In this document: one piece after another, positions 1 through 64,000 of the stretch
How positions within the stretch are numbered: the stretch's first letter is position 1
How the letters are laid out: each line of letters starts with the position of its first letter
From: Owenia fusiformis
Taxonomy: Eukaryota > Annelida > Polychaeta > Sabellida > Oweniidae
Direction of reading: 5' to 3'
Length of the DNA: 64,000 nt
NCBI GenBank assembly: GCA_903813345.2
Contig: CAIIXF020000005.1
Span: 38,815,375-38,879,374 of the forward strand
Made by a program: the position numbers and the translations under genes
Notes under the pieces: generated by a model
Told to the model about the DNA's origin: nothing
What the model saw: only the letters and a program-made list of their open reading frames with translations
Database searches by the model: none

Positions 1-1130
1 TAATCTCAAATCTCGCAAATGCAAAAACCTCGAAAGGTGAACACCTAATCTTAACGCTTTAAGCCGGTCCCAATGGCATTCGGATTACACAGGTTTTACT
101 GTAGTTTTGAATCATGATGTAATAGGACAAGTTCTAAAGCAATGATGCATTCTATAATGTATCTGCAATTTGATGGGCAATTAATGGACATGTACATACT
201 ATACTCCCGATTAATTTCGCAAGTTTCAATTTTGCGAATTTTGAGAAAACACGATTTTACAGCTATCAAATTTCGCAAATTTCACAAAGTACACCTACTA
301 CTATGTCATCTTGGTCAACAACATGCATTAACCTCTATTACATCGTAATTTTTTTGTTTATTTGATCTAATAAGCAACTGTAACTGACATTGTTACTTAG
401 TTATCCCATTTATCGCCTAAAAACACTCGACAAAAATTTAAAAAAAACACGAAATGCAATGAAGTCCCAGGTAATCAAAAAATTCACAAATCCCCAGGGA
501 TTTATTTTACAATTTCGCAAATATTAATTTTACCACAATCGCGGAAAGCGCGAAACTAAATCGCACACGAAAAACACTGGGAGTACAGTAGATATTATCG
601 TATTAGAGGTTCAGGAACCTCTAGTCCCGAGACAGATACATTATATTGGCCTTAGGATAATCCCAATATGAAGAACAAACTAAATATAGGTTATCCTATT
701 TGCTGTTTGCACTATAGAATAGATTGTAGTTGATTGGGTTGTTTGAAAATCCTCCTATAACTTTCTGAATTCAGATAGTTTCTTCATTAAATAGAGCTGA
801 TAGTGTCTAAAAGATTTCATATTCTTTCAGCAATCTTTTCTTTTATACATACTAATCATAACAACATTTTTTCATTAAAATCATTTTTAAATTTTCCCAT
901 AGTGAGATATGATACAATCTGCCTACTCTGGCTACCCCCATTTGAAATTACATTTTACAATCCTGCTTTATAAACAAAAACACCTCCAAGTATGGGATAA
1001 GACATTTTGTATTATATATACTTTCTCATAGTGTACATCATATATTGTAAGTCTCTGTTTTACATCTGCTACGTGTTTGTACACAAAATGTTTTGCAGTG
1101 ATTGACATAATTTCCACTTGACCATCCACA
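1..1130. other. intergenic / LLPH 3' flank
   Basis: No coding region is recognisable here. The stretch is AT-rich and carries repeated TTTCGCAAA/TTTGCGAAA-type words at 200-300 and 480-570, which look like decayed dispersed repeat. The part next to 1130 probably includes the LLPH 3' UTR, but no clear polyadenylation signal could be assigned. Confidence 0.4.
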
Positions 1131-2306
1131 TCACCAGGCTTTACTCTTTTTAGTTTTCTTTTTAGATTTTCCTTTCATTTTTTTGATTTGTCTTTGATTC
1201 ATCCAGTTAGGATAGTTTCCATGTTCGTCTTTGAGAGTTTTTGGATGAAACTTGGCTGGTCCTTTGTTAGCTTCAATGGCTTCTGAAAAAGTGAATATAC
1301 AGCTCAATTAAATGGGGATGAATAGAAAGGGTATTCAATGTTTTTAAATACTGGTGGAATTTTACCATTTCAAAATTAGGGGTCAGACAGTTGATAGGAA
1401 CATTGACAGTTCATTCCGTTTGGAAAAATCGTTTGGTTCAGGCTTTAACCAAACAATATTTACTGTTCGTAAATGTAGATAATGTAGATTTTTTTTTTTT
1501 TTATTAAAATCAATGTAACATATTTACAGGTTGTAGTGGCTATGACCCCCAAGAGGGAGTATTAGGTGCAAAAAGATTGAAAAAGATGCCTGACGTTAAC
1601 ATCACTGGTGGTAAATAAAAATGCAAAAGCGATCATGCTCATTTTTTATTCTTTATCATAGCAGAATCCAATATGCGATAAGAACCGAAAATAACTGAAC
1701 TGAGGGAGTCAAAAACCAAACCAAATTTTGAAACTGTTTGACCCCTGCTTAAAATAATGTTTAATAAAGATCTTTTATCTCTTATCAATGAGGAAGCCAA
1801 GTGAGAGATTGAAAACTCAAACATAATGACCTACACGAGGTTTCAATCAGACAGTGAAAATAAAATCAAGCATATTTAATTACCTTGTCTTTTCTTTTGG
1901 TCTTCTTTAACTTTCTCAGCATCCACAACTATGAATAAATAAAAACAAATTAATGTGATTTGTGATTTTAATTGTGATTCTTCACAATGGCAGCTGTTGA
2001 CATTTTGAGTTTTTAACATTGGGACCAGATAAGTGTTCATATTGGGAGGTCTTCATATTAGAGAGGTGATTTGATGTACAGGTTTTTTGATACGAGAAAA
2101 TGGCAAATACAATTTAAATCTTAATTATTCAATGTTATTTTCTATTTCATTCTCTGACCTGTATACAGTTCCTTCATTTCCACATCCTGGTTCTTCTCTC
2201 CCAAACCCAACACTTTCTTCAGTTTGGCCAGTTCTTTTGGCTCATTCTTCTTCCTCTTCACAGCACGCATTTTCCTCCTGTGCTTGCTCCTTAGACTCTT
2301 TGCCAT
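1131..2306 (-). CDS. LLPH: LLP homolog (LLPH), three coding exons, complete
   Basis: Coding exons on the minus strand are 2306-2159, 1928-1884 and 1282-1131. All have GT/AG borders, the phases join (1 and 1), and they total 345 nt, encoding 114 aa plus stop. The product starts MAKSLRSKHRRKMRA and ends KKTKKSKAW. The basic N-terminus (MAKSLRSK, then KRKKNEPKEL), the central FHPKTLKDEHGNYPNWMNQR block and the C-terminal lysine tail ending AW are the hallmarks of LLPH/learning-associated protein, a small nucleolar RNA-binding protein linked to 60S ribosome biogenesis. The length is slightly below the human protein (129 aa). The start is the first ATG of the spliced message, five bases into the second exon (acceptor CAG at 2313-2312). 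The first exon is noncoding and lies at about 2570-2640. No damage is seen. Identification rests on motif recognition and a clean exon join. Confidence 0.93.
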
Positions 2307-2345
2307 GATCTCTGTAAGTATATAAAAAGAAACGCTAGTCAATAT

Positions 2346-3526
2346 TTATCCCGTGCCAGGACTATAGTCCTGCGAACGTCTTATTCTTTTACCTGTACGA
2401 TTACAACATGGGAGAATTTTCTACGCTTCTTACACTTAAAGTGGGAATATCGATTGCCGAGTCGTATCCAATGATCCTCGGCCTATCGTAAAATGAAAGC
2501 TTTGAATATGTTGTTGCCTTTAAAAATGTATCTATTTTCCATGTATGCTACTAGAATTTGTGCACATACCTTATAACGATCGATAATGGCAAAGGAAAAT
2601 CCTCTAATTCTTCGTCATAATTTCTCCTTCGACGTCCGCCATTTTTTATTAAACCGGAAGTTTGTTCTCTGACGTCCGCGCAATGTTTTTTCACTTTTAT
2701 TTCAGATTACGCTTTGGATTCAACATTTAATGCTTTCTAATATTAATTAAGTGTTTTCTATCAGAAAGATTTCATAAAAAGACTCACACTATCAGAGATT
2801 TTATCGATTCGAGCAGCCAGAAAAATTAGTTTCAATTTCACCCGCTAGGTGTTTCGACGTCCGTCGACTTGGAAAGAATTTGAAAAATCTATGAGTGGGA
2901 CTCCTTGTATGGAATTGTAGATTCTAAACGATTTGCCAGTTCTACTGGTTGATGAATATTGCCATATGCATACATTTTTATAAAATAGGAATAAGGAAGA
3001 AGATGTTGGACCAAACTTCACCCCGATAGCTCAGAAAAGGTAAAATTTCTCCATTTTTCTCTCCACAGACCTTAGAGCCGCTTTAAGATACCTATTTCAA
3101 TAGATTCCTTGGTATTTTAGCATTCTTTTCGTGTAGTTGTCTGGGTTTATCGGCAGAACAAAGAAATTTTCGTTTTTGATCGCAATATTTGCGTGTAATA
3201 TTTAACTTATTTCAACCGTCGAATTCTTCCATTTATTGGTTATCCGGGCCACTTCTGGGTCAGTCAAACGGGGAATCCCCTTTTAAATCCAACCGCCATC
3301 TTGGAAAGTGATGGAATATCTCTCGATGAAAAAGAAAATGTTCCCATTCTGCCGATATACCCAAACAATTGTGGATTCAACTACACGAAAAGAATGCTAA
3401 AATACCCAGGAATCTATTGAAGTAGGTATCTTAAGTGTAAGGGGTGTAGATAATTCTCCCAAGTTGTAATCGTACAGGCAAAAGAATGCACTCGTTACAG
3501 GACTATAGTCTTGGTATGGGATAAGT
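2346..3526. mobile_element. interrupted inverted-repeat (foldback) element around LLPH exon 1
   Basis: The right arm (about 3377-3526) is contiguous and pairs with a left arm split in two: 2346-2440 pairs with 3431-3526, and 3082-3145 pairs with 3377-3434. An inner part, 3150-3175, pairs with 3329-3368. The words GGACTATAGTC, TGTACGATTACAAC and TAGCATTCTTTTCGTGTAGTT recur in opposite orientation. About 640 bp, including the LLPH promoter and exon 1, sits between the two left-arm pieces, bordered by TTAA at 2436-2439 and 3083-3086. No transposase is present. Confidence 0.6.
2570..2690 (-). promoter_or_regulatory. LLPH: LLPH noncoding exon 1 and promoter region
   Basis: A 5' UTR exon ends at 2570 with donor GTATGTGC (minus strand) and splices to the acceptor at 2312-2313. 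Around 2636-2646 the minus strand reads AAAATGGCGGAC, a YY1-type motif. At about 2656-2663 an ACCGGAAG reads on the plus strand, an ETS/GABP-type motif. YY1 and ETS sites at the start site are typical of TATA-less promoters of translation and housekeeping genes. The transcription start itself is inferred. Confidence 0.55.
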
Positions 3527-3956
3527 CAGTATCATTTAGCGTCAGTTATATGTGCCGCACGACTGCCAATTCTGGATAATCATGATGGAAATGTATTGTT
3601 GAAAAATATCAATAGAATATTTAATATTTTTTCTAAAAATATTTTTATGACCTCTTTCGTGTCTTGATCTTTACTTTGAGGTAAGGGTCAGAAGTTCAAT
3701 AAATATTCCTCAAGATGAGACATTGAATCTTGTTTTTGGTTGAAGTGTTTCCAAATATCATTGTAGTGCTGACGTCACATTTATGAAATCACGGAAGCAC
3801 ATGCAGATTTGGACAGATACACTCCCGCCATGTAAAATTCATCATTTTGGCCTCTTGCCACCACAGGATTGCTTGCATATTGTTGATTAGTGATCAGAAA
3901 GGTAAAAATAATGAGACACTTGAATAAGGTATTTGTATCATAATTTGTAACAAATC

Positions 3957-4235
3957 CTCAAAAACATTCCAAAGAAGGATACAGTGGTATTAACAGACAG
4001 ATCGGCATTAGGCAACCCAGGGCCTGTGGGTTCAGCAGCCATAATATACCTGGAAGGTCTATTAACAGATCCAATTCGTCTGAACAAACCTGTATCAGCA
4101 AAGGGTAATAACTTCTTAGCCAAAGTCTATGCTCTGCTACTTGGGTTGGAATTTTTACAAGCAGCTAGCACTAGCCAGAATATCTGGTTATTTTGTGACA
4201 GCCAACTGGCAATTACCTCAGCTTTTCATTGTGTT
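3957..4235 (+). pseudogene. RNase H domain fragment of a non-LTR retrotransposon
   Basis: The translation includes VVLTDRSALGNPGPVGSAA, then LAKVYALLLGLEFLQ and IWLFCDSQLAIT. This is the RNase H fold found at the C-terminus of many LINE polyproteins (usual forms TDGSALGNPGP, AELYAL.LGLE and .SDSQ.AI). The first and third catalytic Asp positions are present. The glycine after the first Asp is Arg, and the second acidic residue (normally Glu in AELYA) is Lys. There is no reverse transcriptase upstream and the frame ends soon after. It reads as a decayed, 5'-truncated fragment with no gene function. Confidence 0.75.
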
Positions 4236-4620
4236 TGAAGTTAAAAGTCAAAGTTCAAAAATTTGCATATCTTATTTGGATCTTGTGAACTCAAACGTCC
4301 TTGACCTACTCATGAACTCTTGACTTGTATGACTCTGATCGCATCGGCATGTATGTATTGCTGTACCAATTATCTATCAAATGATGTACTTCATTGTTGT
4401 TTTGAGATGACAAGGAATTTTTTATTTGATTTAACAGTTGGTGCTTATTACAGGTTAAAGACCCCTTCCCTGGGTTTCAAGGTTTTTTTGTTTGTTTGTT
4501 CCAGGTGAACATCCTTGTAATAAACAGAAATTTATGTGCACAAAATATTGCCGAGATTTCCATGCAAAGGGTATCAATCATAACAGACCGAATATTATAT
4601 TCTGTCTGTTGGATACATAC

Positions 4621-6166
4621 TAAGATTTTCGACATCTAAAATGTCACTCGACTTTTTTTGTGATTTTGAATCACAGAAAGCATTCTGAAGTTTCAAATTG
4701 GCGCCACGTTTAATTTTTTGCATCCGCCTAATGTATACCACTTACCTTTCATTGATTCTTTCATAAGTTTCGTCATAAACCCAGTTTGACCAGAAGTATC
4801 TTTGTTGCCGCTCGATTTTTAAAAAAAATGTCCCTTTTCTAATCACCCGGATGTGCGGTTTACTTGGACTCGCCCAAAACGAGGGGTGTCAAATGCAAGA
4901 TGGTAGAGATGCAGACATGTTGCCACTCTCAGAGAATCTATTCCATAATTTCAACATTACTACGCGGTTTTACAAGCGAAAAGGATAAGGGCAGGTTGTA
5001 TATAGGACTGGACAAGATGAAAATAAATATTCTCAATAGATGACACCCCTTTCGAAATAAGATGAACTGAACCTATCACGTCACCGATTTCTTAGAAGAA
5101 ATTACGTCAGAAAAACAAAAGCTCCCTAGAGAATTTTCACTTGAAATGTTGAAAAGCAAGCCCAGTTTTCTATAGGAATATATGGTAATTAATAGTTACT
5201 TGTACAATATTACCGAGTTCGATGGTGCATAAGTTAGGCGGTGGATCATTTTGTAAAATTGTTTTCATGTCCTGAGTTCGTCGCTAACATGCTAAATATA
5301 AGAGTTAGCTGACGTTTGGGAGTCTGACTTACCTTCTAAAGGTTAGAACCCGAATCTTAATGAAACCATATCACCTTTTGCCTTTGTTCCGTCAACCATG
5401 GAGCATTTGTCACAACATCCAAGAGGTAAAAATGAATGATTTCCTCGTAAGTTCCGGAAGTTTCAATACGAAAAATTACCGAACATATGTGAAAACCGAA
5501 TATTTGTTCGTTGTTTTCACGATTTACAGGTTCGTTTGTTCTCTAATGTTTTGGTCTAAATTATAAAGCATCACCAACAGGTCTTACTCTATTAATCGAC
5601 TAATACAGCAGATGGCTCATATTTCTACATAGCATTTCGTTCAGACCAATAGTGGGAGTGTAGATCACGCAGTTTCGTTCATTGCGTACTTCACTTGAAA
5701 TTGGTAATTTTAAATATTGGCTACTTCACTTAGCTTGGCGGATGTAGAACATTGCTTAATATTCTTTTAATTTTCACACCACACATGCTTGGTTGACACG
5801 TCAACAAAGTAAAGTTCAAGGGTCAATGCGTTATTTCGTGATAACTACAACGCCTCCCCGGAAGTCAACATTGATGAAAAATGAAAAAGTCGGAAAAGCA
5901 TTTACACTAATTTCTATCAAATGCTGTGTTTATGCATCATCATCGACGCAACAAAGGTGATATGGTTTCATTAAGATTCGGGTTCTCACCTTTAGAAGGT
6001 AAGTCAGACTCCCAAACGTCAGCTAACTCTTATATTTAGCATGTGAGCGACGAACTCAGGCCATGAAAAAAATTCTAAGTACGACAACGTGAATCCACGC
6101 GACTGTTACTTTTTGGAAGGTTTTTTGCAAAAAAGTCGAGTGACTTTTTAGATGTCGAAAATCTTA
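4621..6166. mobile_element. foldback DNA element, 1.55 kb
   Basis: The outer terminal inverted repeat starts TAAGATTTTCGACATCTAAA at 4621 and has its complement ending at 6166, about 40 bp with few mismatches. A second inner inverted repeat of about 120 bp pairs 5263-5386 with 5947-6067 (AGTTAGCTGACGTTTGGGAG on the left) at more than 90 percent identity by eye. The 560-bp loop and the interval 4665-5262 have no recognisable transposase. The target duplication is unclear. Confidence 0.65.
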
Positions 6167-7290
6167 GGTATCTATGGTCATAACGTTCTGAAAAAATATC
6201 TAAATTAAATATTACATTTATGGGCGATAATAGGGATATATTTACTAAAATGAAGATTTGAAGATATAATATATCAATACCTTACAAATTGGGCCTTCAT
6301 TTTGAATTTCACATGTTATTTATAATAATTATTACTTACATTTCGTTGAGATAACGTCTACGTCTTCAATATTTCGACTTTAAGATTATGTGTTCACACG
6401 TTTTTCACTTCCGTGAGTAGACTACACAAAAACTTGTGACGTACTTCGCACCGGAAACACACACCCGGAAATCTGAAAAACAAAAATTTAAAAAGTTTGG
6501 TAAGTTGTCTTCTATTTTTATGTTATTTCAACTTTGTGCTTCATATATGGTAAGTAAAATTCGTTGGTAATAACTAGAACTAGTTGTCGTTTGTATTCAG
6601 TTCCACGGTTCGGACTGCATCACTCTACATATGTTCACAATTCACGCAATCAATGCACCGAAATAGATTTCTCTCATAAAAGAAGCCCCCCCCCCCCCCC
6701 TTATGTTATACACAGGCCCCAGTATCCCAACACTGAAAGCAAAGGAAAGCAGATCTTCTTATTAGTCGTTCAGAAATATTTTAAAGGGCTTAAGGGCTTT
6801 AGAACGTTCTAATCCGACTGTTAAAAGGTGGCGATACTGGTGCCTGTGATGTTATATACAGATTATGTTTTGATCATAGTTCTGTGGCTGACCGACATTT
6901 CTACCATCAAGTTAATATTCCATTACATGGTCAAAATAGTAAATTCCCCTCAGCTTTCACACGCTCATGGAGATTAATATCTATAATGCAAGACTTATGC
7001 CAGGCACAACCTTCACCATGTTATTAGTGTTTTTAGTTTCATAATGATCCTGCCATGACTATGGTTGTGTTATCGTGAAAACCTGGTATAACCGTGACAA
7101 TGCTATATTATATTGCAAGGACTCGTGACCAGTCCGTGGTTGGTTAAAGATTGATATGACCGTGACATTGCTTTATTATATTGCAAGGCAAGTGTGCAGA
7201 AATAATTGCACACTGAAAATTGCACCCACCTGAAAAAAATCCTAAGGAGATCACTGACTTTAACATTGATATTCAAAGATTAGAGTGGTG
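6167..7290. other. intergenic, no gene recognised
   Basis: This is AT-rich DNA with a run of 18 C at about 6686-6703. There is a roughly twofold direct repeat, ATGACCGTGACA(A/T)TGCT...TATATTGCAAGG, at about 7086-7125 and 7155-7188. No coding exon with plausible splice sites was seen. Confidence 0.4.
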
Positions 7291-7301
7291 CATTTTGGGG
7301 T

Positions 7302-8550
7302 AAAGATTAAAAGGTGGATTGGATCGAGTGGATTGGATTCATGTAAAAGGTGGATTGGATTGGCTATCTTCAAAATATGGATTTTCCTTTAAAAAAATTC
7401 TATTGATCTCCCTCTAGGAAGATTGGTGCTCTCTTCACTTGCACAATGTCAAATAATAGATGTAATATTATTTTGCTTGGGTGGGCTAGAAGGATGACCT
7501 GGTTCCCGCTTTCTGATATACGATCTTATTCATTCCAAGTGTAATTTGAGACATTTCATAAATCATAAGTCAGACTGGTTTGAAGATCCATATCATCCGT
7601 TTTCAATCCAAACTGAACGTGCCAGAAATGCTTTGTGAACATTCACACATCAATTTGAATGACAGGTTTTCTTTTTCTAAAGATCTATGTCTTACAAAAG
7701 TTGATTTACAAGGAAAGCAGTTAAATTCTTAAAGGAATATTCCTTGCCATACCCTTTCTCTCTTGATATGGTAGCTATAATCATATATATATAGTTTCCA
7801 TATTTAGCAAAACATGGGAAAATGTTTTAATATGGTCAATATTGATCATTTAAAAATCTAATGCTTATTTACAGTGAGCTGCCATCTTTTAAGATTTCTT
7901 GCAGGAAGTGATGTCATCAACTCTCAACTTCTATAACCTTGCCCATAACAGTATAGGAAAGTAGCACAAAATCACTTCTAGACAAGTGATCATTACTTTC
8001 TGTCCGAAGATATTATCAGGGCTTGTCAACTTAGAATAAAAGAAGAGATTTTCAGAAGGATTAAATAAGATACAAAGTTGAAAAAGAATATTTAGCTGGT
8101 TTTGTAATTCTTAATAGCTCCTCACCTAATGCTATATGCAAAGTTGAGAGTCGATTACATCACTTCCTGTGTGAAATTTTAAAAGATGGCAGCTTACTGG
8201 AATTGAGCATCACATTTCTAAGTGATCAAATTTGACCATATCAAAATATTTTTGCGTGTTTTGCTAAACATGGCAAGCATATATATGGTTATAGCTACCA
8301 TATGAGGAGAGAGATGGTTTGGCAAGGAATATTCCTTTAAGAGTGTCCATGAACTAATTGGAGTATGTATTTGTCATTGCTTTGTTCTGATTTCTCAAAA
8401 GGGACCTGTAATACTGTAGAGGGAAATTGTTAAGAGGGAGATCAACAGAATTATTTTTATAAGAAATTCGACATTTTGAAGATTCCCGATCCAATCCACC
8501 TTTTACATGAATCCAATCCACTCGATCCAATCCACCTTTTAATCTCTACC
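7302..8550. mobile_element. long-TIR foldback element with ~10-bp target duplication
   Basis: The ends are inverted repeats: AAAAGGTGGATTGGATCGAG from about 7309 and its complement ending at about 8542, and the match runs for about 110-170 bp. A second inner pair, 7735-7925 against 8125-8345, carries GATGGTAGCTATA-type words and GATGGCAGC/GCTGCCATC. The direct repeat CATTTTGGGG flanks the element at 7291-7300 and 8551-8560. Long TIRs with a 9-11 bp duplication are the pattern of Mutator-like elements. No transposase is present, so it is a non-autonomous copy. Confidence 0.7.
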
Positions 8551-9010
8551 CATTTTGGGGTTCAGCCTGTACACATACTTGCCAGTTTTAAATGATTTAT
8601 AATTACCCATATCGCACTATTCACATTGATTAGCTACTGTTTCATAATAAATAGATCTCAATAATTAAAAACTATGCAGTAACATTCTTATTAATAATTT
8701 TATTTCAATGACTTTTTCCAATAGTTTGCCCTTTATTGACTTTGTAAGATTCATACATTTGCCCTTGAAAGTTTTGGAGTCTGTAGTGTTAATAGGAAAA
8801 TAGGTAAATCAGCTGCACAAAGTCAGCTACAGTAGTTGTAAAAATAGAAACTGTGATTGTAATTTGAAAACATAAAGTGCAACTTGTGAGTATATTTTTC
8901 TTAAAATTAAGTCAATTTACAAGATTTCTTGAATATTTTTACATGTACATACTTATTCCATTGTTAAATCAAAATAACATTAGCGACATTACTTGAGTAC
9001 TTTTATGTTG

Positions 9011-9240
9011 AGTAGACAATGCACAACTTGAGAGAACATATGGTGGAACTTGAGTATATGTGGTGCAACTTGAGTATATATGTTTCAACTTGAGTACATT
9101 TTGTGCAGCTTGAGTACATGTGGTACAATTTGAGTGTATATGGTGCAACTTGAGTATTTATGTTCCAACTTGAGTACATTTTGTGCAGCTTGAGTACATA
9201 TGGTACAATTTGAGTGTATATGGTGCAACTTGAGTATATA
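9011..9240. repeat. ~20-bp tandem repeat (CAACTTGAGTA type), left part
   Basis: Imperfect ~20-bp monomers built on GGTGCAACTTGAGTATAT repeat about ten times. Five-monomer blocks (~100 bp) recur twice, so there is a weak higher-order structure. The array stops exactly where a mariner end begins and resumes at 10332. Confidence 0.8.
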
Positions 9241-10312
9241 CGAGGAGTGATTCAAAAGTAATAGTCAAAATTTAATAGGCATGCTTACTCTCATCCAATT
9301 TGTATGAAATTTGGTACAAAGGAAGATCAATCAATTATCTATAAGGTTTTAAAACTGTGTTACATAGATCGAAATTCATTTCAAGATATGACAAATCTCC
9401 CGCATTAGGGTGCATATACACCGAATTGACTTTTTAAGCATATTGATATCATAATATTATTATGAACAGGTAGCCAGTGAAATACATATTTCAATATTTG
9501 ATGATGGTAGACCATTTATGTTAAACTATAATCCACATCATTCCTGATCATCCTGATCATCCATCTTTATGTATCATCTGTAATGGCACTTATATTTCCT
9601 TCAGTGTCCATCATGATCTACTGACCACATTTAAGCTTCTACAAGAATTGATATTGTTATCAGGGTGGCCAGTCTGTGGTTTTCCAGATCACTGAAAATC
9701 CAGGACCCTCTCGCTTCCTCCACTGCAGTGCTTGTATATGTACCATCTCTAAATAGTTTGCCTTGACATGGCCTTGTCTCCATATGTGTCTTTGATTTTC
9801 CTGACAATAGTCTGACTTGTGTCTCCAGTTGCTACCAATTATATGATAACAATTCTTTTTTAACTTCATTTTGTTGTAAAGGGGACAATTCTTGGATGTG
9901 TGTGAATCTTAAATTCTGACTCACTTTCCGACTCTCTTTGACTCACTTTTCTATAAACATTTTATTGGGATGTTATGACACAATGGGCTGCTGTATTAAG
10001 AACTCACCAGCATACAAAGGGACAAGTGAGTGTTCTTTGACAATGATTGGATAAGCATTTTATAGATCCAACAAGTGTGCTGAGTCATTAACATGAAATC
10101 AAACAGAAATGACAAAAATATTCAATATACTTCAAAAGCCCATTCTTACTCTAGTTACTATGGTTACACATAGCTGAAACAACATTTAATGCAGTTAAAT
10201 AAGACTTTGAAACTTAATAGATAATTGAATGTTCTAATGTCTGTAAAAGAGTTACACTGATTGGGTAATGATTAGTACCATATGTACTCATGCTTCACAA
10301 AATGTACTCGTA
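9241..10312 (-). mobile_element. degenerate mariner-like element inserted in the tandem array
   Basis: The left end is CGAGGAGTGATTCAAAAGTA, a mariner-type terminal repeat next to TA. A degraded right end (…ACTCG before TATA) is at about 10312. Internally, TCAATTATCTAT at about 9332 has its complement at about 10220. On the minus strand, about 9830-9655, the frame reads TIVRKIKDTYGDKAMSRQTI, stop, RWY…SGKPQTGHP. This is the N-terminal helix-turn-helix region of a mariner transposase (usual YGDKA.SR..V..WY.RF..GR…GRP), with two in-frame stops and no catalytic domain. Confidence 0.7.
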
Positions 10313-10331
10313 TATGATTGATTATGTTGTT

Positions 10332-10490
10332 TGAACTTGAGTATATGGTGCAACTTGATTATATATGGTGCAATTTAGGTACATATTGTGCAGCTTGAGT
10401 TTATAAGGGGCAACTTGAGTATATGGTACAACTTGATTATATATGTTTCAACTTGAGTACTTATTGGGCAGTATTGGTACTATTTGAGTA
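10332..10490. repeat. ~20-bp tandem repeat (CAACTTGAGTA type), right part
   Basis: About seven more monomers (AACTTGAGTATATGGTGC and variants) of the array seen at 9011-9240 continue directly after the mariner remnant. Confidence 0.75.
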
Positions 10491-11075
10491 CAGTACATAG
10501 GAAAACTTATACAAGCGAATCCTGTTCGGATGGACCTATTTACATTGTGGGGCATTCCCATTCCTGAGGTTCTGATGACATGAGAGTCAATGGAATATTA
10601 TATATATATTATTATATCTAAAAATGGTATGCTATACTGAAAAAGGAAACACTCATATTTGCAGAATAAACTACCAATATGGACCCCCTAAAATAGATAT
10701 GGCAATAGACTAGATGCGAATAGAAATAATCTTGATTTACGTCATTAAATATTCAAAATTCAGTCAAAGTGATGTCATATTTGAAATCTACATGTAAAAG
10801 TACATCTAGAAAAATGGTTTCGAAACTTGTTTATCAACTTTGAAAATTTAATTTTTTTTGAAAATGTAACTTCTAGCTCGGGTTGATTCCTCATAGACCC
10901 CATGCTACAAAATCACAAAAAGTGAAATATCTTTTCTTGTATTGGACAGATAACATTTTCTTTTACTGGACATATTTTAATTTGCATAACTATTAGATGC
11001 ATAAGGGTTATACAAAAATTGAACCACCAAAACAGATGTAATTTAAGTTAAAGGGAACTTTCTACTATACCCGCC

Positions 11076-11115
11076 ATGTTATCTGACCCGAACGAGCCAC
11101 CTGGTGACGAAACTG
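11076..11115 (+). other. SFXN2: candidate 5' coding exon of SFXN2
   Basis: An ATG at 11076 opens 13 codons plus one base (MLSDPNEPPGDET + G) up to a donor, G|GTAACT, at 11116. Spliced to the acceptor TTTTTCAG at 11681-11684 it continues in frame as V-S-S-T and then the conserved [11 protein letters not shown] start. It would add 17-18 residues. Other sideroflexin-2 proteins lack such an extension, and the first ATG of a noncoding leader is an equal possibility. Confidence 0.35.
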
Positions 11116-11695
11116 GTAACTACTTACTCGCATCTGCGTTATTGTTTTAGATTGATGGATGTGTTCATTTGTTTAAAAAGTGTAGACAGGTGCAAATGAA
11201 TGAGTAGGTGATTCCATATGGTTACCATGTGAGCCAAAAAAGTTGTAAAAATGTGTATATTACTTAATTGAATTAGCACTTAATAAGACATAAAGGATAT
11301 GCTGGTGGCGAATGACCTGGTATAAATTTAAAACATATGTACATTGAGTCAATAATCAAGACACAGGATACATTTGATAATTTACCTTTGAATGATTCTG
11401 AGTCTTTGATAATTTAGTAAAACAACATAATTTTAACTGCGAAGGAATATATAAGGAGAATGTGATATTAAGGGATGCACAAACTGGAAAACCAGGCTTA
11501 ATGCAGATGCAAACATACATAAACAATGCCTCCGTTTATTTACATGTTTTGGATGTCGGAAACTACATCAATTAAACAAAGTACATATACAAAAATTGTT
11601 AATTGGATAGGTATATATTTTATTACAGTCAAAATTCTAAGATCGCTTTTATATTTGTTTCCCTTATGTTTTCTGATTTTTCAGTAAGCAGTACC

Positions 11696-14600
11696 ATGGC
11701 AGAGTCAAATGGTAGGCTCAACATCGACAAACCTCTATGGGACCAATCCACATTCATAGGGAGAGTCAAGCATTTCTTCTGGGTGACAGATCCACGTACA
11801 ATTTTTACTAGTGACAAAAAGCTTGATGCTGCAAGAGACCTTGTGGAGCAATATAGGTAAACATTAAAACAACACCATTCTTGATCTCAGGTATCGTTTT
11901 CCATCTTTTACGGTTGGTCATTGCAACCAATGAGCTGACAGTCCCTTTCAAAGTTTCTGCAAAGTATATTAATCTTGGTGAAAAATATGGATTTTTACAG
12001 TTTTGTGAAGTCCAAAGGGTTCACTTTTGACAACTTTGGCCCAAAATAACTTGAAAAGTGCTCAGAATGGTGAAAAACTGCATGATTTTGAAAGAACTTT
12101 TGGCCAGGGGGGTGTTCGCTTGTTGTTTCGACTTTAGTTTGCTCATGGTTTTGAATGTTAAATATAATGTAATGGTTTTAATAATGAATGTTACTCATGC
12201 TTGATTATTAATTATTAAGTTTACAATTAATAAAAAATGGACACTATACTTAAAAGTACTTATTTTGTACATCGAATATCTTCAAGTAAGATCATATGGT
12301 TTTGGGATTTTTTGGGTCTACTTTTCTAATGACAGATTACTCAGTTTGCTTTTCTTGTTGGGTTTCTTTAAAGTTTTTAGTTACCCTTCCCTTTGGCATT
12401 TGCGCTTATATATTCCTGTCTATCCTGTCAAATAGCCCCATTCTTTGTGATGTACAATTAAAATACAAATAAAATAAAGTTATAGTATTAAAATGGGGTT
12501 CCCTTTACAGACGTGGTGAGGAACCTCCTGGTGTAAGCCGTGAAGAAATAGTTTACGCCAAAAAACTATTCGAATCTGCATTCCATCCGGATTCTGGCGA
12601 GCGACAGAATGTGATTGGTCGAATGTCATTCCAAGTTCCAGGGGGTATGGCAATTACTGGAGCCATGTTGCAGTGGTATAAGTAAGTAGTCCCATATATC
12701 AAACTAAATTCTACAAATGATTATAATAATCACTTTCATTTGCTGTGTAGTCTTATTAAATAGGTTGAAACTTATGATGAAAATAATGAAACAGAAGTTA
12801 TAGAAATGTTTGGAACATTTCTATAACTTTGTAATTTAGTGCAAACATATTTACAGGCCTTTTATGACAATCATTAATCTTAAATGTTTCAATGTTTACA
12901 AAGATCGAAAATGTGAATTATATCGCTCAGTAGTTCCATCTAGTTGACAAATCAAATACTGATAATTTTATGCACGATGGATAAAGCAGTTCTGCTTGAA
13001 ATCCAAATCTTGTTACGTCAAAATTGGAGGGATTTATTTATTAACTGAATTGGCACAGTTGCATCTTGTCAAATACTGTTCTCAATATTCTCAAATAACC
13101 TTTTCATCCCACCATTCAGTATCACTACATGTACAGTGTATATACGGATTAGCCATGGTGACCTAAGACAATGTGATTAAGGATAGTAAGCAACAAAACA
13201 ACATCAAAATGTTTTTTTATTTTTGTCTTTAGAAAACATTTATTTACAGTTAAAATTCATATACATACATTGATACAAGAATTGGCTATATAATTAATAC
13301 TGTGGGTTATCATACGAAGTGAATACACATTTTGATTATACTATGATTGTAAGCCTCTAGGATTGTAACTAAAATTGTAAAATATCATAGACTTGTTAGA
13401 TATTCCGTAGTATACAATAGTGGTATATTGGGTTGTTCTGTTTCTCTTTTCTCATTTTTCATAATTTCGGGTTCTCTTGCAAAAAACCATGCAGATTGAA
13501 AATGATTATTCACTATCTCGGACACCTTTGTCTTTGTCCAACACATAGTTAAACTTCCAAAGTTGCCCAAAGGACCAATTATCCTGCATAAAGACTGGAA
13601 AAGGAATGTAGCGTAAATCCAACTAACACTCATCACTAACATTAAAAAGATACCTAGTCTTTTGTAGACTAATATCCGTCCTGGCATAACTGCTGCACCT
13701 GCGATAAATGTTGTAAATGCTGCCATAGCAACAGCTGAACCAATCATATGGAATGAATCCGTGACTCTGGTTATTCTATTGGTTCCTTGTGAGAAGCGAT
13801 ATGCCACTCCATAATGTATTGTGAAATCAATTGAGAATCCTACCGAAAGAAATATAATGCTTGATTCTAAAATGTTCAGTTCCCAACCAAGAAGAACCAA
13901 TACACCTACTGTTGCTGCTATACCAAATGTGATTGCTACAATAGCGTACAGAGTGATAAACACATTGAGTGAGGTCAGAAGCATAACAATGAAAGCAACA
14001 CCGATGGCTATACCCATTGTGGTGTAAGTCCCTGATGCAATAGAACTTTGTAAACTGTAAAAATCAAAAAATCCAGCAAGCCAGCCATTATTTAAACCTT
14101 TTGGGGCAGTTGCAATTTCATTTTTTACAAATTTGTCAGCTTCTGTGAACAGTTTATCCATTTGATCAAAAGCATTTACAAATGGTTGATTAGTCTGGAC
14201 ACTTAAGTAATAAACAGGCGCATGATTTGAGCTGTCAAAATAAGGCTGTCCAACATTTTTTGTTGTAAACTTCCAGAGCCTAGGTAAACAATATTTGAAT
14301 ATTGTAGAATTTACAGGGAATCTATGGCCACAGCATTTTGGAACAGCACCTGGGACGGAACAATCCATTGCAATCATTTCTTCCATAATTTCAATGCTAC
14401 ATTTTGCAGTTTTTGCGAATGATTCTTCGATGAAGTTTTGTTTCAATAAGTTTTTACAAAACTTGATCATCCACTGTCGAGATTCTGGAGAGTAAAGGTT
14501 GAATGTGGAATCTAGCTGTAAAGTACCTTTGTCATCTGGATCTAACCAGTTACCATTATCACTTGCCTGGATACCCCAATATATGTATACCTTCTGTCCT

Positions 14601-17600
14601 CCAACCCCCTGTTGAGCATTCTCAAAATCAAAGTTTGATTTTATCTCAAGATCATACTTCTCAAGGGGATGTGAACTTGGGAGAATTTGGATGTTTGGCG
14701 ATGTTGGTAGCGTTAATCTGGGAGTGACGAATATCAGAATTATGCCGCTGATCCCAATAACACTGAGTAAAATACACCAGATGAACCAGGTCTTAATGAC
14801 AATCATTGGAATCAGTTTTGTAAAAACCTGAGAGGAAATATGCTGCATCCAAGCCAGGAGTTTCTCCCAACACTTACAGATTTTCACCCCCGACAACAAT
14901 CCCTGGTCCATTTTTTCAACAATTATGAAAATTGCAGGCATCCATGTTACCATAAAGATGAAATTCACCAGAATGCAAGTTCCAGCAAAAATTGCGAAGC
15001 AGCGTGTTGCAATTATGTTACTTGAGAAATTGGCTAAAAATGCAGCTGCAGTCGTGAAACTCGTATTAAAGATAGATGACGCTGCATGTTTTAGTGTCTT
15101 ATGAATGAGCAATTTTAAGTGAGAATTACTAAGCTTTAGGACTGGTTTCTCAGATACATGCACATGTATGTCCACACCATTGTACTTTGCTGTTGAGTTG
15201 TTTGCCAAGTGTGCAAAGCCATTTTCTATCACATTATTTTGATCTGTCTTAGTCTTGTGTTTACCTCCAAACTTCTCATCATCAGTCAATTTCTTTTTCA
15301 TTTCATGCCATATATCAAAATATACAAAGACGTCATCAGCTCCAATGGCTATCAGGATCAGGGCCGCAAAAATGTTGAGAAATGGAAAAAATTGGAATGG
15401 AAAAATGACAAAGTAAAGAAAGTAAGCCATGATGAATGAGAATCCAACATTAAGGATAGTTGCTAGCAATATCAGAGTAGATCTTAGGTAAAGGAACATT
15501 ACAAGTAATATTAATGCAAAAGCTACTCCAAACAGCATCATATCAATCACTAGGTAGTTAGCAAATAGATCATTTTTGACTCCCTGAATATATAGACCAA
15601 CAACTTGCACGCCATCTATCTCAAAGTCTTGCCCATCAAAATATGTCTTGTAAAAGTCAAGGTTCTCTGGATAAAATGTATGTGTAATCAAGTTTGTATA
15701 TTCAAGGATGCTATAACCATTGCCAGCTTGGAAGTTTTTGTCTACCAGATAATGGAATATTTGATAGACTGCATTGTTTTTGTTGCATTCGCTCGGAGCA
15801 TTACATTGATCTTTGTTACAATTTGCATTGAGTTGTTTGGTTTTGTAAAAAGGTGCACAGGTCGATAATAATTTTCTCATCTGGGCGATTGTAGAATTTG
15901 TGAACTTGTTGCATGGTGTGTTGAATAGCTGCTCCATATAGCTTGGTACAGAGTGGTGTGTCTTTGTGATATAAGCCGGGTGTTTAGCTAATGTCTTATG
16001 GATCTTGCAGATGGCTTGTAAAGCTTCCTTTGTGAAGAGGTCCCCACCATTTGTAGACTCCAGAGAAACTATTATTGGACCTGAAATATTCACACATAAT
16101 ATTTATTGAGATAATTTAGATAATATGGTTGTTTCAGAGCATAAAGATATAATACAATTATACCAAAGGTACCAAAAATAAAAATTTATATTTGGTTTAG
16201 GATTAAAAGGTTTAAAGATATCTATATTAAAGATATAGATAATTTGGATGGTTGTTTCAGAGCATACAGATATCTCAAATATAATTATACTCAAGGTGAA
16301 CATTGGAGTAAACACTAAATTGCTTTCTCTATAGAAATCCAATGCAGTGCAAATACAAAATTGACCATTGAATGACTTTTTTAAGATTAGCTTGCTATTT
16401 ACTTTTTCTTCTTCCCAAAACATAATTATAACTAATGTTTGATGGTTTTCAACAAGTGCATCAGTATATTGAGTATTTACCCTTGTCCTTTATGTACTGA
16501 TAAAATATCAAATGGTACATCTACATCTAATTTAATCTAATACATCTAATTTTTGAAAAACTTATATATCAGCCCATGTTATTTTCTGGTATAAATAATT
16601 TAAATTATGAAGATATGGATGTAATTACTTAGTTATTTTCAAGAAAGCATAAATTAGCACCAATAACTAATGAACTAGGTAATATATTCAATATATTTTA
16701 TTTGGGGTTTTCCTCATTATGGTGGAACAGACCTGAATCAAACATTGGGTTACAATTATATTCAAATGCTATTTCCCCCAATTTTTGTCCAATTTGTTTG
16801 AAAGAGGGAGCGAACCTCAACAATACAATACTGTATATCACTTACATTCATAACCTCCATCTTTTGGGAAACATTTGAACTGCAGATCCGTGACATCCCT
16901 CCTTTTCTGTTTTGAACCTTCATCCTGATTCACACCATTGAAGCTTGGATAGTAGCTATAACCAGTATGGGTACCTGGTACCTTTTTGTCTAACACTGTA
17001 CCAAGCCATTGATCTAAGCCATTGGAGTTCAGATGATAGCTAAAAGTAATTGAGCTATTGGGGTTTTGATAATAGCTATGTATATCTGAGTCATTTGATT
17101 TTGGGTAATAGCTATATGTTTCTGGTACATTAGTATCCAATACAGCAACTGCTTGTAGTCTCTTACTGAGAGCCGTGCCTCTGACCTCAAACCCCTGAAA
17201 ATATATTCTAAAGTTATTATACTGGCCTGTACTGTTTCCAAGAAGACAGTCTTTATATAATGCAATCTGCTATTTTTGATATACAACGAGGGCTGTCTAT
17301 GTCTTTATTAATGTTCAGTGAAAATTAAGTTCAAAATCATTAGTTTCATGAATTTACTTATACATATGAATCACACTAAGGTGTTCTCACATTGAGAAAT
17401 ATTTCTAACTTCTTCATCTAGGTGAAAAATCTTTGTAGAATGTGACAGATATAAGTGTTCGTTTGTGATTGATTGATGTCCATTAGAGACAAATACTGTG
17501 TCTGGTCTAATTCAACCCCCTTTGACATTGATTAAAAGTGTTCAGACTGACTGTTGTTCATATTTCAAGGATCTTTATCATGATCTAGTCTATGGTACAT

Positions 17601-20600
17601 AAAGAAATTAGAAAAAAGTGTTCACATTGAGAGGTATTCAGACTATAGAGGTGTTTGGATATACAGGTTTTACGGTATTTAATTGTTTTAGACATTCCCA
17701 TATACCATATACCGGTATTTGTTTGTATGGGCCTGTAAAACATACATTGCACTTCCATATTTAGATAATTTTATAATTGTGTATAAATGTGATTATAATC
17801 ACAAAACAGTCCTACCGAGGAGTTTATCCATTTACACAGATTCTTTTACTGGATTCTATTTTGAGGATACATTATCATCATTTTACTTTTTGAGGAACTT
17901 CCCACACTTTTGTTTATTATGACAACATGTATATCCTGTATCCCGTCCTTTGTTTTCAAATAAGTGTCTTAGTGTTTATAATAGAATAGCAATTAATTGA
18001 GCTCAATTGTTTTGGTTTTGATGACCTTTGAACTCTACTTCTATTTTTGCAATACAGCTATCAAATGCATTTGAATAATAAAAATTTTAGGAATAAAATT
18101 GAAGTGGTTCATCATGCCAAATAATGTTACCAATAAAATTGAATTTCCTCCATAGAAGCACTTTTGATCCTAATTGGAAACTATTTCCTGTTTAGTTCAC
18201 CCTTCATTCAAGGGTTTCACTTCCTTCTCTAATAGCACTGAAGTCCTATCTTGAATGATTGAGATTTTTTGGCTCTTAAAATCATTTTTGACACAACTCA
18301 GAATTTCATCACATTATTACTGAATAGCTTCAAAACCTCATTAATGCTTTTTATTGATATACATATAATAAATATGTACATTAAACAAGGTAATTTATAA
18401 TAAATATGTACATTAAACAAGGTAATTTATAATAAATATGTACATTAAACAAGGTAATTTATAATAAATATGTACATTAAACAAGGTAATTTATAATAAA
18501 TATGTACATTAAACAAGGTAATTTATGTTGTGTGAAGAGGTAATCAGGCAGAACAAACTACAATATCAAAAAGAAACTAAAACTCTAAAAAACCTTACCT
18601 TGGCTGGATCTTCAAAGTTTGGTAAACCATGTAAATTGAGGACAAGTGTCCCACATATAGTCACGGACACTAAGACACCGATCACCACAAGCCAGTAGAA
18701 CCTGACAAGGAAACTAGAATACCTGAAATAAAGAACAAAATCATTAATTGTGAATCCACTTGTTAAGATTTTTTATTGGTGGGAAATGAGTTGATTATAA
18801 GAGGTTCTTATCATGAGCTTTCTGTATATAGGGCACATGTTTCTATTGAAAAGTAGAACTTCATTCATGTCATTCTCCAAACAGGGGGCTCTGGATCTCA
18901 TAGTCCTGCAGTTGGAGGATAGATTCATGGTTATAAAAAAGCAGTTTGAAGTTCAGATATATTAATTTTTCAGACTATGATCTATCCATTCTTCCCATTC
19001 ATACCAAATTATCGAGGGAGCCAGACTAGATGAGGTTAACCTTGTGCACATGATACAAATTCATTGAACAGTTATATATCCCAAATTTTAATGTTCAGTA
19101 ATACCTGTATTATTAGGGAATATATCTCTCTAGTGTTTATTATCCCAGCGAACAAAGTTCGGAGGGATATAGGGAACGCCTCCGTCCGTCCGTCCGGGCA
19201 ATAGCTCAAATACCGTTGGCCCGATTTTGTTCATATTTTGTACACATATACCCTATGGGGGTAGAAGTTCTGCTCTAAAGCCTATTTTCATAATGGCCAC
19301 TCATTTAAAAATGGCGGCCATTTTAGTGCCGATTTTACAGTAATTTAGGTGCAATATGTATATTAAAGAAGCACATGGCAGCCATCTTGAAAAATGGCGG
19401 CCTTTACTCGTTATTTTACGATTTTTACTATAACTCAAGAAGAAGTGGAGCGATTTTGTTCATATTTGGCACACTGTCTAATGACACTTTTGGTAGAAGT
19501 TTTTAACGTATTTTACTGTAACTCGAAAAGTAGTGGAGCGATTTTTTCATATTTGGTATGTGAATGACATAAGCATGGCACACTGTCTAATGACACTTTT
19601 GTTAGAAGGTGGCCATTTTGAAAAATGGCCGCCATTTTAACGTATTTTACTATAACTCGAAAAGTGGTGGAGCGATTTTGTTCAAATTTGGTATGTGAAT
19701 ACTATAAGCATGGTACACTGTCTAATGACACTTTTGATAGAAGGTGGCCATTTTGAAAAATGGCCGCCATTTAAATGTCTTTTACTATAACTCGAAAAGT
19801 AGTGGAGCGATTTTGTTCATATTTGGTATGTGAATACTATAAAGAAAAATCATATTACTCCTTCTGATGACAACTTGGCTAGTGAGCAACCATTTTGAAA
19901 ATGGTGGCCTTTCTTATGTGTATTATTTTATGATATTCGCTATATTTCGTTTGTAAAAATGCCAGCCATTCTGTTCGATGGGATTCGCTACGCTTTGGCG
20001 TTGCCGTTGTTCTGGTTTTTTTGTGTTTAACCTCTTGAATCCCAGGCTCTAAAATTGGCATGAAACCAGAGAATTTTTCATTTTTTGCCACCTTTTGACA
20101 TTTTATTACATACCTATACAACTTTAGATGCTCAGCTTAGTAAAATTAGATGGCAGAGATCATTTCTACACGTTTTAAAACAATTTTTTTGTAAATTGGA
20201 TGAAAATTGTTCAAATGAGAGCAATTTTTGTGAAAAATTTTGTGACGGATTTTCTCGTCCCTCTGGGCACCAGTCTTATTTCATTTGTGACGGATATATC
20301 CGTCACTCTGGGTATTTAAGAGGTTAAGTTAAGTTTATTGTGTTTAGTGAAGACCACTTCAAGACACATTTACATTGACTTCTTATGTTATAAAATCCCC
20401 TCTCTGTATATCGTGGACACCTGCCGACAGTGAATACTATTTGTGGCTTCATAGGTGTTCACTATATCGTGGACACCTGCCGACAGTGAACACTATTTAT
20501 GGCTTCATATGTGTTCACTATATAGTGGACACCTGCCTACAGTGAACACTATTTGTGGCTTCATAGGTGTTCACTATATAGTGGACACCTGCCTACAGTG

Positions 20601-23600
20601 AACACTATTTGTGGCTTCATAGGTGTTCACTATATAGTGGACACCTGCCTACAGTGAACACTATTTGTGGCTTCATAGGTGTTCACTATATCGTGGTTAC
20701 CTGCCTACAGTGAACACTATTTATGGCTTCATATGTGTTCACTATATAGTGGACACCTGCCTACAGTGAACACTATTTGAGGCTTCATATGTGTTCACTA
20801 TATAGTGGACACCTGCCTACAGTGAACACTATTTATGGCTTCATAGGTGTTCACTATATAGTGGACACCTGCCTACAGTGAACACTATTTGTGGCTTCAT
20901 AGGTGTTCACTATATAGTGGACACCTGCCTACAGTGAACACTATTTATGGCTTCATATGTGTTCACTATATAGTGGACACCTGCCTACAGTGAACACTAT
21001 TTGTGGCTTCATAGGTGTTCACTATATAGTGGACACCTGCCTACAGTGAACACTATTTGTGGCTTCATAGGTGTTCACTATATAGTGGACACCTGCCTAC
21101 AGTGAACACTATTTGAGGCTTCATAGGTGTTCACTATATAGTGGACACCTGCCTACAGTGAACACTATTTGTGGCTTCATAGGTGTTCACTATATACGGT
21201 ACAGGTTTTACTCTATTCATAATATTCCCACCAAATGATAATGCATGTTGATTATTATTTTGTGCATTACAAACTTGCTTGTTGATCATTTACTCAGCTG
21301 AAATGATTATATGATTGTGCTTTCATTTACTTTGCCTTGTATCATAGCTATGATGATATTTTCGCTTATCGCTCTGTTATCGATAAAGCTCTTTGATACA
21401 ATTAAACTAATATATTTTACCGTTACAATTGGAATGACAGTTTTAAATATAGCATCCATGTATCTGCTTATTCCACTGCTTCTAGTCTTAAGAATATACT
21501 CACTATGTCACAGGAAAGTTAACCCAAGGTTTTTGCTAGCCTTAATATGCATTACTTTGATATTTTTAAGTGTTCCTGGATTAAGCGGCACTTATCTGCA
21601 ACCTAATATCAATCAGCTCAAGCTTACATTATCAAATGATGTACATCCTCACCCAGGGCCAGTCCCATATAAAGGTAACTTAAACATTTTATTCTCCAAT
21701 ATAAATAGTATTGGAGCCGATGCGGGTACTCGATTTGAATCCCTGAATGACCTAGTTAAGGAAATGAATGTATCAATTGTGGGACTTTGTGAGACTGGAA
21801 ATTTGACCACTATATCAATCAAAGATAATTTCTTGCTGAATGGATTTCATAATCCATTACACAATCAAAATAATCGAGGACTTTTGATCTATATAAACAA
21901 CAACATTTTATGTAACGAAAGACCCGACTTGAATACAAATTACTCCCTGTGGGCCGAACTGAGAATTAAACATAAAACCTTTTTGTATGGAGTTTTTTAT
22001 CGCTCACCCTCACAGTCAGTAAATGAGAGAGATGAATTTATGAAACTTTTGACAATGAACATAAAACAGGCAAAATCACGAAATGCAGATGGAATCATTT
22101 TGAATGGTGACTTCAACGCTAAATGTAAACAGTGGTTTCTCAATGGGGATGAAGATAGAAATGGAAAAATTTTAAATGATATATTTTTTGATAACGATTT
22201 TGACCAGTTAATAAAAGAACCAACAAGAATCACACCAACATCTGCTACTTGCATTGATCTCACAGTCACTAATGTCCCAGGTCTTATAAATTCTTCGACT
22301 GTAATTGAACCTATAGGCTCATCAGACCATTGTTCAATTTTTACTCAACTCGATGTACTATTAAATAGAGAGGAAGATCAATTTAAACTTATTTGGAAAT
22401 ATGATACTGCAAATAAAGATGCTTTGAACCTTGAAATTGAAAAAATAAACTGGGCTAATTTTTTTACTCAAAACCATGATATGAACACTTTAAATGATCA
22501 ATTTACTGATACAATTCTTACCATCTTTAAAAAGCATATCCCTCACAAAATGAAAAGAATTAAAGCGAATGATCGACCTTGGTTCAATGAGAGTATATCT
22601 CATGCGATTCAGAAAAAGAAAAAACTCTATGTTAAATTCAAGAAAAGCAATCTTCCTGAACATTATATAGCATATAAGAATCAGACTGAAGCTGTCAAGA
22701 ACCTTATTTTAGAAACCAAAGCAAAATTTACATCAGATCAAATAGAAAGTCTAAATGGAGAAACACATGCAAGTGACAAATTTTGGCAACTTATAAAAAA
22801 GTTTTTAGGTAAAAAATTTAGCTCGCCTATTCCTACCATAGAAAACCCTTTAACTGGAACTACCTGTTTGACCAGTCAGGAGAAAGCTACTGAATTTCAA
22901 AAATATTTCTCTAACATGTATCACTTAGAACCAGATGCATTGAATAATGATATTCATTTTCCTGACAGATGCAATAACAAATTAGAGAACATTGACTTTG
23001 ACCAACAGGAAATTATCTCTATAATTAAGGATCTTGACCCCTCAAAAGCAAATGGTCCAGATGGAGTTACAATAAAAATGCTCCAGCTATGCAGGAATAC
23101 TATTTCTGTGCCACTTAATTTACTTTTTCATAAAATTTTGACCACAGGTAATTTTCCCCAGAACTGGAAATTAGGGGATATCTGCCCAATATTTAAAAAG
23201 AATAATAAGAATGACATAAGAAATTATAGACCTATATCTCTTCTCAGTATTACTTCCAAAATATTAGAGCGAATTGTCTACTCTAAGATGTACGAACATT
23301 TAATTGAAAATAACTTATTGTATAAATACCAGTCCGGTTTTTTGAAAGGGCACAGCAATGAGTTACAACTGTTAGCCATCCAAAACCTAATTTGGCGCAA
23401 TTTTAGCGACGGCAATGATACACGTGCAATTTTTTTGGATATTTCGGCCGCGTTTGACCGTGTCCCCCATTACCTTCTTCTAAAAAAGTTGAAAGCGTAT
23501 GGATTTTCAGGAAACTTATTAGTTTTTCTAAAATCTTATTTGACTGATAGGAGTGTCAAAGTAACCGTGAATGGCAAATGTTCTGACACCTCTCCTAGCA

Positions 23601-26600
23601 ACTACATAAACTGTTCTGTGCCTCAGGGAAGTATTCTCGGACCTTTGATGTTTCTCCTCTATATAAACGACTTACCGGACAACCTGACCTCAGAGTGCTT
23701 TATTTACGCAGACGACACCTCCCTCTTTGTACCTACTTCCCCAAACAATCCGCAGTCTCATATACAAATTCAAAATGATCTAAAAAAAATCGAAGCCTGG
23801 TCTAAACAGTGGAAACTAGATTTTAAACCAGAAAAGAGCAGAGAAATGACCTTTTCTAAGAAAAATAATCCAATCTATCCACCAGTTATCTTAAATGATA
23901 AACAAATTGAAAAAACTGACATTCATAAACACCTAGGCTTCATTTTTGATAAAAAATTAAGTGGGTCAGCACATATAAATTCTATCTGTGCAAAAATCCA
24001 AACAGCTCTTAACCCCTTAAAAGCACTTAAGGGTAGACTAAAATCAAAACAATTAAATATTCTCTATACAGCTTATATTCAGTCCTTATTTGATTATTGT
24101 GATATCCTTTACGACTGTGCTCCTATTTGTGACCTTAACAGACTCGACAGTCTCCAGTACCAAGCTGGTCTAATAGTCTCTGGTGCTCTCCCAGGCTCCA
24201 GCACTTCCAAAGTACTTAACATTTTGAACTGGTCCACCTTAACTGAGAGGAGGATCCTCCACTTTAAAACAATTATGTACAAAGCCGTGAACGATTTAAC
24301 ACCTATTTATATCTCAGATATATTTAGGCCATTCATAAACCCTCAAGCAAGATTGTTAAGGAAATCTCGAGATTTCACTATCCCTATTCACTATCCACAT
24401 AAGTCTCCAATATACAAAATGATGAACCTATGGAATGATCCAGGATCTGTTCCCTTGGAACAAAAGCTCTTGCCAACTATTGCATCTTTTAAAAGAACAC
24501 TTAAATTAAATTTGTTCCCTGGTGTTGTTTCAACAATTTGTTTAAAATTAACTCGTCAACAAGAACTTTATCTGAATAGAGCCAGGGTAGATTTAATTTT
24601 AAAAGCCCAGCTCAAAGCCCACAATTGGAGCTCAGTTGAGTCATCAAATTGTTTATGTGGTTCCCCTGAAACTTTTCCCCACTTCTTTTTCAAATGCCCT
24701 CTGAAAGAACAACAAAGAAATAAATTAATAACAGATACTTTAGGGATATATGGGGACTTATTAACTCATTTCAGAACTCAGCAAGACAAAATTCACTTTT
24801 TTCTTTTTGGGGATCCATCATTAACCCAATTAGAAATGGATAATCTATTTTCACTGGTTGCGAATTATCTCATTGAAAACACAACCAGAATCTAAATATT
24901 TTCCTGCCTATGACCTGTTTCCATTTTTCAACATACTACCCCTCCCCCAGGATATCAGCAGCCCTCCTATCTTTTGTTTCATTGCAAGGCATTCTACCAT
25001 TTACAGGTGACATCCAGGTTAAAATGAATATTGTACTTTATTGTTTAATTATATAAGGGGACATCTAATGCTTACAGCGCTTTGCCCCTTGTAATTGTAT
25101 CTAAATGACTTGTGCTTACAATAAATATGAAAGATGATAAAAAAAATTATATGATTTACATTTCCTTTTTCGTCAAGCAAATGTAAGGCAATGTCTCGAA
25201 TCTTTCGCACCAAATGAAACTACTAGACCACCTACCCCTGTTATAAACAAAGCTTTTCAAAGTGTGAATCACAAAAACTGCACAAAGTCTAACCTCGACC
25301 TGCAATTCACTTGTAGCTATCAGCTGATGGTGTGTTTCATGCAAATCTGAATACTTATTCAAAAATCATTCATAATCATTTTGTGGAAAAAAACTTTATT
25401 CTTTGACTTGACAAATTTCAAAGGATTCACACCACATTAAACAGTTAAACACGCATCAGTACCAGAAATGTGTAATGTGAAATTTGGTGTCATATTTGTT
25501 TTTTATTGGAGTATGGCGTGCATAAAATGTGTTTATGAAAAGTTCCATGTTTCGTCAATGACTATATGTGCTACACACCAATCAAAGTATTTACTAACAC
25601 CTGTATCTCCTCATACATTAAGGTATTGCAGGGTGAGACCATAAAACTGTAACAAGTTTTAGGTTTTATAGAATCAGGTTTACATTCACTATTCAAAGTG
25701 TACTTAGTATATTATTTCCATTCTACGTCTATGATGTTCTTTAGTTCTTGAGCACTTGTGGCTTCACAAGTACACAAGAGTACATGAGCACTTAGTTTAT
25801 AAAGCATATTACATTCTTGGCACTATTCAAGATATTTTGTCTAATATCGAGGAATGGTTCCGATTCCCAGGAAGGAGGGGCAGAGGTCTAGTACATCTTA
25901 TATTATTTCTTACTGGTATTCTAAACCAAGTACTGTATATTCAAATAAATCTCCTTCTTATATTCAAACTGTTTGTGATAGTATCAGAGTAAATCTGGCA
26001 AAGTTACAGCATTTTGACTTGTCAACTTGTCAGGACATGATACGGTAAATGGAATAAAGTATAATTGGAAGCTGTATGATCGGATGATTTTCAATGTGCA
26101 TGCCAACCACTCGTGTTTACAATACAGCTAAAGGAAATATGGAATGTATGGACCAACTTGACCATATCACATGTAATATCAAGAACAATATATTCTTTGT
26201 GAAATAAAAAAAATTGTTTAAATGGTACATACATTATAATCATTGCTAGGTAGAAATATGCATGGAGAATGACAGAAATATGTTTATGGACCAACTTAAC
26301 CAAACTTGAATTACAATAGATTTAGTATAACATTCAATTTTCATTTTACTTTTTTGAGTTTGATAATTTTACAATTGAAAATATTGTTGTATTTTTTAAA
26401 AAATTGTTCATCAACTTACTAGGCTGTACATACACCTTCATGTTGAGTTTCAATACAATCATCAACAAAAGAAATATAATATGTCATTTGAAGGATTGTT
26501 GATTGTGTCGTCTCATTTTACTAAGAATATATTGCAATGTAAAAGCAGATAGATGTTCATATGTTTATTTTTGACCTGTTTTTTACCCTTGTGTTTATAT

Positions 26601-29600
26601 AAACAGACTGAACCAGACTAATAAAAGTAAAATAAAATATCTTTTCAAGTAGGATGTATTCTGACAGTTGTATAAGCAGAGACATGAAATGAAAACTTGT
26701 GAATTATACATATTTGGACTTAACATAACATACCAGCATATGTATCTGTATAAAGGATGCAATCTTAAAACTGTTTACAAGACCATTAACTGTCAATAAT
26801 GAAAATTGAGTAGGGGAGGGGGGGGGGGTATTTAAATACTTGCATTGGTGGCCTCTGATCGAAACTTTGTGGATAATTTTGTGACAGGTGAAAATGATGA
26901 TTTATTGTTAATTTGATTCAAAACAATTGTGTAAGAAAAAATTAAACTTGATCAAGTGCAAGCACACCTATATGACATCATTGTCCTCGTTGCAATTTCA
27001 TAAACTCATGGCTTTACTCAAGTACAATAGTACTCGACTCCATACACTTGTTGGTGTATATTTGATTAAATATGGTTGTTTTAACAAGCTATGAGTTTTC
27101 TTCTTTTTGCCAATTGCTCTATTTAAAATAGTGTATCCTATAGAACTATTTATTTTTGTTTTTTATATTTTATTCAAGGTTATAAACTGAAAAAATCTAA
27201 AAATAACAAATAAGTTTAACAGGATGTATTTTAAAGTTCCTTATTCAACCCCAATATACTGTATACTGTTTGCTTGTTTATCAAATTCATTATATACTTG
27301 TATGATATTAAAAGTGCAGTGTTCGCAGTATCCCTTCATATTTCTACATTAGGATGTGAATTCATGTTTATTTCTCAATATCATACTGTACCAAGTACCA
27401 AATTCTGACTCTTATATTAAAACTGTTGATTTGTTCATTTTGGACAGGTATTTTGAAATGAATGGTCCTATAAAAGGCCCTATATCATGCAGTTTTTCCC
27501 TATTCTGTGAACTTTTCAATTGATTTTGGTAAAAGTGAGCCCCCTTTGGTAAAAACTGGTTACAGGCCTGTACACTTTCCATGCATCCATTAAGAACTGA
27601 TATTCCAGGTTGGGAAGTATTAAATCGTGACAATTGGCCCATTCAAAGGGAATCAAAGCTGCAATGGAAATTGTTAAATCTTGATTTAAAGTCATTTTGA
27701 AACTCTCTTGTTCATGTGTACATACTACACAGTCATGTTTACTTTTGATAAACTTGTACATTTTTTCTTATTCTTATAATTTATCACTTATTCTACATTT
27801 TACCAATCTTATACCCCTATATACCATTGCTGACAATGCAAATGTTTTAATCGTTAAATATTTCTATGTAATTGTCAATTATGTTTTAAAATTTCTTAGT
27901 TGATTTACAAAGTACTTCTTCCCAAGGATTTGAAAATTGCAATTAAAATATCAAACAAAAGTAAATACTTGGAGCATTTATAGGCTCATGTTTCTACTAT
28001 ACATTTGTTCAATTAATATTTATTTTCATTGAATGTAAATTGAATGCCTGGGCAGAAAGGGCAGGGAATGTAGTATACAGAAAATCCTCTATATCAGATC
28101 AACTCTCTTATCTGGACACCTCTCAACCTGAACACTTTCTCCAGTCCCTTTTTTAATATCACAGAGATTTCCTTATAAAAATAACTTTGAAATGACAATA
28201 TCTGCCACTGTGAACACTTTTGGCTGGCCACTGTGAGTGGTGTCCCATATACTCTGATTAAATGTTTTAAAATTGAGGATTATTTTGGTGTCACAGTATT
28301 ACAATTTTTGGGGTAATTATGTCACTACCTAAAAGTGGTGACATTTTAATAACTTTATTTATTTGTAACCAATATTCAGCATCGACAATCAGTTGCTGCA
28401 ACAATTGTTACTGTTTTCTGACCATTTGCCTATTTTCATTGCATTTTAAAATTATTTTATGTAATATGCAAGTATTTCGGAAAATCAATGATTAACTCTA
28501 TTTAAAAAGTAATAAAGTTAAGTTTTAGCAAAGGATGCATGAGCACTTACCATAAAGTCATATTCATCTCTTCCTCCGTTGACGTCCTGATATTTTTCTC
28601 TGAGTAATTTTCTGAGATACAAAATTGGCTTAATTAGTTTAATGAAATTATCAATTTTAAATACTTTCCATTTATATTTCTTCTTTGCTAAATGTACCTA
28701 GTGACATTTTGGATCTCCCTATGTTCCGTCTGGGTCAAACTACCAATGCAGAATATAATTATATCAATTCTAGATTCCTAGAATTTTTGGTTCAGGCCCC
28801 CATAGTTTTCCTTGGCAAAGATAATGCCTGTCAGCTTAAAATTAGGTACAGTGTAGGATGATTTTGGTACAGTTCACACTTAAAGGTCGTGTAATCCAAG
28901 ATGCATGATATTCTCTAGTACAGTATGGATACATTAATCACGCGAACCTGTCTTTTTATAAGCCCCTGGTTTTAAACATAATTTAAATTTAACAGTACAC
29001 TGATTTCGCTGTAGTGCTGTATTTATCTATTCAAATTTTTGTGTCAACATAACTTCGCCATTCATTCTTTCACATTTGTCCCTTGCTTGGTGAAACTTGA
29101 AAGGTTATAATGCATTGGTATCTGATGATCCATATGCATTCACCCCATAATATCCTTTAAGGTGAGACACGTTCCGTCATTCTACCTTCCCCAAAAACTA
29201 CTGATAATTTTCTGATTAAATTTGCACAGTATATTCATTCAGTTGGTGTGCATAGTACTGCATACACAATGAAAAGTTTTAAGTGAGAAGAATTAAAGTA
29301 GCTGTGTTATATTAAGGAGGTTAGCTGCATGTTTTAAATAGAAATCATGCATGCATGTTTGAAATAAGACCACCAGGGATTACTATGCTCCTCTCAATAA
29401 GATTTTAGGGCCCTAATTACTATTTTCCTTGAACCTTTATACTTATTTAGGCAATAGGAAAACTAATCCCCCCCCCGAGGACCATTGAGTATGTATATGT
29501 CACATACAACTTAAAAACATGTAGCTTGACCACATGTAAATAACTCTCTTTAATTTGATTTCTATGATTTACCTTCCTTCTGAACTACTCTTAACCTTGA

Positions 29601-32600
29601 AATTGGAAGTAAAACTAATAGGTTTTCAGAAGATATTTCAATGGATTTCATATGACATTTAAGATAATATATTTCCATAATTTATTTACTGTTGTCAATT
29701 GAAAACTCAATATAGTATATAACTTGTTTTTCATATACACTGTACACTGTAGATTGACCAGGTCCTTCCTTAAATAGCATAGAGTTCAATTTCATAACCC
29801 TTAACAGTAACAACTTGTTTTTCATATACACTGTAGAATGACATGGTCCTACCTTAAATATCATTGAGTTCAATTTCATAACCTTTTCTGATTTGTATCA
29901 ACCTTTTCAGGTACATTTGTCTTTATTTTAACAGCTCATTTTGGCAACACTCACATTTTGAGGACATTTATTGTGTTTATTTCTAATAAATAATGTTGTA
30001 GGCAACCTGCATGAAAGCATTCTCCAAGAGAATCAATTTATCTCAATTATGCCATTTATCTCTGCGGCTGGTAAATCCAATGTCTAAACTCTTACATTCT
30101 TAAGCATATTGAGTGAATTAATGTAGTTTTGCATTTTCGCAAAAAAAAGTTTAAAGCAAAAGTTTTGGAAATGTTGTCTTAACATTTAATAGCAACTTTT
30201 TGATTTTTAACTATGGATTTTACTTTAATGTAAATAACCACATAAAATTTTCACAATATTAACTGTTTCATTACTGACTAAAATCATGAAATTTATTTTA
30301 GATGTACCATTAGATTCATTGCCCTTTCAGTTTGGAGTAAAGCTTTACTCTGCAATGTTGCAGTAATCCATTATTGCATTGAGTTAAGGATGTCTGTTAT
30401 CTTCCAGGACCAACACTGCTGTGATATTCTGGCAATGGGTCAACCAGTCTTTCAATGCGCTTGTTAACTATACCAATAGAAATGCTGCCTCTGATATAAC
30501 AGCACAGTAAGTAGGCATATATATGGGATACACTTTACTTGAACATCTATGGCTTGCTCTATCTAGAAAAGTTAAAATAGATGTAGGCTATTTTCATGCA
30601 TTCATTTTTCATGAATATTTAGTTTTTTTCAAACAAAGTTTAATGATCCTTGGCCCAACGTAATTTTTTATTCCAAAAATAACTTTGTTTTATATTAATT
30701 TTGATTTGTTTGCATTTAGACAGATAGGATTGGCATATGTCACAGCCACTACTAGTGCCGTGGTTACTGCAATAGGTCTCAAGAAGTTTTTGGCAAAGGT
30801 AAAAGGCTTTAATTCTGGTTGAGTTCATTTTGTGTAACATCCTTTTGCTTATAGTGTATCTGGGCAGTTCATTTAATTGAATCACATGCTATTTGAATGA
30901 ACATAAATACATGTATCTGTATTCCTATACTGTACACCTCTTTTGTCCTGTAATATTGAATAGTGATACATTGTTTGTATATTATTGATATCTCCTTTGT
31001 TTTTCTATTGCCATCTTTTTTGTTACTTTACCAAGATATTGTGATTTATAAATTTCATCCTCATCTTGCATTTTTGTTGGCTATATATCTATTTGCAAAA
31101 TAAATTTTGTGGGGCTGAAATTTTATTATGTTGATGTCATGTCTAGATTTGCATCTTTGTTTGAGTATATCTACCTTCTTTGTCTGAGTATACTACCTCC
31201 TTTGTTTGAGTATACCTACCTCCTTTGTTTAGTTTATCTACCTCCTTTGCTTGAGTATAGTAACCTCCTTTGTTTGAGTTTACCTATCTCCTTTGTCTGA
31301 GTATACCTACCTCCTTTGTTTAGTTTATCTACCTCCTTTGCTTGAGTATAGTAACCTCCTTTGTTTGAGTTTACCTATCTCCTTTGTTTGGGTATACCTC
31401 CCTCCCTTGTTTGGGTATACCTACCTCCCTTGTTTGAGTATACCTACCTCCCTTGTTTGAGTATACCCAACTCCCTTGTTTGGGTATACCTACCTCCCTT
31501 GTTTGAGTTTACCTACCTCCTTTGTTTGAGTATGCCTACCTCCCTTGTTTGAGTATACCTACCTCCTTTGTTTGAGTATACCTCCCTCCTTTGTTTGAGT
31601 ACACCTCCCTCCTTTGTTCGAGTATACCTACCTCCCTTGTTTGAGTATACCTACCTCCTTTGTTTGAGTATACCTACCTCCCTTATTTGAGTATACCTAC
31701 CTCCCTTGTTTGAGTATACCTACCTCCCTTGTTTGAGTATACCTCCCTCCATTGTTTAAGTATACCTACCTCCATTGTTTGAGTATACCTACCTCCTTTG
31801 TTTGAGTACACCTACCTTCTTTGTTTGAGTATACCTCCCTCTTGTTTGAGTATACCTACCTCCCTTGTTTGAGTATACCTACCTCCTTTGTTTGAGTATA
31901 CCTACCTCCCTTGTTTGAGTATACCTACCTCCTTTGTTTGAGTATACCTACCTCCTTTGTTTGAGTATACCTACCTCTTTTGTTTTTGTTTTATAGAGGG
32001 CTGGTCCCTTTGCTCAAAGGTTTGTACCATTTGCTGCTGTGGCAGCTGCCAACTGTGTCAATGTCCCCCTAATGAGACAGAGGTAAGTCTTTTTGAAATA
32101 TTCAAATTTTGCCACATTCTAAATATTAAAGGGTGACGCATATCGTTTAGCAAATCGAACGCTCATTTCTAGTGTTTCACACCATTATAAAAGCCCCAAT
32201 CCCGGAATAATACTCAAGGGTTCACATGCTCGAGGTCGTTGTGTACCTCTAACTGTTATATAGCATAAGTACGTATATTATAGATTGTCACACATTTATA
32301 GAAGGGAGATTTTTATTTTGACAAATCAATTTCACATTTATGGGTGAAGTTTCAGCATCTTCTATTTGTGTACGAGGGGTGATCAATAAGTAATGGACGC
32401 TTTTTTACACAGATACTTTTTATTGACCAATCCCTTTGATTTTCCTACCAGTGATACATCATTCAATTATCTATCAATTCTGAAGATTTGAAGACAAAAT
32501 ATACAATACATGTTGATATATCCTTATTTCCATGAAGGATGTACAGGTACCCCGGGACCGACATTTACGTCACATATTCAGTTTTTAGCCAGTTTGGTAT

Positions 32601-35600
32601 ATTTCAGTTAGATTTGAACATTTTATATGCAACAAGTGTTGTGTTGTTTAAAATTTTTTGCTGACTGGTAACACATAAACAGAAAATATTGTAATGTCAG
32701 AGTGTTGTATGGAAGGGGTTTGCAGGTCAATTCGAGAAAGCATTCAGTGGAAGAAAGGGGTGGTGAGAGAAGGGAACACCCTACTCCATATGGACAATGC
32801 ACCTGCCCACAGATCTCAAAATGTTCAGAAAACAATATCCCTGGACCTCAAAATTGAGCCCTTGGCCAATGCACCATATTGTCCAGATCTGCTCACATGT
32901 GACTTGTTTATTTCTATACTACTTATTTCTATAGAGAAATGACGCAGGTTTATTGACATTGATGAAATAAAACAACCCGTGCAACTGCATCTTGCTACCA
33001 TGTCAGAGTATGGATTCAGCCTTGTCTCACAATCTTGAGTGAAGAGGATGAGGAATTGTGTACATGTAGCACTTGATGGAAACTATTTAGAGGGCCCTGT
33101 GGAATGAATGTGGCATGAATACCACATAGTGATGATTAAATATTCAAAATTATTATATTATTAGTATGGCATAACAAAATGGGGTAATTCATGACCATAA
33201 TGGTTTGTTTTGTTCAGCCTGCATTCAACTGCATTGCATGTTAAACAATCTAAAATAGCTTCAGAATATGTGACGTAAATGTCGGTCCCGGGGTACCTGT
33301 ACCTCCTTCACGGAAATAAAGATATATCAACATGTAATATATATATTGTCTTTAAATCTTCGGAGTTGATAGATAATTGAATGATGTATCACTGGTAAGA
33401 AAATCGAAGGGATTGGTCTATAAAAAGTATCTGTGTAAAAAAGCGTCCATTACTTATTGATCACCCCTCGTATAATAAGGAAAAGTTGACATCTAAATTG
33501 CCTCATAACGCATTAGTACACAGCTTAGCATATGAAATATCCTCCGAATGAAACAAAGCAGTTCTAATACAAGGATTTATATTGGGTTTTTTTTATACGG
33601 GAAGCTTATCGGAACCCTTTAATTACCATGGGCACCATTTTGGTAAAAGTCATAACTTTCGATTTGGTTTCATGATACTGTTCATCCCAAAAATTATAAT
33701 AGGTTTCTCGAAATCATAAATTGCAGTTTACACTCTGGGTGTTAAAGCCTCTTTAGGATGATTGCTGGGGGAGGGGGGTAGAGAGTAGAGGCCTTATCTC
33801 CCTATATCTTACTCAAATCTGTGTGCATGCTTTAATCATGCTTTTCCCACCTCCATTCTCCTCAAGAGTATGTTGCTTTTATTTTTCTATATATCAATTT
33901 TAATTTTACTAAGAGATTATGCTTGCCCCATATCCCTATTGTATTTTGCTAAATCTACCCCAACTCAAAGCTACTATTTATGTTTTTCTCTCAATTTCTC
34001 ACCTCCCTATCTCCAAGTAAGATACTTTATTTAGTACAGCTTGAAGCCGTACAAATACAGATGGCCAAAATACTGGCTGGATATGGATTATGGAGATGTT
34101 ATTTTTAAGTAAACAATGGAACTCTTAAAAAAAGAGGACAAAACTGTTCCTTGATATCATTATCCACACCATGGACATTATCCACACCATGGACATTATC
34201 CACACCATGGACATTATCCGCACCATGGACATTATCTGCACCATGGACATTATCCGCACCATGGACATTATCCGCACCATGGACATTTTCTGCACCATAG
34301 ACATTATCCGCACCATGGACATTATCCACACCATGGACATTATCCACACCATGGACATTATCCACACCATGGACATTATCCCAACAATTGAAGAGATCAG
34401 ACTTCCAAATTACACATCATCTTTGCGATTGTCACCACCACTGGATTGGAAATTTAATTCTTGATGCAATGATGATTGTATATTTGTATGTAAAATCTTC
34501 TATTGCAGTGAAATCACAAATGGTATTATGACCACTGATGAGGATGAAAATGAAGTTGTGCCTTCAAAGTATGCAGCAGGGAAGGGTATAGGACAAGTTG
34601 TCTTTTCAAGAATAACCATGGCAGCTCCAGGAATGTGTAAGTAAATGGGAGTGGGCTTATTTAAAGAGGCACTGTGCCATAGGAGAGAACAATCAAGACC
34701 CCTTGGCCTTTTGTTTATTTGTCATTATGGTCACGCAACCAAAGGAATTCTGTAAATGGCAGTTCTGGAAATTTGAAAAGAAATTAAAAACCCACTCTGA
34801 ATTTGATTGGCAGCCTAGATTCAAGTCATATGACTCTTTTGCATGTTGAGTAGTACAACATTTTCACTTATCAACTTACCAATGAAGAAGTCCTAAATCC
34901 TCTGCTTCCAGTGCTAATTTTGTGATTGTACAATAAGACTGATCAGATAAGTCCTATTTTTGATGAAAATTTAAGGAGATTTGTTTATTTCACCATCGAG
35001 GGAGATTTTTATTTATTTTATTTGTGGAAAGACTTTAATTTAAGTAGTTCTTGTATTCAAATTCCCAGGATTTACAAATATTATAAATCTTAAAGGGTTA
35101 TGTATCTATCTAACCCGACTAAAACTATGACTGCCATCTATTTATCTATCTGCGCTACAATTTATCTTTCTTGTACCTAATCTTTTTGTAGTTTTTCAGT
35201 GGGAGTTATGTTTTGTTTCAAGAAACTTCATCTTGAAAACATATCAGCTTAACCTCTCTTATTCACACAATGTCTTTGTTGCCATTAAACATTTTGCCAT
35301 GATCTGTTTTAGTAATAACTCCCATCATAATGAACAGGATTGAACCAATGAAGTTCATGCAGCGAATCAAGCCACTTCATGGACCCATACAGATTATGGT
35401 AGTTGGATGTTTGTAAGTATATGCTTTGTACTTGAACTTGTATGGCTTACTCTAAATATCAAGATATTAAATTAAAGAACAAAAATATATAAACATGAAG
35501 GAGTTGATTTGGCTAAAGATGCAATACAGACAAAGAGGTGTAAAATATATAGAATGCGAAAATTTGGAAATCAGGAATATCCCCCTAAAAAGGAAATTTA

Positions 35601-37856
35601 AGTGTCTAGAATTTAACAAAAATGGAACATAAAGGCAAAACCACTTATGCCTTATCCCCAAACTCTTGCCCCCATCTAGCCCACAAGTCATGCTTATGAT
35701 TGTTCCACCTAAAACCAAGGGCGTTACAATACCCGGGAATTTATCGGTTCGTGCAGTACTTGTTTGTGATAGCGCCCTCTGTAGGTCACTGTGCTTATAG
35801 CCTACAGTAATACGGGGTAGGATATCGGGAATTCGGTCAGTTTCTATCCGTCGATTTCGCTATGAATTGAAGCAAGTGTGACCACTTTATCCACTTAAAC
35901 AATTTGATAATTGATTAAATCTTTAAACAAAATCGATAAACACGTTATACACTTCCTATCTCCTTAGAAATTAGCATGTATTTATGGATTGTGTTTTCGA
36001 ACAAGGCTCGACCCATACCAATAGGGAAATCCTTATGCTAATTAGTATGACGTCATATTTTCCTGGGGAATCCTAGATTTCAAAGCCTCAGTCTGTTATT
36101 GTGTCAAATGTAAACGCTCTTTTGCAGACAGAAAATTGACAGATTAGCTTTTAACTTTCAGCTTTGATGTTTAAATATTCTGTATTTCTACCGGACTTCT
36201 TGCTGAATATCATATAATGTTATAACTTGATTTGGACAATTGCCTGATTGATCATTCTGAAATTTTGATTGTGATTCATGATTGATTGGCAAGAAAAATA
36301 ATTCCTATTGTTTTCCAGCGAAGTCAAAATGTTACAGCATGAGTTATAATGTCGAGTTTGCATCATGTTAAATTCTGCTAGTGATTAGAAGTCCATGCAC
36401 AAGCATACACATAAGAGACAAACACACCCAGGCTCCAGGCCGTGGATGGAAATATAAAACTATTTAAGGCACAAACTGGTATTAATAGACCGATATGTAG
36501 TGTCTGCCATGTATTGAAGGTAAACCAATCTGCATTATTAATGTTTCTACTATCAATACATGGATTGTGCAATAGAAAAGCAATGGCACAATCAAAAATG
36601 TGCATATCAATCGTGAATATCTCTCGGTTCAAAGCTTATTTCCAACAGAATCGTGTCAAAATATGTGTCTGAGTAACAGTTATACATTATAAGATCGCAA
36701 ACTCTTACCAATTATCAGCCGAATGGCTCATTTTCAACGAAATGTCCTTAAGACAACAGCCCTGGGTCGCGCCTGAGACCAAAAACTACTTCAAATAGCC
36801 CTCCCCTAATTATATTGGATAATCACATTTATGCGTGCGCGCGCAGCTCATCCACTGAACGAAACGCCACTTCCCGCTGAAATCACCGGGTATTGATCTT
36901 TCCCTTGCTAAAACTGGTAATGAACCTTCTTTATTCTTAATTTGCCCCACCTTTATACATTTGCCTCACCTATTTGAATTTGCCTCACCTATTTAGATTT
37001 GCCTCAACCCTTTGATTTTGCCTCTCCTATTCGAATAAGCCTCACCTATTCATTTTGCCTCACCTAATTTTATATCCTGATTATGCCTCTGAACATATTT
37101 ACATTGCGTTGTTTGTTTTCCAGTCTGATCTTCATGACACCCACAGCATGTGCAATCTTCCCACAAAGATGGTAAGTGAAAGCACAAATATAAAACATGT
37201 CATTTTGTTACATGCATTTTAAGATGCACCATTGTCCAGAATGTCAGGTAATGTCAAAGAAAATTAAAACTTATTTTGATCAGGAATTTATAAAATCACA
37301 TTTTAAATGTATTTTTGCATGTTCAATAAGATGTCAATTTGACACAAGTTTGAATATTTGATGATGTAAAACAAGGAAAATAATTAGTACAGTTCAGTTT
37401 TGTAACCTCTCTTGCTTGGTACAGTAAAACTGGTGTAGGTGAAACATCTTTGGTACAACAAATAGTGTTAAACTTGGGAGGCATTCCTATTAATTGGTGC
37501 CTGGGCTTTTAAAGGCCCTATATTTCCACTTGAAAATATAGAGGGGGCATTCGATTTGTTATGGTATGGTATAGCATGATAAGGAAAGGTATAGTGTGAT
37601 AGGGGGCTCTAATGTAGAGTTGAACCATACACAGCTTGGTTCAACATAGGATGTATGGTACAGTGTTGTTAGCTTGCAGTTCATTTTTATATTGGTTTAA
37701 TTCAGTTCCTAATTTTAAAAAAAACATGTTTCTATTTTTTGCAGCCAAATCTCAAGTGAGAAACTGAAAGTATTGGACAAAGAAAAACTAGAAGAAATAC
37801 AGCAGAAGTTTGGAGAAAAAGTGCCAAAAACACTGTATTTTAACAAAGGCCTTTAA
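11696..37856 (+). CDS. SFXN2: sideroflexin-2 (SFXN2), nine coding exons, complete
   Basis: The exons are 11696-11856, 12511-12681, 30408-30506, 30720-30798, 31997-32082, 34509-34636, 35313-35412, 37124-37171 and 37745-37856. All have GT/AG borders and compatible phases, for 984 nt or 327 aa. Sideroflexins are multipass inner-mitochondrial-membrane transporters. SFXN1/3 carry serine into mitochondria for one-carbon metabolism, and SFXN2 is linked to iron and heme homeostasis. Seen here are [14 protein letters not shown] near the N-terminus, [82 protein letters not shown] and the C-terminal YFNKGL. RVKHFF, RMSFQ.PGGM.ITG and the run to NYTNRNA match vertebrate SFXN2 better than SFXN1/3. Intron 2 is about 17.7 kb and contains an antisense Dispatched gene and a LINE. 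Intron 5 contains a mariner and intron 7 a possible TIR element. The start at 11696 is the one shared with homologs. Confidence 0.95.
13385..18722 (-). CDS. Dispatched-family 12-TM RND protein, nested in SFXN2 intron 2
   Basis: Minus-strand exons are 18722-18599, 17194-16846 and 16080-13385 (stop TGA). The phases join, with a further N-terminal exon likely at 28611-28551, giving about 1061 aa. Dispatched proteins are sterol-sensing-domain RND transporters that release lipid-modified Hedgehog from producing cells. Exon 1 holds TM1 ([20 protein letters not shown]) and NFEDPAK. Exon 2 opens [13 protein letters not shown], the Dispatched-type signature after TM1. In the large exon are the sterol-sensing TM block, the GADD motif (about residues 410-413, [15 protein letters not shown]), [18 protein letters not shown] in the second extracellular domain, and [19 protein letters not shown] (about 909-926) in the second TM block. 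The GADD acids that act in proton/cation coupling are present. The C-terminal tail is short. The first extracellular loop has a Y/N-rich repeat and a KQKRR dibasic site. It is shorter than vertebrate DISP1-3 (about 1400-1500 aa); which paralog it matches is undecided. Confidence 0.88.
18367..18526. repeat. 32-bp tandem repeat, five near-identical copies
   Basis: The unit begins AATAAATATGTACATTAAAC and ends AAGGTAATTTAT. Five copies follow one another with essentially no differences, about 70 bp from the Dispatched exon at 18599. The high identity suggests recent expansion. Confidence 0.95.
19140..19860. repeat. dispersed element with internal ~125-140 bp repeats
   Basis: It opens CAGCGAACAAAGTTCGGAGG, followed by CTCCGTCCGTCCGTCCGG. 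Next come about four divergent tandem units with AGTGGAGCGATTTTGTTCAT, TTTGGTATGTGAATACTATA, CACTGTCTAATGACACTTTT and paired AAAATGGC/GCCATTTT words. It is noncoding and looks like a non-autonomous element with a variable internal repeat. Confidence 0.75.
20405..21196. repeat. 56-bp minisatellite, about 14 copies
   Basis: The unit contains GGTGTTCACTATATAGTGGA, then CACCTGCCTACAGTGAACAC and TATTTGTGGCTTCATA. Each unit centres on a near-perfect palindrome around CACTATATAGTG. The first two copies carry the variants GCCGACAG and TATCGTGG. The array ends about 110 bp before the LINE. Confidence 0.95.
21306..25156 (+). mobile_element. LINE (non-LTR retrotransposon) insertion with 11-bp target duplication
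   Basis: The identical 11-mer ATTATATGATT is at 21306-21316 and 25146-25156 and brackets the element (21317-25145). The 3' end carries AATAAATATG, GATGAT and a short A run, as expected for target-primed reverse transcription. One open frame fills the insert. No upstream ORF1 is present, so the copy is either 5'-truncated to its second ORF or of a single-ORF family. It lies in an intron of the nested Dispatched gene, antisense to it and in the sense direction of SFXN2. Confidence 0.92.
21311..24895 (+). CDS. LINE ORF2: endonuclease-reverse transcriptase
   Basis: This is a single uninterrupted frame of 1194 codons. Residues 1-105 are strongly hydrophobic, with several possible membrane segments, followed by NDVHPHPGP at about 109-117. 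Next is an APE-type endonuclease: [11 protein letters not shown], then [19 protein letters not shown] and the terminal SSDHCSIF at about 336. The reverse transcriptase includes [52 protein letters not shown] and the catalytic YADD at about 799. A C-terminal CxC…H…C finger ([17 protein letters not shown]) closes the protein. The catalytic residues look intact and there are no stops or frameshifts, so the copy is probably young. The first ATG (21311) lies in the target duplication; the first ATG inside the element is at 21353. The domain set suggests a Jockey/CR1-like group; the exact clade is uncertain. Confidence 0.93.
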   Translation: MIVLSFTLPCIIAMMIFSLIALLSIKLFDTIKLIYFTVTIGMTVLNIASMYLLIPLLLVLRIYSLCHRKVNPRFLLALICITLIFLSVPGLSGTYLQPNINQLKLTLSNDVHPHPGPVPYKGNLNILFSNINSIGADAGTRFESLNDLVKEMNVSIVGLCETGNLTTISIKDNFLLNGFHNPLHNQNNRGLLIYINNNILCNERPDLNTNYSLWAELRIKHKTFLYGVFYRSPSQSVNERDEFMKLLTMNIKQAKSRNADGIILNGDFNAKCKQWFLNGDEDRNGKILNDIFFDNDFDQLIKEPTRITPTSATCIDLTVTNVPGLINSSTVIEPIGSSDHCSIFTQLDVLLNREEDQFKLIWKYDTANKDALNLEIEKINWANFFTQNHDMNTLNDQFTDTILTIFKKHIPHKMKRIKANDRPWFNESISHAIQKKKKLYVKFKKSNLPEHYIAYKNQTEAVKNLILETKAKFTSDQIESLNGETHASDKFWQLIKKFLGKKFSSPIPTIENPLTGTTCLTSQEKATEFQKYFSNMYHLEPDALNNDIHFPDRCNNKLENIDFDQQEIISIIKDLDPSKANGPDGVTIKMLQLCRNTISVPLNLLFHKILTTGNFPQNWKLGDICPIFKKNNKNDIRNYRPISLLSITSKILERIVYSKMYEHLIENNLLYKYQSGFLKGHSNELQLLAIQNLIWRNFSDGNDTRAIFLDISAAFDRVPHYLLLKKLKAYGFSGNLLVFLKSYLTDRSVKVTVNGKCSDTSPSNYINCSVPQGSILGPLMFLLYINDLPDNLTSECFIYADDTSLFVPTSPNNPQSHIQIQNDLKKIEAWSKQWKLDFKPEKSREMTFSKKNNPIYPPVILNDKQIEKTDIHKHLGFIFDKKLSGSAHINSICAKIQTALNPLKALKGRLKSKQLNILYTAYIQSLFDYCDILYDCAPICDLNRLDSLQYQAGLIVSGALPGSSTSKVLNILNWSTLTERRILHFKTIMYKAVNDLTPIYISDIFRPFINPQARLLRKSRDFTIPIHYPHKSPIYKMMNLWNDPGSVPLEQKLLPTIASFKRTLKLNLFPGVVSTICLKLTRQQELYLNRARVDLILKAQLKAHNWSSVESSNCLCGSPETFPHFFFKCPLKEQQRNKLITDTLGIYGDLLTHFRTQQDKIHFFLFGDPSLTQLEMDNLFSLVANYLIENTTRI
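25157..28550. other. intron of SFXN2 and of the Dispatched gene
   Basis: No exon or element was recognised. The DNA is AT-rich, with a run of G at about 26816-26828 and a twofold ATGGACCAACTT direct repeat at about 26149 and 26287. At 28316-28343 there is a short copy of the family whose end is the inverted repeat ATGTCAC…GTGACAT (see 52385). Confidence 0.5.
28551..28611 (-). other. candidate N-terminal exon of the nested Dispatched gene
   Basis: A 61-nt interval is bordered on the minus strand by acceptor TATCTCAG and strong donor G|GTAAGTGC. It ends in TG, so splicing to 18722 completes a Trp and reads …[19 protein letters not shown], directly before TM1. An aromatic pair just before TM1 is usual in RND proteins. 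There are two in-frame ATG codons. The intervening intron would be 9.8 kb and contain the LINE. The exon could be part of a longer N-terminus. Confidence 0.5.
29715..29885. repeat. twofold direct repeat, ~90 bp
   Basis: AACTTGTTTTTCATATACAC followed by a CTTAAATA and GAGTTCAATTTCATAACC context occurs at about 29720-29800 and again at 29811-29882, with small indels. It is noncoding and lies in SFXN2 intron 2. Confidence 0.7.
31160..31980. repeat. 23-bp minisatellite immediately upstream of SFXN2 exon 5
   Basis: About 35 copies of a pyrimidine-rich unit, CCTTTGTTTGAGTATACCTA plus CCT, end about 15 bp before the 3' splice site at 31996. In effect the array is a giant extended polypyrimidine region. 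The apparent ORFs within it only translate the repeat. Confidence 0.95.
32373..33470. mobile_element. mariner-like element with ~210-bp terminal inverted repeats
   Basis: The ends CGAGGGGTGATCAATAAGTA (32373) and its complement (ending 33470) are flanked by TA on both sides (32371-32372, 33471-33472). The inverted repeat continues for about 210 bp (32373-32583 against 33265-33470), including GGTACCCCGGGACCGACATT near its inner limit. The total of 1098 bp is too short for an intact transposase. It is inserted in SFXN2 intron 5. Confidence 0.92.
32694..32945 (+). pseudogene. C-terminal remnant of mariner transposase
   Basis: The frame reads [18 protein letters not shown], then [20 protein letters not shown], and stops. 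This is the second and third catalytic Asp region of mariner transposases (usual HDNAPAH … PYSPDLAPCD). By eye there are 35 residues between the Asp of HMDN and the Asp of TCD, against the usual 34. The first catalytic block and the DNA-binding domain are missing, so this copy cannot encode an active enzyme. Confidence 0.85.
34163..34380. repeat. 18-bp minisatellite, 12 copies, upstream of SFXN2 exon 6
   Basis: The unit is ACCATGGACATTATCCAC with C/T and A/G variants. Because the period is a multiple of three and every unit contains CCATGG, three long frames open across it on both strands; none is a gene. It ends about 130 bp before the exon 6 acceptor. Confidence 0.95.
35727..36895. mobile_element. 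possible TIR element in SFXN2 intron 7
   Basis: CAATACCCGG at 35727-35736 and its exact complement at 36886-36895 bound 1.17 kb. The next ~15 bases on each side also resemble each other. No transposase was recognised and no clear target duplication was seen. Confidence 0.4.
36937..37075. repeat. ~19-bp pyrimidine-rich repeat upstream of SFXN2 exon 8
   Basis: About six imperfect copies of TTTGCCTCACCTATTTGAA end about 50 bp before the acceptor at 37122-37123. Confidence 0.75.
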
Positions 37857-38458
37857 CAACTATATAGTATTATTCATGTTATTAGTTATTAGGAATCTGT
37901 CAAATTATCATCAGTTGTGGAAGTATTTCTGTTAATTTTGGTATGGTTTGCCAATCCCCCTCCCCTAATATAATGAATTTTTAAAATGTTGATTTACCTT
38001 TCAATTGAATATTCAAAAAATCAACACTCATAATTAATGAAATCTTCACTTACCCCCTCCCTGTAACTGAATTTACTACAACTGGAGCTAATGGGACAGA
38101 CACCATCTCTTAGTTAAATACTGCGTAAGTGGTAATTTTATTAAGAAGGAAATTAAGCAATGTTACTGGAAATTCAATATTAGATTTTGCCTCACTGTGT
38201 ACACATATTATAAATGCATTTTAATATGATGTATTTACATGTACTTCAGGGTATGTGTTTCCTCAGGAACGTATAGCAATACAATTAATATTGTACTTAA
38301 AGGTTATGTCACATGACATGAAATATGCCTGAGTTCTCCCAATATAGGCTGACCTTGTGAGGCTCTATATTTGGGCAAGAACGAATGCATATTTCACGTC
38401 ATAATGACATAACCTCTGAGAATGATTTGAAGTTTAATCATAGTGACTTACTTCCTGC

Positions 38459-38996
38459 GAAAGCTATTTGGATTTTGATATAATAGCTTTCCCACGGAGC
38501 ATTTGGACAGCTCAATGATTGTGACCTTTGAAATCGAATTAAGTCTATCAGCGGCTTACTTTTGGTCTCTAACTGTGTCTTACATCAGTATCATCAATCC
38601 GTGTAAGTATTAGAGCGCTGAAATACTTCTTTCTCGATCAAGACTTGTAAATTGTTCATCGAGTGAATGTTTTTTAGACCTATTTCCAATATGGCGGTTT
38701 GCTAGGAGCGAGATACGCAACGAACGAAATGAATTTTGAGAAAATGTCCGAGCAGAAAACGCCATATTGGAATTCGGCAGTAAAACATTCACTCGACTAA
38801 CAATTACAAGTCTTGATCGAAAAGGAAGTACCTCAGCACTCCAATACTTGCACAGAAGGATGATAATGATGTATAGCATAGTTAGAGAACAAAAGTAGGC
38901 CGCTGATCGACTTAATTCGATTTCAAAGGTCACAATCGATGAGCTGTCCACTTCCCCGTTTGAGAGCCATAAGTTTCAAAATCTAACATGGCTCTC
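38459..38996. mobile_element. 540-bp foldback element with hairpin ends
   Basis: The arms 38459-38697 and 38757-38996 are inverted copies (GGACAGCTCA, GACCTTTGAAATCGAATTAA, ACAAGTCTTGATCGA on the appropriate strands). At each extreme end there is a local hairpin: GAAAGCTATT with AATAGCTTTC on the left, and GAGAGCCAT with ATGGCTCTC on the right. No ORF of note is present. Confidence 0.8.
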
Positions 38997-40324
38997 GAAG
39001 TGAGTAAATAGTGACATACATGTAAAATTTGTAGAAATTTGTAGAATTTGATCAAAATGAAACATGACATCATGATATTTTATCAAAACGAGGTAACAAG
39101 GCTATATTGGGGTTGGATATAGCCCATTGACTTCCATACAAATGCGTCGCTATGTTTGGAATACAGGTATATACAGGTTGACCAAAAATATCGAATGGAT
39201 ATATTTTATTTGATGCAAACTGATTGTGCAAATCGATTTCATAATTTTAAGCATTGTATTATCATCCCAAGTTTATATTATGTTTCTGAATAAATTGACA
39301 TTTTTGCCTAATCAATTTAAATGGAGAACCCTGTACACTGCACTTTAGATGTAATGTACATGTAGATGTACCAGGTATATATGTACCAAGTTCTTACTTA
39401 TTTGACTAAAACGCACAACAATAGCTTCTGTGATTTCACTGCCATCTTTACTCAAACGCACAACAATACAACTGTGATTGTACTGCCAACTTTACACATG
39501 TGTTTGTATAAAGATGAAGTAAACTGTATGTACTGTAAACCTGAGTGTATACTCAAGGAAGATAATGCAGCTCCAATGTAGAAATAATTTAGATTCAATT
39601 ATTTTCATTTGATCCATGACATTTTTAAAGTACAATATATTTACCAGTTTTAGGTGAATGCAATAAAGACAAACCAGTGATCAGATAGGGCCACATTTAC
39701 TTCATGGCTCATATCAGAAAGAGTGAAATGAATCTAGTCTTTCAAATGGGGTCTAGAAACTTGAAAATAGTAATTTTCCAGGCTTGTAATCAATCTATTT
39801 TTAAGAGTAAGGGATTGACGTTGAGAGAGAGAGCTGTCAGTTTTCAAACAGCCTACCAAAAACTTTAAGTCAGATGGGAGATTAGGTGGTAGTTGGGTGG
39901 TGGTTTATGTTTCTGTTCAGTGTAATTTTATTTTACATTTATTGAATGTTACATCATTTTAAGAAAAAATGCAATACATGAGATTAAAATATCAAAATTC
40001 TTCCCGTGCAATATTGTCCCATTATGAGTACATTGTATTATGAGAACAGTCATTATTTTCATATTTTGTAGCAATCTGGAATTTTAAAACGTGTTAAACA
40101 AACATTATTGAAGTATCGAAAATGTTTAAAGTGCAATTTTTAGTATTTATCATAAAATTTATCAAATAATATTCATGTACCCCTTTATAAAGATTATTTG
40201 ACGATAATAATTTTTATTGAATTAGCTACAGTATTTCAGTACATGACTTGGTGTAAGCAGTTGTGCACACAGGGCTGTAAATGTAAATGAGGTTCTTATT
40301 CATTATTCGTAAAGTTCTTATTGA

Positions 40325-40623
40325 GGTTACCGAAACGAACCGTTACGTTAACAAAATGTCGGAACCTCGAAGGTACGATTTTTCTTTCACCACATTTTTA
40401 TCACAAACGTGTGTCAGTATCATATGTTTAAGAAAATGTGCATGTTTGCGAAGAAATAGTTCAGGAGACAACAGAATCGCCAATTTAATACTCCACTTAA
40501 GTTACGTACATGTAAACGGAATCGGTTAGAAATCTGCCCACAAGGCGTGGAATAAGGAAAAACGACAAATTGTACCTTCGAGTTTCCGACATTTTATTAC
40601 CGAAACAGTTCGTTTCGATAACC
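40325..40623. mobile_element. 300-bp MITE flanked by a direct duplication
   Basis: The left end GGTTACCGAAACGAACCGTT has its near-complement ending at 40623, and the inverted repeat extends about 60 bp through AAAATGTCGGAA and CTCGAAGGTAC. The flanks are themselves similar: CAGTATTTCAGTACAT is at about 40229 and at about 40641, each followed by related sequence for about 90 bp. Confidence 0.75.
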
Positions 40624-41189
40624 AACATAATCGAGGTGCAGTATTTCAGTACATTATAGGAAGTAAGGGTACACAATACTGTAAATGTACTGCATGTAAA
40701 ATTCTGGAGGTTCTTATTCATATTAATGTTATAATGGGTCAAAGCATTTTGATCAGCATATTGAGTGGAATATTGAAAACTGTAATTTGTATAACTTTGG
40801 TGCTTGCTTATTTTGGCCATTCTGACAATTTGAAAAACTCCAAATTTTTGCCTTTAATTCTCCAGGATTTAAGATAAATTCTTGAAAGTTTTTCTCTTCA
40901 TACCATGCGCTCATGGAGACTTTTTAGGATATCATGTCAGATTGTCAGCTAAAAAAGCTGTATTAAAAAGCTTAAAAATGTGAATAAATTAAATAAAACC
41001 AAATTAATTTAAGTTGCAGTTATAAGCGTATTGCTACATACTGATATTAAGATGTTGGAGATTTCACAGTCAATATTCACTGCCTCTGTACGAGCAGATG
41101 GTTCATTTGATGGAGATTGCTATCTTGCTATTAACCATTAATACATATAGAAATCTTGGCCAGGCATTTGATCATTCAGTAATGTATTG

Positions 41190-41571
41190 TTGTGGTCTTA
41201 GTTTTTTTTATGGTGGTCGATGGTTAGCGATCGGCGTCTGTAATAAATTCTTACAACTTCCAATAATTTAACAAATACTGTATAGACTGACTTCAATTGT
41301 TTTCAAAATCATCTACATGTTTTCAAAAGTTCAAATCTGACTTTATATTTAAGATTTGACCTTCAATGACCTTTTTAAGGTCAAAAAAGGTATTTTTTCA
41401 AATTGACCAATTTCTTTTCAAAATCATCTAAAAGTTCTCAACATTTCAAATCTGACTATAGACATTCTCAAGGTCAAAACAGATTTGACCTTTAATGGCT
41501 GCCTTAAGGTCAAAAGGTCTATTTCATTTTGCTTCAGCTAGGTGGTGACATTTTGTCATGTTAATGCCTTG
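41190..41571. repeat. short copy of the half-site repeat family
   Basis: It carries the same start (GGCGTCTGTAA, TTCTTACAACTTCC, AGACTGACTTCAATT) and the same end (AGGTGGTGACATTTTGTCAT) as the 1.4 kb element at 52385-53795, but with only about two internal units. Confidence 0.8.
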
Positions 41572-42234
41572 TTTCAATTTAGTTGCCATTTGAAATATAC
41601 CTAACAGAAAGGGATTTCATCGATTCTAAATTTACATATAACAGTATAGGAAAAAGTACAAGATTTTCAATACATTGTAATAAAGATACATCCATACATA
41701 CATACATACAATACTGTAAGTAAGGCAGTAAACTGAAAGTGACTGCTAAATTCTTAAATCATCAATTTTGATCATACCATTTTCCTCATATGTTTTACTA
41801 AGTACACTTGAGATAGTAGATAATGTGTTCTAGGAAGCATATAAAGATAGCAGTGGAAGGGGTATACCTTTAAAGCATGATATTTCCTTCAAAAAGGAAA
41901 TGCATATTGACTGTGAGATCTTAAGTAAGATTGTTTTATTATTGAAAGAGAAATAAATTCAAAAGATTACATATTTTGTATTGTGTTCATATTTAATTCA
42001 TATTCTGTTATTAGAAGTTAAGGTCTGGCTGCATGCAAATAACAGATCGTCTCTCAAATCAATTTAATAAGTTTAGTACTGAAATGAATACATGTATTGA
42101 TCGACTATTAGAACAAATGCTGTTAGCATATAAAACCTTAACATACACTGTGATAAGTTAAGGATATGGACTGGGGATGTATTTCTAAAAAAATTATCAC
42201 ATAATATTCTGACTCTATTCCAGTAATTGATTTT

Positions 42235-42430
42235 TATCCTATGCCAAGTAGAGTTTTAGGGAGATAAGTTGGTAAGATATATCCAGTATTCTGATTTTGA
42301 GGTTTCCATATCCTGAACCTCCATATCTCCCGCCATATCTCCCGCTCCAGGGCATATCTTCCCCCTACGGTCCCTCAGATAGATATGCATATCTCACTCT
42401 GGATAAACCCCATATCCAAAACCTCCCTGT
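42235..42430. repeat. dispersed repeat copy, uninterrupted
   Basis: The interval GTAGAGTTTTAGGGAGATAA … GATTTTGAGGTTTCCATATC … CATATCTCCCGCTCC matches 58078-58505, where the same sequence is broken by a TIR element. Confidence 0.75.
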
Positions 42431-44167
42431 ACATAACCCTTATTTACGTTTTTGAAAATAAAGTATTTTGATGATATTGGGGCACAATGACGTAATTGAA
42501 CAGATCGCTTCCAGCATTTTACACGCTGTCACGCTATCCTTTGCTTCCACATAAGAATATGTACAATATTACCGTAAAATGATATATCTGTGTTGGAATA
42601 TAGCGATCATTGTCATGGAATGCACCATATTGATTCTTATTGCGTATCCTTTTGTTCTAAATGGCATCAGATCTTTTAATTGTTGACATAACCGCCAAAC
42701 GTAAACATTTCTCATAGCAACTATAAATCGCCATGGCCCGGGGCATTATTAAAAAAAGTCGACGGGGCTGGTCATATGATATTGCAATTATTGTGTCTTG
42801 TTACCAGAGCAGTCTGTATAAGATATTTAATCCCCTCATGGAAGTACAAAATGTGAAATTATCTTAGCGAAACAAAACATTGCCAGTAAAAAGATTAATT
42901 AAAATAAGAGACATTAATTACAAACAAATACCACAGAAATTCCAAAAGAGGACACGATATTTCAAATAATGTCGATTTTTGAAATAATCAATCAAGCATC
43001 TACTCTAATGCACCTGGGCTATTTTATGCAAAGTACTAAAGTACTCGTCGATAGATTTAAGTTAAGTACACCGGTAGAACGCATCGTGGTAAAGCCATGC
43101 CCTCTCCATCTCTATCCTTCTGCAACAGAGAGAGATGCTATGAGTATCAGAATGGGCAGAACGTGAGAATCTTGCAAGTTCTTTGAAAAATAAATATATA
43201 GCCCTCTTGTAGCTTTTGAGTTACATTTGGACGATGGCAGCATATAGGGTTGTGGTTGCATATTGCTAACCCTGGCGACAAATTCTTGTTAGGTCAAAAA
43301 GTTATATCTGATCTGGATTAACAAGTGACAGTATACAATGATACCGAAATCTTTGTCCAATTTGCAAATCTCACCAAGTACTGATCAGAACCATATTTTG
43401 AAAGTTGATGCAGTTTTTTTATACCAAAAGAGCGTAAATGAAAGAAATGAACGTTCAGGTATACTCGTACCTCTTCTCAAAGCAACAACACCAAAGTAAA
43501 AACGTAGAGGTGTTGATTGATTTTTGTAGGTCTCATCTCTCTCGATGATATTGTTTAGATTTATATGGATCATCCCTTTAGATATAGATCTTAGCTAGAA
43601 AAAGCCGATTATATTGACAGTTTCTTGTATGAGCAACCAAGAGCTTAGTAACCATCCATATTTTTTCCAGTTTACTTAACATCATCACAGGAACAGTATA
43701 AACAAAAATGCGGTTGAATTTTTGAGAAATCTAAAAAGGTAAGAGAAACAACTTGTGATGCATGTTTGAGATCAATGATACAAATGATCATTTTATTTTT
43801 TGTCATTAGCACAAGATAACAACAAAATATGATGTATAAAGTAAAACTCAAAAAGGTTTCGATAAGTCGTTCTTTTAATTTTTGACACTTGCAGTACACG
43901 AGAGAATCAAAACAGGTAACATTTACATTTATTTATAAATGTTAGGCATGGATGTGTCCTTGGTATGATATGGTGATTAAAAATGAACGAATTCAGAATG
44001 TCACTGTCCCGGCGCGATGTAGAATATATTTTCTAAAATACAACAGGACATATTTGTGATAAAATAGAGATAACTAAAATACAATTCAAATCTTAATCAA
44101 TTTTCTGATTAAAGTGTTTGTATTTTGTCTTACGTAGGTGATCTGAACACTTAACAACCAAGATAAC

Positions 44168-45535
44168 ATGATATCAACAGACACAACTACCAAATTAGCC
44201 CACAATGCGATGCCAATTAGATACCAACTTACTAGGAGACCTGAGGCGAACCAAAACACAGTTATTCAAAACAAGAAGGTCGGAGACAGTCAAACCAATC
44301 TAGAACGCTCCACGGTTGACACATGGAGAATAGAAAAAGACCTTGAAGGTATTACTTCTACTATTTCTACAAGCGGGGCTGATAGTTCCAGCAGAAATAA
44401 ACACGTAACATTTGCTGATGCGGGTTTTGATCAATCCAGTGATAGCGTAGACAACAATAAAACGGCATTAGCGACAACGTTTCCGTTTAGACAATCAAGT
44501 TACGTGCAGCATTTAAAGTCTAAGAGTTTCGTGAACGATAGTAGGTCTGGAATGCACAGGGTCCCAACAACCCACAGTCGACCTTCCAATAATAAAAGCG
44601 CACCTAGGAAGGCATCGGGATCTATTCCAAGAGATAAATATACTGACAACTTTGCTCTAGATCCCATGATTGATGTTACGGACTCAGAAATGGCAACCCC
44701 TTGCGATTTAGAAGGTCAAACGGACAAAGACGATATTGTATTGTCGTATAGGAAACTCACGCGGAGTTTGAATGATCTTCAAAAACCATTGATGATACCT
44801 GGGATATTGCCGGTGATTCCCCCCAGAAAGTCATCTGGGAAATCGAACATTTCAAACCCAGAAGCGGAATACTTAAGAAGTCGCTCGCCACATATAGGAA
44901 TTCCTGCATTGAAGTATTCTAACAGGCCAAATAGCGTGGTGAGCGTCGTCAGTTCCGATGACCTCGATCGGGCAGTGAATGATGTTATGCTCGGGAAAAC
45001 TCGTCTCACAACCCCGAGTGTATCGTCAAACTTCAGAGAACACAGGTCAAGGTCACAACCAACTCCAGAGCCTAATTTTATTGAGGTCGACGATAACGAA
45101 ATAACAGTGTACCAAATGAAGATAATGACTCACTTGGCGAATCAATATCGGTACAGGTATGTCCCTAGGATACCAAAAGAAAAGAGAAGTCCATCCAGTG
45201 CCCCTGTATTGAAACCTCCACGTCAACTGCCCAAACAATACCTCAGTGAAAAGGATGCCCCGAAAGATGGAAATACATGTACGTTCTCGCCAACTGATGT
45301 TCATAAAATAATATTGGAAAGAATCAAAACTCTACACAAGCCAAGAGTAATTCAAAAAGACACTCCAAAGAAACACAAAGGAAAGTTAATTCTCGGTAGT
45401 CCAAAGAAATATGTTATATCCGAAAGACACAAGCAAAGTGAGCTTCGGCAAGTGACCAGGAGTAGTTCTGCTAGCAATGAATATTTTAAAATCAATTCTC
45501 CGCTTAAACAGCCTAGATACATGTATACTTTATAA
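44168..45535 (+). CDS. hypothetical protein, intronless 455-aa ORF
   Basis: This is an ATG-initiated frame of 455 codons with no introns. Its base composition is visibly less AT-rich than its surroundings, which supports coding. The family is not recognised. The protein is hydrophilic, Ser/Pro/Arg/Lys-rich and probably mostly disordered. It has no signal peptide or membrane segment. At residues 78-82, KHVTF fits the [RK]xVxF docking motif for protein phosphatase 1; this may be chance. The C-terminal third is strongly basic and has a possible helix, DVHKIILERIKTLHKP. A likely 3' splice site (GTCTTACGTAG, exon starting at 44138) lies 30 bp upstream, so a spliced 5' UTR is plausible. The next gene (SLC46-like) is convergent. 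Confidence 0.7.
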   Translation: MISTDTTTKLAHNAMPIRYQLTRRPEANQNTVIQNKKVGDSQTNLERSTVDTWRIEKDLEGITSTISTSGADSSSRNKHVTFADAGFDQSSDSVDNNKTALATTFPFRQSSYVQHLKSKSFVNDSRSGMHRVPTTHSRPSNNKSAPRKASGSIPRDKYTDNFALDPMIDVTDSEMATPCDLEGQTDKDDIVLSYRKLTRSLNDLQKPLMIPGILPVIPPRKSSGKSNISNPEAEYLRSRSPHIGIPALKYSNRPNSVVSVVSSDDLDRAVNDVMLGKTRLTTPSVSSNFREHRSRSQPTPEPNFIEVDDNEITVYQMKIMTHLANQYRYRYVPRIPKEKRSPSSAPVLKPPRQLPKQYLSEKDAPKDGNTCTFSPTDVHKIILERIKTLHKPRVIQKDTPKKHKGKLILGSPKKYVISERHKQSELRQVTRSSSASNEYFKINSPLKQPRYMYTL

Positions 45536-45790
45536 TGGCCAAAGTAATTGTTTGGGTCAGTGATGCTCCAGTCACTTCTGTTGCGGCGGCTAAGCGGTCC
45601 ATAACATCTGTAACATCTACGGCCACAAGTAATCATAGAGCTCCTGGGATTCCCATCGTCACATACTATATGCAATGATATATGGCAACTTGTCAAGGTA
45701 GCTTACATGACGTATTTTGAACTTGTGGAGACAGAAAACTTTCGGTCATCGCACGTCCTTTGTGGAGATCATGATGACGAACAGTCGCCT

Positions 45791-46001
45791 TCTCGCGAAT
45801 AGGTCCATGGAATTTTTTTGAAAGAGGGGTCTGCGAAATAAACGCCCATTGGCTTGGAAAAGCAAATTTCCCTCCTAATAAACGCCAAACTCCTTGGAAA
45901 AACAATTGTTCCCTCTTTATAAAGACTCGTGGGCGTTCATTTCGAGGACTTTCAAATAAATGCCCATGCAAGATAAACGCCCAGTGGGCCTATTCGCGAG
46001 A
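45791..46001. mobile_element. 211-bp TIR MITE, copy 1
   Basis: The ends TCTCGCGAATAGGTCCATGG and GGGCCTATTCGCGAGA are complementary. The interior repeats AATAAACGCC words. The second copy (46862-47069) was carried along by the segmental duplication. Confidence 0.75.
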
Positions 46002-46298
46002 CACTATATACGGTAGGGCGCGCATCTCTCTCTATATAGGACAAATTGATAAGTGAGTGCTGATCATATTGTTTACATTTGTGAGAGGCGATTACGGATG
46101 GTATTTGATAAATATGTCTAGTCCACCTATATCGTGTTTTGTCATTTGTGGGAATTTTTTTATTTTGTTTTTGGGTCTACGCATTTTTTGTTCTTTTGGG
46201 TGTTTGGTCCTCGCATATCTTGTCTGTTAATAAAGTTGTCCCAATGTGGCCAAATAAAAAACAGTTAGTGGTGATTTTGCATTTCAAAAATATTTATT

Positions 46299-46650
46299 TT
46301 ATTTATTATCGACATTCCCAAGTTTTACAAATTCCCAAATTCTTTGATCAACAATGTACCAAATAAATGGCAAGAAACCAACAATTGCTAATATCAAATT
46401 GACAACGAATGCAGCTAAAGGATAAACATGTACAGTCAAAGAGTGTGTATAGAACATTGCTGTTGCACCCAGTAATTTGAATATATGTTCTGTAAAATTC
46501 TCAATTAACAAAATTTTTCCTAACTTCATCAGAATCTACTCTGTGAACAATTAAACTTTTTAGTACGGCCTTGCAGCTCATTGCCATACCAAGTAATATT
46601 GAATAAAGCATAATACCCCATGTCTTACTTGGATATATTATCATAAATGT
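46299..46650 (-). pseudogene. duplicated 3' fragment of the SLC46-like gene
   Basis: It is nearly identical to the last ~117 codons of the neighbouring transporter (…ILLIENFTEHIFKLLGATAM…), with the same stop. A one-base insertion in the T run at about 46510-46518 (AAAATTTTTCC against AAAATTTTCCC) shifts the frame. The upstream part of the gene is absent because the duplication began inside the coding region. It cannot make the transporter. Confidence 0.9.
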
Positions 46651-46861
46651 TGTGGCGGCCATGCGCTATATAACATCTGTAACATCTACGGCTAAAAGTA
46701 ATCATAGAGCTCCTATGGGTTTCTCATCGTCACATACTATATGCAATGATATATGGCAACTTGTCAAGGTAGCTTACATGGCGTATTCTGAGCTTGTGGA
46801 GACAGAAAACTTTCGGTCACCGCACGTCCTTTGTAGAAATCATGATGACGCACGGTCGCCT

Positions 46862-47069
46862 TCTCGCAAATAGGTCCATGGGAGTTATTTGAAAGAGGGA
46901 TGGGTGGAAAAAACGCACATTGGCTTGGAAAGGCAATTTTCCCTCCTTATAAACGCCAAACCCCTTTGAAAAACAAATGTTCCTTTTTTAAGACTTGTGG
47001 GCGTTCATTTCGAGGACTTTCAAATAAATGCCCATGCAAGATAAACGCCCAGTGGGCCTATTCGCGAGA
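46862..47069. mobile_element. TIR MITE, copy 2
   Basis: This is the same element as 45791-46001. The left end has one change (TCTCGCAAATAGG) and the right end GCCTATTCGCGAGA is intact. Confidence 0.7.
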
Positions 47070-47400
47070 CACTATATACGATAGGGCGCGCATCCCTTGC
47101 CCAGAAATTTGGATTTCTGTAAATGTGATGCCTATATAGGGCAAATTGATAAGTGAGTGCTGATCATATTGTTTACATTTGTGATAGACGATTACGGATG
47201 GAACTTGATAAATATCTATTCTACCTATAATGTGTTTTGTCATTTGTGGGAATTTTTTTATTTTGTTTTTGGGTCTACGCATTTTCTGTTCTTTTGGGTG
47301 TTTGGTCTCCGCATATCTTATCTGTTAAAGTTGTGCCCATGTGGCCAAATAAAAAAACAGAGATTGGTGATTTTGTATTTCAAACAAATCAATATTCATG

Positions 47401-48975
47401 TTATTTATTATCGACATTCCCAAGTTTTACAAATTCCCAAATTCTTTGATTAACAATGTACCAAATAAATGGCAAGAAACCAACAATTGCTAATATCAAA
47501 TTGATAACGAATGCAGCTGAAGGATAAACTTGTACAGTCAAAGAGTGTGTATAGAACATTGCTGTTGCACCCAGTAATTTAAATATATGTTCTGTAAAAT
47601 TCTCAATTAACAAAATTTTCCCAACTTCATTAGTATCGACTCTGTGAACAACTAAGCTTTTTAGTATGGCCTTGCTGCTCATTGCCATACCAAGTAATAT
47701 TGAATAAAGAATAATACCCCATGCCTTACTTGGATATATTATCATAAATGTAACGCTCAAAGTATAAGCTGATTTACCCAAAATATAAACCGAGATGTCG
47801 GAAAGATTGGCGACTTTTCTTATTATAGGTAAAACCACTACTCCATAGATTGACGCTGTAAGTGCATATATGACATATTGTATAGAGTTTTCGAAATATC
47901 GCCAATTTAGAGGAGGGAGGAATGTGAACAGTACAATTTCTTCAATGTACCATTGCATCACAAAACCTATGTATCCGACCATAAAAAGCAACACTAATAT
48001 TTGAGTTTGGTTATTGAACTCCCTCCCCTTGAACAAAATCAGCACGATGGAGACCACGTTTGTCCAAACAGCTCTGAGTAATGAGCAAGTGTTCCTGACC
48101 CTGCTAGTAGTAGGAGTATTCTTGTTGATTCTTTTGGAACTTTTGATTAGTTTTCTATTGTCGTCATTAATTGCACTGAGTTCAATAGCATCATCAACGC
48201 TGTCAGGATTTCCAAGCTTGGTGCCATCAACATTTTGAGCAACGGGATGATCATCCTTAAATGTTTCATAGACATCGGATTGTGAATCGGGGCTAGATTT
48301 AACGACCAATGGTAGTATTAACCCAAGAAAAGACATTACAGAAAGCCACAAATAAATAGCAAAGTAGCTCTTCTTCTGAGGGTTTACCTCAAGTGGAAGA
48401 CTCACGCCAATGCACGCCAGGAAGCTTCCAAAAAACGTCACACCTTGGAATACCAGTTGTCTTTGTGTATGGTCTGTCTTTTCTTGTGTTAGAGAATAAG
48501 CTAAAGCATTTTTTAGAACTACTATTCTCTCACCGAACAATCCTTGGACAGAAACACCTGCGAAAATTAATATATACTTCACTGGTGTAACAGATGGACG
48601 GAGAACACAAGAAACTGTAAGACATATGGAATTTATAAAATACCCAAACATGCCAATACTCATCCCAGCTTTGTGTCCCGCGACTTCTGTTAATGCTCCG
48701 AGGAATAATCCAGTTAGAAGTAAAGATATGACGTTAATCAATCTATGTGTTGCTATTAAATCTGCGACTTTCTCTTGTAAAAGGATTTGTTGAGAATGGT
48801 GCTCATTCAAAGTCTCGCATATGGTATAATTGTACATATCCAAACAGGTGACATCATGAATGAAAAACCTTGTACTCATTATCATTCCAGTATCTAGTAT
48901 GAACGTCAAACAGCCTAGTATTTCTCCTAGATAAACCCTGGTAAAGGTCATTACCATTGATCGGTCAAAAGTCAT
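47401..48975 (-). CDS. SLC46-like major facilitator transporter, single exon
   Basis: The 524-aa frame starts at the ATG at 48975 (AAAATGA context); codons upstream in frame lack an ATG. Members of the SLC46 group of the major facilitator superfamily move folates and other small solutes across plasma or lysosomal membranes. Seen here are an N-terminal TM1, an extracellular loop with CLDMYNYTICETL (a Cys/N-glycosylation pattern usual in this family), TM2-3 with LFLGALTEVAGHKAGMSIG in the position of the MFS G-x-x-x-D-x-x-G-R-K motif, a long cytoplasmic loop of about 90 residues rich in D/S/N, and six further TM segments. The motif-A-like loop is degenerate (TEVAGHK). The last codons GAT AAT AAA TAA embed an AATAAA. 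Substrate is unknown. The gene lacks introns and has a duplicated 3' end downstream. Confidence 0.75.
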   Translation of the reverse strand: MTFDRSMVMTFTRVYLGEILGCLTFILDTGMIMSTRFFIHDVTCLDMYNYTICETLNEHHSQQILLQEKVADLIATHRLINVISLLLTGLFLGALTEVAGHKAGMSIGMFGYFINSICLTVSCVLRPSVTPVKYILIFAGVSVQGLFGERIVVLKNALAYSLTQEKTDHTQRQLVFQGVTFFGSFLACIGVSLPLEVNPQKKSYFAIYLWLSVMSFLGLILPLVVKSSPDSQSDVYETFKDDHPVAQNVDGTKLGNPDSVDDAIELSAINDDNRKLIKSSKRINKNTPTTSRVRNTCSLLRAVWTNVVSIVLILFKGREFNNQTQILVLLFMVGYIGFVMQWYIEEIVLFTFLPPLNWRYFENSIQYVIYALTASIYGVVVLPIIRKVANLSDISVYILGKSAYTLSVTFMIIYPSKAWGIILYSILLGMAMSSKAILKSLVVHRVDTNEVGKILLIENFTEHIFKLLGATAMFYTHSLTVQVYPSAAFVINLILAIVGFLPFIWYIVNQRIWEFVKLGNVDNK

Positions 48976-49104
48976 TTTCAATTTCAGTCTGTAAACTATT
49001 TGCTCAACTTCAAGTGTCCGGAAAGGGTATATCTTCGTATACTGCACATGTGTCCAATGACAAAATAACCCATTTCGAACATATTGAAAGGTATTTGGTT
49101 AATA

Positions 49105-49676
49105 CAGGGTGGTCAAAAAAATGGAAACCCTGCATTTTCCGTATATCTTTGTCACTTTAAGGATTTACTCCCTGATATTTCACACATTTGTACATCATTC
49201 CATTTCCTACCACCCTACTATATTTCATGACCATCAGACTGATAGTCACAAATTTACAGCACTTTGAATAACATGCTTCAGATTTGGCCATTATCGCGCT
49301 GTAGGCAAAACAGCACAGTTGTCAATGACCTGAATGCATTCCTCAGCAGGTATGGCCTGAATGACACAAATGATCTCACTTTTGAGGTTTGCAATTGTCC
49401 TGAGGTCATTCCCATATACTCTATCTCTGCCATATCCCCACAGGTAGGGACATTTTAGACGATGAGTACAGGTTTCCCCACAACGCAATAGTGGCCGCTG
49501 GGCATGTTCTTTAAAGTACTGTAACATTGTGACTATCAATCTGATGGTCATGAAATAAAGTAGGCAGGTTGCAAATTGAATGATGTACAAAAGTGTAAAA
49601 TATCAGGGAGTTATTCTTTAAATTGACAAAGATATAAGGAAAATGGTATTAGGGTTTCCATTTTTTGACCACCCTG
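49105..49676. mobile_element. 572-bp MITE with ~150-bp TIRs and TA duplication
   Basis: CAGGGTGGTCAAAAAAATGG starts at 49105 and its complement ends at 49676. TA dinucleotides flank both ends (49103-49104, 49677-49678). The inverted repeat continues about 150 bp (CTCCCTGATATTT, TACATCATTC, TCATGACCATCAGA). The ends and TA target suggest a Tc1/mariner relative. The interior has no transposase. Confidence 0.9.
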
Positions 49677-50308
49677 TAGTATACAGATAAAAACTGAACT
49701 GAACTGAACTATGCATGTAGCGAATATTAACTACTGCAACCGATGAAGTGTTTTGAAAAATCCATAGATTAAGGTAGTTGTACACTCGGAGGCCTAACAT
49801 TACTCTACTGGAAGGGTACATTTTTATATTTAAACAGAGAATCAGATATAGCGAGCAGGCTAGACAAAAAATTGTTTCAATTTTACAATATTTTTGGCTA
49901 ATCTCATTCGTTGTCATATCTATTTTCTAAAAATCACAAAAGTGCATACTTTATTCAAGAAAAACTAAAGATTTTTTCAATAATGTATTATTTTTCTATA
50001 AGAATGGTTACAATTCTTATTATTTGGGAGAATCTAAACCTTTTCCACCCATTTTTGCACTTTGAATCATAAATAACTTCACCAATTTATAACATATTGT
50101 GATTCTTTTGGGAGATATTGTATTTGATATTGTAAGGAATAGATTGGTAGGTCAATTATACAAGTTGCTTGTAATTTTGTCGCCCCCTATAGATCTGCTT
50201 TTATTATCAAACAGAAGATTATTGTCACCGATTTCGTTTTTACTTTAGCTAAAACATTTTGATTCCCCAAGTTAGGTAGGAGCTATAGCCACGGTGATAG
50301 CGTCATAA
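49677..50308. other. intergenic, nothing recognised
   Basis: This is AT-rich DNA with a short GAACT tandem (49693-49710). No gene or element was recognised. Confidence 0.4.
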
Positions 50309-51239
50309 CTGCTTCATTATTCGTTTGAAATAAATTCCCTGTTACGCCGTGATGTACAGTATCTGACGTCGTATCTCATACGAATACTAATGTAACATTT
50401 ACAAACAAAATGCATAAGTTACAAATACATATATAATGTATCGAATAGACAAATAAATCCCTATCGGGTGCATTTTATGTTTGTCAGGACTGGAAATATT
50501 TGTCAATAACAATTTATCATTCGCCAACTACAGCTTATAATTCTTAAATTTCAAATAAGTTGCCAGTTATTTTATCGCAGAAATGTATTTTTACGAATAA
50601 TAATCTTGCAAATTTCCCATGAATTATTGCAGAAAACATTCGTACATTAACGAATAATAAAATGAAACTTTACGAATATAAATGTGAGTTTACGAATACA
50701 AATGTGAGTTAACAAATATAAACTGCAAGTCTCGGGGCATAGGTCACGTGACACGAGAGTTTTAGGTGTGTGAAAGGGAGGGGGTGATGACTTTGACCAT
50801 GTCTTGACCATGTCTCGTTGAGAATGATCACGTGATCTTTTACGGAAACATATTACCTTGTTACTAAAATAAATTCGACAATTAAAAAATGAAATGCCAA
50901 GGCAAGTACTTATTAATTGATTAATTTGACATTCAGTTCGTAGATATTAAACTTATATATTTGCAGAAATTTAATAACGATAACGGCAAAAAATGAACTT
51001 AAATTTATTTGAATACGGATATACAATGTGTCACTTCCAAATGCTTTTGAGGACTTTTGAATGTATTTCAGTATAAAACACGTTCATATACGTTTTAACG
51101 AAACAAATTAGGTTAGATTAACGAACAGAAAATACAAACGATGAATAAAAATACTCAAGTTACGAACATAAATGTACTTTTAACAAATTAAAAAGTTCAA
51201 TATACGAATACATATTGTAAAATACGAATAATGAAGCAG
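50309..51239. mobile_element. 931-bp TIR element with ACGAATA-rich interior
   Basis: A perfect 16-bp terminal inverted repeat, CTGCTTCATTATTCGT at 50309 and ACGAATAATGAAGCAG ending at 51239, brackets DNA full of ACGAATA/TATTCGT-like words, many in the form TACGAATA(C/T)AAATGTGAG. No transposase is present and the target duplication is unclear. Confidence 0.65.
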
Positions 51240-52384
51240 AAAACATTCCATAGGAGACACATCGTAAAACGTTGTACGTTTCAAAACGCCTCGCTATGAC
51301 TGATGACTAGCGTCCGAAAACCGAGACATTTTAGCCAAGACGTCTTGAGAAAATACGGATGTGTTCAGATAAAGTTCTTGCAAAAGAAGTCTAAAATTTT
51401 TGTTCTCAGTCAATCAATCTGGTTGATATTTTCACTCAGCAGATATTCTTCATACATTGAGATCCTGAATTATTTATAACAAGTTTATGGTTGCTATGGT
51501 AACATGGGTCGGGGGTAGGCGAAGCAGGCAAAAAGGATCTGTTTTGTTTGAATGTTCAAAATTTTTCTATTTTGTCCGATTTATTCCTCTAACAGTATCA
51601 AAGTAGAGGCGTTCAAAATTTCTGGCGATTGATCCTCGTATAGATGCCATAAGCTCTCTTTAGGTCGAATGACGAATTCAACGAAGATCATTCTTTATTC
51701 TGCCAAAAAACTAAGTCAAGGGGTACCCTGGCCTCGTGATTAGGGAGTTTGATCTTGGCGATCCATCTTCAATTTGTCATTGGTAGGATCGTTGACAAGA
51801 TTTTTAGTTTGGCTGAGGTCATTATTAATATTATATCATGATTTCTCAGTACAACATTCATACTGATGCTACTGCGTTTACTATGTGTAATTGCAAATCA
51901 TTATCTTTATGAACGCCTTGTACAATACAATCTCACCGCTAAATAAAACATTAAACGCCAACGGGAAGAATGTCTCCATCCAGCTATCCGGGAAAACTTC
52001 CATTTTACTTACATAAATACATACATACAATGAGGAGCTTGTTATTTATTCACGCTTGTGTATTGCATCCGAAGGTCTTGCAGCTTGTAGTAAGGGGACA
52101 CACAACTTATTAGATCCTTCCGACAACTTATTAGATCGATCCTTCCGCCCGCCGAGTGGGAAGACGAATAGATGGCATTTTAAAAACAAGAATAAAGTCC
52201 CAATTATTGTAATTATATTAGCATCACCAGTGGTTGGATTTTGGTAAGTACATGAATGAAAAAGTGTATGTATGGACCAACTCTAGATCTAACACATGAT
52301 TTGATGTGATGGAAGTGCATTTTCTTTAAGAAATTTGACCTTTTTGAGCTGCCTCCATCTGTCAAAATCAGAGTGACAATTTTT
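51240..52384. other. intergenic
   Basis: No supported gene. A frame ending at a good donor (TTTTG|GTAAGTAC at about 52243) encodes a short hydrophobic stretch, but it has no ATG in frame and no partner exon. Confidence 0.35.
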
Positions 52385-53795
52385 ATGTCACCACCAAAAG
52401 TGGTGACATATTGTTATGGTCTCCGTTTTTTTGCGACGGCGGTTGGCGTCCGGCGTCCGGCGGTTGGAGGTTGGCGTCCGGCGGTTGGCGTCTGTAACAA
52501 TTTCTTACAACTTCCTATAACTTAACAAATACTGTTTAGACTGACTTCAATTTTTTTCTAAATCATCTACATGTTCTCAGAAGTTCAAATCTGACTTTAG
52601 ATTTGACATTTGACCTTCAATGACCTTCTCAAGGTCAAAAAGGTCTTTTTTCAACTTGCTTCACATTGACTAGATTTTTTTTCAAAATCATCTACATGTT
52701 CTCAGAAATTCAAATCTGACTTTAGATTTGACATTTGACCTTCAAATCTGACTTTAGATTTGACATTTGACCTTCAATGACCTTCTCAAGGTCAAAAAAG
52801 GTCAAAAAGGTATGTTTTCAACTTGCTTCAAATTGACTAAATTTTTTTTTCAAAATCATCTACGTGTTCTCAGAAATTCAAATCTGACTTAAGATTTGAC
52901 TTAAGATCTGACATTTGACCTTCAATGACCTTCTCAAGGTCAAAAAAGGTCAAAAAGGTCTGTTTTCAACTTGCTTCAAATTGACTAAAAAAAAATTTCA
53001 AAATCATCTATGTGTTCTCAGAAATTCAAATCTGACTTTAGATTTGACTTAAGATTTGACATTTGACCTTCAATGACCTTCTCAAAGTCAAAAAAGGTCA
53101 AAAAGGTCTTTTTTCAACTTGCTTCAAATTGACTAAATTTTTTTTTCAAAATCATCTACGTGTTCTCAGAAATTCAAATCTGACTTTAGATTTGACATTT
53201 GACCTTCAATGACCTTCTCAATGTCAAAAAAGGTCAAAAAGGTATTTTTCATCTTGCTTCAAATTGACTAAATTTTTTTTTCAAAATCATCTACATGTTC
53301 TCAGAAATTCAAATATGACTTTAGATTTGACTTTAGATTTGACATTTGACCTTCAACGACCTTCTCAAGGTCAAAAAGGTCTTTTTCAACTTGCTTCAAA
53401 TTGACTAATTTTTTTTTTCAAAATCATCTACATGTTCTCAGAAATTCAAATCTGACTTTAGATTTGACATTTGACCTTTAATGACCTTCTCAAGGTCAAA
53501 AAAGGTCAAAAAGGTCTGTTTTCAACTTGCTTCAAATTGACCAATTTTTTTTTTCAAAATCATCTACATCTTTTCAGAAGTTCAAATCTGACTTTAGATT
53601 TGACCTTTGACCTTCAATGACCTTCTCAAGGTCAAAAAGGTCTTTTTTCAACTTGCTTCAAATTGACTAATTTTTTTTTCAAAATCATCTACATGTTCTC
53701 AGAAGTTCTTCTTAAGGTCAAAAGGTATTTTCCAACTTGCTTTAAATTGACCAAATTGTTTTAGGTGGTGACATTTTGTCATGTTAATGCCTTGT
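52385..53795. repeat. 1.4 kb element with nine ~140-bp tandem units rich in AGGTCA half-sites
   Basis: The left end is a palindrome, ATGTCACCAC and GTGGTGACAT separated by five bases (52385-52409). Next comes a GGCGTCCGGCGGTTGG-rich stretch, then nine units starting at about 52560, 52686, 52855, 53001, 53150, 53286, 53421, 53559 and 53682. The right end is AGGTGGTGACATTTTGTCAT. Most units carry TTTGACCTTCAATGACCTT and CTCAAGGTCAAAAAAGGTCA, that is, several AGGTCA/TGACCT half-sites. It is noncoding. A short relative is at 41190-41571. Confidence 0.9.
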
Positions 53796-54368
53796 TGACA
53801 TTTTCTATAGATGGCATTCAACAGGTGAGATCTTTTGATTTTCGTGGGGAGTTTTGGTTCAAACTTTTTTGACTGACAGAGGGCATACTGGGGTATGATG
53901 GCATGATAGCAAAACATGTCCACAAATCTTAGTTTTCTCTGAAGGAAAAATCATTTAGATTGGAAGACGCATGTTATAGGATTTGGTTGGGTTAGTCCTA
54001 AGTGCATGATATGAGTATACATAAGACGTAATTATGCAACAAACAACAAAACAATAGCAGTATTAAAAGCTTCTGGGACAGGCAAGAAGTATTTCAACGT
54101 TTTCTTAGCATGTGAGTCTATGGGAGAGAACAAAATTGTAACCAAGAAAAATGTGTTACATTGAGAGGTGTTCAGATTAGAGAGGTGTTCGCATACGGGT
54201 TTGATTGTACGATTGAATAGTGACACACCGTCCTATTTGATCACAGGTCAGGGAATAATATTTCCTGGCAAAATGTTCTGGGTGTATATGACATGAACGT
54301 ATATACCAAATGTATAATATCGATATCATCCAGCAACACTAATTTTACTGTTGACCATGGCCATCATA

Positions 54369-54753
54369 CACTCCCCGCCATAAGTTTGGCAACCTTAGCT
54401 CCCCCATTGAACTACGTGTTAAAGCATCTTTACCTTTGAACTTTTATTTATTTAACCTGCGATGAAAATACTTATACCATTGATGGAAACGTAATTTGAC
54501 TTTATTTCCAATACTTCCAAATTTTCTCAATTTTTTTACTCACTTACAAAAGGTCGAAAATTGATGATAAATTTGATTTGAAATAGAGAAAATTTGGAGG
54601 TATTGGAAATAAAGTCAAATTACGTTTCCATCAATAGTATAAGTATTTTTATCTTTTTATCAGAGGTTAAGTAAATAAAAATTCAAATGTAAAGAGGCAT
54701 TAACACGTAGTTCAATGGGGGAGCTAAGGTTGCCAAACTTATATAGGGGAGTG
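54369..54753. mobile_element. 385-bp palindromic MITE
   Basis: Almost the entire element is one inverted repeat, from CACTCCCCGCCATAAGTTTG at 54369 to CAAACTTATATAGGGGAGTG ending at 54753, with TA flanking both ends. The arms run into AAGTCAAATTACGTTTCCAT-type sequence, leaving a loop of only about 50 bp. Confidence 0.88.
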
Positions 54754-55511
54754 TAACTTCTCTGTTGCATAGTCAGCAGATGTCAGGAAAGGATCGACCT
54801 GTCATTGTCCACATGTCTTTCTCAAAGCCTTTCAAAATTTTGTGTCTACAACTTGACCATGCAATGCAGAATCCATTTTCAAATCTAAAACAAGATTAAA
54901 CAAAATAGGCTACTTTGAATTCGTCTTTTTAGTTTACTTTGAGACATTTATTCCCCATTGACTATCAAACAAAGAGTATGTAACGAATTCATTGAACTCT
55001 TAAACGATTGGCACTAACATGTACATGTGGCATCCTAATGATTGTCCTATATATTGGCACTTGGGCACATATGGCATCCTGATAATCAACGATTGTCACT
55101 TATAGATGGCACCTGTGACTCTTGAAATGGGTCAGCACCGTTGTACAGTCGCATCTATATAAAAAATAACTAGTCTCATTAGCTGTGATCGATTTCGTTT
55201 TCATTCGGGGCTCCAAAAGACGGCGTGCAGAATCGGCACCCCTCTTGAAAGTGCTTAATAGAAATTGACACTAAATGTACTAGTATGACGTCCTAATGAA
55301 TATAACAACGTTTTACTTTCCAGTTGTGCGCATGGAGCAACAGATAATATCAATGTCCAAAAATAGCTTACACATTAAGACAGACGAATTTAGACGTTTA
55401 ATTAAGCAAGAGAAACGTCCACACTTTACTATATAACATAACGTTAAATATAGTTCACTTCTTAACGTACTACATCACGTAACGTTTTGTGCGTCTAGAC
55501 TAATCCACTTT

Positions 55512-58500
55512 TTAATGTAGCTGGTCTTTATATTTGAAGTCTGTAACTTTGATGTGGTGCACCAACCTACAAAGAAAAACACATTTAAATCTTTAAGAGA
55601 TACACATATTGAGAAAATCATTGATTTTACTCCTCGCCTTTTTAGCATTGGTACTAGGTTCATAAAAATTGATGGTAGTAGGGTGAAAGAAAAATTGATG
55701 ATAGTCTTGTTTACCGCCCGCCCTGTGTCAGTGTGTGTACTTCACCTTTCCATTTTGTGTTGGGATGATGAAGTACACACAGGGGGGGGGGAGAGAGAAA
55801 GTACACAGTCTAGAAGCAAGACATTAATATACCGACATGATTGAGCTGGTCTGCTATCTTTTTTATACTTTGAATATTACTCTACGTTCATTGAACGTAA
55901 ATTACACTGCTTCCGTCTAGCTACAAGCTTCTGTGACCCCCCCCCCCTGCTTGACTAAACACCTTCTCACACAGAACAGACTCGTGTGCAAGTGCTTTTA
56001 GCTAGACTTACACTGCTTGCACTGGAGAATACAAGATTTTTTTCACAACCCTCGTACTTACCAGTTCTTTGCGTATTTCACTTGGTCGTCGTTCACGGGC
56101 AGTTTCCATCCTTTGACCTTGTCCAAAAAACCATCATGCGCCTCTTTGTGATTGTCATGGTCGTGGAAGTCCTTCTGCTTCATCATGACCTACATTCATA
56201 ATACAGAATGTAACATAAGCAGTTTTTAAAGGTGCAACCAAGACTAGAGACCGTTTGGACGAGTTGTCAGTTGATGTTTTTTTCTTGCAACATTTCGTCA
56301 CGTGAGCGTTTACTAAAAAACCTAACAGTTATGACTGTACTTTATGATCCATTGATCTTTAAGTTATCCGTGAATGAATTTGAAAAGGTGGATGTCTTGA
56401 TTTTCATTCTAATGAATTTGTTCATAGCTGTATCTAAAATTTTCAATTACTTAAACATTTGATAAATATCTCAACTTATTTTTAGATACTAAAATTAGGA
56501 CTTTGGCATTGGTATATTCTTTGTACATTTACCATGGTAAATTTCTTAAAGATAAATGTGGTTTGTAAAAAAATTAACAAAATGAAATGAATGCATTGAC
56601 ATCGGGAAGATCACTTCCAACATTCTTTCATTTATTACTCTTTGACGCCACTTTAATTATTCAAGTTCTGGTAAGCACTGCTGGCGATGTTCTTAAAAAG
56701 ATGGCACGGTAATCAAACTGTTTTAATATATATTATGGTTATGAATCATAACATATGAACTACATTGCTGCCATCTTTAAATCGACCCAAAACCTTGTGA
56801 TAAAAACAAAGGCACTATAATGACAGAAATGGCCTGTTTGTTAATCTATTAGCTTCACATTAAAGACATAAATATGAGACAGGCCATTCTTGCCATCCTG
56901 ATGAACGATTAGTTGACTATACTTACCTCTTCGCTATCAAAGTGATCTTTGGCAACTCCGATAAGTTTATTCAATGCATCCTGACTGTTTTTGTTTTCAG
57001 CAAGGTCAAAGATACTTGCAAATAAGTTCTGGTGTTCACCGTCCAAATGATCATACTGCAATTAAATTGAAAGTCAGATATCATATAAGTTGTTTATTCC
57101 ATAACGTTGCGTAAGCCTAGATATTTGAGGGAATTTAGCGGCGATACAACATAAATGATACACACTCCCATCTAAAGCTTGGCAACACCAAAAGCCCTAC
57201 TGGATAACATGTCAAATCATGTTCGGCGATTGGAAATTCAACAATGTGTCTATAATTCTGACTTGATTTAGGAACACAATCATAGATTGGCTGTAACACG
57301 CTATTAATAACATAATTTTTATTTACGAGGTTACGCTTCGCTCTCTCGTGCAAATATCACCTAGTAGATTAAAACTCATAGGATGTTCTTATTATCCTTC
57401 ACCTAGGTCAGAGACATATAAAACATAATTATGTCTCTGACCTAGTGTACTAAATGTATCAATGAACAAGCGGGGTATATCGTTACAATATCCTCCGCAT
57501 ATTCTGGTATTGGTTTTCCGGAGTATATCGTCACATTATCCTACACTTAGTGTAAGCTTACTATATGTATAATAACATCAAAAAATAAATTTGATATCCA
57601 TTGGCAAAATGAACCGGAGGATATCGCTACGGTATACTCCGGAAAACCAATATGCGGAGGATATCGTGACGATATACTCCGGGAAACCAATATGAGGAGG
57701 ACATCGTAACGATAAACTCTGCTAGTTGATTTCCCGCCAAATCGAACTATTTGACATGAAATTTATTTTTCAATGATATTAAACATCAAGTGCACTACTA
57801 GTAAATGAAGGATAATAAGAACATCCTATGACTTTTTCAGAATATCATTTTAATCTAGTCGGTGATATTGATGCAATCGTTCGCTTCGCTCTCTCGTTCA
57901 GATATCAATATCACCTCGTAGATAAAAATGATATTACTCAAAATCATAGGATATCCTATAAATATCCTCCGCATATCGGTTTTCCGGAGTATATCGTTAC
58001 GATATTCTCCGGTTCATTCATTTTGCCAAAATAATTAAATTTTGTTGTTATACATTTGGTACACTAATTGTAGGATGAAGTTTTATTCCGTGCCCAGTAG
58101 AGTTTTAGGAAATTTGGTAAGACGCCTGGTGTATTCTGATTTTGAGGTTTCCATATCCAGAACACTGGCGGATCCAGTGGGAGCCCCCTTCCCCCTAGGA
58201 TGGGCCCAGAAAAATTCTTTGTGCCTTAAACATTTTAACAATACAATACAAATTTTGTAGGGCCTCGAGTAATGGACCTTTTTTGGCATTACTTTGCCTT
58301 TTTCCTTATTTTTTAATTTTTGGCCCAAATTTCAAAATTGGGCCTTACATTTTTAAAATGTTGGGCCAAATTTTTGTTTTGAGAGCCCAATTTTTTTTCT
58401 TTCAATCGTGAAATGTGGGTACCTTCCCCCTTGTTAGCCTCTGGATCCGCCAGTGTAGAACCTCCATATAATAATATCTCCCGCTCCCGGGCATATCTTC

Positions 58501-58750
58501 CCACTTCCGATAATTGAAAAAATCATTTTTGAAAAACAATCCTGAAAAAATTGATTATAAATTTTAAAAGAAACAATATCTAACTGAATTGAATATCGGA
58601 CATTAAAGAATTCTTACTTGAACAAATGCGTTCTGGTTATTTAGAATGTTAATAGTCAAACAATAACAAATAGTTGAAACAAAATTCTATACTTACAAAC
58701 ACTTTGAAGGTATTATCCCATTTAAACGGTTCTGGAATTGGATGTGTCAT
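55512..58750 (-). CDS. hemerythrin, four exons, complete
   Basis: Minus-strand exons are 58750-58697, 57055-56927, 56189-56062 and 55566-55512, with GT/AG borders, joining to 366 nt or 121 aa. The product is a four-helix-bundle O2-binding protein with a non-heme di-iron site. It starts MTHPIPEPFKWDNTFKVF, the usual hemerythrin opening (PIPEP…W). All seven ligands are visible: His26, His56, Glu60, His75, His79, His108 and Asp113, in the contexts DGEHQNLF, HFDSEE, HKEAH and HIKVTDFKY. The length matches circulating hemerythrin and myohemerythrin. The insertion typical of myohemerythrin cannot be judged without alignment, so the subtype is open. There is no signal peptide, consistent with a coelomocyte or muscle cytosolic protein. 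Intron 1 contains a foldback repeat and a nested insertion. Confidence 0.96.
57371..57836. mobile_element. foldback repeat in hemerythrin intron 1
   Basis: AAAACTCATAGGATGTTCTT at 57371 is complementary to the interval ending at 57836 over about 35 bp. Inside and just beyond are several copies, in both orientations, of TCCGGAGTATATCGT and TATCCTCCGCATAT (57500-57740 and 57960-58010). GCTTCGCTCTCTCGT occurs at about 57341 and 57883 as a direct repeat. Confidence 0.65.
58078..58505. repeat. dispersed repeat split by a CACTG-ended TIR element (58163-58455)
   Basis: The outer sequence equals 42235-42430. Between GGTTTCCATATCCAGAA and GAACCTCCATAT lies an insertion with complementary ends CACTGGCGGATCCAG and CTGGATCCGCCAGTG. 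The CACTG ends and a short (3-5 bp) flank duplication resemble CACTA/EnSpm elements. The insert has no transposase. Confidence 0.75.
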
Positions 58751-59712
58751 CTTCAAAGTCCTTCTATCTATGCCTTCCAAACACTTCCAATTCTTGCTTG
58801 CAATTAAATTACGTAGAAGTTGCGTAAAGTGAACAAACTGTTTACTTGGTTGTAGAGTTCGAATGCCCTTCAGAGAACGCGGTGCCCTTGCTGTAATTCT
58901 CAAGATCGTTCGCAGAACCAATAGGCAAAAAGCAATTTCGGTGTTGATCGATAAGGTAGCGTATGGCTCAATATACATTTCCAAAGTAGTACAGTATGAA
59001 TTCGTCTGCTCAAGATACTATGCTACATTCCATAATTTACCAAACGTTAATTCATAAAAAATATTTCTGTTTTATTTATTCATTCTTTACAAAATACCTT
59101 TGCATACACCACTGCTACTAGAAGTGCACCAATGCTCATATAGGTACATATATACTCGTAATTCGTTATTGCTTCAATCTGGAACGTATCATTCACAAGC
59201 AAATAAGCAAAAACAAAAAGCAAAAGGAAGAAATATTTATGTCTGTATTTATGACTGATTCCACTTGCTTCACTGTTGAAATCGCCCAATCATTGCATAA
59301 ACAAACAAATGATTTTAAAGCATACAAATTATCAAAATCAATTATTAAAAAAGCGAAGGGGAAAAGTTAGATACCGACAGACAAAGTCAGTCGTCGATTC
59401 CTGGGTAGCGGATGGCGGTCGAGTCTTATCTATTACCATTACAATTCATCGAGAGAGCCTTCATATAATCACTAGTTTCTTGAGTGAATTTGATTTGTTT
59501 CATTTCATTCAGAAACTATAATGGTATAATGTAGACCATCGTATAATGTGCCATCTATACTTTAATAGATTAATTTTTAGCTTCGCTTAAAATGAAGCAC
59601 AAAGGGCAATTGTAGAAAACACGAAGTGATAGTGATATATGGCCCGACCTTGGGAGGGACATTGATCTCTGAGAACCGAGGGCATATGTGCCACGATAGT
59701 GACATAAACGAT

Positions 59713-59964
59713 TTATAACATACCTATGATGATGTAGACTGGTCAGAGAGTACCGTTTTCTTATAGAACTGACAAACAAATGGTTTGAAAATGATTGAAA
59801 TGAGTTTAGAAAAATTGCTCGCGCAGTTTTATCTTCAATTGATTGGTTATGACGTCAGCGCCTTGACCAATCAGAAAGTTAGCGGGCGCGGGCTTTTCAA
59901 AACTCATATTGGCCCGCTGTCTTGTGTACACTTTGCACTATACATCATCATAGGTATGTTATAA
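59713..59964. mobile_element. 252-bp TIR element carrying a CRE and CCAAT boxes
   Basis: TTATAACATACCTATGATGA and its complement form a perfect terminal inverted repeat of about 25 bp. Inside, at about 59836-59876, the sequence holds GATTGGTTATGACGTCAG and then TTGACCAATCAG: an inverted CCAAT box, a full CRE (TGACGTCA) and a direct CCAAT box. Confidence 0.7.
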
Positions 59965-61763
59965 CTATGCATATCAAGTGTGAGTAGGCTGATATTAAAA
60001 GCACGGGGAACAAAATATCCCAGGCATAATTCCAATATGAATTTGAAGAACAGAAAAAATGATTCACCAAAACAGCATGATGAATAGGGTTTCATACCAC
60101 ACTGATACAGCCATTTGATCGTATAAAAAACTCGAAATTTAATTCTAGACCACCAAAAAGTTGAGTTTGTGTGTTGTGAGTTATTATGTGATTGATGTCG
60201 CATGTTCTAGGTAACATGCACAAATCCTTAATACATATATTTGTTCTTCGAGGTTCAGTAAAGTTCAATGTCATCCATACTAAAATGTCAAAGGTATCAT
60301 GTCTAGTAAATCTATAAGTACATGCGCCATAGCCCATAGGGTAACAGATTGAAAATTAAACCTAGTTAGACAAGGCAATAACATGACAAAAGTATACCCA
60401 TTTGTAATAGCTGTAGACACCTAATGCTGGTCAAAAAGGTGGATATAATGATAAGCCACCACTCCTTGGCAGTGACATAGCGACTGGTCATGAGTGTAAA
60501 GTGTTCTTTGTGACTTTATCCCCTCCCCACACCATTAGGGAGCCATTATCGTAATCCAAATAAACGTTTGCAGATATGCTACCCTTATAAACAGAGTTAA
60601 TACTACCATAAACAAGAACTTGTTATGTTATAATGTTTGAGTTCCATGTTTTATTGTGCATCCAGATAGATCTACAATACATTTGGCTTCTACATTGATT
60701 TACATAGACATATACACGAACATATGAACAACTCATGTACAATTGTTATAATGCAATATTCATGTAGCATTTCATGATCACAAAATATACAACTTAAACT
60801 GCAGCATTGAGTCCCATATAGTACTTGACCTCAGATCGATGTTTTTTAACTACCATGAATTCTTCTCTCGTCTCAATGTATCTTTAAACTCTCTTTGAAG
60901 TATCCACCTAGCATATCAACTTCGTTAACATTTTTTCAGTTCAACACATTTTCTAACAAATACACTACACGTGAATATCAGTTTAGATCAAGATTAACAG
61001 GCCAACAACACCTATAAACAAATAGGGTTAGTAGATACATGGGCTTTCAAGAGATTCCATGATTAGTTAAAAATTGATAGTAAAATAGGTCAGATCATAA
61101 TTCATGTAATTCTAACCTATTTATTAAAGGAATGTTACCAAAATTCACATGACATACAATGAGCAACACAATGGAAAAATACAATGGGAAAATACAATCT
61201 GGAAATACAATGGACAAACTCAATATAATACCTCATAAAAGCCAATGTGATGATGTCATGACACAATGAAAATGTATGTGACATAAATATGGTTTACTAT
61301 TATTTGTGGATTGTCAACAAGATAAACTAGACAGCTTCTATTTTGTTTCCTTCCCCATTAATAAATTCCCGATTTCTCAATCAAATGTGATTGCTTTGCA
61401 GAGTCATACAGATTGCTTACCTAGCAATGCATATATGTTCCCTGGCAATGATATACACTGTACATCAACCAGGGTTCATAACCTAGTATAGCATCAGGTT
61501 ACATTCCCAAATCCTTGTTAAGAATTTCAATGTCCTAATGATTTAAAATAATTCCTATGCATTTTTTGCCTCTTCCTTTACTACATGATACTGCAGTTCT
61601 CAACCATGGCAAATATTCTTTCCTTGTGCCTCTCCATTTTATTCTTCTATTTAATTTGAATGGAGCACACGGGTTTCTGCCAATTCTATACATTTAAGCA
61701 TGTTGACTTAGGGTAACAAGGTTTATCTTATTACTTGCTGGTTACTGTAGGTATACAGTTGTG
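59965..61763. other. UBA3 3' flank / probable 3' UTR
   Basis: No coding exon was recognised. The segment next to 61763 is presumably UBA3 3' UTR. A minus-strand AATAAAAC at about 60648-60655 could serve as a polyadenylation signal. The rest is unassigned. Confidence 0.35.
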
Positions 61764-63863
61764 CTATGAGTCTCGATCCATACTACTGGTAAGTTGAAGT
61801 TTAAATGTTAATGAATTAGGTGTAGTAGAATCTGCAACATAGATTTCTTGGCCATCCAGCAGTCCAAGTTCTGAAAACAGACAGTTTTTTCGTCAAAATG
61901 TTTATTATACCCATATCATTGTGTAAAATGATAAATATTATATAGCAAAGTGAAGTCAACAATTTGATCAATATTCGATGTGAATTCATATGGTTTCCTA
62001 ATCAAGTATATGTTTGCTAAATCAAGTTTTTAAAGCATAATTACCATTACTTATGAGACACCCTGTATGTGCCAATACTTATATATAGCCTTTCAAAAAG
62101 AACTGTAACTCAATTCATTTTTGAGACACCAACTGGTTAAGTGCAGTTCCAAGTTGCTTCGAAGTTTTAAAATCAATGGTTTATGTTTATATTAGAAAAC
62201 ATCAAAGACATTATTTTGTGCCGATCTCTCCTTACCTTTTATTGTTTTCTTGAGATTAGGTTTAGTTCTTTCCTCTATAGATTTGACTGTGTTCATGTAT
62301 AATGTTTTATTTTTCCCATCTATTAATGTCACAATGCCAGGTGATTTGAACTGACTGAAAATAATAGAGCAAATGCACAAATATCTTTAAAAAAACATGT
62401 GTAAATCAAACCTGTGTGCGAGGGGTGGTCAATAAGTAATGGAAACTTTTTTACACAGATGTTTGTTATTTACATTTACTTATTGAACACTCCTTATATT
62501 TATTGATTAAAATAAGGTTAACATATTTTTAATCTGGAACTTCATTGTAAACAAAACTAACTACAACCTATACCATCATCAATCTGGCCAATACCATCAT
62601 CAATCTGGCCAATACCATCATCAATCTGGCCAATATATCCTAACTTCTTTCTTGTAGCAAAAGTGGAAGTTTTATGGGAAAGGTTTACTTAAATCAAACT
62701 TACTAGTCACCATGTTCCTTCAAGTGATTAATAATTTGGCCAAGTGTTGAGTCCTCTGTGAATTTGAGAGGTTTTGGGATGTTACTACACGCCACACAGT
62801 CATCCTTCTTTTCAGCCTCAAATGTGTAAGTGTAGACCCCTTCTGTGTCATTGAAGTTCATATAGTTACTTAGTGGCAAACAACACCTGGTGGAAATCAT
62901 GGAGAGGATCATTATCAAGGGAAAACATTGTGTATGCTATTTGGACATACCTTAGGGATGGAGTCCAATAGGCAACAGTTGTTGAAGTTCATTCTGTTAG
63001 GGGAAGGGAAAATTGAAGATTTCAACTTGTTGATTTTCAAGTAAATGTACATGCTGATTGCATAACAACATTTTAAATTTTGTCAAATGGGGGAAAGGGT
63101 GTTTAAACAAAAATGATTTTTTTTAACAATTGTCAATTATGGAGTTTATTAACAGTAATATAGACTTTAGTTACCTCAGAAAAAATTAAAATCACATGAA
63201 TAACTGCATTAAGAAGATGTAAAATGTTCAACCTCAAAACTGATTTGAATAAAATGGGTGGAATTATGTTTATGCAATATGCTTCTAAGTCTACTTACTG
63301 AGATGCAAGTTTGAATACTTCTGTGGCACAAGCAGCTGAAAATATATGAAAACATGCAACTTCAGCATCAACATTAGAATATGTACATTAAAACCTGCAT
63401 AAGTGGAACACCTTTGGTACTCTCAAAAAGAGTTTCGTTTTGGAAGTGTTCCACTTTCTTCAGAGGTTTAGTTATATTTGGTAAAAGGGTAATGGAACTT
63501 TTAAGTGTTCCACTCATGGAGGAGTAACACTTTCAGAGGTGTTCCAATTAGAGACATCTCCATGAGACATCTCTATAGTATGATGAACATATTTGACATC
63601 ATGGCATTAAAGATGTGCACTAAAGGTTGACCAAAGGAATTTTTTAACCCCAAAAGTTATAAAAGGAGACACTTTATAATGAACCACTATCTCAAAATAA
63701 GACACTTAAATGTGAAACTGAGACACTAATATTTGTATAAGTGGCACTAATATGTGATACTATATGTATGGGACTAAAGCAAATGTTTTAGTAATGAAGT
63801 TCGACGTACCAGCTATCACAGCATTTGTTGATGCTACTGCAGGTATGATTCTTTTCACAACTC
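61764..63863 (-). CDS. UBA3: UBA3, NEDD8-activating enzyme E1 catalytic subunit, 3' part
   Basis: Five minus-strand exons are visible: 63863-63810, 63335-63299, 62886-62704, 62354-62236 and 61870-61764 (stop TAG). They join in phase. UBA3 with APP-BP1/NAE1 adenylates NEDD8 and passes it to UBC12 for cullin activation. The spliced product reads [74 protein letters not shown] and [18 protein letters not shown], closely matching human UBA3. This covers the end of the adenylation domain, including one C-x-x-C zinc-ligand pair (CVAC), and the C-terminal ubiquitin-fold domain that recruits the E2. The catalytic cysteine and ATP site lie beyond the right edge. The donor at 62704 is TA|GTAAGT; a read-through stop lies just past an internal GGTGACTAG. 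Confidence 0.95.
62419..62495. mobile_element. 77-bp mini palindrome with mariner-type ends
   Basis: CGAGGGGTGGTCAATAAGTA at 62419 is closely similar to the end of the mariner at 32373. A partial complement, TTACTTATTGAACACTCCTT, follows only about 35 bp later. It is probably an extreme internal deletion of the same family, in a UBA3 intron. Confidence 0.65.
62570..62636. repeat. 21-bp tandem repeat, three copies
   Basis: ATACCATCATCAATCTGGCC is repeated three times without change in a UBA3 intron. Confidence 0.9.
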
Positions 63864-64000
63864 CTGGAAAAGAAAATGAAATGTACAATGGAAGGGAAAT
63901 TCACAATGGAAGAGAAATGTACAATGAAGGAGAAATGTACAATTGGGGAAAGGAAATTAAAATGTACAATATAGAGAGAGAATCAAATGGAAGCTATACT
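63864..64000. repeat. UBA3: short purine-rich repeat at window edge
   Basis: Imperfect GAAATGTACAATGGAAG-type units occur about five times in the UBA3 intron at the right edge. Confidence 0.6.

Follow-up and report, generated by a model that had tools for sequence, protein, structure and literature searches.

A Dispatched gene probably nested antisense within a long sideroflexin intron of the annelid Owenia fusiformis, with a LINE in its own intron

Results

A sideroflexin gene with a 17.7 kb intron

The DNA of interest (hereafter, the window) is a stretch of 64,000 bases from the Owenia fusiformis genome, and contains no Ns. Its forward strand carries a gene of nine coding exons at positions 11696–37856 (Table 1). 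The exons were placed by hand from the sequence and then joined; their lengths (161+171+99+79+86+128+100+48+112 nt) give a coding sequence of 984 nt, or 327 amino acids plus a stop codon. All eight introns are of the GT-AG type, the phase fits at every junction, and the reading frame is unbroken. At the junction that spans the second intron, exons 2 and 3 meet as TAT AA/G ACC AAC across positions 12681/30408, encoding LQWYK/TNTAV. The claim of the initial annotation that these two exons encode contiguous protein despite lying 17.7 kb apart thus holds in frame, splice sites, and phase.

Table 1. Positions of the main features in the 64,000-base window.
Feature	Positions	Strand	Description
Sideroflexin coding exon 1	11696–11856	+	ATG at 11696, ends in phase 2; splice model, Pfam PF03820
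Sideroflexin exon 2	12511–12681	+	ends ...LQWY+AA; splice model
Sideroflexin intron 2 (host intron of the nest)	12682–30407	+	17,726 nt, GT-AG
Sideroflexin exon 3	30408–30506	+	begins G+TNTAV; splice model
Sideroflexin exon 4	30720–30798	+	splice model
Sideroflexin exon 5	31997–32082	+	splice model
Sideroflexin exon 6	34509–34636	+	splice model
Sideroflexin exon 7	35313–35412	+	splice model
Sideroflexin exon 8	37124–37171	+	splice model
Sideroflexin exon 9, with stop	37745–37856	+	ends YFNKGL; splice model
Dispatched terminal exon	13385–16080	-	transport motifs (GADD, GFSIDF) and sterol-sensing region; stop codon at 13387–13385
Dispatched exon, first extracellular loop	16846–17194	-	GFEVRGT..., furin-like KQKRR; splice model and chain match
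Dispatched TM1 exon	18599–18722	-	...FEDPAK; splice model and Dispatched chain match
Probable first coding exon of Dispatched	28551–28611	-	ATG 28567, donor ATG/GTAAGT; putative linkage
14-copy 56-bp tandem array	20407–21196	+	upstream of the LINE, outside the insertion
Target-site duplication, 5' copy	21306–21316	+	exact, 11 bp
LINE insertion	21317–25145	+	APE-type endonuclease and RT in one open frame, between target-site duplications; 3,829 nt
Target-site duplication, 3' copy	25146–25156	+	directly behind the A-run

By its sequence, the predicted protein is a sideroflexin—a member of a mitochondrial carrier family—assigned at the level of the family. The Pfam profile SFXNs (PF03820) is matched over positions 1–319 of 319 (E 4.3e-133), and TIGR00798 scores 376 bits against a cut-off of 322.8; in this full-length match to the family, no difference from its known members was seen. 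No solved structure chain matched the product at E up to 1. When the spliced protein was compared with the window by tblastn (E up to 10), every exon was recovered once, and the sole extra match (47229–47312, E 6.6) is at chance level. The idea that the window contains duplicated pieces of a sideroflexin gene was rejected, as tblastn found no convincing second copy of any exon.

A multi-exonic Dispatched gene on the opposite strand

Intron 2 of the sideroflexin gene holds three firm exons, and the stop codon, of a minus-strand gene encoding Dispatched, a transporter that releases Hedgehog signals. The three exons join in frame, and the product is 1,055 amino acids long without its first exon. 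Structure chains of Dispatched-1 match this product at E 5.7e-173, and that of fly Dispatched at E 5.5e-125. Overall, the Dispatched chain matches span E 6e-173 to 4e-122, while the other chains listed (HpnN, NPC1) are at E 3e-6 or weaker. These in-frame joins and chain matches bear out the earlier placement of Dispatched exons at 13385–18722 within the sideroflexin intron. No Dispatched model is among the NCBIfam matches, and the NPC1 and Patched models fall far under their cut-offs. Two other identities were rejected: (i) Patched or NPC1, with the NPC1 chains and both NCBIfam models as weak as just described, and (ii) a processed retrocopy of Dispatched, as the gene has at least three spliced exons. 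The mature coding sequences of the sideroflexin and Dispatched genes would have zero bases in common.

The alignment with Dispatched-1 (PDB 6xe6, 7rph, 7e2g; fly 6tbu) runs from TM1 to the last TM block. The Owenia product and Dispatched-1 share the GADD and GxSxDF motifs, the sterol-sensing region, and a basic, cleavage-type site in the first loop. All three transport aspartates are present, in GADD (residues 410–413, TM4) and GFSIDF (911–916, TM10), and the positions aligned with them in the NNN mutant chain 7e2g are N; in hDisp1-NNN, the three mutated aspartates are given as D572/D573/D1051 (PMC8630017). A simple hydropathy scan of the product gave 11 peaks above threshold, against the 12 TM helices of Dispatched. 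The C-terminal tail is apparently shorter than that of human DISP1, judged by the lengths of chains from constructs that may carry tags.

In the first extracellular loop, the sequence KQKRR (residues 142–146), followed by DVTDLQFKC, is a predicted proprotein-convertase site of the furin type. In mouse Dispatched, the furin cut falls immediately ahead of EVDWNF in the same loop, and the motif is described as conserved in fly, zebrafish, chick, mouse, and human; in fly Dispatched, several motifs had to be removed before cleavage stopped (all from the consulted portions of PMC5811216). Just ahead of the furin-like site, the exon at 16846–17194 encodes repeat-like YSYYP...N units, an insertion by which the Owenia product differs from the known Dispatched chains.

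Downstream of the Dispatched stop codon, AATAAA occurs at 13244, 13221, and 13042, the first two at distances of 141 and 164 nt from it. Judged by its sequence features, the locus looks like that of a working gene.

Candidate first coding exons of Dispatched

Ahead of TM1, the exon that encodes it lacks an in-frame ATG; there is therefore a coding exon upstream. Minus-strand donor sites between 18.76 and 45 kb were scored with a matrix built from the 10 donors of the sideroflexin and Dispatched genes, the donor at 28551 excluded. A score of 6 bits or more was reached by 78 donors, all but one of them (77/78) open in the needed phase; 18 of the 77 candidates were listed for having an in-frame ATG (12 candidates) or an acceptor above 6 bits. 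The donor at 28551 leads both these 18 and the 16 donors of at least 8 bits, with 10.9 bits (next, 10.7). In the exon that it closes, the ATG at 28567 yields MNMTL followed by W over the junction; a second ATG lies at 28561.

The tryptophan is by itself weakly discriminating, because, among the 16 donors that reach 8 bits, four would produce one (36709, 34880, 28551, and 22522). Two of these, 34880 and 22522, have neither an in-frame ATG nor an acceptor above 6 bits. Among the 18 listed candidates, only 28551 and 36709 give Trp-Tyr as at the start of the fly chain (6tbu, residues 9–21: MNWYYHVLARRPY). The fly chain parallels the 28551 start in that a short N-terminus is followed by Trp-Tyr, but it is a construct. 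For human DISP1, an N-terminal domain of ~175 residues is described in the portions of PMC8630017 that we consulted. Since the short N-terminus rests on the fly construct and that of human DISP1 is long, further coding exons may lie upstream, and the acceptor ahead of 28611 (7.8 bits) is plausible. On balance, the exon ending at donor 28551 is likely to be the first coding exon.

The main competing possibility, which we consider doubtful, is that Dispatched exceeds intron 2, either through a first coding exon at ~36.7 kb (donor 36709) or through a promoter or 5' exons past 30408, such that the two genes interleave. Were the donor at 36709 used—it falls in sideroflexin intron 7—Dispatched would span sideroflexin exons 3–7 rather than sit in one intron. 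That start is open in the right phase, includes an ATG, and reads MSHSADNW/Y over the junction; in a comparison with fly Dispatched it does slightly better than the 28551 start (E 4.3e-9 versus 3.3e-8). The acceptor before the 28611 exon and the long N-terminal domain of human DISP1 likewise leave room for an upstream exon. However, the donor at 36709 is the weaker one (8.5 versus 10.9 bits) and sits 18 kb from the TM1 exon, whereas 28551 lies closer and outscores every other donor in the range.

An exon at 28611–28551 would keep the whole Dispatched coding sequence inside sideroflexin intron 2. The initial annotation had described a whole gene nested in the intron, possibly reaching 28611. 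What stands of this is that intron 2 encloses three firm exons and the stop codon, with 28611–28551 as the best-supported first coding exon; its linkage to them is one that we infer, 36709 is a live rival, and a first exon, 5' UTR exons, or promoter could exceed 30408. That the entire gene lies within the intron is hence probable rather than proven, as it depends on the 28611–28551 exon.

A probably recent LINE insertion in the Dispatched intron

A LINE separates the Dispatched TM1 exon from the two candidate first coding exons; it thus occupies the first coding intron of Dispatched with either start (28551 or 36709). The LINE frame (21302–24892, forward strand) runs for nearly 1,200 codons with no stop, and encodes endonuclease (PF14529, PF03372) and reverse transcriptase (RT; PF00078) domains. 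The RT matches LINE-1 ORF2 and R2 chains. In having endonuclease and RT in one frame, an A-rich 3' end, and a short target-site duplication, the element is like APE-type LINE retrotransposons.

The target-site duplication was found as a shared word of 10–14 bases, with three upstream windows tried. The 11-mer has only two copies on the forward strand of the window, and in a first-order simulation such a match arose in 8 of 20,000 trials (a somewhat generous figure, covering only the 131-nt flank with the match). The exactness of the duplication, together with so long an open frame, suggests that the LINE is recent. The third layer is thus probably a chance insertion and not an old part of the arrangement.

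The 5' copy of the duplication (21306–21316) coincides with the very start of the endonuclease–RT frame, and the first ATG of the frame (21311) falls in the duplicated host DNA. No other forward-strand frame of at least 100 amino acids was found between 18.7 and 21.3 kb that could be an ORF1. Some LINE clades have a single ORF, and a missing ORF1 counts only against membership of two-ORF clades. The element thus differs from APE-type LINEs in these two respects, and is probably 5'-truncated. The earlier description of the LINE as intact is apt for the endonuclease–RT frame, which is open, but goes too far for an element with no ORF1 found and a first ATG supplied by host DNA. A 14-copy array of 56-bp units upstream was considered as the LINE 5' UTR and rejected, as it lies outside the target-site duplication.

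The N-terminus of the LINE frame (21314–21661) contains three hydrophobic segments and then, ahead of the endonuclease, a stretch resembling a degenerate 2A-like motif. 2A-like sequences are known in APE-type retrotransposons (reported in PMC4981915, as far as consulted). DVHPHPGP was rejected as a working 2A peptide: HPGP replaces the NPGP core. The string 'HPGP' is absent from the consulted main text of PMC12846837.

Other features of the window

Several further repeats and open frames were observed. In sideroflexin intron 5, positions 32371–33472 contain inverted repeats of 209 nt, 94% complementary and 684 nt apart, and between them a fragment of a DDE_3 transposase that is only weakly matched (E 0.0015, below the cut-off). 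This is a decayed DDE element, which we take to be possibly mariner-like. Tandem arrays lie at 31155–31985 (23 bp x36, stopping 11 bases short of sideroflexin exon 5), 34158–34381 (18 bp x12), and 52749–53708 (about 136/148 bp x5–7). Beyond the sideroflexin gene, a single minus-strand open frame of 565 amino acids (47404–49098) matches the Major Facilitator Superfamily (PF07690, E 7e-14). Its 3' end is overlapped by the second copy of a ~1.1-kb tandem duplication at 45579–47751, in which seven blocks are 88–97% alike at a spacing of 1,068–1,102. A forward-strand open frame of 462 amino acids (44147–45535) has no Pfam match, looks disordered by eye, and is possibly an exon.

Scans of the window with Rfam (gathering threshold) and ARAGORN returned nothing. 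Relatives were also sought in collections of bacterial, archaeal, and viral sequences. Among bacterial and archaeal genome contigs, the pattern matches numbered 4 for Dispatched and 47 for sideroflexin, none confirmed; among viral contigs, they numbered zero for Dispatched and 7 for the LINE, again none confirmed. Finding no relatives in these collections was expected, and says nothing on conservation among animals.

Discussion

This work confirms a nest of three layers on alternating strands, the anatomy of which is as initially annotated: a minus-strand Dispatched gene, with its three firm exons inside one long intron of a forward-strand sideroflexin gene, and a LINE in the Dispatched intron. 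The structures of both genes, their frames, their family membership, and their relative position are all directly visible in the window.

We judge it probable that the two are ordinary nested genes, independently promoted, with Dispatched antisense in intron 2 and the LINE as a later passenger. Each gene would have its own promoter, and both would be expressed. During synthesis of the sideroflexin pre-mRNA, the polymerase would traverse the Dispatched locus, and the 17.7-kb intron would be spliced away along with its antisense copy of Dispatched. The LINE would have arrived later, in the first coding intron of Dispatched, by target-primed reverse transcription that left the 11-bp duplication; it would be a passenger of both introns.

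Arrangements of this kind are well documented. According to the consulted parts of two surveys, nested genes, often antisense, make up about 0.5–9% of genes depending on species and survey (PMC8467205, PMC3786989), with about 6% in D. melanogaster, 2.1% in C. elegans, and 0.5% in human (PMC3786989). The same source describes 2mit, which is nested antisense in timeless2 of Drosophila; as in Owenia, an opposite-strand coding gene sits in a large intron of an unrelated host, the difference being the gene pair involved. Among the matches listed from the open-licence literature, the Dispatched/sideroflexin pair was not found. The long, multi-exonic internal gene makes the nest mildly unusual; it is otherwise a fresh example of a familiar arrangement.

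A further reading, compatible with that of ordinary nested genes but improbable, is that the nest is functional: antisense transcription of the two genes would be regulatory, via polymerase interference or dsRNA. The genes are on opposite strands, and an unspliced sideroflexin pre-mRNA would carry sequence complementary to each of the three firm Dispatched exons. Polymerases may collide, or Dispatched mRNA may pair with a retained sideroflexin intron 2. Nested genes are reported to interfere with each other in Drosophila and human (consulted parts of PMC8467205 and PMC3192792), and for human, intronic L1s and nested genes are linked with intron retention and exonization (PMC3192792). However, apart from orientation the sequence bears no sign of interference or dsRNA, and mammalian nested pairs are described in the portion of PMC8467205 consulted as having no extra expression divergence. 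Somewhat more speculative is that the nest is ancient and conserved in the lineage, kept by regulatory elements or antisense transcription in the 17.7-kb interval that would link the gene for Hedgehog release with that for the mitochondrial carrier. Least credible, and very improbable, is that the nest is a misassembly or two genes, with sideroflexin exons 1–2 and 3–9 from separate loci joined within 18.7–28.5 kb: although this interval contains the 56-bp array and the LINE, both typical sites of misassembly, two half-genes or a chance misjoin are unlikely because the exons fit in phase and protein, add up to one match over the full family profile, and lack any convincing second copy in the window, which is without Ns, while the matching target-site duplications that flank the LINE argue for contiguity of 21.3–25.2 kb.

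As a single case of ordinary nesting, the locus is of value mainly for annotation. Gene finders can easily break a host gene apart at a nested one, and at this locus they have to call two conserved genes from opposite strands, with a LINE lying between exons. Should the nest prove to be conserved among related genomes, it would mark their shared ancestry and would offer a natural way to test whether a developmental gene is constrained by nesting in antisense.
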